Below are positions 1 to 64,000 of a DNA stretch of 64,000 bases, piece after piece. Under the pieces are notes generated by a model. It was not told the origin of the DNA, did not search any database, and was given only the letters and a program-made list of their open reading frames with translations. This stretch comes from Pochonia chlamydosporia 170. Lineage: Eukaryota > Ascomycota > Sordariomycetes > Hypocreales > Clavicipitaceae. The stretch covers positions 4,712,001-4,776,000 of the forward strand of contig NC_035793.1 in NCBI RefSeq assembly GCF_001653235.2. Reading direction: 5' to 3'. How positions within the stretch are numbered: position 1 is the first letter of the stretch; each line of letters opens with the position of its first letter. Both the position numbers and the translations under genes were made by a program.

Positions 1-1186
1 GGGATGCACGGAGTAGCGATGCGCAAAACCGGGTTGCGTATCCCGTTGTGCAGAACGAAGAACCCAAGCATACCGTCCTTCCTGAACGAGTTTGCGAAAG
101 GACGGCTCAAACATCCATACTCTGAGTCGGTACAGTCACAGCCACCATGGAAGTGATTTTCAGCACATTACGGTGGGCGTGGTGGTTCAAATGGCCGCTT
201 ACCCTAATGTGGCCAGACTCTTCTTCGGGATGTCCAGAAGGAAAGCATTCTTGTTTGCGATTTGCCGGGGACGTGAATGTCTTCCCCGAAAGTAACTAGA
301 AGCGAATTTTAATTTACAGGTGAACAGGCGAGATCATCCCCCTCAGCAGATAACACTAGCTGGGAAGATAATCAGTTCGATCAGGCTGTCCGGCGAAGCA
401 GGCCGATTTGGGCCAGCCTGCCGAACTGATATTTCTATCAATAGGTCTCAAGCCAATGCGTCCCATGGCTGCGACGTGTTCAAAGAATTCAGATGCGCCG
501 ATTCTCAACGCCAATCCCCGCAGACAAAGTTTGTGTGGACCGACACGGCGACCAAGTCCCGAACTGCATTGCGTCTGGTCTCTGGAGAGATTGAGATGTT
601 TTCTGATGGACACCGCGCTTCCTGGGACCAAAACGGTCTCACCAAAACCGGAGAAACTGCGTTGAAGTGGCAAGGGATCCTTTTGCTGCATAGGAAGTCT
701 ATCAATGAATCCACGCTCACCGATATATCCAGCGAAGCCACCTGGAGAACCAAAGGGGCTTGGCACAACACCACAAGAATGGAAATGACTTCCCACAGCC
801 CAGCACCACGTCGTCGGACATCAACACGTACGTTTTCTAGTATCACACTAATCCAGTCCAATCAAATATCAGAGTTGTGCTGTAGATGGCATACATGCAG
901 CGAGGCAGGAGGACAACTCCATAGTAGCGCCAGCTGTGCAACTCACCTCACAGCTGTCTAATGCTTCTCCGAGCCATTCCTCCCTTCATTCGGCAGCACA
1001 TGCACGGAGCCATCACTTCCACCAGCTTGGACAACCGTTGAAATGGTGCGCCGTAAGGACTTCGTTTCAGTCACCAAATTGGCGAACATGCGATTCGACT
1101 CGCTAGCGCTGAAAGTGCCAAAAGCTTCCGATCAGCTCACCCTGACCGTTAGGCGTTGTGGCATAGCGCCATGGCACAAATGACTC
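1..1186. other. Region without a recognisable gene
   Basis: Base composition is balanced. The longest open readings (for example plus strand 320-961) have no recognisable domain and overlap equally long readings on the other strand. No RNA gene or repeat was seen. Confidence 0.5.
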
Positions 1187-2520
1187 TTAGCTGAACCAAA
1201 CAACATCCATGTTGGCGCCCCGTCGCAACAAGAACCGCACAACGTTGTTGATAAAGCCCTCCTCCTTCAACCGCGAGTCAAAACAAACCAGGACATACCC
1301 CATGCTCAAGAATTGGCGGGCGGAAGGGCATGAAATGATTGGGTAAGGTAATGCAACGATGACTTTCCTTCAAGAAAGCAGTTTCTACTCTTTGGCCATC
1401 TGCTCCCGTACGGACAACTACGAGGGCTGTATCTGACATGACATGCTAAGTCAGGGCTTGACTCGTTGTGAAGGATTGCGGGTCCACAGCACAAGTTCAG
1501 GGCTGGCGCAGCCAAACTTGACTTTGTTCAGCCCTGGCATTAGCTGGGCATCGTTGATTGGACCAGAGGGCGGGACGGCACCCCCCGTCGAGATTTGCAC
1601 AAGGGGCTTGTGGATTTCGACGACGGCAACTTTATGGGATTCGGCTGCGAATGCCATACGTCCTTCACAGGTGATTTACGTGGCTGGTCCACCTGCTGTC
1701 TCAAACTCAACGTCAAGAAAGAAGCCGAACCCGTGTCGAATATGACAACTGCAGAGCAAAGGATTTGGGCTCCTGAGTCGGGAGCGGAAACAGGAGGAGG
1801 CCGTCCGCTGTGGTTCTGCCCCCAAATGCACTCGGCGGTTTGATCTATTGACCATGTCCTGACACTTCTTCGGCATGGATCAAGCTGCTTTGGATCAGCG
1901 CCAACAGGAACTTACCATTACCCATGCAGCCTTACTGCTGAAGGGCTGGTTGGCTAAGCCGAGGGACCTTCGACTTCAGGGTACTGATCCAGCTTCCACT
2001 TGGGGACAGCTATAAGGAAGCTCTCAGGGGAACTCCATGACAGCCACATTGTCAGTGCGTTATGACTAGAGATACATGATCCTTGCGGTTGCCTCGGGCT
2101 GTTACCAACTCTCACGACACTCGCGGATCTGTCCACATTTGGTTGCTGTCTCCAATCAGAATTTACATGGCAAGTCAGGGCCATACGGCTATTTTCCGTT
2201 GGAGGAGGAAAGGATATGCCATCTCGATGTCTACCTTCCTTCACGTCGTGTAAGTGCAAGGCGACCGCGTTGGTATTTGGGGGCCAGCTTTCTCCCTATT
2301 CAGCGACAGCCAAATACGAGAACGGTAGGACCCAGTACGTTGATCTTAACGCATTTGGAGCGGTACAAGTTGGGAAATGCGGCAGTAGCGATGTGGATGC
2401 CTCACGCTCTGCATGGCATGCAGGGTTTGGTCAGAAATGACCAAGGCAAATCCAGTATTGAGTGGCGGAAGTGCCTCAAACCACGTTTTACACCTGGAAC
2501 CCCTCTCACTAGTCTAAGGT
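1187..2520 (-). pseudogene. Possible decayed gene with an ankyrin-like fragment
   Basis: On the minus strand, several coding-like stretches lie in order but in different frames with stops between them. The clearest runs from about 1370 down to a stop at 1187 and contains a segment of the form FLLRRGANMDV, which resembles the second helix and loop of an ankyrin repeat. Upstream pieces (about 1450-1660 and 1950-2260) read like ordinary protein but cannot be joined without frame changes or unproven introns. I see no credible start codon or complete domain. It may be a relic of an ankyrin or NLR-like gene, or a chance reading. Confidence 0.25.
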
Positions 2521-2728
2521 GAGTGGACGAGGTATACATAAGGACGGAACCCAACGAAAGGGCCATGGGTTAAGTAGGGCTGTTATGGGTGCTAGGACGG
2601 TCCTTGATCACTAGTTATGCTGAAATTGATCTCGTCCAAGTGGCTTGTGATTTTGTATCAAAGATTCTGCACACACAAGTGCGTTGCACCAAGACAACAC
2701 AACTTGGAGCTAGTGAAAACAAACCAAC

Positions 2729-3693
2729 ATGACTAGAACAAGGAGTAAGTCGTGCCTATGGAAGCTTTCAAGAATCTGGACCGCCTTTGACTGTCCGAGC
2801 ACTAATTCTTGAGGAAAACAGAAACCTTGTCGCCGACGCAGCTTGAACATAAACGGGCCCACGACCGTGAAGCCCAGAGGGCAAATCGAAGAAGGGTGAA
2901 AGAGAGAATTATTAGACTGGAGAAAGAGCTCGAGGAGAAAAGAGGCCACATAGGCTCCAGCAGAGTATACCAAGAACTTCTTCGACGGAATCGACTTCTC
3001 GAGGAGGAGGTAGCCAGGCTTAAGAGTTCACTTGCTGCCTCTTCGACAGCCGGTTTGTCACCTGTCGCCTCGTCGCCTGCGTCACTAGCAGAAAGCAACG
3101 GTCTTACCGAGTATCGGTGTATAACAGATGAGGCGCCGTACTCTGGACACGAGGCCTACCATTGTTTGATGCCCAACTCTACCTTCCCCGGAATGGTAAG
3201 CGACGTTCAGTCACGCAACAGCACGGTCTATCATGATAACCATCAGCAACCTGTTACTTTGGGCGGGCCAGACACTAGTCTGTCTACGAGTTGGTACAAA
3301 TCCTCTTCAAACTTTGTAAACAGCACCTCACACGCCGGTACATTTCAACACATCGTCGATAACTACGGTTGGCCAGACTACGGTGGGAATCACTCCATGC
3401 TCAAAGCCGGACATTTACAAAATAAAATGGATACCGGAAGCGAGCTGTGGAGCATGGAGCAGCGTCATGAGGCATACTACGAAAGCAGTCGCTACAGTTT
3501 AGAGGCTCCAGCTGGTACTGGTGTTTGGGATAGTGGCTCACCTCACAAATTGCAAGTACGGTATCATCCTGCTGGGGATTGTTTCTCGGAGAACGCGCCC
3601 AGGTTGGGGAAAACCACTGCGTGCCAACCCTTAGCGTCTTCCAACAGCGCTGAACTCGCAGGCAACTACGCCTACAAGGCTGCATGTATCTAA
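2729..3693 (+). CDS. bZIP transcription factor
   Basis: Model join(2729..2744,2822..3693), 295 aa. The long reading has no in-frame ATG at its 5' end. An ATG at 2729 followed by a 16-nt first exon, a GTAAGT donor at 2745, a CTAAT branch site near 2802 and an acceptor AAACAG at 2821 joins in phase and gives a start MTRTRKTLSPTQ. Residues about 13-35 form the basic region (HDREAQRANRRRVKERI, with the N-x-x-R-type DNA-contact signature slightly altered). A leucine-zipper coiled coil follows (LEKELEEK..LLRRNRLLEEEVARL). The remainder is low-complexity, rich in Ser, Tyr, His and Gly, as in fungal bZIP factors. It should be nuclear. Targets are unknown, and no link to the metabolite cluster 9 kb away is visible. 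Confidence 0.85.
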
Positions 3694-6600
3694 TGGCACA
3701 AGCTGAAGTCTAGCCTCAGGCTCTCGCCTCCCTTTTGCGACGAATGCCTGCTCTTGCACTGGATTAATTCGAGTTTTTGCTCAAGCACTCTCCTACTGGA
3801 GGACTGTTGGTGAGCACAGATACTCGGCAGTCTTCCGAGGCCAATTACGGCGTTTTGCCAAGGAGTACTATGAGCGGTGTTCCGGATCTGCCGCAAACTA
3901 TGCAATTCAGTGGCTACTACTATGAATGGCGATGGCTGTATTGCATGGCGTGCACTCCATGCTTTACAGCTACACGAGAAGCCACATCATGCTTCATCAC
4001 TCCTTTCAGCTGTGCTTCTAGCAACTGGGATTCTTTGCTGCGTGGATTCGTCACGGATGGCGCTACAAACAACGGAGAGGACGTGACGTCACAGGCGAGA
4101 ATGAGGCAATGAGGCAACCAGCAAATAGAGCAATTTCAGTTTGAAAATTGCAGGTAATATCAGCTGCCAAGAAAAGTGTGGTACCTTTTGTTGGCAAGTC
4201 ACGGCTCAATGTGGTTCACACAAATGTAATGCGGACGGGAGGGAGTAAGGTGGTATGGTGGTACCAGCAGCTCGGAGAGGCGTTGGGGGTTGACTTTGTT
4301 TATCACGAATGGTATCGACGGCGGGGTCTTATCAACGGAAAGGAGTGAGCACATTCATTTCGTTTTTCGGTTCCTGAGAGCTGAAAGCTTGGGCTGAACC
4401 CGAAGGTCTGGGGGCGTGGCGCTGGATTTCATAGGCGCAATGCAAACAAACGGTGAAAGACGGTTTGATGAGATATGAGACATGGAAGGAATACGTTTGA
4501 CGAATAGCAAGTTATGCCGTTGTTTATTACAATATAATACCCTTTGAGCGACATATTCTCCAGCTTTGCCAGCATCAAGTCAATATTACTACGAAGCAGG
4601 TGTCGGGCCATGGAGAAGCATCATTCACGGAGGTCACAAAACATATGAAGCACCCATTACACAGCAACCGTCTTACAGCTTATTACACAGAACCGTTGAA
4701 ACACACCTTTCACCTGGAAGCATGGATCCGAAGCACAGACACCACCAGTTTGACACCCAACCGCCACTATAGTTTTCATTCCGTCGGTTAAACAAGAGCA
4801 CCTAATGAGCAGGCCAGTCGGAGGTCAGGCACCGAAGCACCTCCTATGCCCACCTGCCGGATTGACACAAAAACAGCCGGACCTTTCCAAATTTGACCTG
4901 CACGCTTATCGAATCCAGATTAGGACGGAACGAAAAGGCATGTGCCGGTGTCAGCGCACACTAGCTGGCCATGGAAAAGGTGTGGAAGCCATGGTGTGGA
5001 TGACACCTGGCGCACCTACAGTTCAACGGCCGCAGAATATCAGTACCAGGGTGCGCGGCGTAATCCCCGCGTTTCTCGTTCATTTGGATACACTCTAGAA
5101 CTTTTGCATGGAAGTCTGAGCGAATCCGTATCCATGGCGCAGGTATTTTGCTTTTGCCCGTGCGGAGGTAAGTGGCGGTGGAAACTTGTGGGGGAGGAAT
5201 GTGAAGATGTCGAAAAGAGGAGGAATGCCTGAGGCGTCATGTTGACGAAGGCTGATAAATTAAATTAAGCCACAGTCTGGCGGAGTTGGACCTTCCAAAC
5301 GCACCAATTTCTTGCCTTTTACCAGAGATTGCCGTGGAATGGCCAAACACACTCCGTTGCATAAATCTTTGGAATCCTCTGAATTCGATTCATGTCGATA
5401 TTCTTTTTATCTTTTTTTTTTGGGCCCTCCATTATGATGGTTTACCTTTTATGCATGTAAGATGTGTATCTTTTTTGCTGTAATTATTTTTTGGGGGGTT
5501 GTTTGGCAGCGTAATATCTTGTGCATCCAACTAGCGATTTGTGTTTGTGGCGGGTGACAGAGTGAAGGTATCGTCACCAGTGCACAAGCACTTGCGGATC
5601 TACCACTATGGGAGCCGCTCAGTCTAGACCACATCTTGGCATCGTCTGCTAAGATGAATTTGCACCATCCGGCCCACGACTGAATAAATTAACTCCCACC
5701 CCTTCCGTTATTAAGACTGAAAACAAAATGGCACCATTTGCTGCCAGTCATCCTCGCCTGCAGAAGCGCCTACATAATTAACCCAGCAGCACATGTCTCA
5801 GCGCAGCCAAGTATTTTCCTTTTCGTAAGCCGAAACGCATATCGGGACACTCTATCCAATATCTTTGCTTTCCGAGCTGGCATAAACGTCTGTGCTGATC
5901 AACGCCACGACCTAGTCGTTTCGATTATATTAAACCCGGGGGAACTCATACCGACGCCGGCTCGATGTCATCCCGACGGACGGTCTGAGATCTCGGTCTT
6001 GCGGATCTGGGAAAACAATAGTCGAGATGAGTTAAGAGTAGGGATTGAGATTGATGGCGTGAACTTGTGGTCGCATCTGTTTCTTGGGTTTATGCCGAGG
6101 TCGAGTATGCCGAGGGGCATAATGAAGGACTTTGGTTACAGTTCTCAGGAGCTTTGTGCTTCATTTCGAGAACTTTTCTTCTTTGCTGGTTGATTCGCTA
6201 TCACGGTCACTCTTTAAACTCTTTAGTCTGTGATACATGAACCCTTTACTGGTGGTGCATCAAAGTCTCTAGTTTGGCAATTCTGCGCCAACCCTCAGCA
6301 TATCGGTCCATATGGGCGACGATATTCTCACGTAACCAGCCAATGACTGTTCTCTCAACAAGTGGATTTGAGAACTGCCTTTACCCGCCTTTACCCGCCA
6401 ATGTGTAGGATTGCAAGTAGAACAAGGGCCAACCATACTACTTAGCCAAAGAACATGATTGCAAGGTCATCGTCTTGAGGATCAAACAAAATGTGTCTCA
6501 AGTATGTGGTACTGGGACATTGGTCTTATGGTCTGTGAGCTGGCTCGCAATACATTTAGGCAACGAATGAGGTACAAGTATGTGTATATACAGCCCTGCT

Positions 6601-6730
6601 TCACGCAGTTCTGTTACTTGCATCCTGTCATCTCCCTTGACAAATGAATCAACACCCAACCCTGCGCAACTGCGGTCAGCCAAATTTTTTGACTACCTCC
6701 AAATATTCAAGTATTCAATAACATGATGTA
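3694..6730. other. Long intergenic stretch
   Basis: About 3 kb without a supported gene. Short readings at 3777-4112, 4148-4348 and 4805-5098 have no recognisable domains. A reading at 5738-6193 (plus) has a coding-like second half but lacks an in-frame ATG. T-rich tracts occur near 5400-5420. Confidence 0.5.
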
Positions 6731-6874
6731 TTACACAACAACAGACTTAATGATACGGAACACCTTGTAGATGTGAATGTTTGTTACGGCCTGATACACA
6801 CATCCAAGAGGTGCCCCACCAATGAGAGCAACCAAGGCGACGAAGATGCTGACCAACGTACCGCGAAATTTCAT
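6731..6874 (-). CDS. Candidate small secreted or membrane peptide, 47 aa
   Basis: A 47-codon reading starts with MKFRGTLVSIFVALVALIGG, a textbook signal peptide or membrane anchor: basic n-region, hydrophobic core, then small residues before a possible cleavage at GAPLG. The remaining 23 or so residues are basic and hydrophobic with a single cysteine, ending KVFRIIKSVVV. No intron is needed. No family is recognised. It lies 260 bp upstream of the divergent Nudix gene. A reading this short can arise by chance, so transcript or conservation support is required. Confidence 0.35.
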   Translation of the reverse strand: MKFRGTLVSIFVALVALIGGAPLGCVYQAVTNIHIYKVFRIIKSVVV

Positions 6875-7134
6875 TGTTGCATTGTTGTGAATTCTGTTTA
6901 TTTTTAAACATCACGTACGATTCATATTAGAAAACAAGCCAAAGAATTCGGCTCAGTGCGCCTTCGCGACTCTGTTATGTGACGCTCACACATTGGGCAG
7001 ATGTGCCCCTCAACTCCAATCAAAATATCCACATGCACTTGACACTTCATTGCTGCCCATCAACCCTCAGTCGTGCCTGAAACTTCACTCCAACAACATC
7101 ATCATCTCACAAACGATCAGTGAAAACGCCAACC

Positions 7135-7876
7135 ATGTCTGCCGCAAATGCCAAAATCATATCCACTAGCCCTCTGGTGTGTCAATGACCTCATTCCGCT
7201 GCATTTGCAGTCGAAATGTCTGAGCCCAAACTGACTCTCCGCAGTCCGATGGCGAGGCGAGATGGATCAAACTCATCAAGTATGAAGACGCCAACCCTTC
7301 CTATCTGCACCTTGCGCAAACTCCATTAACAGCCCTAGAATCAACTACCAAGACGCAAAAGGCACCCCCCGAACCTGGGAGTCTGCCGAGCGACGCACCC
7401 GCCCTGCCAACACTGACATCGATGGCGTCGGCATAGTCGCCATCCTCGACAAACCCACCGGCAAGGAGATCATCCTCCAGAAGCAGTACCGCCCGCCCAT
7501 CGGCATGGTGACCATCGAAGTACCCGCCGGTCTTGTCGATGCAGGCGAATCGGCGGAACAAGCTGCCGTCCGTGAACTTCGCGAGGAGACTGGCTATGTT
7601 GGTGTGCCTACCGAAAGCTCACCCGTCATGTACAACGACCCTGGGTTTTGCAACACCAATTTGCGCATGGTTCACATGTCTGTTGATATGAGCCTGCCTG
7701 AGAACCAGAATCCTACGCCGCAGTTGGAAGATGATGAGTTTATTGAGGTGTTTACCGTCAAGTTGGTTGACTTGTGGGACGAGTGTAAGAAGTTGGAGGC
7801 TGAGGGATGTGCGATTGATGCGCGGGTTGGTACCTTGGCTGAGGGGGTGTTGCTGGCGAAGAAGTTGGCACTGTGA
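7135..7876 (+). CDS. YSA1: Nudix hydrolase, ADP-ribose/ADP-sugar pyrophosphatase (NUDT5/Ysa1 type)
   Basis: Model join(7135..7176,7245..7279,7339..7876), 204 aa. Exon 1 ends at a GTGTGT donor and exon 2 at GTATGA. The two introns are 68 and 59 bp, and splicing restores the family-typical stretch RWIKLIKINYQDAKGTPRTWES. The Nudix box GX5EX7REUXEEXGU is present as GLVDAGESAEQAAVRELREE followed by TGY, so the catalytic metal-binding glutamates are intact. The family hydrolyses ADP-ribose and related ADP-sugars to AMP and sugar phosphate in the cytosol; human NUDT5 and yeast Ysa1 are the closest models by layout. The gene is convergent with a second Nudix gene, with 137 bp between stops. Probably housekeeping. 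Confidence 0.9.
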
Positions 7877-8013
7877 CGAGGAATGGATCTACATAGACTT
7901 AGAGGTGATGACAAAGAAATATAGAGATGTAATTTCTGCATTCCGAGCTATGTGTGCGCTACTATGGGCTCTTATGTCCTGCAACAAGAGCCATTCCGGC
8001 TTTTGTGGTGAAG

Positions 8014-9041
8014 TTACACTTTATTTTCTCCCTTCAGTGAGTTCCAGAAGGCCAAAGCTGCCACAGTCTTTGCATCTCTGCGGCCAACTTTCAAGGCATC
8101 CTTCATAGGAACGATCTTGAGGGTAATCAATTCGCCTTCCTCTCTCAATCCAGTGTACTTGCCGTTCCACTCGGCCAACGTCTCCCTCGGGATCCTTCTT
8201 TCACAACTGTAAATCTTGATGTACTCGTCACAGGCCCCAGGACTTGGGAATACGGCTTCCGGAAGATGCTCATCGAGAGCCCCCTGCTGAGTAGCCCCCA
8301 TCTGAGCGGCCTCTAGCTGAGCAGCATCGTTGCCCATCAGGTCAGTCAAGCACGCCAATTCATCTTCATGAACCACCATTCCAAGCTCCTCCTTAATTTC
8401 CCTGGCCGCCGTGCCCTTGAAATCTCCCGATTCCTCCATCATGCCGGCCGGTATCTCTATAAAGCTCAAACTCGTAGCTGACGCACGCGGCTGCACTGTA
8501 AACACAACATACCGCTCATCAGAGTCTGGTCCCACGTCGTCTGGGATGAGCATCATCAACATGGCGACGCTGGCCCCGCGGACGAATGTGCTACCCGGGA
8601 GAGTTACTTCGCCATCAGAGTCGGGTATTTTGGAGGACATTTTCAGAAAACCGATGCGGCCTCCGTTGAAGCGGTCGACGGCCTGGACGGTGATGGAGCG
8701 GAGATGGAAGGGATTTCCATGGAAGGGGTGCGCTTCGACGGATTGCAGGTGCATTGATTTGTTTAGCCCCTCGACCCATGCCTTTGAGTGTGTTTAGCGG
8801 ACAAGCTTCTCGCTTTGGGACACGTTGAACAGCTTGTTACCTTGAATGGCGGGTGAGCCCACAGTTCCTCCAAGGTCAAGCCATCAGGGAGGGTGACGGC
8901 CACGTTCTCGAAGCCGGGGATCGTCTTCATGGCTCTGATGTGCAAGGGGCGAATGAATCTGAGAGATGGTACTTTTGATGCCTGAGTGAGACGCTTGTGT
9001 GTTTTAAGAGCTGCGATGGGGGTATTCCAGGTTCTGATCAT
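8014..9041 (-). CDS. Nudix hydrolase, NUDX14-like ADP-sugar pyrophosphatase
   Basis: Model complement(join(8014..8781,8841..9041)), 322 aa. The 59-bp intron has a GTAACA donor and a CTAAAC branch site, and joins ..HPPFK to AWVEGLN.. in frame. The Nudix box reads GMMEESGDFKGTAAREIKEE then LGM, with all core residues. The N-terminal 38 residues are rich in Arg, Lys, Thr and Ser with no acidic residue, which suits a mitochondrial targeting sequence; a second Met at residue 38 could give a cytosolic form. The long region before the Nudix fold and the insert after the box (rich in Gln and Ala) resemble plant NUDX14-type ADP-glucose/ADP-ribose pyrophosphatases, but the substrate is an inference. 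Confidence 0.85.
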
Positions 9042-9786
9042 CGAGTTTGTGAGTTGAGAGAGTCAAGTGAGCTGGTGGTGAAGGATAGCGACGTGGTCCA
9101 CTTTATATCAATCGGGCACGGCAGCTCTTCAACACTGCGATTAATTACTGACGACAAGGTGTGAATGCGACTGTGATAATTTTAGTCGTTGTGATACTCG
9201 AGATTCGGGTTCATTGAGCAGTAACCAATTGTTCAAATGGAGGTTTGAGTGCTGTTCCAAGTCAAGTCGCCACCCGCCAAGACCATTTTGGGCGATGACG
9301 TGCGAAGTGCGATCATGTAACGCAGTAAACGATCTGTTTTGGGTATATCTTGAGAAAATTTGATGAGTTATCGAGTGATACAGTACTAACAAATGTATGG
9401 TAGTAGCAAGTCGTACGCGCGGCATTCAGAGAACTCGTAATTCTACTTGTGCAATCCCCCTTATCAAGTTCTGTTCAGCAATAATACGGAAAGTGCCAGA
9501 GCTGAGACGCTAATTGCATTTCTGATCTCCGTCTACTGGATATCTAACATGGACGTGGGTGATCGTTAGGTGTGCACTAATCGTAACGAGTGACCGCTCC
9601 CTCTTGACGGGCATATCATGATTTCTTGCAGTCCTCGACCCCAAAATAGCACAGACAACATTAGTTCTCTATGCTCGTAGGTAAGCAGAATGTATTGTAT
9701 GTAAAAACTAACCCAAAACCATTCTTAGTAACGAGGCAGTGCTTCCCCCATGCCAACACTCAAGTAGAAGTAAAAGCCAAACTCCA
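9042..9786. other. Intergenic region
   Basis: 745 bp between a Nudix gene start (minus strand) and the 3' end of the HAD gene. It should contain the promoter of the minus-strand Nudix gene. No further gene was seen. Confidence 0.6.
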
Positions 9787-10715
9787 TCATAACACATTAA
9801 GGCCGTAAGCCTCATAGTTGAACTCTTCCAAGCTAAATATTCTTTCCGCCCAGCCATCGTCAACATCTCCCAGCTGCGATTCATCACCTAGCTCGAACAT
9901 ACCACTCCTCCCAGCCATGATGTCCTTCTGCTTCCATTGTTCTTGATACTCGACCGCAACACATGGATGCGGCACCCAAATCACTCTCATCCCGGCACGT
10001 CTTGCGGCCTCTACTCCAGCCACGCTATCTTCAAAGACCAAACACTCGTTGGGCGAAATAGTCTTCTCTCCGGGGCCTGCTGCCGAGTTCAGAGCCTGCA
10101 GAGCAACCAGGTATATATCTGGCGCTGGCTTCCCACGGCCTTCCCCAACTCGCGGGTCATCGCCGAGAATGCGTCTGTCATGTTCAAATGTGTCAAGAAG
10201 CTGTTTGGTTTCTGATCTTGAAGTTTTCAGCTCGTAGTAGTGACTCGGTGTGCTTGACGCCAAGGCTAGCTTAATGGTTTCTCCGGAAGCGCTCCTCGCA
10301 CGGCCAAGGCTTAAGAGTAGACTTTCGGCTCCGGGCAGCGGCCTACAATTCTGAAAATTTGATCCCATTTGTTCGGCTGACTCGCGGGCAAATTGCTCCC
10401 TGGAGATGGGCAGCTTGGCCCAGTTGTGGAACAAGTCACTGTTGGAAGAGTCTGGAACTCCCATGAGTTGAGCTCGAACAGACTGCGTAAGTATTGGCCG
10501 CCCGTACTTTGTGAGTAGGTTGTTTATGGATATTGTGATCATGTCCTCGGAATCTATGAGCAGTCCGTCCATGTCGAAAATGCACGCCCGGATGGTGGGG
10601 AGACTGAAGAGAGCGGTGGTTAGGACCAGGTTTTACTGTATTATTCCACGAGGGCAACTTGGTCTTCATGTGGCAGCGGTCATGTTTTTGCTTACGGTGA
10701 GGTCACTTACTCCAT
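9787..10715 (-). CDS. HAD-superfamily phosphatase, HDHD1/pseudouridine-5'-phosphatase-like
   Basis: Model complement(join(9787..10603,10604 intron to 10710,10711..10715)), i.e. exons 9787..10603 and 10711..10715, 273 aa. The main reading would start inside motif I; a 5-nt first exon ATGGA with a GTAAGT donor and an acceptor TTCAG (branch CCTAAC) restores MDLPTIRACIFDMDGLLIDSED. HAD motif I is DMDGLL (nucleophile and acid/base Asp), motif II is the ALASST stretch, the motif III Lys lies in GRGKPAPDIY and motif IV in CLVFEDSVAGVEAA. The PLPGAESLL..LGDDP..GKP order matches the HDHD1 (GS1) branch, which includes pseudouridine-5'-phosphatase; yeast relatives act on small sugar phosphates. Cytosolic. 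The exact substrate is not determined by sequence. Confidence 0.85.
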
Positions 10716-11997
10716 TGTAGGGCAGCTATGCCTTCTCAGCATACGCTAACTTGCTTGAGATGAGCGGCGACTAGAGCGAAATAAAGAATGAATTCTGATA
10801 TCCTAAACATACCCAGTTCTTGGCTTTATCTTTGAAGTGCTTGACAGTCACAAGTTTTCGGAACCTTTGCGACTCTCAGGATCATAGCGTTAACATGCGT
10901 AGGTAGGTGACACGAAAAACTCTGAAAAAATACGGTTCAATATGCAGCTGAATGCGCATTGACCAGCTTACCACCTCTCACAGCCTGAGAATCAGTCATT
11001 GTAGAAAACTCTTGGTATGAACTTTGATCGGGCCGCACGTGTCAACTACAAGCAGTAGGTGCAGTGACTCAAAGTCAACGAGACGGGATCAGCTGCGTTT
11101 TGAGGCATGAAAGGCCGCGCAAATCTTCTCCTGCCTCTGATGGAGAAGAGTGCTATCTCCTAAGAGCAGACCCTACATGAGGGGATAGCAAAATTGTGCC
11201 CGGGGGTTGGGGGGGGGGGAGATTAGGGTTGCTGGCAGCATGGTGTGATCTGATCTGATGTGAGATATGCAAAGTAATGGTACCGCCCTTTGCAGAATTA
11301 ACGAAACTGTCAACTGGTCTTTTTGTGCCCTACGGTCGATGCCAACAATTGAGTTCACTTGAGAAACGTATGCAGCTGGACAGCTACGATCAACGCTATG
11401 AAGAGACGTTGTCTGCTGTCTCTACCCGACCTAGTGCATTGGCGGAGGAATAATCTGGCAGGGATGACTATTATTTGTAACTAGAGCTCTAAGTGCAAAT
11501 TTAGTCACCAGTCTGGCTTCCGGGATTCGGGATTCAGCCTTATGTGTGGGACACCGATGCCGACATCATAGAACAAGCCGACATCCAATGACAGAAATAC
11601 TCTACTTTTCACACCGATGTAATCAAGAGGGTAAGGAGAAACATATGTAGTTATTATTTTCAGCTAAACCCCAACTTGAAAGCTACACAGATCTCCGAGC
11701 ACACAATTTATTCAATACTGACTCCCCTCGGCCACATCCAACTTCGGCCCGGAAGTGGATTCCTTCGGCTCATCTCATCGTCCCGCAAATATCTTATGTC
11801 GCGATGCCGCAACCAATGAGGTTAAACAGATGGTCTTGGGAGTACCCAACTTCCTAATCAGATCAGATGGGTGTTGGTTGATGCCACGCTGATCAATGCT
11901 CAAGCGAGTGCAACCGTTTTATCGTCTTACTCTGTACCTTTTGTGTTTTTGACTCACCGATGCTTTTGGGACTTCAACCTTGTCGCATCATCGTGAC
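10716..11997. promoter_or_regulatory. Intergenic region upstream of the cluster's ABC transporter
   Basis: 1.28 kb holding the divergent promoters of the HAD gene and the ABC transporter. A G-rich tract at about 11199-11219 (runs of five and ten G) could form a quadruplex. An imperfect inverted repeat ACTTCGGCCCGGAAGT lies at 11741-11756, about 240 bp upstream of the transporter start, and may be a Zn2Cys6 target. No gene was seen. Confidence 0.45.
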
Positions 11998-14900
11998 ATG
12001 GCTGCGTCTCAGGAACACCGCTCCAATGAGCGCGAAAGAGCAGTCCTTGATCGCCAATTGAATGGACTTCCAATTGAGGACAAGGAGAAGTCGAAAAGAA
12101 ATGTATTGGCATATGCAACAGCTTCAGACAAGGTCATCTTGTCCGTTAGTTCGGTGTGCGCAGTCTTTGCTGGGGCATTAAATCCTCTTGTGCCTGTAAG
12201 CAGAACACAAACATTGGCAATTCGCATTCAATCTCCCAATCTCACTCATGTAGGTTATTTACGGCCTCTTGGTCGCCGTATTCAATGGCTTCGAAGCAGG
12301 CACCGTCAGCGGCCAGGAGCTGCGCTCCAAAATTTCCACCTTCAGTTTGTACTATGTCTATCTCAGCATCGGTCTCTTCGTCTTCACGTACATTGCGACG
12401 GTGGGATACTACTATTCCGGGGAGCGCATAACTCGGGCCTTACGAACAGCATACCTATCGGCTATTTTGCGACAAAACATCGCCTTTTTCGATCTCCTTG
12501 GTCCGGGCGAGGTGACTAACCGAATTATGTCAGATATGGGAACAGTTCAAGAAGCCGTCACAAGCAAGCTTTCCGTTCTGTTGAGCGCGGTTGCGACCTT
12601 TTGCGCTGCTTTTATCGTTGCATTCGTCATGTATTGGAAGACTGCGTTAATCATGAGTCCCTTCTTCGTGGCTATGCTCGCGAGTGCTAGTATTGGTGGT
12701 GCCTACGCTGTCAAGTATCACAAAGGCGCGATGGAATTATATAGCCAGGCTTCGAGTATTGCTGAAGAGGGCATCAGCGCTATACGACAGGTGACAGCGT
12801 TTGGAATACAGCGTGTTTTATTGGAGCGGTACATGTCTGTGTTGAGACAAGCTGAGAAAACGGATAATAAGGCGGAAACCACTGTGGCAGCTTTGATTGC
12901 GTGGATGAATACCATGCCTTGTCTGTTATATGCGCTTTCTTTCTGGGCCGGCTCTAAATATCTGATCAAAGATGAGATATCGGTTGCAGGCATCACCGCG
13001 ACGACGCTAGCCGTCACGATTGGGTCTTTTGCCATTATTCGAATTGCTCCATCTGTTCAGTCATTGACTTCGGGGGTTGCTATTGCGGGAGCCGTTCTGA
13101 AGTCCATTGCGAGGAAGTCTCCTCAAGATCCACTAGGCGAAGATGGTGACAAGCCTGAAAAGGTTGTGGGAGACATTCATTTCAACAATGTCAACTTGGT
13201 GTATCCATCGCGAGATGATGTCAAGATCTTGAATGATTTAACTTTGGCCTGTCCTGCTATGAAGAAGACGGCAATCGTTGGCTCGTCGGGAGGCGGAAAG
13301 AGCAGTGTGTTAGGGCTGATAGAGCGTTTCTATGAACCAACGGCCGGCTCAGTCTGTAAGTATTATTTGCCTTTTTATGCTTTGCTTTGAGAAAATATCT
13401 TGCTAAGAATGCAGCTCTTGATGGACGCGACGTCCAATCGCTGAATCTTCGCTGGTTACGTCGACAAATCGCCCTGGTTGATCAAAACCCCGTGCTGTTC
13501 AATGCTAGCATTTTCGACAACATCAAATACGGCTGCTCTGAGATACTTTCCCAGCTCTCTGAAGATGAGATCCGCCAGCGAGTTATCGGCGCCGCCACAG
13601 AAGCATATGCCCACGACTTCATCTCGTCGCTACCAGACGGCTACGACACCCAGGTCGGCGAAAAGGGTCTCCAGCTTTCAGGGGGCCAAAGGCAAAGGGT
13701 CGCCATTGCGCGAGCCTTGATAAAAGATCCCAAGATTCTCCTCCTCGATGAAGCAACGTCCGCCTTGGATTCTAAATCCGAGGCTGCAGTGCAGGTAGCG
13801 CTAGATGCTGCCTCTCAGCACCGTACAACCATCATAGTTGCGCACCGACTATCAACTATTCGAAATGCTGATAATATTATTGTGCTTGCAGAAGGGAGAG
13901 TTGTGGAACAAGGAAAGCACGAAGAGCTCATTGCTCAGGACGGACTGTATGCCGCCTTGGTTGACAAGCAGCAGGTCGAAGATGCTACAGTCACAGCCAG
14001 TGATGCGTCGGATCACTTGTCTATTGAAGAAATTAAGGAAAGTGCCATGATTGACACTCCAGGTGAGCATGATGAAAAGGCTGGTCTGGCTGGCAACCGG
14101 GTCTATGGCTCGACGCCCCGTGAAGCCGCAAGAGCAACAAGAAAAGATGCCCGTCGTCCACCTAGCGCCAAACAAACACTCGCGTTTATTGCTCGGGTGA
14201 GCCGGAGTGATTGGAAGCTTATACTATTTGGGATGACATGTGCCATTTTGGCAGGTTTAGGTATTCCAGCGTAAGTCTCCTAAACCTATCGCCAGCCATG
14301 ACCGGAGCATATACTGACCGTCGGTAGACAAGCCATTTTATTTGCGAAACTTTTGTCGGCAATTGGATTCCCTTCTTCTCGATACGGCGAGATGCAAGAC
14401 CAAGTCAATCTCTACTCCGGACTATATGTTGCTCTTGCCGCCGCCGCTTTCGTGTTCTGGTTGACAGTCGGGATATCATTAGCATGGGCTACACAGAAGC
14501 TATCGCAACGACTCCGTGAAATATGCTTCAAATCCATCATAGTGCAAGACATGGCCTTCTTCGATGAACCGGGAAATACGCCTGGAGCCCTTTCGAGCGT
14601 TCTATCAAAGAGCATCACCGACCTCTCTGGGATGGGAGGACCCGTTATTGGCGGACTGCTGACATTCATCTCAACAATCCTGGGTGGAATAGTGCTATCC
14701 ATAGCCATCGGATGGAAACTAGCACTTGTTTGCACGGCCACGATACCAATCGTGGTAGCTTGTGGATGGTTACGCCTGATGGTTCTCACAGCATTCGATA
14801 CCAAAATCCGGCAGAGCGGCACGGATGCGGCTGCTTTTGCGGGAGAACTAGTTCGCTCAGTACGAACGGTTGCATCTCTAGGACTTGAAGAGTACGCTTT

Positions 14901-16085
14901 GGCACGATATGACGGATTCCTCGCCAGTCATGCATCCAAGTCTCTTCGATCTATTCTCACAGCTTCCAGTCTGTACGCTGCATCACAGTCTATTGTGTAT
15001 CTGTGCGCAGCTCTGGCATTCTGGTATGGTGGTATTCTCATTGCTGACCGTGAATATTCTACCTTTCAAGTGTACATCTGTTTTGTAAGTCTCATTTCAG
15101 GGGCTCAGATTGCAGGTTCCATTTTTACGTTTGCACCTGATGCAAGTAAAGCGATGCATGCGAGTCAAGAGCTCCAGTACATCATGGAACTGAAGGCTAC
15201 TATCAACAAGAATCCATTTCAAGAACAGCCACGCCGGAATGTACTTGCAGAAAATGAAAAGGGTAAGCAAACTTTGCAGCAAGATACTGCTTGTCGAATT
15301 GAGTTTGAGCGAGTATCCTTTACGTATCCCTCGCGGCCAAACAGCTCTGCATTGTATGAGTTCAGTGTTACAGTCAAACCGGGTCAGACGCTCGCTCTCG
15401 TAGGACAAAGCGGCAGCGGTAAAACGACGTGCATTTCATTACTAGAGCGCTTCTATGAACCTGACCATGGACGAATCCTTGTTGACGGGCAAGATATCAA
15501 GAGTACGGACGTTGATGCGTATCGACAAGCTATCTCGCTCGTTAGCCAGGAAACAATCATCTTTTCGGGAACAATACGAGAGAATATTGCGATTGGTCTG
15601 GCTGGAGAGGAAGCCAGCGACGCTGATATTTTAGAAGCTTGTGGACAAGCCAATATCCTCGAGTTTGTTGACTCTCTTCCGTAAGTTTCGTCAACACCAG
15701 ACGCTTTCCCAAGTTTTTCATTCTAATTTCGAGCAGGGACGGGTTATCAACATTAGTAGGCACGGGAGGCAGCATGCTCAGTGGTGGTCAGAAACAACGC
15801 ATAGCCATTGCACGCGCTTTCCTGCGCAAGCCGAGAATTTTGTTACTTGACGAGGCGACGTCTGCGCTGGACACGGAATCAGAGTCAGTCGTGCAGGCAG
15901 CCATGGATGCTATTCGTAAAGATAGAACGACAGTCATGGTGGCACATAGATTGAGCACAGTGAGGAGCGCGGATATTATTTGTGTACTCGCTGATGGGGG
16001 GTTGGTGGAAATGGGGAGTCATGAGGAGTTGATGGAGAGGAAGGGCAAGTATTTCGAGATGGTTGCTATGCAGAACTTGCATTAG
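11998..16085 (+). CDS. fsqE: ABCB-type multidrug exporter (fsqE-like)
   Basis: Model join(11998..12195,12254..13355,13415..14270,14328..15680,15737..16085), 1285 aa. All four introns are 56-59 bp with GTAAG-type donors and keep phase. It is a full P-glycoprotein-type transporter, TMD1-NBD1-TMD2-NBD2. NBD1 has Walker [10 protein letters not shown] (about residue 409), signature [15 protein letters not shown] and Walker [15 protein letters not shown]2 has Walker [10 protein letters not shown] (about 1078), signature [15 protein letters not shown] and a second [10 protein letters not shown]. Both sites look catalytically complete. It should sit in the plasma or vacuolar membrane and export the cluster product or give self-protection. 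It is the first cluster gene and is read in the same direction as the NRPS-like gene 575 bp downstream, matching the ABC transporter fsqE of the fumisoquin cluster. Confidence 0.93.
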
Positions 16086-16660
16086 AGGCAGATATTGCTA
16101 CGGATTCAACACGAGCATTGATATTCACTTCTGGTAACTCCTCAACACGGGTGTGGCCTGCCTGAGTGATCTTGGGCCTGTAGATAGCTGCCAAGGTCTC
16201 GTCTAGTTGCACGATTCTTACAAGAAAGGCACAAATCTCTTCCTTGCTTTCTGTTTGAACTTGCGTATGATGCAACAACAATTAAGATGCCAAAATGCTA
16301 GAACAATAGGCAAAGCCCATGCTGCTCTGGCCGTCAGCATGGCTTTATTCCCGCTGCCAGCCGAGCATGTAGCTTGAGGAACATGCCGCTCTTCATTCCG
16401 CATGGCAAATTAAGCTCTTACCTAAACTGTTTGCTCTGAGGGCATGTCAATTCGGCTTACCAGTGTCATCCTCGCAGCCCGAACGGGTAAGCCCGATCCC
16501 GAGGATATGGGCTACGTACACCGAAGACCCAAATATGGAATACGATCCACCAACATACAGCACAAGTGATCAATTATAAGATCAAAGATAGCAACGACAG
16601 GAAGACTAGAATAAGAACTCTTATGTACCTGCTCAGTGATACTGCCTTCTGTATAACGCA
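16086..16660. promoter_or_regulatory. Promoter region of the NRPS-like gene
   Basis: 575 bp between the stop of the ABC gene and the first ATG of the NRPS-like gene. It contains CCGAACGGG at about 16482 and a TTCGG half-site near 16450, possible but unproven targets of the cluster's Zn2Cys6 regulator. No gene is seen. Confidence 0.4.
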
Positions 16661-19600
16661 ATGGTATCTTCCACTTCGAATACCATGTCCTCACACAGCA
16701 CTCGTACCAGCCACGTCGGCTTGGATGTCGAGGCGAATTATTCTCACATCAATGGACATAAAGCACAAGGGGCAAACTCGAAAACTGAGGATCTAGCGAC
16801 ATACCTACCAACATTGTTGAACGGTTCAACGGCAACCTCGAACCAATTGGCCTTGACCAAGTCTACATCACTTACATCCATCGATGCATTGTCTAGCAGC
16901 GCAAAGACGGAGAACGACCTGATCAAGTCCTGGGCTATACTACTTCACCTATATGCGGTTGCTGATACCGTCTGTTTCGTGGTTTCCGGCCAACTACGAG
17001 ACAATGATGCCCACACTGGATCATTTGCACAACTGGTGACTTCACAGTGGTCACGACCCTCGTCAGAGCAAAGCGTCGAGCCTCAACTGCGACTTGAGCC
17101 TTATGTTTCTTCGGATCACGCAAGTAAAGCTAATACTTTGGTCCAATTTGGCGGGCCCGACGTCGTTGACAAGGATTTCAGCTATGTCTTGCAGTGGAAT
17201 GGGCGAAACTCTACAGACCTTTGTCTACACACGAGCCAGGAGATAGTGCCTCTGGTGTTTGCAGGCTCAGTATGGGACACTCTGTTGGAAGTTTACCAAA
17301 GTGTCAGCCATGGGCTCCAACTTGGAGTATCTCTCAGCGCCGCGGACCAGACAGCCATTCGGGAGGAGGTTCAGAACCCGCTATTCGAAGAGCGACTGTG
17401 TTTACACCAGCTTTTTCAAGAGTCCGTCAGACTCGCCCCCAATGCTCAGGCCGTGTCAGCGTGGGATGGATCTCTTACCTACACTGAATTGGATCAGTTG
17501 TCAAACGTTCTAGCAGCTCAGCTTATTGAGAGCAGTGGCGTTTCGCCAGGAAAATACGTCGCTTTCTCTTTTGAGAAGAGCATGTGGATGGTTGTTGCCG
17601 TCCTTGGAATTCTCAAGGCCGGAGGCGCCATTGTGTCCATTGACCCGTCTCAACCGGATGGCCGAGCTGAAGAGATACTTAAAGAGATCAAGGCAGATGT
17701 TATTGTAACATCCCCTAAACAAGCTTCAAGATTTGTCAATCTTGTCCCGAAAGTCGTTCAAATATCGTCAAAAACCATACACACTAGCAGGAACGGCAGT
17801 CCAACCATTCCAATACTACCTGTCGTTCGGCCGCACAACCCTGCCATGGTCATCTTCACTTCAGGATCAACAGGGAAACCCAAGGGCATCGTCATATCAC
17901 ATGGTGCAAGTTCAACTCGCATGATAACGGAGGGCAAGTCTCTCTTATACGAGGGCGCAAGAACTCTGCAGTTCGCTGCATCGACATGGGACATCTTCAT
18001 GACGGATATATTCACCACATTGACATACCGGGGCTGCATTTGTGTCCCCAGCGAGGAAGAACGACGATTCAATCTCGCCAAGTTTTGCAAGGAGAAGGAG
18101 GTTACGCTTGCACTCATTACGCCATCGCTTGCTGATTTACTTGACCCGGTGGACTTTCCGACTCTGAAGGTGCTTATCTTTGGAGGAGAGGCCTTGAGGA
18201 AAGACATTGCTCGGAAGTGGATGAATGTGAAGGGCCTTACACTGCTTCAGGGCTATGGACCGGCAGAAACGGGTTTCATTATTGGTACCTCGAAAGGGGA
18301 TGTACAGTTTGATGAACGCCCAGAAGTTCTGGGTTACGCGAGAGGTAACTCCGTTTGTGTACTTGTCGACCCGGAAAACCATGATAGGCTTGCTCCTCGT
18401 GGAGCAGTCGGTGAGCTAGTCGTTGGCGGTCCGACTCTCTTCTCGGAATATCTCAATGCCCCTGAAAAGTCGAAGGCGGCTATAATCCAGAGTCCGTCTT
18501 GGGCAGCTGACTTGGGTTACGATGTGAAACGGTTCTACAAGACGGGCGATCTCCTTCATCAGAGTCTAGATAAGCTAGACGGCCGGATGGAGTTTGTTGG
18601 TCGCAAGGATGACCAGGTTAAATTCCACGGGCAGCGCATTGAGCTGAAGGAGATTGAACACCACCTGCGAAATCTTCGTGGTGTAGAGAATCGTGTGGTC
18701 TCATGCGTGGTAACTCTCCCCAAGACGGGTCAGTTTAGAGACAAACTGGTCGCAGTCGTTCAATGCGATACGAACAACGCCGAGGGAGTTGATGGAATAC
18801 TTTCCATACGGCATGATGTTTCTTTGACCGTATCTACTGTCAAGAAAGCCTTGTCTTCCACGCTTCCTGCTTATATGATCCCCAGCGAGTTACTAATTGT
18901 TCATCAAATACCCCATAACAGTGCCATGAAGCTTGACAGGGCTCGTGTGAATCGATGGGTCTCTGAATTGCAGATTGATGAAGTGAGATCAGGCATCGAT
19001 CTGCAGCTCGAGGGCGAGGTCTTGCTTAGCCAGGAGCTAACCGCTAGATCTATAGCGAGAGAGTATGCTCGTCTTGTATCCGGAAATGATGCAACTCGCC
19101 GACAGCGTTGCGAAAACAAAGATTTCAACCTCCAAGCCGGAGGCATCGACTCAATTCAAATCATTTCGCTCTCCATGTTCATCTCAAAGACGCATAGTGT
19201 CCAGGTTCCCATGGCGGATATTCTAAGTTCACGGGCAACGATTCGTTCAATCGCTTCTATCGTGGACAAGAGGCGGACTACGAGTCAGAAAGAGACAATC
19301 ATTGACCTGGCAAGCGTTGAGAGTGAGGTCAATATCCAACTTCAAGCCATTCGCTCTGGTGCGCTTAAATCTTACTCCAACTCGGACGTGAAGAGTGTGT
19401 TCGTGACAGGTGGAACGGGGTTTTTGGGTATCGAAATTGTTCACCAGTTGCTCGCTCAGTCAGACTGCCATGTTTACGCTCTCGTCAGGGCCCCAACAGA
19501 TCAAGAAGCCACAGAGCGAACTGTTGAAAGAGCCGTTGAAGCTGGATGGTGGGACGAATCCTACTTATCCAGACTCCATGTTTGGAAAGGCGATTTGAAG

Positions 19601-21792
19601 AAACCCCAGTTTGGGCTCACCGACATACAGCTGCAAATGCTTCGAGGGCAATCTCCCAACAGCATTGATGCAATCATTCACAATGGTGCCAAGGTTCACT
19701 ACAACTTGGACTACGACAGTCTCAAAGCCACAAATGTCACACCAACTGTTGAGCTGCTGCGATTGGTAAACGAGCGCGTGAAGCCACTGAAGAGTTTTGT
19801 TTTTGTGTCCGGTGGGCAACAACTTAGCTTTGATGATGCTGGTGACGAAGAAAACGTTACCAAAGCTTTGAACGGGTCTGGCTATGCTCGCTCAAAGGCA
19901 GTATCAGAGCTTCTTGTCAAAAGATTCGCTTCAGAACAGGACACCCAAAAGGTGAAGCATATCCGCGTAGTCAAGCCAGGGTTCATCATTGGCGATGCGG
20001 ATCGTGGTGTCGCAAATCAGACTGACTTCATTTGGAGATTAATTGCCGCTTGTGTCGATATTGGATACTACAACGAGAACGACATAGAAAGCTGGCTGTT
20101 CATCTCGGACGTCACTCGCGTATCACATTCGATTCTGGACAGTGTCTTCCAAGCAAACACCAAACCAGTTGTGAAAGTCCTGGATGGCATCAAGTTCAAG
20201 GATCTGTGGGCGACTCTCGGCCAAAACTTTGGCTACGATCTCCAGCCATTACGTCGCCAGGAGTGGCTTTCGCGAGTTTGCCAAGCTGTGACAGCTAAAC
20301 AGGAAGCCCATGTTCTATTCCCATTGATGTATATGCTGGATACAAGTGATGAACACATCGGACTTCTCAATGGACCGGACAAAGCAACAGACGGAGTCGA
20401 AGCTGCTATCAAAGCAAACATTCGACATCTCCTCAAAGTCGGGTATCTGCCTCAGCCAAGCTCGGTAGCAACTCCTGCGTCCTCCCAGGATGGTGAAGTG
20501 TATGAACGAGACGCTTTTGATGTTGAAGCAGTACGCCGAGAATTTCCAGCTTTGCATCAAGGCGTTGTGGCTTTCAACAATGCTGCTGGAACAGTCTTAC
20601 ACAAGGAGGCTATTGACGGTACTCAGAAGTACATGACTGCGTTTCCGTATGAGTTGGGACGAAACGACCCGCAGAGCCAACAGAAAACAGAAAAGCTTAT
20701 GAGTACATATGCTGAACTCGCTTCATTCATGAACGCAGAGCCTGACGAAGTTGGTGAGTTTGCTGTTGCACGGCAAGGATTACATGCGGGAATTCAAGTA
20801 TAACTAACTTTTGACTAGCCTTCGGACAAACATCCACCTTCCTACTTCGCATGCTTGGTCAAGCACTAAAGCCCCATCTCAACTCAGATTGCGAAATGAT
20901 CGTTTCGAATCTCTGCCATGAAGCCAGCGCTGCTGCATGGGTTGCACTAGCAAAGGATCTAGGCATCGCGATCAAATGGTGGGCACCACCACCTGGTGAC
21001 GACCCGTGCTTGTCTGTGGAAACACTAAAACCTCTATTGACTTCTAAAACACGAATCGTCACTTGCAACCATGTGTCTAATGTGGTGGGCACAATTCATC
21101 CCATCCGCCAGGTAGCCGACTTGGTTCACACCATCCCCGGCGCCATCGTCATTGTCGACGGCGTCGCATATGCGCCTCACCGACCCATCGACGTCAAGGC
21201 CTTTGATGTGGACTTTTATTGCTTCAGTTGGTACAAGGTTTTTGGCCCGCATGTCGCCCAGCTCTACGGTCGACGTAGCGTGCAAAAGCGCCTGTTACAA
21301 GGTATAAGTCATTACTTCCTCGGTGATATGCCTGGCCTCGACTGGCGTTTACGACTGGGCGCCAACTCATTCGAGCTAGAGGCAGCCTTGGTTCCCATAA
21401 CCAAGTACTTGAAGAGAGTGGGTTGGAAGAACATCGTCGCTCAGGAGACGCTTCTACAGGAAATCTTCCTCGGCCATCTCAGACGCCGACCGGATGTCTT
21501 CCGCATCTTTGGCGAAAAGTCATCCGACTCGAGTAAACGTGTTCCAGTGGTTACGTTTCGAGTTACTGGCAAGACTTGCCTTGAGGTTACGAATAAGATT
21601 TGTCAGAAGGGGAGGTTTAGAGTTGTGTCAGGGAATTGCTGGGCTCCGAGACCTACGCATGATGTGTTGGGGTTGGACGAGGATGGGCTGATTCGAGTTA
21701 GTTTTGTGCATTATAATACTGTGGCTGAGGTGAAGGAGTTTTGTGAGGAGCTTGACTTGGTTGTGGCTACTTTGGATAAAGAAGCTAAGTAG
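16661..21792 (+). CDS. fsqF: NRPS-like enzyme A-T-R-aminotransferase (fsqF-like)
   Basis: Model join(16661..20753,20819..21792), 1688 aa; the 65-bp intron joins ..PDEV to AFGQTS. Domains in order: an N-terminal region without a complete condensation motif; an adenylation domain (A3 FTSGSTGKPKG 399-409, A5 GYGPAET 531-537, YKTGDL 626-631, GRKDDQVKFHGQ near 647); a thiolation domain with the phosphopantetheine Ser831 in GGIDSIQ; an NAD(P)-binding thioester-reductase-like domain (TGGTGFLG 916-923, catalytic Y1075xxxK1079); and a C-terminal class V aminotransferase/cysteine-desulfurase fold with the PLP lysine in SWYKVFGPH (K1504). This fusion without condensation domain is the layout of fumisoquin FsqF, which is reported to supply a serine-derived dehydroalanine unit that forms a C-C bond with activated tyrosine. 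A-domain Asp in STWDIF is the usual alpha-amino-group contact, so an amino acid substrate fits. All catalytic residues seen are intact. Confidence 0.93.
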
Positions 21793-22674
21793 GAAGCAAA
21801 ATGATGGTTTTCTCATCATGATAGCTAGGGTTATCTTGTAGCGATTCTTATATTCATGTTGCTCACTTCTCGCAGTGTTAAACGCGTGGCTTTTGTGGTC
21901 TCATCTAGATTAACTTCTATAATTCTGCCCTACTTAATTGACTTTATCAACTCGCCAGGTCACTGAATTCACATAGCCAGGTCCTGGGGTTCAAGTTATC
22001 ATTAATACCCTATAAAACAGCCAACCTGAATTGTTGGCCATTTCGCTAATCAGTCGTGAAAATTGTTCAACTTCTTACTATATTTGATATAATATTACTA
22101 ATTATCTCTCTCTGGGCCAAATAACCGTAATTATTTGCCTATGTGTCTTGTGTATCTCGTTCTGATACTTGCGCAAGTTTGTGGTCGACCACCACACACA
22201 TCGGTAAGCCGTATAAGTGACTAAGACACTAACATGTCGATCAAACCAGCACTTCAAACTTCGCCAAACAAGCCATTCGGGTGCGAACTCCTGTTGCAAG
22301 TGATAATAGAGTGCTACCGAATCCTCATGGGAGACATCCCGTCGGCCGAAAGCCTCATGGAAGTTCGGCCCGAAGCTCCACATCTTGACCGAAGATCGAC
22401 AATTTGGATCCCGACCGAGTGTCCGTACACCGAAACCTTATGGCCCGATACATTCTATGAGAAGCAGAAGTGTCCAATATTAACGTGCTTATGTGAGAAA
22501 AGAAATGCAGTCAGATGAAGACGCCCATTTCTTGTGATGGGACTGAAATGTACATGGCCGGGGGCTGGCCAACACACTCAATAGAATCTCTTGCGAAATT
22601 GTGATTGTACTCTAGCGTAATAAAATCTAACTAGCTCTGTCTCGAAATTGTCTCTAGTAAGCGAAAGTTACTGT
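21793..22674. other. Intergenic region between convergent NRPS-like and methyltransferase genes
   Basis: 882 bp. It has two overlapping opposite readings of about 94 codons (22234-22518 plus, 22102-22383 minus), neither with a recognisable domain. A perfect short inverted repeat TTCGG-C-CCGAA lies at 22364-22374 and TCGGCCGA at about 22342. Confidence 0.4.
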
Positions 22675-23886
22675 CTAGCTGTCGTGAGAGTAATTACCCC
22701 TGAGTGAATATATGCCTAGTCAATGTTAGTTTTCATCCAAAACTCAGTAAAAAGACAAGTTCCATACCATAAGACTCATCGTCGTTCATCCAACTCTCTA
22801 TCACTGACCCGCCAGCGTGCTTACAAATATCAAGTACCTTTCCTTTGGGCCACTTCCCACTTCTAATCGACCGCATCGTCTCACCCCTTTTGAAGTGGTA
22901 CTCCTCGCCGGCAATACTCACCGTCAGATCCTTCCGAGACACGTAAAAAGCTTCGTGCATCCAGAGCTCTGGGTTCCATTTCCCCATGAATTCCCAATCG
23001 TTCACATCGAACGCGTCCGTGCCCAATAGTTCATTCGCATGTACCAGGCCATTCAGGACAAAGTCTCGGTTGGACTGTGCCTCGTATGATTGCGCAATTT
23101 CCCGTAAATCTTGACTGCCGTCCAATCCTACTATTAATGATGAACCGCTGCTAAGAAAGCTGCGAATGTATTCGGACGCTTCGTGGGGGGTGAAGTTTGC
23201 CATGCTGTTTCCGAGCCACATGAGTGTTGTTCGGGAATTAGAATTGCTGGTGTTGGGCTTTAGCCATGCTGCGCAATCCTCATAGGTCCCTAATAAACCC
23301 TGAATTCTAATAGTTGATGTTGCTACCGGGAACAGAGACTGCAGTTCGCGAAGGCATCGTCTCAGTGCGGTGCGATCTACATCACATGCAATGTACTGAA
23401 TGTGCTTGCGTTGCGCTTGTAACGTGTGTAGCACAAGGGCTGTCTTCTTCATGTTTCTGTGGGTTGGGAATGAGCAATTTAGTCTGAGTCTTGACGGCGT
23501 GTGTTTGCTTACCCAGCACCGAGCTCTATCAGCCGGTCGCCAGAGGAGATGGTATGGGTGATCTTGTGAACAACATTGTGTAGTAGTGACCATTCCCTTG
23601 TGGCGGGATAGTAGTTTGGAGACTCCAAAACAGCATCAAAAAGTGATAAGCCGCGATCATTCCAGAGTAGCAGTGCTGGAAGCTCCCTAGGGCTGGACAA
23701 TAATCCATCGACGATGCTGGGAACTAGGCTCTGAGCGGTGGGTTGTTGACGAACATCATGAAGTGGTATTCGTTCAGCACGGAGACGCTTTTGAGGCCGA
23801 TGAGCCTTTTGCGGCTTGATTTCATCGGTGTTCCTGGCTTTTGGCCAAGTGAAAACATCCCTTGTGAAAGCAAATGTTGAAGCCAT
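22675..23886 (-). CDS. fsqC: EgtD-family SAM-dependent N-methyltransferase (fsqC-like)
   Basis: Model complement(join(22675..22715,22768..23456,23513..23886)), 367 aa. Intron 1 restores the SAM-binding glycine motif as LIELGAGNMKKT. The last intron (donor GTATGG, branch CTAAC, acceptor CTAG) replaces an implausible tail by ..DDESYGIYSLRGNYSHDS, matching the family's hydrophobic C-terminal strand. The order PALLLWNDRGLSLFDAV, LIELGAGN, YIACDVD, LMWLGNSMANF is that of the histidine-specific/EgtD methyltransferase fold (DUF2260), which includes the ergot enzyme EasF and the fumisoquin enzyme FsqC. No sulfoxide-synthase domain is attached, so it is not an ergothioneine enzyme. The inferred role is N-methylation of the tyrosine-derived amine, supplying the carbon later oxidised to close the isoquinoline ring. 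It is divergent from the flavin oxidase gene, 733 bp away. Confidence 0.88.
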
Positions 23887-24619
23887 GATGTCGACAAAGT
23901 AAAGATTGAGCCAACTGGTAGACAACTACAGGTCAAGATGTCAAGGATAGGAACAGAGTGTAATAGTTATGAAGATATAAAGACTCTGAAAGTGTTAGGT
24001 TCTCTTGCGCAATCCTGCTACCCATAGAAATATCACATAAGCGGCCACGGTCTTATTATACGGATTGTGCTTTCGGATAGAACCTATCTAGGTAGGCAGC
24101 TGCTGCTCATGCTCAATCCATATCGACTGTGTATTTAACTCGAACGATCCTATTTTCACTTCTTTGTTACTGCGTACGAGTTAGAACATATTTGATACTG
24201 TCCAGCAGGCAGTGTCTAAACCGAATAGCTTTACTCCGATTCACCAAAGCCCTCCAAACTGACTTACCTTATTCCAATCAACTGTTACCTTACCATTCTG
24301 CCTCGTACTGTTTCTTTCCTTGTGACTTGCCCAACTTGTGTATTTAGGGCACTCCACACTCTGTTCCGAACAAAGTAAGCGTGGGCACCGACAACTAGCC
24401 AGGCTCATTCGGCAAGGTATCGGTCTTCCGTGTTGCATAGCGTAGTGCTGCATGATGCAACGCATCCTTTCATGGTTACTCGAATCATGGTCAATAGTTA
24501 TATACTCGCTACAGAAGTGTAGAACGTAGGAAGAACAGCCCAACATAGCTTTCAATTCCCTGACTGCAAGACTTCGACAACATCATCTAAAAGAAGAGAT
24601 TTAAGAGTATCGAATTAAA
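23887..24619. promoter_or_regulatory. Shared divergent promoter of methyltransferase and flavin oxidase
   Basis: 733 bp between two divergently read cluster genes. It carries several TTCGG/CCGAA half-sites (near 24075, 24218, 24366 and 24410) that could be bound by the cluster regulator, but half-sites this short also occur by chance. Confidence 0.4.
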
Positions 24620-26167
24620 ATGGCCGTGCCTCTCTCGGTAATAATTGTCGGCTCAGGCGTTTTCGGTCGTACGTAAACTTCTAGTTGTAACTAATGCTCT
24701 TCCCTGATTCTAACATACACTTGCATAGTCTCGACGGCATATGCCATGAGCCACGATGCCAAATTTGCCGATTCAAAGATAATACTCGTGGATAGATGGA
24801 ATTTCGAACCCAACTCTGGCAATAATTCTGTCCAGAACCCCGGCGCAGCAAACGCCGACACCTCTCGCGTGATCCGCCGTGACTATCCCCATGGTCCCTA
24901 CGCTTGCCTCGCCCGTGAGGCGATGAAGCACTGGAGGGCCGACTTTGGACAAGATAAGAGATATGTTGAGCAACGGCTATTGTTCTCCGGAGAAGGTAGT
25001 TCTCTACTCCTTCCCAAAAGACAGGGAGATACGGTGAACTACATCAAAACCGCATATGGGGTCAGCTGCGAAATGACTGAGGGAGGAAAAGATGCGCTCA
25101 AGGTCCTTGACTCTTTGGAAGATATTCGCGTTGAGCTCGGAAATACTACGACCCTCCCAGAGACTCTTCGTGTAGAAGGAAAAGAGGCGAATACTCTAAG
25201 AGGCTACATCTCTGAAGACTGCGGCTGGGCCAATGCTGGAGCTAGCATTGAGTGGCTTCGACAACAAGTCATCCGCCTTGGTCGAGTGGAATTCCGTGTT
25301 GGTCATGTTGAAACCCTTCTTGTATCGGACGACGGTACACAGATCCAAGGCGTCAAGCTACAAGATGGATCGACCGTGCATGCAGATCTCACAATTGTTG
25401 CTGCTGGGAGTCAGACGTCACACATTCTGGGGATCCCGAAGCTCTGCGACGTCTACAGCGAAGTAGCTGCTTACATTCAGCTGTCCGAAGATGAAAGCAA
25501 GGAACTAAAACGAAGAAACTGGCCCTTGATTGTTAATGCCCACCGTGGTGTATTTGCCGTCGGTCCAGATCACGACAATTGCATCAAGCTCGGCCACTTC
25601 TCCTACAGCGGCATGGCAGATGTCCTGAAAGATGCAGGCATCCAAGTCAAGACTCGTGTCGACCCATCCGGCCGCACACCTGCGCAGTTATGGGAAGAAG
25701 ATCCCAAGTACGGCTTCGGGGGAGACGTCACAATCTCAGAACTCGGCGACGTTGTGGACTACGAGGAGGACAAGATGCTCAAGACGCTGGCTGATTTCCG
25801 TCTTTTCCTTCTTGAGCTTTTGGGGCCCTCTGGTCTTGAGGGCATCAATACTCTTGACCATGCGCAGTGCGATGTCATCCTGAATAATATTGCTAATCGA
25901 CCTTTCACGAGGGTACGCAAGTGTTGGTACAACGACACCCCGACACTCAACTTCATCGTGGACTACCACCCATCGTATGGGAAGAGTTTGTTTGTTGCTA
26001 CGGGTGGTTGTGACCATGCTTTCAAGTTTCTTCCTATTATTGGTGAGAAGGTGATTGCGTTGGCGTTGCATCATCGTGGAGTGGAATCGTCGTCGTTGGG
26101 TGAGGCAACGCCGTCGCTGGATGATTTGGTTGAGTTGTGGAAGTTTCCGGCAGAACTCGTGAAGTAA
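24620..26167 (+). CDS. fsqB: Covalent-flavin amine oxidase of the sarcosine/fructosyl-amino-acid oxidase family (fsqB-like)
   Basis: Model join(24620..24668,24729..26167), 495 aa; the 60-bp intron sits inside the dinucleotide-binding motif and splicing restores VIIVGSGVFGLSTAYAM (GxGxxG). A DAO-type FAD domain follows, with the arginine-containing stretch SRVIRRDYPHGPY typical of this family. Cys415 in RKCWYNDTPTLNFIVD occupies the place of the cysteine that holds FAD covalently in sarcosine oxidases and in FsqB (reported as Cys414 there). The C-terminal FAD site is GGCDHAFKFLPIIGE. In fumisoquin biosynthesis FsqB oxidises the N-methyl group to an iminium that is attacked by the phenol ring, analogous to plant berberine bridge enzyme. 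Length and cysteine position strongly favour this over ordinary fructosyl-amino-acid oxidase. Convergent with the regulator gene. Confidence 0.9.
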
Positions 26168-26336
26168 TTTCACGCGTAAAGAAAACAGGTGGTTTTAGTT
26201 TAGAAGCAAGGGATCAATTCACAGAGTATTTAAGCAAATATTTTGCATTGGTTCCCTGAAGAAACAGTGTTGCCCACCCAAGCGCGCCAGAATCCAAGTC
26301 CGCCATGCGTCTAGTCTAGATTTTATGACAACATCA

Positions 26337-27824
26337 TTAATCAATAACTTTTAGTGCGGCTTGAATCTCGCGAATAAGCCGTTTGGCGCGCACCTCCCGT
26401 TTCCCCCCACGATGCGGCAACAAAGGATGCTCATCCTGGTCATACAGTACATCAATCCAACCGCTTACAAGCTTGTCTCGTAGTAGCCCTCCCCTAGCCT
26501 GATTAAAAATACCACTTTGTCTCGATGATCCAATTAAAATACTCTCAATCTTCTCCAACATGTTAAAGCTAACACTTGTCAAGCACTCCAATTGAAGCAC
26601 ATAATCACCATCAAGTTCAAATCCATCAAGTCGAATGCCTGATAGGATCGGGGGAACTGAAGGCGTAGGCTGGGTAATAGACTCTAGGATGGGGGTGAGT
26701 ACATGGTCGTAGGATTGTAAAATATATGCATAGCAAGATAACATGGACAAGAGTGTCGGTATCTCAAGAGCAGGTATAGCGTTGGATGGTGATGCGAGTG
26801 AAGATTTGCTGGATACAGATAAAGTGGACGATCCACAGCGAGACGAGGGAATTTCTGGCGTTTCTGTCACTCCGATCAACCATCTTGAGTCTTCTCGGAT
26901 ACCTCCAGAGTCACCGTCACAGCATGACTGCCTAAGACGCTGGAGAATAGAGAGGAATTCTCGACAATGTTGCAGTGTATGACCGATAGATTGAGTGCCT
27001 GACTCGACATTGTCTTGACCAGAAGTGTCTTCTAGGTTGTTCTTTTCGCGGAGAAGCTTTTCGTTCAGCTTGGCGAGTTCTTGTACGATTGTCCTTGTTG
27101 TTTCGGTGTTTTGCGGAGGCACAAGTGGCGAAGTTCTTCTTGTGTGGGAAGATACCTTCCCTGATGATGATGATTCTGTATGTATAGAATTGGCATCGGC
27201 TGCAAACTGTCGTGGACTCCAATCTACCGAAGGCGGTTTGCTCATTAACTCAATCAGACTTGGGTCCGTTGTGTTGTCCATGATTGAGTCCGGGTGTACG
27301 TTTCGATCAGTGTCGAGCATCCAGCCAGGAGTTTCCAGATTCACATCGTTCCAGTCCATATCGTCTTCGGTAGGGTACGACGACCAGTCATTTGTCGCTG
27401 ACTGAATCGCAGAGGGTAAGTCTGCATCGCGTGGCTGTCTCGGGTTCCGATGTGTATAATGAGTGGATACAGAGTTCCTTGGTTGATGCTGGCCAGGAAG
27501 AGAATCATATCGAGCTGCTGAAGTAGTTGAATTAGGGTTGAATTGTGCCGCAGCATGTGATGGGATTGAGCTGCGACTATTTCTCTCTTGCACCAGTTGT
27601 GAGTCAAGTGTAGTATCTTGAGTCCTTTCAGAAGCTGTGTTCCTCCTGGGAGCTGGCCTAACACTATAGCACTCGACCTTGGCTCGTTTGCACCGATCAC
27701 AAGGTACTTCGTTACGCAGGAAGCGACTAACAGGGTTGAATATTGGCTTTGCGGCTCCAACACATCGTAGCTTCTGACCACGACAACGATCGCAGGCCCC
27801 TCGTCTACTAGCTTCGGCATTCAT
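26337..27824 (-). CDS. Zn2Cys6 transcription factor, AflR-like cluster regulator
   Basis: Single-exon gene, 495 aa, starting MNAEASRRGACDRC. The six cysteines are spaced CX2CX6CX20CX2CX6C (CDRCRGQKLRC ... CDRCKRAKVEC); the 20-residue loop between the two halves is longer than usual. A basic stretch after the last cysteine (SVRPAPRRN) is typical of DNA contact or nuclear import. The middle is Ser/Thr-rich. The C-terminal part (IPTLLSMLSCYAYILQSYDH, then LECLTSVSFNMLEKIE) resembles the AflR-type regulatory domain. It should activate the surrounding cluster genes from the nucleus. The position inside the cluster, 169 bp from the flavin oxidase stop, supports this, and the fumisoquin cluster also has a C6 regulator. 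The binding site is unknown. Confidence 0.88.
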   Translation of the reverse strand: MNAEASRRGACDRCRGQKLRCVGAAKPIFNPVSRFLRNEVPCDRCKRAKVECYSVRPAPRRNTASERTQDTTLDSQLVQERNSRSSIPSHAAAQFNPNSTTSAARYDSLPGQHQPRNSVSTHYTHRNPRQPRDADLPSAIQSATNDWSSYPTEDDMDWNDVNLETPGWMLDTDRNVHPDSIMDNTTDPSLIELMSKPPSVDWSPRQFAADANSIHTESSSSGKVSSHTRRTSPLVPPQNTETTRTIVQELAKLNEKLLREKNNLEDTSGQDNVESGTQSIGHTLQHCREFLSILQRLRQSCCDGDSGGIREDSRWLIGVTETPEIPSSRCGSSTLSVSSKSSLASPSNAIPALEIPTLLSMLSCYAYILQSYDHVLTPILESITQPTPSVPPILSGIRLDGFELDGDYVLQLECLTSVSFNMLEKIESILIGSSRQSGIFNQARGGLLRDKLVSGWIDVLYDQDEHPLLPHRGGKREVRAKRLIREIQAALKVID

Positions 27825-30800
27825 CGTCAGCGACGTAGATCTATCAACGAAGAAGAAGAAGCAAACTCCTGAACGTAAAAGCTTTTAAACTGCTGAGAGA
27901 CAGGGTCTTACATATAAGTGGTGCTGACGATAGACTGACGGATGGAATGACCTTCATGTCAACTATACGCTGTGTCAGTGGTTCATCTGCCGACCAGCGG
28001 GTCAGTCACTAGTGTATGCTCCTGCTTCATTCTCCAGGTTGTTGGATATCTGACCGCAAGCGGAAAGTTTTGTCCGCAGTATACCTACTCTACTTTACAC
28101 TAAGTTGGGTGGCATAGTTCGGAATGGCATTGTCAGGAAGTGGAGTGTTCCTCAACTCACAGTACCCCCATGACTCCCAGATATTGATCTCTACCAATGA
28201 CTCTGCTGAGAATAGACCAAAATGGCGCGATCAATACTAAAAGGTCGAACCCCAAGACTCGTGGCTTCGCTCGTTGTGGATAACACCGGCAGAATGAGGC
28301 AGGACAGAACAACTTGAGTTACATCCAAGCTGACCTACATGGCGAGCGTGGTTTGTTTTCACCTTGCCGCCGCCCCGCTTACACGCTCATGTTCTATGGA
28401 TGATGAGATGAGACGTATACGCTTACGGTTGCGGTATAATAAAGCTTACCGACTCCAACCGAGGTGAGTGCTCTGTTCCTGTGATGGAAAGACAACTCTC
28501 CGCAAGTTGACAAATTTCACATGAAAACCTGTCCAACCGCAAGTGTACGTTGATTAGCGTCGTCAAGGTCCTCCGCAGTATGGACACTTGTTTTGCAAGG
28601 CATGTACGGAGGACTCTTCAATCAACTTGGGCAACGACACAGAAAGAGCGAAACAAAGTCTGTCCAAGGAGAGAAGGTGATTAAGGTGTCAAAGCTTGGC
28701 TTTGGATCTGGACTTTGTTGCTTGCAGAACACCACTGAAACCCGGGAAGTGGCGTTGAGTTGCTTGGCGGAACAGCTGTTCAGAAGCCAGTTTCCAAGGG
28801 TCAGAGACCTTCTTTGCATGTGGCGCAACTGGAACGGAAGCTCATTTGCTGACGGGACGGCTCGGTGCGAGCTTTTTCGTCCTCTCATTGCAGAAACAAT
28901 TGCCCTAGCTTCCTTGGAACCTGGTAACTTGACCGGGGTTAGGGAACCTCTCCCAGGCTGCAGACTTTAAGACAGGATGAGTCGGGCAGAGAGTAACTGA
29001 AGAATTAGTTTACGGAAATTCTATAATGAAAGACATTAGAGTTCTATTTTTGTAGGAACCAGGACCTGCTTTCACCTCACCAACATCTCCTTTGGCCGCC
29101 AACTAAGGGTCTGTTGCTGCACTCTCCCAACTCGTAACTGGAGTCTAACACAGAATGGCATGCTCTTATCTTTTCCCGCCATCGCTTAGTTTTCAACCCA
29201 GCAGGTGCCGTTAGTTCCAAACTACAGGCCGCGAGAGCCGGTCAGCAGCGGGAATCGCCACAGCCCCAAGAAACTGGAGATGACGTCCCGCCTCGGAACC
29301 GTACTGGGAATTAAAGTCCGAGGCTTGGTCTCATCCCCCTGTTCTATACTCCATAGGCACCAGTACTAGAAAAGCTTGTGTCAACGCAAAGGATCTATCT
29401 AGAGCCACGCGGAACCGGCACGCCAAGATCTGCCATTAAGATGGGCCGCAACGCCACCAGGTTCTCAACACCAGGAGAGGAGGTCAATGTCTTAGATGGG
29501 ACCCTTTCTCCAGTTTTCGTGCAGATTCGATATGAGAGGCTGAAATTGTTTGCAGTCTGACATAAGCCCGAAACAACCCATGTTAGCTGGCCAGGACTAT
29601 GCAGTAGTACTTTTGACGAGCGTATCTTCTTGGATCGTTGTGGATTGCCATCGTTCTGGCGATCGCCTGCAGGTGCGGCGTGTTTAATGATGACCGAAGT
29701 AACCCTGTGCTGATGTAGAAGACATGCCATCTTGATTGGAATCAACATCCAGCTTTAATGGCCTATAGCACGCAATTTACTGTCAATTTTTGATGATTTA
29801 CTGACGCGGCTTTTCCCCGAGGCAGCGCCTACAATGAGACGAGGTCGGCACCAGGCGTTCTTTTGGGTTCTGGTAACTAACAGTATGTCTTCAACTCGAA
29901 CCCTGCGTTCAAATCACTCTACACAACACGGATTATGTTGCAAGTAGCTACCAAGCCGCATATAGAGAAACGGAACAGTCGGGGGACATGGTAGCCAGCC
30001 CAGAAAGCTTTAGCTTCTAGTCCAATCGACAATGCCTGCGATTTGGGGGCTAGTCGCAGTTGGTTGCCGGACTTGCTCATTTTAGACGAACTTTTAAATT
30101 GCTCATAAGATTCGACCGTCAGGCTACATCCGAAGGGTTTCGGTGTATTCTCACCGCTGGCTACCTGCCTACTGAAGAGTATGCCGAAACAGACGACTGT
30201 ACTGCTGATGTGGCAACAGTGTCAAAATTATCTTCGTGGGCTTCATTCATATCAGGTGAACCGTTGGTTCGCCATTTCCTGTTAAGAAATGAAAGAAGTA
30301 AGTGACACCAACGGAATAGCTGCATCCTGTGGTCTGCATTTCTAGAAGCTGCAGTACCCCAGGTTCCGGAATATCTGATCCACCCAACTCCAGGTGTCGT
30401 TATGCACAGGACCTGACGCAGTGTTACTTTCCGGTAGCGGAAGTTGGCAAACAAAGCGTAGGATTGGGTGGTATGGTGGACGTTGCCTTGGATGTTTTGT
30501 ATATCGCGATTGCTTTATGTCAACGATTGTTGCCACACTGCCATCATTTTAAAAGTTGTAAAATAACAACAAGGATGTGACAATGCCTGGATGCAAGATT
30601 CTGTTCGTAGTAGGGCAAACTGGTGATGGCATCTCGGCCGAGCTATACTAGAGTTGTTTTGCAAAGGCATGCAAAATGTCATAGTTTAGAGGGTTGCGAC
30701 TAAACTCCGTTTACAAAGACCTTACACGGGATACTAATACTTTTCGTGCTGATTTCTCTAAACCTGTTGTCATGGAAAGGCACTGCAGCCTGATTCTCTT

Positions 30801-30895
30801 GACTTGACCACGGACTGTATGTGCGACTCTCATTTCTCGACAGATGTTGCCGATGTACGACATCTGGACAAGTCCAGTACTTATCTCTACGTATG
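27825..30895. other. Long non-coding stretch inside the cluster
   Basis: About 3.1 kb with no gene I can support. It includes the promoter of the regulator gene, with TTCGGAA near 28119. A 125-codon reading at 28593-28970 and an 81-codon one at 30060-30305 lack recognisable domains. It could hold a decayed gene or a non-coding transcript, but nothing shows this directly. Confidence 0.45.
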
Positions 30896-32919
30896 CTAAA
30901 CCTGAATTAGAGATCCAAGAGTAAGAACATCGCCTCTTATATCACCGTTGACTTCCTTTTTCCCAATGTCCACGACTACCTCCTTCACCTTTAGCCTATC
31001 GAAGAATCCTTCTATAGCACCAGTATCTTCCAAGCCGCAGATGAGACTGACATATCCATCAGGTCGCAATAACACTATACAACCGGTATTTCTATCAATT
31101 CCGCACCTTTCATATACATGCCCATGACCATCGTGATAACTGTCGTCGTCAGCGTACACAGTCCAATAGTTCCACCCATTCTCATCATCCCAGGGCCTGA
31201 AAACGGGGTGCAAATCCATCAACTCAACATCTGCACGTCTCGAACTGTGAACTGTGATTATCTCCACTCCAGGATTTCGAGTCAAGCCTTTGGCAAGCCT
31301 GTCTCCCAAACGACTGAATCGGTCCGTAGCAGCGCCCTCAGCAATATCGCCGGGAAACACAAGAATGCGGAAGCGGCCGTCAGAGCTTAATCGGTGGTAA
31401 GCACGAATTGGGACGCCATCTGACTGATTCACCATTTGGAAATCCGGGAGACGCATTCCATGAGCCAATTTCGTAGCCAGAAAATGTGACTGCGCCTGTG
31501 TCTCCATCGTCTGCACAACCAGCGAGGTAGGATATTGGATCCCGATTCCGGTTGTAAACTTCTGAGCCGCAACATATGCTTTCAAGAACTCATCATGGGT
31601 TGTGTCAGTTCTGGCGAAGAACTCGAGATACTCTCTATCAAAGTTGATCAGAGCCTGTGCAATCGGACGACGCTCGCTTTCATACGTCGAAAGTAGCGCC
31701 GTGTCACATTTGCGCTCAAGACAGTACCGGAGTTTCCAGCCAATATTGTACCCGTCCTGAATACTGGTGTTCATACCCTGACCAGCTTTCGGTGAGTGAG
31801 TGTGAACGGCATCTCCAGCAAGGAATATTCTGTTCTGGTGAGAGAATTCGTCGGCGACTCGTTGTCCGACGCAGTAGGCTGACCACCAGGGGATGTTGCC
31901 TGCCTCAAGAGTATACGGATGAAGAATAGCTTGCGCGGCAGTGACGATGTTTTCTGCGGTGACGCTCTTTGCATCAAGTGATGTGTTGCGGTGGCCGCCG
32001 TCCATGCTGATGTAGAATCGGACGAGCTTGTCTTCTCTTGGGACGCCCATGACGGTGCCGCGGGTTGAATGGACGACGAAGACTTTGCGGATATCGGGGA
32101 AGTTGGTCTTTGGTATCATGTTTAACACACCTGTAGAATGTGAGTTTAGCGCCAGTTCTGCTAATGTATTTTTGGTTGAGTTACGAACCCCATGTTGAGT
32201 CTGTTAGATCTCCCGTGAACTTGATGTTGAGATGCTTGCGCAGCCAACTCCGAGCACCGTCACTTCCGATCACATACTTTGCACAAATCGTCTCTATAGT
32301 GTCTGTTGCGTTGTTTTGCAAAGTCACTGTGATCGGGTATGATTCCGGGTCATCTTTAAGCCTAGAGTCAAGTTTCACGTCAACAGGCTGAGTGTTCCAG
32401 GAAATCTTGACACTCCCATGTTTTTGGAGATTTTCACCCATGACGGCTTCAATTCGTCCTGTAGATCATGTTAGCCAGTAGTCGCAGGAGATGCGTCTGT
32501 GAATGGCGGTACCCTGGTCCAGCGTGACTTCTCGTGGTTTCATCAGTTCTTCGACCTTGTCCGCAATTGTCATCGTTCTTTTAATGACGCCATTCTTGTC
32601 AGGATTCCAAAGAACAATCTCTTCGCATCTCTGCGAATCTTTGAGAATCGTGTCACCGATACCAAATGTATCTAATATTTCGAGGGATATGCTTTTGAGT
32701 CCGTCGGCTCTACCCGCCTTCTCCGGGCCATCCTTCCTATCAATTACTCGGACTCTCAGGTTGGTACCATTGAAGCAATTTGCCGCTGTTAAGCTTTATT
32801 GGCGGCTAGTTAGAAAATAATTCATCAATTTGCTCAACCGCCTTGTGTAGAAGTAGAACCTACCCAGCGGGCCCGGCCCCAATAATGAGAACATCGACAA
32901 GGTCACTGACCGGCGACAT
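30896..32919 (-). CDS. fsqG: FAD-dependent phenol 2-monooxygenase (fsqG-like)
   Basis: Model complement(join(30896..32130,32189..32458,32513..32793,32864..32919)), 613 aa. Three introns, the first using acceptor AATAAAG so that the Rossmann motif reads DVLIIGAGPAGLTAAN; the third has a weak GTTCGT donor but gives the family sequence TWGVLNMIPKTNFPDIR. The DG motif is VIGSDGARSWLRKHL and the GD motif GDAVHTHSPKAGQGMN, so both FAD-contact sets are present. The C-terminal part (HPVFRPWDDENG.., RPDGYVSLICGLED) matches the thioredoxin-like dimerisation domain of phenol hydroxylases. The enzyme uses NADPH and O2 to hydroxylate a phenol ortho to its hydroxyl; here the likely substrate is the tyrosine-derived ring, giving the catechol needed for cyclisation. 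Matches fumisoquin FsqG. Confidence 0.9.
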
Positions 32920-33061
32920 CGTGGCTCTTGTTCAGAATGCAAAGGCTTGCAACAGAGATCAACTTGCAGACCTGTCTATCGATTTGGTATTATGCGTATG
33001 AGTCTATGCTTACTTGGGTTATGATTCATAACACAATAATGGCTGACAATTGCAGCAAACT

Positions 33062-33280
33062 TCATGCTTCAAACTCGGTGGGCCAGTCAGCCATAGACCG
33101 ACCCGATTCCGAACCATCGGCTGCGGGTTGGTAGTCGGAGAGAGTGAAGAGTTTCCGTAAGACGTCCGCAATAGACGGGGCGGTTGTTCTGGGATTGAAA
33201 CCTTTCGGCTCGCAGCGTATCAAGAGTCCATCGTCTTCACAGCAACCATCGCCACTAACTACGTCCATTGTCAAAGTCAT
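33062..33280 (-). CDS. Possible small cluster protein, 72 aa
   Basis: An ATG-initiated 72-codon reading upstream of the monooxygenase on the same strand, with coding-like composition: an acidic, cysteine-containing N-terminus (DVVSGDGCCEDDGLLIRC), then a helix-prone segment SIADVLRKLF and an acidic end. No signal peptide, membrane segment or known domain is visible. It could be a real small gene of the cluster, part of a longer 5' leader, or chance. Its start lies 361 bp upstream of the monooxygenase start codon. Confidence 0.3.
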   Translation of the reverse strand: MTLTMDVVSGDGCCEDDGLLIRCEPKGFNPRTTAPSIADVLRKLFTLSDYQPAADGSESGRSMADWPTEFEA

Positions 33281-34125
33281 GATTCAGTGAAATAAGTAGA
33301 GTAGGTGAGGGAATTTCCTTGAAGCGGATCATCAAGAAGCACCTTCAATTAACCAGCCTGCCAGGGCTTTTGGGCAAGTCCGTCTGAATGTGAATGCACA
33401 CAAACGGGTCGTTGATGGTACGGGAGCTTCACTTATACGGAACCGGTGATTGGTCCCAAGCGCATTGGAAATGGCATGATTATCCCAATATATTTTGAGA
33501 ACCGACCTTAGACCACCATGGTTTCCCTGCTGGGCGTAGTGAAGACTGAGCCTACATTTTACTTGTTCCATAGTTGGCAGCCCGGAGTCAAATTACGTTG
33601 TACGGTAAGTTTCGAGTCAAAGTCTTCATGAATCGGCTTCTTCAGCAGAGATTGGTCATGCAACTCTTTTCAGAAGTAATTACACTATCGCCCAAACCCA
33701 TCACCACGTTCCCGCCAAACGTTTGCGCAGAATGTGCGACCCCAGGAGTCTCAGTTGACTCAGCATTATTCGTGTACTGACAAGTGGTAGCACAGTTTCC
33801 CAACAAAGTCCCAAACTCGTATAGCAGCTTTATGTCTGACATTTAATATACGAGAGACAATGCAGGAAGAATTGGGACGGCTGACCGAAGTCATTGCAAG
33901 TGATTCGGGTGAGATGGATGCTAGAACACATCAGACACTAGGAAGAAGTATGATATGAGATGCTACGAGTCTCACGAAGATACCCCCCAATTGACCGTTT
34001 GCCCTCAAAGTTTCCCTCGACACATTTGTCTACCTTACAATTCGATCAAATGATTGCTGATAGCTGGAATCTCCGCAAGTTTAAAGTGTTCCGGTCAGCA
34101 GCCGCCGAATAGTCGGCAGGGTTGC

Positions 34126-34141
34126 ATTTCGGTTCCGAAAT
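34126..34141. promoter_or_regulatory. Candidate Zn2Cys6 operator (CGG-N2-CCG palindrome)
   Basis: Perfect inverted repeat ATTTCGG-TT-CCGAAAT. Zn2Cys6 proteins typically bind CGG triplets in inverted orientation. It sits between the two divergent cluster genes. Function is inferred. Confidence 0.4.
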
Positions 34142-34544
34142 AGGACGTGACTCTTCGTAAGACGACATCGGCATCGTCGCCCGTCAGACGAAGGATCAAG
34201 ATGATGACTCGGTCGGCCAGAATCGGCTCTCTACGGGAAAAAACAACAACCAACGTGCAGGAGCCTGGCAATGTAAGACTTCACGTGACGGATTATTGCG
34301 ATTGCGTGACCTTGCTGCGACGTTGGTTCCTGCGTTGAGTCACTCATTGCAGTTACATTGGTAGAACAAGTTGCAATTTACAATTTATTGGGCTTGTTGT
34401 GTCTAGTAAGTTGGTGTCATTGTTGTCTTCAAATCGAAACTAGTACTCAATTTCTCCATATTTGCATGCTTCATTAATGCCCCAATTCTGACTGGCTTTG
34501 GCTTCATAGGTGTACCAGATCACAGCAGTCAATACATAGCCGAG

Positions 34545-36583
34545 ATGGCAGTGAACCAGAAATTACAAGTTCACTCAAAACAGAATGATTGTATGGCTTT
34601 TGAACCACTCAAGATGCCCCAGCTATTCAATCCGCTGATTCTTTCATAGCAATTCTACTTGAAGCCTCATGGAGCTTGCTTGACTCTCCGCCTGCACAGA
34701 ACTCATGGCAGTCCATAGACATTAGTTTCCAACAAACATTGGTTTCAAGCCCTATTGAAGTCTTGAATCATCTAGACGATATTTACATTGTGTCCGACGA
34801 CGCGACCCAAAAAATAGACTCAAAGTCATTCACATCACCAAAAGCTTTCCAATTCCTGCTTCAATGCCTACAAGCCACAGCAAGTGGAACTCACCACGGC
34901 CGTCTTGTAAAGCTAATTATCCCTCTACAACAAGGATACATCACACGTTCAGATATCATTCCACTACGTCTCAGAGATTCCGAGTACGTTGAGACAGCAG
35001 TATCATTTGCAGAGCCCTTGCAAACCTACTCCGGAACTGGTGTGCCAGGCACAAAAGCCAGCCTCTCCGCCATCTTCTCTTCAGCGGCAGCGGGCCTGCT
35101 TCTCCATCAAACACCAGGATCAGACATTCAAGCCGAGTATCAGACGCTGTCTTTATCAGCTGAGTCCGATCTAGACAATAGACTCTCACTGCCGTGGATA
35201 CTCCCCGGAACGCCGCCGCAAAAAACGCTGGTATTAGTAGATGCGAATAGTGCCCATCCAGAAGACGGGCTGGGTCTCTACATTGCAGCACGGGAGCTCG
35301 GTATTAAACTCGTCGTGTTAGACAATGGGGGTAGTTGGCTTGAAAAGGAAGAGCACGCGCACTGGCGCGAAGCATTTATCCCAACTCGAATAACCAATCC
35401 GCCCGAAGCCGAAGTCGGCAACCACATCCTAAGATCAGTCCAGGCGTATGGCAAACCGGTAGACGGAATAATCACCTTTGCCGACTCATTCTGGCCATAC
35501 ATAGCGGAAATTGCACCGCAATTAGGTCTCAAAACCGCATCGCCTGAAGCTCTAAGAACAGCAACGAACAAGTACCTCCTTAGCAAATATGTCGGCCACA
35601 CTGCATACAACGCATTCAACCTGGAGGATGCACTCGACATCGCAAATAAGCACCAACTCCCATATCCACTTATTGTCAAGCCCTGCGACGGATGGAGCTC
35701 AGAAGGTGTGTCCCGTGTTGACAACATCGAGGCGCTTACCACGGCTGTCCAAGTGATTGACAACTCTCGCCACGGAAACGAATTCGTCATTGAGCAATAC
35801 TGCGAGGGACCAGAAGTTGACATCAACTTTGTTCTGCAAGATGGCGAGATTCTCTTCTTTGAAGTGTGCGATGATCTTCCCAAGTCCGCGGACATCAACG
35901 GCCACTCGACCACTTCACACAGCAACTTCCACGAACTGAATAGTGTTTACCCCTCGATCCTCCCACAAGATGAAATTGCCTTGCTCCGCGATAGCTTCCT
36001 CAACACAATGCTAAGTCTTGGTCTAAGAGATGGTATAATGCATTTGGAAGGACGAGTTCAGTACTCATCAATGGAGTACAGGCTCCAAAACGGAATCACC
36101 GACCTCGTTCCCGCCAAGACAACCCGCCCTCCAGAAGCGTGGCTCATCGAAATAAACCCACGACCTCTCGGCATGACGGGCTCCTATATTATTGAGTCCA
36201 CATACGGTATCGACTACTGGGGTCTCGCGCTACTTCTTGGCGTCAGCGACAAGGAGCGAGTTCGAGCTTTATCGAAGCCGTATAAGCTCGGTCCCCAGTA
36301 TACTTGCATCATGGTCTTCATCCCCGTCGACTACCCTGTTACGTGTCAGGGTATTTTCGATTCAGAGGATGTGTGTGCCGATCTTAAGGCTAGACGGCCT
36401 GATCTCGCTAAGCAGATTAGTCGGTGTGCGTGTCTGGTGAAGAGGGGGCAGAAGGTTCCTCATCCGAGTACGGGGAGGAATACGTTCCTGGCGTACTTTA
36501 ATGTGTTTTCGAGGGAGGGGAGAGACCATGCGCTTGAGTTGGCGAGGCAGGTTCGTGAGGAGGTTCGTTATTCGTTTATTTAA
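34545..36583 (+). CDS. fsqD: ATP-grasp carboxylate-amine ligase (fsqD-like)
   Basis: Model join(34545..34590,34650..36583), 659 aa; the 59-bp intron (donor GTATGG, acceptor CATAG) supplies an ATG and joins MAVNQKLQVHSKQND to SILLEASW. The C-terminal half is a typical ATP-grasp fold: ATNKYLLSKY lead-in, ATP-binding lysine in PLIVKPCDGWSSEGV, hinge FVIEQYCEGPEVDINFV, and metal-binding residues in the stretch EAWLIEINPRPLGM (E..N.R). The N-terminal half is a long, poorly conserved domain as in carnosine-synthase-like ATP-grasp enzymes. These enzymes form an acyl-phosphate from ATP and couple it to an amine or thiol. In the fumisoquin scheme FsqD is proposed to activate tyrosine. It is the last cluster gene on this side. 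Confidence 0.88.
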
Positions 36584-36930
36584 ATATGTATGGACTCTTG
36601 GGTAGTAGACTAGAATTCTGGTGTTTGATGAAGAATTAGATATTAGCTGATTTCCGACCTTTAATATTAGCAATCTTGCACGAGAAAATCGCTTCCATGC
36701 TGCAAACAAAAATGCCAACCTGGATGGACATAAACTTCCCACATGTCTCCCGACGTTGACAAGTCCAGCGAGCCATATCGGTCAAGCGTGCAGTTTACTA
36801 GACGATGTAGACGCATGGACATGTTCACGTTGGATATCTTTGACAACAATGCCCAAATGGTCGGGGTCCAGCCCTTTGATCCTACAAGTAGAAAATGTAA
36901 TCTCCTCTAACGGTGTAAACGTCTGGCACT
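36584..36930. other. Intergenic region
   Basis: 347 bp between the stop of the plus-strand ATP-grasp gene and the stop of the minus-strand unknown gene. It presumably holds the 3' ends of both transcripts; nothing else is seen. Confidence 0.5.
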
Positions 36931-38196
36931 TTAAACCGCCCAAAATACTTCAATCTTCACATTGTCCACATTATTCACCCACCCTCCAAATCGGGCCTTG
37001 CCCCAGACGGTAATGACGTCGCCCAATAGTAGGCTGCGAACAAACGACCCATCGCCCGTGGCTCGTCCGCGCCCAGCATCATCGAGGGCCTTGCCAGCAT
37101 CAGAATCTGCCTTAGTATCGTCCAAGTACGACCATGTAACATGATGTTCCTGCCAGTCGCTTGTTGCCGACTTGTTTCTGTGAATTTCCCATTCAGCCTG
37201 GCCTTCTAGCGGGTGAACATATCTATATTTGACCTCTGGTTCTTCGGCCTCTTTGTTCTCGGAATCATTGTTGCTGTTGTCACCGTCACCTTCGCGGTCA
37301 TTTTGGACCTGTTCAATGTTTGGATAGATTGGTCGGAGGGCGCATACGGGGAGACTCGGCGAATCTGACCCGGGTGTTTCTTGTCGTGCATCGCGCGTGC
37401 ATTGTGGGTCGCCTTAGAGAACATTAGCAAGATTCCACTGACAGGTGGTTTGTCAAGACGTGTGATTTCCTTACACTTATGCGCGGCGTCGAATCTTTCC
37501 AGTCCAGCTTCAAACCACGTCCACGAAGCTCTGTATGTTCCCTTCGCCTCCGCATCGCCACCCCAGCCTTGGTCATGGCTCTTAATTTTAAATACCACCT
37601 TGCGCACAGGATGTATCAGTCGAGGAGTCGGGTATTTAGCCACTCTGGCAAAGTAATTTTGATCATGGTCGGTCCCTGCGGGTCGAGGCATCGCTTCTCG
37701 CGTATCGTAGGCCAACTCTTTGGACAAGGTGTCTTGACCTTCAATGCCAGTCAAGCCGATGGGGTATGAGCGCAGCTTTACAATCTTTAAGTTAGTCTTG
37801 ACTGGTCTTATCCTGGGAGGTGTAGGCGGTACTCACCAAAAACTTATCCTCGGACATGGAAGACCCGTTAATCCGTAGAGGTTCCTGTTGCTCTGCCTGG
37901 TAGTCGATTACGTTGGTAGAATGAGCCCAGTACTCGGCATAGTCGAAAATAGCGTCGACCAAATCGGGCGGTAACTTGACGGAGCGGGTGAGCATGGTGC
38001 GCACGACGACAATGTCAATCGGGGTTGGGTGGTAGAGTCCATCGTTGGTGTCTGTCTTGTCGGAGGGCTGAGGTTCGGGCTGCTCGCGATCTTGTGGTAG
38101 AAGAGGCATCTGCCGCAGCCGGGCGAGCAGCATGTTGGGCACGATGTGCGCCATGATGAAGCTCAAGAAGACGAGGGACACGAAGAATTCGAGCAT
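36931..38196 (-). CDS. Conserved fungal protein of unknown function, 380 aa
   Basis: Model complement(join(36931..37412,37475..37775,37837..38196)). Both introns have good signals (GTGAGT and GTAAGG donors, TGCTAATG branch in the second) and maintain phase, so the gene is well supported. I chose the ATG at 38196, giving an N-terminal hydrophobic stretch LEFFVSLVFLSFIMAHIV that could anchor it in a membrane; a start further upstream is possible because the frame stays open. A segment KLPPDLVDAIFDYAEYW resembles an F-box-like helix pair. The C-terminal half holds LLLGDVITVWGKARFGGWVN, which looks like a beta-rich domain. I do not recognise the family. It borders the cluster but has no obvious biosynthetic role. 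Confidence 0.75.
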
Positions 38197-41100
38197 TAGG
38201 GACCCTGGCAAGGCAGGGCTGTGAAGCTTGGTTGGTGTGATGTGTAGATGCCGAGGGGAGATGTGAATCGTGGGGAGATGCGAAATGGGAAATGTTGAAA
38301 GGTGGATTGCGTGTATTGGAGGCGAGAATGTTGTATGATGACGATTCACGCAGACGCAGGCAGCCGGTTTAGACACTTCTGGCCAAGCAGCCTTGCTTGA
38401 CAGGAAATATCATGCTGACGTCAAATCACAAGTGGGGATGCCGCATCTGCAGCATCCTCATCCGCATCTCCAAGTCCAAAAGGCGACAGGGATGCAGCCA
38501 AGGTGGGGCCGCGTCGATCATGTTTTGGGACATCTGGACCCTTAGTTGCCGTCATGCTGGTTACTTTTCATTAATGTTCCTGTTGTGGCATTTACAGTGG
38601 CCATTGCACTTGAGTTTTAGCACTTGAGTGCTATTGGACTCTGGATGCCAACATTTGAATTGGAGGTATGGTTGCCCAGGGCTAATAAATGCAAGCGGCT
38701 ACATCTCGACTGACATTCCAAAGCCATGCATGTGTCGGTATTGTCGAGTAGAGGGCGTAGGATACAGGTGCTCATATAATCATGCCGAGTACATGATTGC
38801 AGGTCATGCCATATGGTTACCAACATGATGCGGAAACAACGCGGCCTTGCCACTCAGTACACTGTCAAGGTTCCGTAACTTTTCCACAGCCGCTTACATT
38901 TCTTTTGCACTCTCCGTCTGGCAAGGGTAAAAGGCATTTGCGAGCACAACTGATTCGCGGCCGTGGAAAGTTACGTACCCTACAGCCTAGGTGTTCCCAA
39001 ATGGCAACTTCCTGGTGAGTCTCTAAACCAGAGTGATGTTGTCTCTCCTTTTTATAATCAAAGACACGCTGGAAATATTGAGTCTTGAAATAATCGAGTT
39101 TTGACTTGAAAGTTTTCTTCCGTGGTGGGAAGATGTTGTCAGTCTTGGGGGAAGGAGCGATCGGTTGACTGCGATGCCCCCACAACCTACCCAATTGAAT
39201 AAAAGCATCCTCCTGTGCACCTCTACAATTCACACGTTCAAACCCTCAACGCAGCCACGCAAATGTATTATAATGACATGAAGGAATCGCAACTGGTGGG
39301 AAACGAAAAGAACCAACCATTACAATTAGAGCCTCCGAAGGAGAGTTCACAGACCTCGGCAACGAAGGTGTCGGTTATCAGTCGGCCAGCCGTCAAATTC
39401 ACAACACCACCAAACTACGCATCCCCAAAGACACATGTCCACGGCTACGTTCCAGCCCTCTGGCGAGCATCGATATTACGAGGCCATCAGCAGATGAAAC
39501 GAATCAAACCACAGCAACAGCCGCTTGATCGACTAGCCAGGACATCATACCCCATACACCATGTGGCACGATTTGCAACATCTGCCAGTCTAGTTCGCGA
39601 CACCCATCGACGCGACAGTCAGGCACATGGATAAGACACCGCCAGACGAAGTTTGACCCAGATTCTAGAAACTTACACTGAGAAAATTCTGCATCAAATC
39701 AAGCGATAAAATATGGCTACGCAATGGATTATATGTGAACCACCCGGAAAATGACCGAGCCGACCTGGCGTAGCACATTCATCCAAATAGTCACTCAGCC
39801 ACGTTGGAGGGGGTCTTAAAACTCAGCGGCAACCAGCGGTGTGACAATGTGTACGGGTTTGAAAAGAGGATCAAAACGGACAGTATGTTGTGTAACTAAA
39901 ACTCACAGATCGTCGGTGCCGGAAGCCGAGCCAAGAAGGAGGGCGTGGGCGAAAGTCATGGCCACTGCGAGACCCTCGATCGCTGAAGTCGGCTTTGTTC
40001 AGGACGTTTTTCGGTAGTATTGACGACCGCACCTGTCAACTGGTGAATCGAGTAAATCCTTGAACGATGATTTGGAAGAACCATTCGTCAAGAAGGGAGT
40101 TGCAACTCCTCTGACCAGTACGTGGCCTGGGGAATCAGGTTGCGGTATAAAATTCGAGCATCGGGCATCTTCCAGGTTGGACCAACGAGTGGACCGGTCA
40201 ATACTTGGCTCCCAAAAATGATGCAACAAACGGACGAGGCTTGTGAGAATGTGGAAGTTGAATGGCACTAGCAGCGGACCTTGCCGTTTTGTTTTCACAA
40301 GACGTTCGACTCAACATGAGGCGAGTATCCACATCATCCCCAACGACGAACAACACGAAACTCTGGAGATGGCCCTGGATGGATGGCTGTCCGCATCCAC
40401 ATGGGGGCCCATGGAGGTCCAGGCCAGACGATCACTGGCTCTCCTGCGAGAAATCAGTCATCTCCTGTCTGTCTCCACTCCGGCAATGGAGCCGAAGGTT
40501 TGGCCAAGAATGGTACGGAGTACGGCTGGTTGCATTCTGCAATCTTGCCTTTTCACAATTTGCATTTCTTTGCACTGCCACTCTGCCAACTTTCTAGTGC
40601 CTTGGGAGCCAAGAGCCGTTTAGCCCCGACAAACAGAAAGTCAAAACTCTTTGCATTGGCAGAAAGTCGACTCAACGGACGGTTAATTAGCCATGCGCCA
40701 GGCGGACAACACCTACACCCGCTGTAACAGTTGTTGAAGTCAAGATGTAGATGGAACATAGGAGGCTGCTATCTGCCAACCAACTCGCTATAAAAACGGC
40801 CCAATGTCGAACGAATGACACTATCGGCATCTAGTAGGCAGCGACGAATGGAAGCCCACGGTCCTTTCGATCAACGTCACTTTCATCTTGGATCAAGGAT
40901 GATGGCCCAGGCGGAAGCATGGGCTACGACGCGGTCTTAGATATTAGGCGACAAGCCCAAAGTCCAGTGAAGACCCTATTGGCCCATTTCGAGAAGTTGA
41001 CATAAAAAGAAGAGAACACCATGTGTGCTCTACAGTCTTTGCGCCATTTTGGACCCCTAGTCTATCGAATAGGGCCGTGACAAGCAGGCTTGTTTTTTCG

Positions 41101-41780
41101 TCTTTTCACAACCGCCTTATCCGCTTCCGGTCATGGCCTTGAAGATGAGACAAGCAAGTGAGCATGGGCAAAGGGAGATGAAAAATTTGAGCGAAATGCG
41201 TGGCTATGCTCGGCCGCCTTGGCCGCACGTACCTGACTCACTTTCCCCAGTTTAAGCTTGAGGCATTGGGCCATTGATGTGACCAGTGACTGCAACACAA
41301 CAACATGAGCACAAACGTCGAGTCGACAGGGGGGGATAACACAAAATCTCTCTTAAACACCTCATTCCTTCACACTCAGGGACGAAAGTATTTTCCTCTC
41401 AAAAGCTTATCTGGAATACAGATTTCTTGCAAGTCTGTTATACCAAGCACTTAAGACAAGCACAGCAACCAGAACAAGGCTCCCTCGCTCTGTGCCCTTT
41501 CTCTCCCTCTTCACGTTCCTGTATTCACAGCTCACTGTGTTGGGCTGTTATATCGCAACACTGGAGGCTATTCAGAATCCAGCTCAAGCAGTCGTGGCGG
41601 CGACTGTTGCATCCCAACTTCAACCAACTCCCTTTCGGCCACCTTAGGGTCCATCAAAGGTGATTTAGTACGCGGTGTTGTTTGAATTGATCAAATCATC
41701 GTGGTCGTTGAACTACTGGTCCCCAACATTGGCTATACTGGCATGAAGACTCTTTCACTTATCGCAGGCACATCGTCAAA
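38197..41780. other. Long intergenic stretch
   Basis: About 3.6 kb containing the promoter of the ion pump and of the unknown gene. A 139-codon reading at 39215-39634 starts plausibly (YYNDMKESQLVGNEKN) but lacks a known domain, and readings at 40243-40727 overlap each other in all frames. No gene is called. Confidence 0.45.
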
Positions 41781-44700
41781 ATGCCCGTTCTCTCCAATTA
41801 CGCGACCAAAGCAGGCTCCCCTGGGCTGATTGGGCGACTTTCTTCTCGTTTTGGAATCTCTCGAAGCTCTTCATGGCCTGCCAATATGTCATGGCTCAAA
41901 CTTCCTTCGTTGGCCACGGATGCCTCTACGGAGGCTGTTCTAACTGCTTTTGCGGGAATGGAACCTGACATGGTGCTCGATCACTTGCAGACCCATAAGG
42001 ATGGACTCACCGATGAAGAGGCCGATACCCGTCGATCCATCAAGGGGCCAAACATCTTGCCAACTCATGCGCCTCCTTCATGGATCATCACTCTTCTCAA
42101 AACCATCCCGAACCCGTTTAATATCCTGCTGATCGCTTTGGCCATTATCAATGCTGCCGTTCCTCCAGGATCATGGGTATGTACACCCATAATTAGCCAC
42201 CACGTAGTTGGTGAGTATGACGACCGCGGCGTTTGCTAACTCAGTTCCAATACAGAAAGGTTTCACCGTCTTAGTTGTCATGGTCGTCATATCTATAGCC
42301 GTTCGTTTCTGGCAAGAATACCGAAGCAGCCTGGCAGTCTTCAAACTCCAGTCGTCAGTTTCCTGCAATCTCGATGTTCGTCGCCAGTCCAACATTGCTC
42401 TGAGCCAAAAGGTTTCCACTGCCAGCGAAGGTAGCAAAAAGACTGTTTCCGAACAGGACTTGGTGCCTGGAGACATTGTCCTGCTCTCACCTGGATCTGT
42501 CATGCCAGCTGATTGCTTGATTTTGGAAGCCACCTTTTTGCGCGTGAGCCAGTCGACGTGGACCGGAGAAAATGATCCAGTGCCCAAAACGCCAAGCACC
42601 TCGGGTGAGAAGGGAACGACTCTTTTCGATCTGAACAACATTGCCTTTATGGGAACGAGTGTCATCTCTGGTAACGGAGTTGCGCTAGTCCTTCGAACCG
42701 GGCCGGATGTTTTGATTGCAAGCATGGCCAACGAGCTCAAGAAGCGCCGTGAACCCAACTCTTTTCAGATTGGTATTCGACATGTCAGCTACATGCTGAT
42801 TGGCTTCATGCTCACCATGGTTCCCTTGGTAAGATTTGTGTCTGAGCGACTACTTTTAGAAAGTATTCTGACTTTGTTAGGTGCTGGGTATTTCTGGATA
42901 CACCACCAAGGACTGGGACGCTGCGGCTCTCTATAGCATTAGCGTTGCTGTCGGATTGGTACCTGAAATGCTTCCTGCAATCGTCAACGCCAATCTTGCC
43001 AGGGGTGCCTATGTGTTGTCCAAGATGAAGGCCATTTCCAAGAGACTCGATTCGGTCCAGAATTTAGGCGCCATGACTGTGCTATGCAGTGACAAGGTAG
43101 GAAGAGTTTCTTTCCAGAGAGTTGAGAGGGATGCAAGTGCTAATGTCTTTAGACTGGAACTTTGACCAAAGACGAAATCACGCTGTGCCATTATCTCGAT
43201 TGTGCCAACGAATCCAATGCCAATGTTCTGAAACTCGCAACGGTTGACTCGGTGGTCCAAGGCTCCAATGGGAACAACATTGACGGCGCCATCTTGGACT
43301 ATCGCATGGCCGATGGTCGCCCGATTAGCACGGCTCAATACGAAAAGGTTGCCGCAATTCCCTTCAACTTTGAGCGCCGCCGATCTGCTTGCGTTGTCAA
43401 AGGCGTAACTGGCACCAATCTGCTCATTTGCAAAGGTGCTTTCGAAGAAGTCCTCCGCCTTTGCTCCATGGTCCGCAAGGGCGGTGTTACGCTTCCTCTG
43501 GACTTCCAGGTGAAACAAACACTCCTCGAGCGCGCAAATGAGCTCAACAAGGATGGATATCGTGTACTTTTGGTGGCTATGAAACAAATTGGAGATATCA
43601 ACAAGGAAGACGAAGATGGTCTGCATGAATTGGAATCCAACATGATTCTTGAAGGCATGATCACCTTCATTGACCCTCCAAAGGACGATGCAGCTGAGTC
43701 AATCGCCCAGCTCAAGAACCTTGGGGTCGAAATCAAAGTTCTCACTGGTGATACACTTCCTGTGGCTGTCAATGTATGCCAGCGCCTTGACCTCATTAGC
43801 CGCGACGAAGCCGCTGAAGATGACGACGTGCAAGCAATTACTGGACCCGAATTGGCTCTCCTACAGGATACCGATGAGTTCGACAATGTTGTCAAGACTT
43901 GCAAAGTGTTTGCTAAGTTGACTCCGAACCAAAAGGCCCTTGTTATTGGTAGTCTCCGAAAGGCAGGCAACTGTGTGGGCATGCTTGGGGACGGCATCAA
44001 TGATTGCATTGCGCTTCGAAAAGCAGATGTGGGCATTTCAGTCGACTCCGGAGCCAGTGTTGCCAAAGACTGTGCGGATGTGATCCTGACAGAGAAGGGC
44101 CTGGGTATTATTGTTACCAGTGTGACAACTGGCCGTCTTACCCATGGTAACACTATCAAGTACATCAAGGTGGGAATTCTGGCGCTGTAGCTGTTTTACA
44201 AATGACTAACAATGTGTAGATGGTGGCTTCGTCCAACTTTGGCAATGTCTTCAGTATGCTTGCGGCTTCCGCCTGGCTCCCGTTCACTCCAGTAGGTTTT
44301 CTTTCCCCCGGCACTAGCAGCATTGGCTAACACGACTAGATGCTTGGTATTCAAATCCTTGCCCAGAACTTGCTCTACGACATCAGTCAGATTGCTATTC
44401 CGTGGGACCGAGTCGACCCCGAGTACTTGGCTACGCCCAAGACCTGGAAAACATGGGGTATGCTACCTCTTGTACATTTAAGTAACTCCAGCTAACTCTT
44501 CCAGACCTCCTTCGCTTCGTCGTCGTCCTCGGCCCGACGAGTTCTGTCATTGACATTCTCACCTTTGCCCTCGGCTGGTTCTACTACGGAATCCAAAACA
44601 CCGACGACCCAGAGGCGGTGAAGCGTTTCCAAACACATTGGTTCCTTCAAGGGTATGTACACCATCCATCTCATCATTAGATCAACAGAAACAATAAATT

Positions 44701-44986
44701 AACAATACACAGTCTCCTCACACAAACCCTCATCGTGCACCTCCTGCGAACTGCCAAAATCCCATTCATCCAATCGCGCGCTGCAATGCCCCTCGCCCTT
44801 TCTACGACGGCCATCATGATCATTGGCTTTGTGCTCCCTTGGATCCCGCCAGTCCAGCGGGGCCTTAGCTTTGCTCAGCCGGCGCCGTCGTATGTTGGGT
44901 TCCTGGCGGCCGAGCTGCTGCTGTACATGGCAGAGGTGCAGGTTGTCAAGATGATTTACATCAAGATCTTCAAGACGTGGTTGTAA
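41781..44986 (+). CDS. P3-type (MgtA-like) Mg2+-transporting ATPase
   Basis: Model join(41781..42176,42256..42828,42881..43096,43153..44169,44220..44291,44340..44457,44505..44652,44713..44986), 937 aa. Seven short introns all keep phase; one splits the phosphorylation motif, so DKTGTLT is formed by ..CSDK plus TGTLTKDE... The actuator loop reads [11 protein letters not shown] (TGE conserved), the nucleotide domain has the KGAFEEV lysine, and the hinge is [16 protein letters not shown] followed by [17 protein letters not shown], which is characteristic of the MgtA branch rather than Ca2+ or H+ pumps. C-terminal membrane segments are present through YIKIFKTWL. It should move Mg2+ (or a similar divalent ion) across the plasma membrane using ATP. 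The Asn after TGE and Cys in GINDC are small departures from the commonest motifs. Confidence 0.9.
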
Positions 44987-45343
44987 GCTTCTTGCAACTA
45001 CGGCTGGAAGTTAAGGGATTCAACATGTGCTACGTGTGATATGGCTCTTCAACAGAGTCGAAAAGTTTGGACTTGACTGCTTGGATTGTTTTGCGTTGTG
45101 TTTCTTGTCATGTCATTCAGTTTAGTAGCTTAGCCGCCACGGTTCAGCTACAAGAAATAAACCCAGTCGCATAAAATGCAGTCTCAGACCAACACGTGCA
45201 CAGAATGCGTAATTGCTGTGATAGAATTCGCAATTTGATGTCCTCCGCATCTCACAATTACCACAATTCAACCCCAAACCTGTACGACAAAATACCGCCA
45301 GCTGGCACATAAATATACACTTAATTAATAACAAAAGTACACG
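44987..45343. other. Intergenic region between convergent genes
   Basis: 357 bp between the stops of the ion pump and the acyltransferase; presumably 3' untranslated sequence. No gene is seen. Confidence 0.5.
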
Positions 45344-46861
45344 CTAATTCAAAAACATGCGAATATTCCCACCAATATGCTTCAAATCCAACAAAAACGT
45401 ATCATGCCCAAAAAGACTCATCTCCTCACTCAGCTCCACATGCGTCACGCCCCTATTCCCACCTATTCTCAAGCTCTGCGCAATCTCGCGCTGCTGCCAC
45501 GCGGGAAACAAAATATCGCTCGCCACGCCCATCACCAGGGTAGGCGTATCCCGCAGCGCCGACAAGCCCAGCACCAAATCCTGCGGGGGGCGCGAGGATC
45601 CCGCCTCCAGGGGTTCAGAGGTATCGACTTGTGAGGACGGTTGTTCCTCGTACGGCTTTGACGGGAGGGTGAGCGAGCATGAGGCGTCGGAGGTGGTGTA
45701 CGTGCCGGCCTGGATGTCCTCTGTGTGGATATCCCGTCTGGATTTGGTGGCCTGTTGGTTCTCGCGGCCCAGGTCAAACAGGTCCATTGCCTTGCTGACG
45801 TATAGAAGCGAATTGGGGTCGTAGTTCAGACACCACTTCTCACCGGCGTGGTCGAGATATGTCTCGATGAGAAAGTCGGGACACAGGGCGGGTGGTTTCG
45901 TGTTATCGGCTCTGCGACGACCGAAGCGCTGCTCCCACTCTGGACCGGAGCGGTATGTGACTGTTGCGATTTCACGGGCGAGTTTCATGCCCGCGTGGGG
46001 AGGGATGGCGTCGTAGTAGAAGCCGCGGTTCCAGTTGGGATCCATCATCAGCACCTGGCGCTGGGTGTGACGCATGGCGATACTGTATGGATGACTTCTC
46101 GCGCAGCCTGATATACTGACGATGCGACCTACACGCGAGGGGAACAGCACACCTGCCGCGAGGGACTGCATCCCGCCCATGGACGATCCTACACTTGCGT
46201 AGAGTTTATCGACGCCTAGATGGTCGAGCAGGCGGAACTGCGCGCGCACCATATCCTGCATCGTGAGGATAGGAAACCGGGTTGCGTACCGCTCCCCATT
46301 CCCGGGATCGATACTACTCGGGCCCGTGGAACCGTGACACCCGCCTATGACATTCGTACAAATGACGTGGTACTTGTCCGTGTCGAGCGGTGCTCCTGGC
46401 CCGATGAACTTCTCCCACCATCCAGCCTGGGGATTCGCCTCCGTAGAGTGAGCGTGCGACGACGCAGAAAGACCAGTATGCAGGAGAATGACATTCGACT
46501 TATCCGCATTCATAGCACCCCATGATTCGTACGCGATTGTGAATTCTGGCAATATGCCACCCCAGTCAAGAAGTAAGGGATCTTTACAGTCGAATATCTC
46601 AGTAGGACCAGACGTGTAGCTTGGCTCTGGGCCGGATGAAGACCGACTTGCTTGCAGGGTAGCCGATCTCGTTTCCAGGGCGTCTAGACACGGGAATGCC
46701 ATGGCGGGATTAGACGCCACGCCTGATTTGCGCGGCGGTGCGCAAGTGAAGCGTGCATTGTGTGTTGTGGTGAGGCCGATGAGCCGGGCGGATGTCGGGA
46801 GTGGGCGTGAGAGTGATTTATGGATGTGCCGGGTGGTGTTTACCAGGGACCGGGATGCCAT
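45344..46861 (-). CDS. cysA: MetX-family O-acetyltransferase, probably mitochondrial L-serine O-acetyltransferase
   Basis: Intron-free gene, 505 aa. The first 50 or so residues are rich in Arg, Ser, Thr and Leu with no acidic residue ([20 protein letters not shown]), a good mitochondrial presequence. The alpha/beta-hydrolase core includes the nucleophile elbow [10 protein letters not shown], a catalytic Asp in VASDILFP and His in GHDTFL. The segment [12 protein letters not shown] with [10 protein letters not shown] and [11 protein letters not shown] is the pattern of the fungal CysA/Cys2 group (serine O-acetyltransferase) rather than the homoserine enzyme MET2, where the first segment usually reads HALTGS. 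Product would be O-acetylserine for cysteine synthesis. Substrate choice within this family rests on few residues, so homoserine acetylation is the alternative. An acidic, Ser-rich insert lies before the last strand. Confidence 0.8.
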
Positions 46862-47956
46862 TGTGATGGCGGGGCGTGAGGTTGTAATGAATTGTATGAG
46901 ATTGAGTTGGTGAGAAATGAATTGGTTAATGTAAGTGAGGTTAAGCTGTATAATGAATTGCTTGATTGATAATTGCGGCGATGTCGGTGGTTCGTCGATG
47001 CTTACTCATCCAGCACATCATTTCACGTGCCGGGATTAACCGTCATTCCGCCACCGGACGCTGTCAACGATGATGCAAATATGAAAAGTTGTTGGAATAC
47101 GTTGACGAGGTGGATTGAACTGAATTATGAAGCTTGTTTGTGTGTCGTTCCATGAGGCGAGTTTAATACGATGCTGGTCCCTGATCCCTTCAATGTTCTC
47201 TTGTCCAACCAGTACCTACCACTGACACAAAGTGAAACATCTTCGGGGGGGTCCCCGACTCCCCCCATCCACCAGACTCATCGCTGCAATACATACGGAG
47301 TACGTAGCTGGGAATGGTCCAGCCCTGTTCAGTTAGGCTGCTCTTTTCCTTTCCCTGTCAAGAGATAATCGGTAATCGGCCCGGCCCGCGGAGAAGACCT
47401 GACCAGCCCTTTGGATGTTGTGTCCCAAGCAGCTTGGTACATTTAATATCAATGCCTGTTGCGGCTAAAACTTTCGGGTGACACAGCCGCGACATATTGT
47501 GGCCGTGGCCTTTTGTATTCAATTCGTTGACGAGTTTCGTTCCTCCTCTTCATCAAAGGCTGTCATGTAGTGCTCCAATTACACAAATATCTAACAAAAA
47601 TGAGCTTTTTGCCTTATCGATTTCATATAAGATGTGACCTACTCGTTCGTCGAATGGGTGTAAATCTAGTACTAACAATCATCTGAAGGCTTTAATGCGC
47701 TCTCACAAGAACAAGAACTTATCAAGTGGGAACCCATGGTATCCCGGAGCAGAGAATACATGCGATTGATTAGCATAATGGAGACGATATCGAAATGAAA
47801 GGGATTCAACGCTGGTACCAGGGCCCTACGCTTCCCACTTCGCCGCCAGTTCTTGTTGCTGCTCCATAGGTGGTGGCGAGGCGGCGACCAATCTGGCTTG
47901 GAAATTGGCATACATCCCGCACAACTAATTGTACGACCGATTTCATATCCATCAAC
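46862..47956. other. Intergenic region
   Basis: 1.1 kb upstream of the acyltransferase (minus strand) and downstream of the NFX1-type gene. It has a C/G-rich run at about 47245-47265 and no supported gene. Confidence 0.5.
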
Positions 47957-50178
47957 TCAATTCTCCATATCCTGAGCACGAGTAACGCCGGCCACAGCAC
48001 GATGATTTAATCCTCCAATCGATGCTCCACATTCAGGACAATGCGCCTCTTCCATCGGCATACCGCACTCCCCAATTGCAAACTACGGAGCCGTTTGTTA
48101 GTCTTCGCCCAGCAAATTCAATGACTAAACAGACAGAAAATGAAATTGTGAAAAATTGACAAAAAATTCAGACCTACCGGGTGTCCGTTAACGCAGTTGT
48201 ACCAATGCCCAGAGTGAGTAGCAATGGCACCTGGCCCGCTGACCATTGCCTCCTTGATGGCAGCAAGTTCTTCACCGCTGACGGCTTCGTACCATTCTCT
48301 TTGCAGTAGCTTGATACATTCCTGAACAGCCTTCTTCAGCTGCTCCACGTTTTGGAAGGGCTGGCTGCAGAGTTCCAGGGCCTTTTCCAAATTTATGCTC
48401 GCATCTTCCACAAACTCCGCCGCCCTCTCCTTGTCGCTGTCTGCGGACAGCCCGGACGATTGATAGAGCCGAGCCATTCTGGCATGATGAATCGTAGCCT
48501 CGACAGCAAGCTTTGGCAGACGTTCTGTGACACATTTTGAGATGAATGCCGCACAAACCTTGAGAATCGGTTTGACAATTAGATGCGGGGAGCCTCCTGG
48601 CCATTGTGAAATTTTTGTACATGTCGAACTAGATGTTAGGGCGCGTAAGATGCTAAATTTGTCTTCGAGGATTAGAAATTCGAGTTTAATTCGGGCCATT
48701 TGACCAGCAAGTTTAACACGACGATCTCTCTCCACGGGCAGGGCGGAATGCTGTTCCAAACTCAGGCCCGCCATTGTCACATCTAGAGCCCCGGGTTGAT
48801 TCGCCCTCATGGCATGTATGGTGGCTTCGTGGAGTTTGTGAGCCGGCTGGTGGCTGTCAGAAACCTTCTTCAGAAACCCGCTGATCTCTGTAAGCAGCTT
48901 GTTGCAGTCATTGAACCGCGTCTGTATTCGATTGGTGACCATCGTCGGCTGTGTATTCTTAAGGTCAGCCAAAAACTTGATCGTGGCCAAAAAGCCCTCC
49001 TGTGACTCGACGAGGTCCTCTTCGAGTTTTTCAAGCTCGACCTCGAGACGTCGTAGCTCATTTTTCCCATTCACTAGGAATCGTTTCGATAGCTCATCAA
49101 TAACGGCCCTGTTGATGACTCGGTTATACCGTTGAGTGACATATTGCCTCACGGGCCGTTGACAGTCGGGGCATTGGGGTATCTTTGTTGCCAAGGTGCC
49201 AGATATGTCGGCTAGTTCCGTGAAACGGCCATCTTGGTTGGGAATGTAAGCAGTATTCATGCCTATGAGACCATCCAAGGTTTCTGACGTAAAGAAGTGG
49301 CCACATCCGAGCACAACAATAGGAGTCTCGTCGACGTTGATTTCGGCGTAGGTCTTCATCTCCAGCAAATCAACCCTCGCGGCCTCCTTCACCTTGCAGT
49401 CGTGACAAAACCCTTCAGCACACGTCTCGCCGCAAATGCCCGGGCACTGATGGCCGCAGGATAACGGTTTACTGCATCGCCGGTCGCACGGTAGTCTGTC
49501 ACACGGAGCAGAACACGGCATACGACAAGACCCTTGGTGCTCACAAGATCACATACACTTTTGAACGCAGGGAGCGCAAGCCTCGCTGCATTTCAAGGCA
49601 CAATGTGAATGTGGGCATCGGACCTCACAAGGAGCAACACACAGGCCACAGTCCTGTCCCTCGTGGCAAGATTTGCGACAGAAGTGATTGCATGTTCCAA
49701 AAGGTCTTCCGCAGACCTTCTGGCAACGTTGATGAGATGGTCCAAGTAGCTCAGCAATTGGGTTGTTGCAGCATTGTCCACAGGTTCCTGGGCAGGTATG
49801 ACCGCATGGAAGTTGTTTTGTACAAGACACCGGGCATTTATAGCTTGCCGGCGTCACTGACAAAGAACATTTCACCTCCACCGTATGGCCGCATCCTTGA
49901 ACCTCCTTTGGGACGAGAATACTGCAAGGGATTGCCTTGGGGTTCTGAGCCAGATGGCAGGCCACAGACTCTGCCAGATGGCCACACGGAAGTTCGACGT
50001 TTGTCAGTTTCACGAGACACTTTCCACACTCTTCTCCGCATGTTTGTTTCTGGCAGGCATGGCCGCAAGGCGTGTGAAGCCGCTGGCAAGGTTGGGGACA
50101 TGAAAAGGCCTTGTGCATAGTTTCTGAATGGCACCTCGCCATACACATGTGGCCACAGTCAGGAAGACGCGATACTAG
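47957..50178 (-). pseudogene. NFX1/ZNFX1-type zinc-finger protein, 5'-truncated and interrupted by a stop
   Basis: Model complement(join(47957..48082,48178..>50178)). The remaining reading holds repeated NFX1-type cysteine/histidine fingers (for example LPCGHTCPGTCGQCC), a coiled-coil-like middle (ELRRLEVELEKLEEDL), and at the C-terminus, after a 95-bp intron, an RZ-type finger HWYNCVNGHPFAIGEC..CPEC as in ZNFX1. In ZNFX1 relatives these follow a superfamily-1 RNA helicase; here everything upstream is lost, because at about 50178 the sequence changes abruptly to AT-rich retrotransposon. An in-frame TGA at 49549-49551 lies where the finger pattern demands Trp (KCM-stop-SCEHQGSC), a single G-to-A change. 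The coding frame is otherwise intact over 650 codons, so inactivation is recent. Confidence 0.85.
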
Positions 50179-50457
50179 CTATAATAGTTACCTAAAATGG
50201 GTAATATTGATAGACTAGATTTCCCTAAGCTAGAAGGTAGTAGTAATTATACTACTTGGGCGCTTAGAATAGAAGCTCTTCTAATTAAGAAAAAGCTAAA
50301 AATAGCTTTAGAATCTAATTATAATAATAAATTAGAGAAAGCTTTAGCTTTAATAAGACTTAAATTAGAAGATAGGCCTCTATTATAAATAAAGCACCTT
50401 AATACTACTAAGCTAGCTTGGGAATTCCTAAAAAATCTCTATAATAATACTAGTTTT
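50179..50457 (+). mobile_element. Ty1/copia-type retrotransposon, 5' fragment with Gag start
   Basis: A 63-codon reading from 50197 (MGNIDRLDFPKLEGSSNYTT..WALRIEALL) is the typical start of copia Gag. No LTR or primer-binding site precedes it, so the 5' end is missing. The fragment is continued at 57418 beyond the inserted gypsy element. Confidence 0.8.
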
Positions 50458-50635
50458 TGTAACGAGCACTATAATAGTAGTAGATAAAGCTAGGTAGCAG
50501 CAATAGGGTACATTATATTTAAGACTAAAGCTTGCTCCCACATGTGTATGTGTAAAGTGCTAGTAATATGCAAGCAAAGGGGCAGTAACACGCAGTAGAG
50601 AGTAGGGTATTACTTGTGCGTGCATACACCTTATA
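50458..50635 (-). repeat. Gypsy LTR (left)
   Basis: 178 bp, direct repeat of 57235-57412. The two copies differ mostly by C/T and G/A transitions. Includes the matched stretch TAGTAATATGCAAGCAAAGG. Confidence 0.9.
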
Positions 50636-53600
50636 ATTATCCCCCCTTTATAGCTAGGCGCCTAAATAGCTTTATTAGCTATCTACTAGCTATTAGACAG
50701 TATAATACTATATTATTGCTATAATAAAGTAACCTTTATTATTGCAATTTAGTTACTATATAACTAATTATAGTGTATATAATAATAATAATTTGCCCCC
50801 TTATTACTATTATTTTCTTCCTACTATACTATCTCTTTACTATTATATATATAATCTAAGCTTCTAAAGAGATATTAATTACCCCTAATAATACTACTAA
50901 TTTGCCTCTAAAATAATAACTATTACCTTTAAGAAGCTTACCTGCCTCTATTACTTATATACTATAGCTAAGAAGTTTAAGAATAGCATGCCTAAGAAGA
51001 GTAATATTCTTAAGATATTATGCTATTTCCCTCTTAAGTCTGCTACTATTAGAGGTAGTATTAAGGTTACTAAATGCTATACTTAGTATAAGGAGCGTAA
51101 TAATACCTATAAGCCTATAGTTCTCCTAGATTCTCCTTATTTTCTGCTAGTATTTACTAATATTTTATTGTAGACTCTACCTACTATAGTAGGTAATTTT
51201 AATAAACTATAGGCTATTTTAAACTAGCTATAAGAGCTAGTTATAGCTATAATTAACTTAGAAGATAAGAATAATAGATCTTCTCTCTTCTTAGATAAGT
51301 TCTAAGTGCTTTATGCTAGACTTTTACTAGTAATTATATATAGTTTTAACTATATAGAGACTGCCTATTATATTGCCTTTAGGCTTACTAGCGCTATTAA
51401 GGCTAAGTAAGTATATAGCTTTATTATAATAGTCTTAGAGGTTTGCTTGCTAATAGCTATAGTTTAGCCTATTATTACTACCTACTAGCAGTATATTATA
51501 AGCTAATAGTAGCTCTAGGTCTCTTATTTTCTACCCCTACTTTATAAAAGTATAGGTTAGCTCTTTCCTAATAAATCTATAGCTTCTTACTAATATTTTA
51601 GTAGCCTAACTATAAGAAAGAGTTACTAGCCTAAAAGGATAGCTAAATCCTCTATTTATAACTATATAACCTAGGATACTGCTTCTAGGTAATAGCTATT
51701 TGCTAGGTTTACTCTCTTGCTAAGAAGGCAAGCAATAAGAAAGAGAATATATACCCTCTAGAGAAGAGTAGTAATAAACTTAAGGGGTCTACTATAAACT
51801 CTTTTCCTCTTGCTTTACCCCCTCTTTAGGAGTATTATATATAGCTTTTATCTATAATAATAAATGCCTAAAGGGCTAGATTTAGAATAGAGTTTTAGTA
51901 GTAGTAAGTGCTACCTTTTATTATAGTTATTATTACTTCTTGCTATATTTTCTGTAATATTTTCCTCTAGTTTAGCCTACTTAGGCTTGCTTAAATGCTT
52001 AGATTATACTAGTAGTATTTTCTATATTCTTAGTAGTAACCTATTAGTTATATTTAGTAGGCTATTCTTTCTATTTTACTAGGTATAAGGTACCTTCTTA
52101 GGAGTTTCTCTAGTTCTTAACTTTCTCTACTTTATACTTATTCTTATTATCTTCTAACTTAGGTATAAAGAGTACCTCTTTGCCTATATCTTGCCTATAT
52201 TTCTATAGTTCTAATATAGTAATAGAGAATATATTATATAGCTAATTATATTATTATAGTAGGGCTACCCTATATGCTTATTTTCCTACTATCTTAAGAA
52301 CCTAAAATAGTCTAATATAGTAGGAAATTAGCTTTCTTTTCCTCTCCTTAAACTAGAGGTTCTTAGTAGCTAATATAACTAAGTTCTCTCTCTTTAGAGT
52401 AAATAGCTAATACTATAAGTTATAGTACTTTACTTATACTTCTATAGCTTTTTACTAGTAACTCTTAAGTTACTTATATACTTTATAGAGCTTCTAAGTA
52501 TAGTCTTTTACGCTTAGGACCTCCCTTATATTACTCTTAGCCTTAAGAGTAAGGTAAAACTCTAGCATATAGCCTATTAAGGCATAATATAGAGAGAGGC
52601 CTATAGTGCTACTAACTATATTATTATAAGCAAATTAGGCTTATAGTAGTAGCTATAGCTAGATAGCCTATTTCTCTCCTATAAAGTAGTATAAATAATA
52701 CTTAATAACCTAGTTTATTTACTCTATTTGCCTATTAGTTTATAGGTAAAAAGCTATAAATAGCCTCTACTTTATCTTTAATATATAGTAGAGGTTAGCC
52801 TAGAATTAGCTAGTAAAGACTAATTCTCTATTAGATATAATCCCCTATAGAGCTCTAAATTAGAGTTTAACTTTCTTATAAAAGAGCTCTATAAGACCTA
52901 TAGTATTAATAGTAGTAGGTATAAAAAGGAAGAGAGAATACTTAGTATATTAGTCTACTATTATAAGGATTAAGTTAACTTCTTGCCTGCTATAGTAGCT
53001 TAAGAGTAGTCCTATAATAAAGTCTATTAAGATTTTAACCTAGGGTTACTAGGGTATAGGTAGAGATTTAAGAGATCTATATAGGCAATACTATCTAGTA
53101 ATAACCCCTTAGTATATAGTATAGCTAGCTATATAATCTTTAACTTTAGCTCTTATACCTAGCTAGTAGAAGTACTATTAAAGTAGCTTAATAGTTCTCT
53201 TTATTCTAAAGTAACCTGCTAGTAGATTATTATAATATAGCTATAATAGCTCCTACCTAGAGCTAGATTCCTATAGAATAATAGCTCTATTATTATATAG
53301 TATAAGGCTACTTATAGTATAAGTATAAATACTACCCTTTCTCCTACTATTCCCTTTAGAATTTATACTAGCTTGCCTTTATAGTTTAGTATCTTTCTTT
53401 TAGGCCTTATATAGTATTTCTATTAGAGGTTTAGCTAGGTTATTATTATAGGTAGGTTACAGCTTAAGAGCTTATCTAACCTTCTCTACTATAACTATCT
53501 ATATAGACCCTACTTTCTTCCTAATTTAGTTATTAATTTAGGATATAGTTACTATATCTTAGGCTATTATATAAGCTATAAGAGTTATATCTCCTAAATT

Positions 53601-54747
53601 ATTAGGCACTAGAACTTTCTTATTAGCTATAACTAAGATAGAGCTAGTAGCTTCTAGCGTTTTGCTATATCTTCTTTAATGTATTAGTACTAATTCTACT
53701 TCTTAAGTAGGTGCTAGCTTCTTTTCTAAGTCTAGTATTAGCTCCCTATTAGTAATAGGTTTACCTTTATAGTTAGGCTATCTAGAGAGCCTATTAGCAG
53801 GATTAGTCTTTCCTACCCTATACTTTATAGTAAAATAGAAGGGTAATAGAAATATATACTAGTAAGCTTGCCTTCTATTTAGCCTTAGCTAACGCATAAA
53901 GGTTTATAGGTTAAGATAGTCTAATAGGACTTTAACTAGGTTAGCTACTTCTTTAATATAGTATTACTAGTATTTAAATAATTCTACTATAGTAAATAGC
54001 TCTTAGTTAGGCATTTTATAGTTCTATTCTATATTTATAAATTTCTAAGACTAAAAGGCTATTAGGTAGTATTGCTCTTTATTATCTAGTTATAAGAGAA
54101 TACCTACTATAGTAAAGTTAGATATATCTATTTTAATGCGTACTAGCAGGTTAGAATTATAGTGCCTAAGTAGAGGTGCCTTCTTAAAGGCAGCTTTAAG
54201 GCAGTTAAATGCCTGCCTCTTCTCTATTTAAAAGGTAATAGGCCTAGGTTTAGTTTCCTACTAGCTCCCTTTTATTAAGGCATTTAAGAGTGCTATAATA
54301 CTAGAGTATCCCTCTATAAACTATTAATAGAAGTTATAAAATCTAAGAAAGACCTATACTTCTTAGTAGGTAGTTAGCTCCTTCTACTATAGAATAGTAT
54401 TAACTCTCTAAGAATCTATTAATATTCTATCTACTAATAGGATAAACCCTAGGAATTTAATAGAGTTCTAATAGAAGGAGCACTTAGAGAGCTTTATAAA
54501 TAGCTCTACTACTCTTATTCTTTCTAGCACCTGCTATATATACCTAGTATAGTCTTTCCTATTCTTAGAGAAGATAAGAATATTATCTAGATATACTATA
54601 TAAATAGTATTAATTAGCCCCCTTAGAGCCTAATAAATATAGCTTTAGAAAGTAGCTAGAGTATTAGTAAGGCTAAAGGGCATTACTAGGTACTTATAGT
54701 AACCATATTAGGTCTAAAATGCTATCTTCTACTTATCCCCTTCTTTA

Positions 54748-55127
54748 TGTAAGATAAAGAGCTTCTATAAGAGAAGAATACCGCAAACAAATTCTACCAA
54801 TAATATTGTAAGCAAATTCTACCAATTAGAATACTTATATATTATTAGTAAGCAGGATTTTTTTACTATATAAAGAAGGAATCCTCCTTCTAAAGATAAA
54901 AAGAGACTTAATCCTTAATTTATTCTATAATATAACGATAATATAATCTTATTCCCGTACTATTCCCAAATTATATTCTATGATAATAGCTTACATAATA
55001 ACCTATTATCCTAAGCTATATATATTAAGGTTATATCTGTATTATATCTGTATAATAACCTTATTTCCATCTTATTCCCGCGCATAACTAAACCTCCCTT
55101 TTACTCAAAAAGGCTCTACCTTTTTCA
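54748..55127. mobile_element. Solo LTR nested in the gypsy reverse-transcriptase region
   Basis: 380 bp beginning TGTAAG and ending TTTTTCA, flanked by a perfect 5-bp duplication CTTTA (54743-54747 and 55128-55132). It splits the gypsy frame between the segments NIKDAYY and KEGD. It is less AT-rich and has more CpA/TpG than its host, so it inserted later. Confidence 0.85.
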
Positions 55128-57234
55128 CTTTAATGTAAATCTAATAGTAGGCATCCTTAATATTAATTTTAGAGAAGAATTTAGCTTCTCCTATCTAAGA
55201 TCTCTAAAATTAGGGGTAAAGTATACTAATTCTTTTCTGTAATCTTATTAAGTTCTCTATAGTTAATATAAAGTTAAAGCATCCTATCTTTCTTTAGCAC
55301 AAATAGAATAGAAGCTCTAGCTAGGCTCTTTAAGGGTCTTATCTGCCCTTTAGCTAGGTTATCCTTAAGGTATTCTCTTAGTTCTCTAAGCTCTCCTTAT
55401 AAAAGAGAATAGATAGAGCTATAAGGAGGCATAGTATTAGGTATTAGGTCTATACTGTGGTTAGCTTCCTTATGTAAAGGTAGGATGCCTGCCTGTATGT
55501 CTATAAAGATATCCCTAAATTCCTCTAGTTCTATTAGGATATCTCCTATATTTTCTTATTCTTATAGAAGCTCTATATTCTCTAGTAGAAATAAATCTTT
55601 ACTAGGAATAGCTAATATAGAGTATATAAAGGCTAAATCTTAGACTTTCTTTCTAAATTGCTAGGCATTAAGTAGCTTAAAGTAGTCCTTTTAAGTCTTA
55701 TACTATTATTCTTAGCTATATATTAATAAGTAAATCTTATAAGCAGTAAGTATATATATCCTAATTAGTAGAGAACTTCTCTATAAATTTAGGTTTCTAT
55801 CTATAGCAATATATAGTATAGATAATTATTTCTCTTATTCTTAAGAGTTAATAGCAGTAAGGGAGACTCTATAGATGCTATAGTAGGAAACTATAAGGTT
55901 ACTAATTATATAGAGAATAGAAGGGGTTATAGTTACTTAAGAGAGCTTATATTATCTTATAAATTAGGCGCTTATAAGATCTATAGCTATATAGCTATCT
56001 AGGTTTATATGTATTTTAATAGCTTTTTAGCCTTATATAGTTACCTAGCTCTTAAAGTAGTACCCTATAGGTACTTCTTCCTATATAGCAGAAGTAAGAG
56101 TAGCTACTTTTGCCTCTAGCTATTTTCTAGAGCGTTTTGCGTATATTTAAGCAGCTTATTATAAGCTAGGCATAAATATCTCTTGCTCCTATAATTATAG
56201 CACTAGGGTTTCTAAGGTAGCCTAATATTATTTAGGCTAGATAGTTAGTATCTCCCTATTATAGTTAAGAGAAATAGCAGCTATTTCCCTAGTAAGTTCT
56301 TACGCTATTATTTGCTTGCCTTATAGCTTTATCTCTTATTAAGGCTCCCTTCTTATTTCTATTTCCCCTTTCTAGGCATTATATCCTAGAATTATTAGGC
56401 TAGCTATACTACTTTCTCTTAGGTTATTCCTATTATAGAGGTATATAGATTAATATAGTCTTATAGCTCTAAGTAGAGTTTTGTAAAGAAGGTAAAAGCT
56501 TTAGCCTTCTTGCTAGGTCTTTCTAGGTATTTCTCTAGCAAATTAAGGTAGATACTAAAGTCTATTAGGCTTTACCCCTCTAGCTACTAAGCCTTTTTAA
56601 GCTATATAGCTATCTAAGCCTCCTAGTTTATAGCATCCTTTAGTAGGGTAAGAGTCTATACTTAGAATTCTTTCTAGTTATTCTTAAGGTCTTCTCTCTT
56701 ACTACCTAGTTATTTATTAAGGTATTAGTTCTATCTTACCCTATATATAGAGGTTATATAGTCTAGTATAAAGAGAATCTTCTAATAATTATAGTAATAC
56801 TTATGCTTTACTCTATTAAAGGCATAAGTTAGGTTATTTATCTAGATCTTATGCTTTTATAGATTAGTTAGATAGGAGAGAGCTATAATATTCTTAACCT
56901 TAATCTCTTAGCTACTATTACCTAAGGAGTTCTAAAAGTCTTAGCAGTATCTTATAAGAGTATTACTAGAGAAATATCTACTTATATAGTTTATAAGCTA
57001 AAGTAGCTAATCTTTCTTTTCTTATAGTTTCTATAGCTCTTCTAGCTATATAATTTAGGCGCATATAGCTGCCTATTTAATCTTAATTAGGAGGGAAACC
57101 TCTATCTCTTAAATAGAAGCTATAGCATTTACTATACTTAAGGTTAGCTAGGAATTTGCTATAGGTATAGGAGTATTTTACATGCTTTTAGTCCCTATAT
57201 TGCTTCTAGGTAGCTTAAAGAGAAGCTTTAGAAT

Positions 57235-57412
57235 TATAATAAGCACTATAATAGTAGTAGATAAAGCTAGGTAGTAGTAATAGGGTATATTATATTTAAG
57301 ACTAAAGCTTGCTCCTATATATATATATATAAAGCGCTAGTAATATGCAAGTAAAGGGGCAGTAACACGTAGCAGAGAGCGGGGTATTACTCGTGCGCGC
57401 GTGCACCTTACA
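57235..57412 (-). repeat. Gypsy LTR (right; 5' LTR of the minus-strand element)
   Basis: 178 bp, ends ..GCACCTTACA at 57412 and is followed by target duplication GTTTT. It retains more CpG than the left copy at its outer end. Confidence 0.9.
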
Positions 57413-57417
57413 GTTTT

Positions 57418-58382
57418 ACTAGTAATTTCCTTATTATAAAGGAATTATTTAATATTAATCTAGCTAATTATTCTACTATAGAGAAATATCTTAATAAGAT
57501 AAAAAGCCTTTATAATAAATTAGAAGCTAGAGAAATTACTATACTAGAAATTATTATTATAGCTTAGGTTTTAAATAATCTTATAGAACCTTATAGTGGA
57601 TTTATAACTAATATAAATTAAGCATTAAGGTCTAATCCTAATACCTATAATTTAGAGGCATTAAATTCTAGCTTAATTAATAAAGAATATTAATTAAACT
57701 TAAATAAATCTATTTATTTACTAAAAAATAGATAGAAGAAGAATAAAATAGCTATTAAATGCACTTATTATAATAAAATAGAGTATTTAGCTAAGGACTA
57801 TTTTCTTTTATATCCTAATAAGGCTCCTAAGGGATATAAAGTCTCTAAAAAGTCTTTAAAGGATAAGAATTCCTATAAAAATAGTAAAAAGTAGTTAAAG
57901 GATAATCAAAAATATATCCTAAATACCTAAAATAGTAATAATAAGACTAATAGTCCTATTACTACTATTTCTAGGTCTATTAGCCCTAGACTAAGATTTA
58001 AAGGTATTATTAACCTCTACTTCTTATAAAAGGGATAGAATAAATAATAATATTCTTCTAGGACCTATAAAAGATATAATCCCTTTATTAAAGGAAATAT
58101 CTAATAAGGCTAAGAAGAATAAGCCCTATAACTATAAAAATAGGAATATTACTAGATTTATCTATAATACTAGTGCTACTAGGCATATAATATTAACTAA
58201 AGATAACCTAGTTAATTATAAACCTATTAATTAAAAGGTTATTTAGGGAAAAGCCTTATCTATTATAGTTAAAGAATATGGTAATTTAATTATTTAATTT
58301 CTAAGTAATAAGACTTAAAATTACTATATTTTAAGAAACTGCTTTTATATCCCTAAATTAGGAGTAGATATAATAAGTTAAT
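57418..58382 (+). mobile_element. Ty1/copia Gag and protease remnant
   Basis: Continuation of the copia coding sequence after the gypsy insertion. Gag reads LFNINLANYSTIEKYLNKIK and a zinc-knuckle region CTYYNKIEYLAKDYF at about 57757-57801, in which expected Cys, Gly-His and Cys are changed to Tyr and Glu-Tyr by transitions. The protease motif appears as FIYNTSATRHI near 58157-58189, with the catalytic Asp now Asn. The element is cut at 58382 before the integrase. Confidence 0.8.
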
Positions 58383-59407
58383 TGTATTTAAATATAAGAG
58401 AAAGAGCTTCTATAGAAAGAGAATATCTCTATCACAAGTAAAGTCTACTACTAAGGCACTTAACTTTAAAGCTATTTAAACCTTATATTAAGGCAATTAA
58501 CTTTAAAGCTATTTAAACCTTATTCTAATTAATATTTTACTATATAAAGAAGGAATTCCCTCTCTTTAGGTAAAGAAAAACTTAATCCTTAATATATTTT
58601 GTTGGCCCAAAACAAACATACCTAAGAGCTCAGAGTAACCCGCAAAATACCGCACTTACACGCAGCTCGTTAGCAATTTAGTCTAGATTATTACTTCCCT
58701 TTAGTCTAAATAGTTAGAATCCTTCTAATTGCCTAGATTAAATAATATTTAATCTTTAATTGCTTTAGTCTTCCCGGAAGCCTTTAGCAATGTTATTTGG
58801 TGGTGCACCTCTGTGAGGTGTAGCCTATAGCAAAGAAAGGCGCCTTCTGGCTGGGTGGTCAGAAGTCTTCCAATTGCCTAGATCAAATAATATTTAATCT
58901 TTAATTGCTTTAGTCTTCCCGGAAGACTTTAGCAATATTATTTGGTGGTATACCTCTGTGAGGTGCAGCCTATAGCAAAGAAAGGTGCTCTTAGTTAATA
59001 AGGGATTTAGTAAATAAGCATTAAATGCATTAAGTAAATAGCTCTAGTTAAGAAAATCGCGGTTAAGTCTATTAGTTAAAAATTTATCTCGCTAAAGGGG
59101 GAAGAACCTCCCTTTTATCTGTATGCTAGCTAGAAGATCAAATAAAAACACTAAGTCCCTTTTTCCTATCCCCTTATTAGGCCCCCAAGTGTAAGCAACT
59201 CCGCCCACATAATATATAGAATAGTTTTTATTTCTATACTATTTCTAAATTATATTCTATAATAATTGCTTACCTAATAAGCTATTATCCTAAGCTACTT
59301 TTAACTAAGGTTATATTTATATTATATCTATATACTAACCTTATTTCTGTTTTATTCCCGCGCATAATTAAACCTCCCTTTTACTCTAAAAGGCTCTACC
59401 TTTTACA
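58383..59407. mobile_element. Second, interrupted copy of the solo-LTR family
   Basis: Starts TGTATTTAAATATAAGAG.. with AGAGCTTCTATA as in the 54748 LTR, shares TTTTACTATATAAAGAAGGA, and ends with the shared CCCGCGCATAA..CCTCCCTTTTACTC..CTCTACCTTTT block near 59407. Between about 58610 and 59213 it contains a roughly 600-bp insertion absent from the other copy. A 36-bp tandem duplication (CTTTAAAGCTATTTAAACCT) lies at 58465-58530. No perfect target duplication is visible. Confidence 0.65.
58722..58990. repeat. Tandem duplication, period about 145 bp, with internal hairpin
   Basis: Two copies of a segment beginning near 58722 and 58867, each containing AATAATATTTAATCTTTAAT, CTTCCCGGAAG and the perfect hairpin CACCTC-TGT-GAGGTG (first copy; one arm mutated nearby in the second). 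They lie within the 600-bp insertion in the LTR copy. Nature unknown; possibly part of a non-autonomous element. Confidence 0.7.
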
Positions 59408-60375
59408 ATAACCTATTACTAACGTAACATTTAACCGCTTAGACTAACCGATATAAACGTTTCTGCCAACATAAACCTTATCTGGTTTACCCGTTAGGAA
59501 CCCTAGTCGTTACACATAGAAGCCAATCTACTAGATATATTTATGGTGCTTCTGCTATCTTTACTTGGCACATTAGCTACGGCAAACTGGTTACTGTGTT
59601 GTTAAATCCCCCTTTAGTCTGGTTTTATCCTTCTAGAGCAACAAGCTTCCAGGTTATTAAAGAACCTATAATTACTGGAAGGCTTAGTAATTATGCTGTT
59701 GCGAGAATTAAAATCGTACATCTAGCTATTTTAGCAGCTATTAAGTTTTAATATAAGTTCTAGCCTTATAATAACCTTTTAAGGTAGATTGCTACCTTTA
59801 GTTATCTTAAATTAACTGTGAAATAGCGTTTAGTTAAACATGCTAAACTGTATCTAAATAATAGAGCCTAGAACATTAGTAAGTTAACTAATAGCTTAAT
59901 AGCGTAGCTACTACTACAAGAACAATTTACACAAAATAGCGCATCCATAAGCAATATAAAGCTTTATAAGCTGCAATAGAAGCTATTAAAGCTTAACAAG
60001 GAGGTAACAGAAAAAAGAGAGCGTCTACACAAGAAGCACGTGAATAAGGTTGCTAGGCTCTAAAGTGCCTTTAACATGCACGAAATAGGTTGCCTAAGAA
60101 AGCTAAAAAGAGGCAGGAGCTCTATAGTGAGAAGGTTAGAAGTTTAAAAGCCCTTAAAATACAGCAAAAGGTTAAAAGAATATAACTTAAAAGTAAAGAA
60201 AGAATAGCAAGACTATATCTTTAGGAAGAATAGAGAGCAAATAATGTAAAATTTTATTTTTCCGGAAAGATTAGCTAATAAACCAATCTGTGTAACTTAA
60301 GTCAACAAGTTAGATCTTACTATAGAAAAAGAATAAGCGCAGGACTTAAAGGTGGTTAGATAAGAGCGCAAGAAC
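59408..60375. mobile_element. AT-rich transposon-derived sequence, unclassified
   Basis: AT-rich sequence with stop-riddled readings. Around 59930-60120 one frame reads as a basic helical segment (LNKEVTEKRERLHKKHVNKV), which could be the tail of a transposase or Gag. I cannot place it in a family. The composition returns to normal at about 60376. Confidence 0.45.
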
Positions 60376-61594
60376 TAAGACATATTGTTGTTACGGAGGC
60401 ACACTTGGAGAATCAAGGGACTTAAACCACAAATCGGCAACACAGTCAAGCCCGACTTTCCTAGTCTTTTAGTTTTCTTCTACGGACAGGTGCGGAATTG
60501 GCAAAATATATGCGCAGATTGATCCAGTTCTTTCGCCGCCTAAGGTTTGGTAGCCCTTTTGCCGGTTGGCAGGCAGATCTGGCAACGTTTAATTGTAGAT
60601 AATGCTGGTTGCCCGTCCTAAATGCTTAATGGGGAGGTCAGACTAAAGATATGCGTATCGTTATGGTTGACATGTTTCACAAAGTAAAAGAGATCGCGAA
60701 TAATAATCGTGAGGTTTCGCCGTATACAAACATAATAATTATTAGAAGGAATCTACTGTAGTCCCTAAGCTGCAACTATTGTAGCCACTAGTCTGCAAAC
60801 TATTGTATTTTAAAGCGGCTGCATCCGCATAACGATAGTGAGACAATGAGTCTTCGAGGGAAAACCCACGTGCAGCTGCATGGTTTCTATGATACATAAG
60901 TCGGACTAGGTCTGTTGCTGTATGTCTATCTAATTTCTATGTAAGGAAGTATGATTTTAGACCCTCGCATTCTGACAAGTTTTGTGCTATTCTGGAGGAC
61001 TAAAGCGCCTTTTGCCCAGAGGAACCCACCCCCTAGCACGCAATTATTTTGGCATGGGAACACCACACATAGTATTAAAATCCTCCAATATAATAATTAC
61101 ATGTTAATATTAGATATTTACTGCGACCATTTAACTCTTTGCCCATTTAAATATTCCGTTTTAAATTAGGCTAAATCTTTTGTATACATGGGGATCGCCT
61201 CACCTCTGCGTCTAATCCATGGCCAAAAATGACTCTTCTGAGGTGCAAGGGCATTCCAAGCTACATATCGATGGGCAAAACTTGGCTCTATTGCTTAGAT
61301 AATTGAATAGCTATGACTAATTGCTAGGGCCGTGAACTCTCAGCGTTCGGCTAACTCTAGCCGTTGCACCACCTCTCTGAAGTGCAGAGCGTAACGTAGT
61401 GTTTTAGTCTAAAATTCCCACCCTATGATGCGCAACAATCCGTTGTCGGCCGGCCGAGCTTAAACTCCAGTGGAGAACTCCATACAACGACCGAAAACTT
61501 TCCCCCTCGCTTGTATACGTAGAGTATAATTGCCTGCTATAAGTTAGTCATTAGGACGAAAGACCCTCATCGATGGGTGAACTCACCACACAGC
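60376..61594. other. Intergenic region right of the transposon block
   Basis: 1.2 kb of ordinary composition without a supported gene. I looked for the missing helicase part of the NFX1-type gene here on the minus strand and did not find it. Confidence 0.5.
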
Positions 61595-62138
61595 TTAGAT
61601 CTGTGTAGGCTGAACACATTTTTGCCTTTGTGAATCAAAAACAAAACCTGTTTGACAAGAAGGGGGCTGATCGAATAGTGCCCGAGCACTAAGTGCCGAA
61701 GGGTTCTGTCTAACAGGAACACACTTTTCCCTTTTTGAATCCAAAACAGAACCTGTTGGACAAGAAGGGGGCTCATTGAACAGTGCCCGAGCACTAAGTG
61801 CCGAAGGGTTCTGTCTAACAGGAACACACTTTTCCCTTTTTGAATCCAAAACAGAACCTGTTGGACAAGAAGGGGGCTCATTGAACAGTGCTCGAGCACT
61901 AAGTGCCGCATCTATGCCCTATATTTTTTGATTACATTAGCATGAGACCGTTTATTAGACTAATCGTTATTTATGAGTAATATCTTAATTCGCTGTATTG
62001 CGAGCATATTGTATTAGGGTACTCTTAGCAAATATATACTAAAAGAATACTTACCCGGGTTTCTAAGTCCTCTTCCATAATAGGTATAGCTGCACCTAGC
62101 CCGTATAGGACAGTAGAAAGAGCAAAAAGAAGCTTCAT
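61595..62138 (-). CDS. Secreted protein with three 35-residue cysteine repeats
   Basis: Model complement(join(61595..61918,62055..62138)), 135 aa. Exon 1 encodes MKLLFALSTVLYGLGAAIPI, a clear signal peptide, then MEEDLETR. A GTAAGT donor at 62054 and a GCTAATG branch with acceptor ATATAG at 61919 join it in phase to the repeat exon. The mature part is three tandem 35-residue units (105-bp period), each with two cysteines in a pattern PPSCPTGSVLDSKREKCVPV; the third unit is diverged (SCQTGFVFDSQRQKC). The C-x2-G-x3-D-x5-C spacing resembles small disulfide loops of chitin-binding or inhibitor domains. The first two repeats contain a KR pair. A secreted effector-like or wall protein is plausible; no family is recognised. 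It lies 1.2 kb from the transposon block. Confidence 0.65.
61600..61905. repeat. In-frame tandem repeat, 105-bp unit, about three copies
   Basis: Two nearly identical units (GAAGGGTTCTGTCTAACAGG recurs 105 bp apart, near 61698 and 61803) and one diverged unit at the lower-coordinate end. The period is a multiple of three and encodes the repeats of the secreted protein. Confidence 0.9.
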
Positions 62139-64000
62139 ATTGGCCAAAGGTAAAAAGAAAAAGGTTGAAAAATATCAGAGATGAGAATCAATAGGTTATC
62201 AATGCACAGAGTGTAGTGTTTGGTATAGCTACTCAGCGGAATTAATTACAAAAGGGGATCAATATATAGATAAATAAATGTGTGGATTATATGTACACCT
62301 CATTCCAATATATAAGAGACGTCCTATCTTAGCATAGCATAGCCAAGGAAGTTTCAACTTGTCAGGGCAATGCAATGCCATAACATGCACCAGCAACCAT
62401 ACCATTATGCGTTTTTCTAGGACCTAATACACTTTGCTGCGGTTCGGTGCGAGATGCCAAGCACTTCCCTACGTGTGCTTGAGACGCCAAGCATGGCGAA
62501 TGGGCCACTTCTTGGAGTTGGTAACGAATTCTTGATTCTGCTAACATGCTCTGCTAATGTCTGAAGAGTGCTTTGGAAAGGATCTCTAGATAAAACGCCC
62601 CTTAAAGCTGGGAACTGTTGGAGAATAGAATGGAAATTGCGGCAGTGTTCCTAAAACTACTAGCATGAGAGTGGCGCGGATAAGGCCAAGTTTGGCAAGT
62701 AATGCTAGCATTTTGAGTCATTCATGCGTTGCGAAGTTAGTACCTTGTGGCCAACCTAGCTAGGATGTCTATACAGAAGTGTAGAAGTATAACTAAAATA
62801 CTTCAAACTGTCACGGGCCACGCCCGAGGCGGTGGACCAGTCTGAGGTGTAAGAATTGTTATACTAGAATATATGGGGGTCTGCGTATACATGCAGCCAG
62901 AGGCCACTTCTTGCGCAACATGAATTAGTTCATTTTCCCTAATCTGCCACGCAGCGACCATATTGTCGTAGCCTCGAGCTTGCTGTTTGCATTTCCTCCT
63001 TAGCTTTAGACACGCATATGCTGAACAAACGCGGCTTAGCGTACTGAACCAGGGGCAAGGTCAGAGTATCGCGGGTCAGGGTTAGATTAAGGGCTAGAGT
63101 ATCGAGTATTGGAGTCAGGGTACAGGTCAGAGTGACATGCCAAAGTACGAACCGGGGCCGGCGAAAATGAGAAAACTGCAAGACAACAGAGTAAACATGC
63201 TGTACTATGGTAAGCATACCAGTCCAAAGAATATAGAGATCCATGCACGTAGGCAGGGATGCAGCGCCAAACTATTTTTAGTCATATTCGGATTGCGGTT
63301 AAATTTGGCTTTCAACGTGCACCACCAACCAACCAATAATTCTTGTCAACCAAAAGTTACACTAATATATAGCCGATAATAGAAAGATTCAATCCATGGA
63401 AACTTTTCGCTTGCAATCTGTGGTGCGACTGTTTTATTCTGGATCAAAGACTTAATTTAACGTTAAAATCTGTGCTGGATGACTAACCTGTCAACGAACC
63501 GGCGAACCAAGACGCTGGCCATGTCAACGGCTATACCAGGGACTATCACACCGCATTTGTGGAATTCCCTTCTGCCGGCCAAGTGGCCTAGTAGTTATCA
63601 TTGATAGACCAGGAGCCAGAGCGGGAAGAGACGGCTTAGAGCTTGCGCTAACGCGTTCCACAGACCTACTTGGGAAGCAGACGAGCGGTGCAGATTGGTC
63701 GTTGGGTCTCAGATCAATTGCTTACTTTTAACAATGCATCTTGGGTGATGCCAGGACGTTTTAGGACAAATGGCTTGGCTTGCGGGACAGCGCCTCGGGC
63801 CGGCTCTCCTCTTCTCTTCCTCAGCTTTAGATAGACTTGACCCCACAAAGACGCTCGCTGGTGGAAAGAACTGCAGTCAGCCCTCCAACACGTCATAATC
63901 ACTTAAACAGAAACTCCATACACCCCAGCAAAGCCAAGCCCGATATCAGGCAATTAACCCACTGTTCGACAGCCTGTTCAAGCAATGGTAAACAGTATGA
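62139..64000. other. Right end of window, no firm gene
   Basis: 1.9 kb. A minus-strand ATG at 62711 opens a 41-codon frame with a signal-peptide-like start (MLALLAKLGLIRATLMLVVL); a further coding-like stretch (about 62640 down to 62417) is in another frame, so it may be a broken small secreted protein. The rest (62.8-64 kb) shows nothing recognisable. Confidence 0.35.

Follow-up and report, generated by a model that had tools for sequence, protein, structure and literature searches.

The fsq genes of Aspergillus fumigatus are arranged in the order A-B-C-D-E-F-G, and the imizoquins of Aspergillus flavus are fungal isoquinolines that come from a related NRPS-like pathway, encoded by the imq cluster, which has more tailoring genes. 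According to the available excerpts of the respective publications, the A. fumigatus cluster consists of seven genes, with fsqA controlling fsqB to fsqG (PMC8395729); serine, tyrosine and methionine are the precursors of fumisoquins A-C, and dehydroalanine is proposed to attack an activated tyrosine (PMC6943532); and FsqD, which is biochemically uncharacterised, is proposed to form tyrosyl phosphate (PMC12568646). For spathullin of Penicillium spathulatum, an NRPS-like route via dehydroalanine, tyrosine and methionine has been proposed that resembles the fumisoquin route but uses cysteine in the place of serine; the main text of that publication nowhere mentions a gene cluster by that term (PMC6943532). 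An fsq-like seven-gene cluster has already been published for Clonostachys rosea; as described in the available part of the source, it contains the same seven gene kinds as the locus analysed here, with C-B-A consecutive in one gene numbering, and, unlike in this locus, a dehydrogenase gene adjoins the NRPS-like gene (PMC5999785).

The locus described here, in a Metarhizium-like fungus of the family Clavicipitaceae, can be predicted with high confidence from its genes to be an isoquinoline alkaloid cluster of the fsq (fumisoquin) type with a complete gene set, and thus adds such a cluster from a fungus of this kind. Considering that FsqF relatives are widespread and that the C. rosea cluster has been published, it is a further example of a known pathway type and not a new kind. 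The preliminary description of this DNA had placed the fsq-type cluster in a fungus that is probably not an Aspergillus: the host is indeed not an Aspergillus, but C. rosea provides a precedent (PMC5999785, in the available part). In a literature search judged by titles, no report was found that links Metarhizium to fumisoquin or to an isoquinoline alkaloid gene cluster.

Gene content and order of the locus

Within the window (the whole stretch of 64,000 nucleotides that was analysed), positions 11998-36583 (24.6 kb) encompass seven uninterrupted, spliceable genes:

11998..16085, plus strand: fsqE-type ABC exporter, 1285 aa, 5 exons (11998-12195, 12254-13355, 13415-14270, 14328-15680, 15737-16085); spliced model, ABC_membrane and ABC_tran
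16661..21792, plus strand: fsqF-type NRPS-like enzyme, A-T-R-PLP, 1688 aa, 2 exons (16661-20753, 20819-21792); Pfam, motifs and tree
22675..23886, minus strand: fsqC-type N-methyltransferase, 367 aa, 3 exons (23886-23513, 23456-22768, 22715-22675); identity to homologues, TIGR03439
24620..26167, plus strand: fsqB-type amine oxidase, with covalent FAD by homology, 495 aa, 2 exons (24620-24668, 24729-26167); match to 6gg2
26337..27824, minus strand: fsqA-like putative Zn2Cys6 regulator, 495 aa, 1 exon; cysteine motif only
30896..32919, minus strand: fsqG-type phenol 2-monooxygenase, 613 aa, 4 exons (32919-32864, 32793-32513, 32458-32189, 32130-30896); Pfam, match to 1pn0
34545..36583, plus strand: fsqD-type ATP-grasp ligase, 659 aa, 2 exons (34545-34590, 34650-36583); Pfam, match to 3vot

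The borders are exact, with the start codon of the ABC transporter gene at 11998 and the end of the stop codon of the ATP-grasp gene at 36583. All 12 introns in the seven models are GT-AG introns of 52-70 nt, the first intron of fsqG having a weak acceptor (AAG); several splice sites were set by hand from expected protein motifs, and individual junctions may be off. The frames flanking the junctions are open, and the expected domains are present in all the proteins except FsqA: the Pfam matches across the cluster are to ABC_membrane/ABC_tran, AMP-binding, NAD_binding_4, Aminotran_5, Methyltransf_33, DAO, FAD_binding_3/Phe_hydrox_dim and ATPgrasp_N/ATP-grasp_4, those for E and D coming from single-frame stretches and not from spliced proteins. 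Together with the 67% and 62% identity of FsqB and FsqC, respectively, to the A. fumigatus proteins, the seven open spliced frames bear out the preliminary delineation of a complete cluster at 11998..36583.

The interval between 27.9 and 30.9 kb contains five open reading frames of at least 100 aa, none with a Pfam domain, and a home-made gene finder of low sensitivity returned nothing longer than 53 aa there. No cytochrome P450 gene was found in the window, the 108 matches in the genome all lying outside it (92 of the 183 candidates were scored).

The spliced models reproduce the gene order reported earlier (E-F-C-B-regulator-G-D) as E-F-C-B-A-G-D. This order differs from the A-to-G order of A. 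fumigatus, so that the locus is rearranged as had been claimed; the comparison of gene orders carries little weight, however, because the three adjacencies kept out of six (A-B, B-C and E-F) do not amount to significant conservation, at least three being shared by 22.7% of random orders.

When we searched the genome with C, B, D, G and the PLP domain for a further fsq cluster, we found only an fsqD-like fragment that covers part of the gene, on contig C9, apart from the cluster, with no other fsq genes around it in the 29.8 kb read. The top-ranked matches outside the window share 30% identity with C, 35% with B, 45% with G and 41% with the PLP domain.

Assignment of the encoded proteins

The strongest single tie to fumisoquin chemistry is FsqB, because the A. 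fumigatus enzyme converts N-methyl-dopa into an isoquinoline, a reaction that, like the structure of the enzyme, is established (PMC6222107, in the available part). The window protein aligns with the FsqB of A. fumigatus that has been crystallised (6gg2) over its full length, at 67.1% identity (330 of the 492 aligned residues) and an E-value of 2.6e-226, so that a chance match is not a concern. Thirteen of the 14 flavin-linking, catalytic or pocket residues named in the available part of PMC6222107 are conserved, including Arg63, Arg66, Tyr121, Lys304, Cys414, Asp444 and Lys448 (6gg2 numbering), the exception being I284L. The FAD-linking Cys414 corresponds to Cys415 in the window protein, in agreement with the original identification of this protein as a covalent-flavin oxidase, here an orthologue of 6gg2.

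FsqC shares 62% identity with its A. fumigatus counterpart (P0004) and 70% with that of Conoideocrella (P0002), the values for Lepidopterella and Conoideocrella being in the range of 69 to 70%. The earlier label of an EgtD-family methyltransferase is right only in the broad sense because FsqC scores above the cut-off of the EasF family TIGR03439 (346.8 bits against 205.55) but below that of EgtD proper, TIGR03438 (170 bits against 290.9).

The FsqD, FsqE and FsqG assignments are based on the domain family and the position in the cluster, and that of FsqA on a motif alone. FsqD contains the ATPgrasp_N and ATP-grasp_4 domains in a single-frame stretch, and the L-amino acid ligase BL00235 (3vot, E = 1.8e-10) is its sole relative of solved structure at an E-value of 0.001; FsqG matches phenol 2-monooxygenase 1pn0 (E = 1.4e-126) as well as FAD_binding_3/Phe_hydrox_dim; and FsqE consists of two ABC halves, with ABC_membrane and ABC_tran in two open frames. 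At the family level, these results agree with the ATP-grasp ligase, phenol 2-monooxygenase and ABC exporter that had been named. The claimed C6 regulator is only partly borne out: by eye, FsqA displays the Zn2Cys6-like pattern CX2CX6CX20CX2CX6C, with a long 20-residue spacer, but it has no Pfam match up to an E-value of 0.1. Thus, the statement that the locus encodes exactly the fsq enzyme set stands for B and C by comparison with A. fumigatus and for F by its relatives, whereas D, E and G are identified at the level of the family and A at that of a motif.

FsqF, its relatives and its adenylation pocket

In an alignment with 27 relatives, the A, T, R and PLP motifs of FsqF (FTSGSTG, GYGPAE, YKTGD, GGIDS, TGGTGFLG, YARSK) are intact, and the region of the putative PLP lysine is kept as well. 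The T domain falls below the Pfam threshold (PP-binding, 17.3 bits against a cut-off of 20.8), with the GGIDS motif present, and there is no Pfam match to a condensation domain; Pfam and the motifs thus concur with the proposed A-T-R-PLP architecture of an NRPS-like enzyme without a condensation domain. FsqF is 60-62% identical to the proteins of Aspergillus section Fumigati (62% to A. fumigatus over 1474 columns) and 56% identical to that of C. rosea.

Judging from the best 120 of 2795 matches, which include proteins from Aspergillus, Penicillium, Fusarium, Aureobasidium, Clonostachys and others, FsqF-type proteins are widespread in ascomycetes; the name Metarhizium does not appear among the top 49 rows of the family in this set. 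We constructed a tree of 37 rows by a quick method, with midpoint rooting, several long branches and three other NRPS-like proteins as the outgroup, in which the window protein clusters with the FsqF proteins, away from the outgroup. It joins the metagenome protein P0047 (95% identity, 1365 aa) and the Conoideocrella protein (67%) with a support of 100, and this trio nests (support 94) in a set of 19 rows that further includes the section Fumigati Aspergilli, three Aspergilli of section Flavi, Penicillium olsonii, Tricladium, Whalleya, a Xylariaceae species and metagenome rows.

Among the matches listed, the nearest named relative is the FsqF of Conoideocrella luteorostrata (QQS21_009652), which is followed by FsqC (QQS21_009653; 67% and 70% identical to the window proteins, respectively); the consecutive locus numbers parallel the adjacency of F and C in the window. 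This is one of five FsqC/FsqF pairs whose contigs are equal in length and which are therefore probably located on the same contig (13 FsqC and 13 FsqF rows). The terms isoquinol, imizoquin and NRPS-like are absent from the main text of the C. luteorostrata genome note (PMC12352038).

To compare the substrate pockets, we used 50 FsqF-family rows, namely the window protein and its top 49 relatives among the matches listed, with the numbering backed by GrsA (1amu), the alignment to which ends with query residue 140 at residue 329 of the chain. The code of the window protein, AAWLIGGFIK, differs from AAWLIGGPCK of A. fumigatus at two of the ten positions, 330 and 331 (Phe-Ile versus Pro-Cys), the other eight being identical; C. 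rosea has Pro-Cys like A. fumigatus. The A. fumigatus code is the commonest and yet does not define the family, being exact in only 25 of the 50 rows (Pro330 in 32 and Cys331 in 44), whereas Phe330 and Ile331 are found in three: the window protein, P0047 and Conoideocrella. The same three proteins alone have a pocket loop of 23 residues, compared to 18 residues in 45 rows and 19 in one; the loop region is absent from row P0082. By a rough motif measure, this loop spans 20-23 residues in 82 of 109 other NRPS A domains; hence the short 18-residue loop looks like a trait of the FsqF family, with the longer loop retained or regained in the window branch.

These features suggest that the FsqF loading enzyme may have an altered substrate pocket and, given the departure from the A. 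fumigatus code at two of ten positions, that the first building block may differ. The window and Conoideocrella proteins form a branch with an altered adenylation code, which raises the question of which FsqF residues select the dehydroalanine precursor and hence the alkaloid.

Predicted pathway, alternatives and surroundings of the cluster

The most likely mechanism is the one transferred from A. fumigatus, and we infer each of its steps for the present organism; the order of the steps and the roles of the PLP domain, the R domain, FsqD and FsqG are proposals or family-based assignments. The A domain of FsqF would load a serine-type amino acid onto the T domain of the same protein, and the fused PLP domain would strip the beta substituent to yield a dehydroalanine enamine, which would be united through a C-C bond with tyrosine activated by FsqD. 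FsqC would provide the N-methylation step and FsqG would hydroxylate the phenol to a catechol, whereupon FsqB would convert the N-methyl group into an iminium and attack by the catechol would close the isoquinoline ring. The R domain of FsqF would release the product reductively, FsqE would export it, and FsqA would activate the genes of the cluster. The earlier argument from the lack of additional tailoring enzymes to a possibly new product does not hold, the A. fumigatus cluster having the same seven genes (PMC8395729, in the available part); the identical gene set instead predicts a fumisoquin-like product. The possible novelty of the product would stem from the altered adenylation code of FsqF.

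It is conceivable, if somewhat doubtful, that the cluster works as fsq while its FsqF loads another building block and gives rise to a new isoquinoline. The confinement of Phe330/Ile331 and the 23-residue loop to three of the 50 rows speaks for such a change, as does the proposal for spathullin A, where cysteine is proposed to enter in place of serine, so that the loaded residue may vary in such pathways (PMC6943532, in the available part). The other eight code residues, however, equal those of A. fumigatus, and conservation is also seen in the PLP motifs, in the FsqB site and in FsqC. Furthermore, the A domain is not enriched in changes fixed in the window branch (its 540 of the 1640 residues hold 5 of the 13, with author-set domain borders and excluding rows P0082, P0094 and P0055), and the usual code gives no substrate prediction for FsqF because no row has Asp235, this position being Ala in 49 of the 50 rows and Ser in one. 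We therefore put forward only tentatively, as rather unlikely, that the Clavicipitaceae pathway switched its first building block, with the FsqF of the window and of Conoideocrella loading an amino acid other than serine to give an undescribed isoquinoline; if true, the seven-gene cluster would make such a compound in an insect-pathogen lineage.

A closer affinity to the A. flavus imq cluster than to fsq would fit the isoquinoline nature of the imizoquins and the presence in the FsqF tree of two groups with members of section Flavi, but is very improbable: the gene content is that of the seven-gene fsq set, with no extra gene found, and in this tree of 37 rows the window protein groups with Conoideocrella, outside both of these groups. 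Equally slight is the chance that we are dealing with a copy that is silent or in decay. The fsqD-like fragment on contig C9 implies that this genome may lose fsq genes, and a block of RIP-like composition begins approximately 13 kb from the cluster; nevertheless, the 2 kb bins of the cluster itself lack RIP-like bias, all seven frames are open, the catalytic residues of FsqF and FsqB are kept, and the first part of FsqF, at 95% identity, is also open in another source, P0047. A complete cluster with a predicted fumisoquin-like product remains the reading that we favour.

The sequence TACTCTACTT is present upstream of E, A and G and absent upstream of F, C/B and D; it is weak as a shared promoter motif, given that one shuffle in 60 reached the same degree of sharing and that eight one-mismatch matches occur elsewhere in the window.

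Near the cluster, the open reading frame at 45347-47005 encodes a homoserine/serine O-acetyltransferase that is 91% identical to a metagenome protein, 89% to Metarhizium acridum, 86% to M. album and 81% to Conoideocrella. Going by this one gene, the host would be a Metarhizium-like member of the Clavicipitaceae. The copy of the gene that belongs to the window is recorded on a contig of 5,360,579 bases, so that the window, at 4.71-4.78 Mb of contig C4, probably does not lie close to the contig end. The best named match of this neighbour, M. acridum, accords with the initial attribution of the DNA to a fungus other than Aspergillus.

The putative regulator and a 10-mer shared among promoters

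The putative regulator encoded within the fumisoquin-type cluster is described by the following feature:

26337-27824, putative regulator (fsqA), with the motif CX2CX6CX20CX2CX6C

The CX20 spacer of this motif exceeds the usual length, and no match to the Pfam Zn_clus family was detected in the putative regulator. No recognizable gene was found in the 3 kb gap within the cluster at 27825-30895.

Exact copies of the 10-mer TACTCTACTT are present at three sites in the window (11598, 28086 and 33294), upstream of fsqE, fsqA and fsqG, respectively; among promoter shuffles, 1 of 60 shared as much. Eight further matches, each with one mismatch, are located in the AT-rich block described below or past it.

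Genes and composition outside the cluster

The window also contains the following genes outside the cluster:

5280-5390, U5 spliceosomal RNA gene
45347-47005, gene for a homoserine/serine O-acetyltransferase, separated from fsqD by about 9 kb

Because close relatives of the O-acetyltransferase are present across many Hypocreales, this gene probably is not a member of the cluster.

Further 3', the region 50001-60000 is an AT-rich block (GC content of 28-32% in 2 kb bins) with a RIP-like dinucleotide bias (maximum TpA/ApT of 2.01 and minimum (CpA+TpG)/(ApC+GpT) of 0.12) that was not found in the 2 kb bins of the cluster. Past this block, a 105-nt unit is present in three tandem copies (61600-61914).

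Related sequences elsewhere in the genome

On another contig of the source genome, a fragment (G000:C9:38413-38709) resembles the C-terminal part of FsqD, with 65-67% identity; no other fsq genes were found in the surrounding 29.8 kb that were read. Separately, a 433 aa frame on a further contig (G000:C2:5652811-5654001) shares 41% identity with the PLP domain that forms part of the NRPS-like enzyme FsqF.
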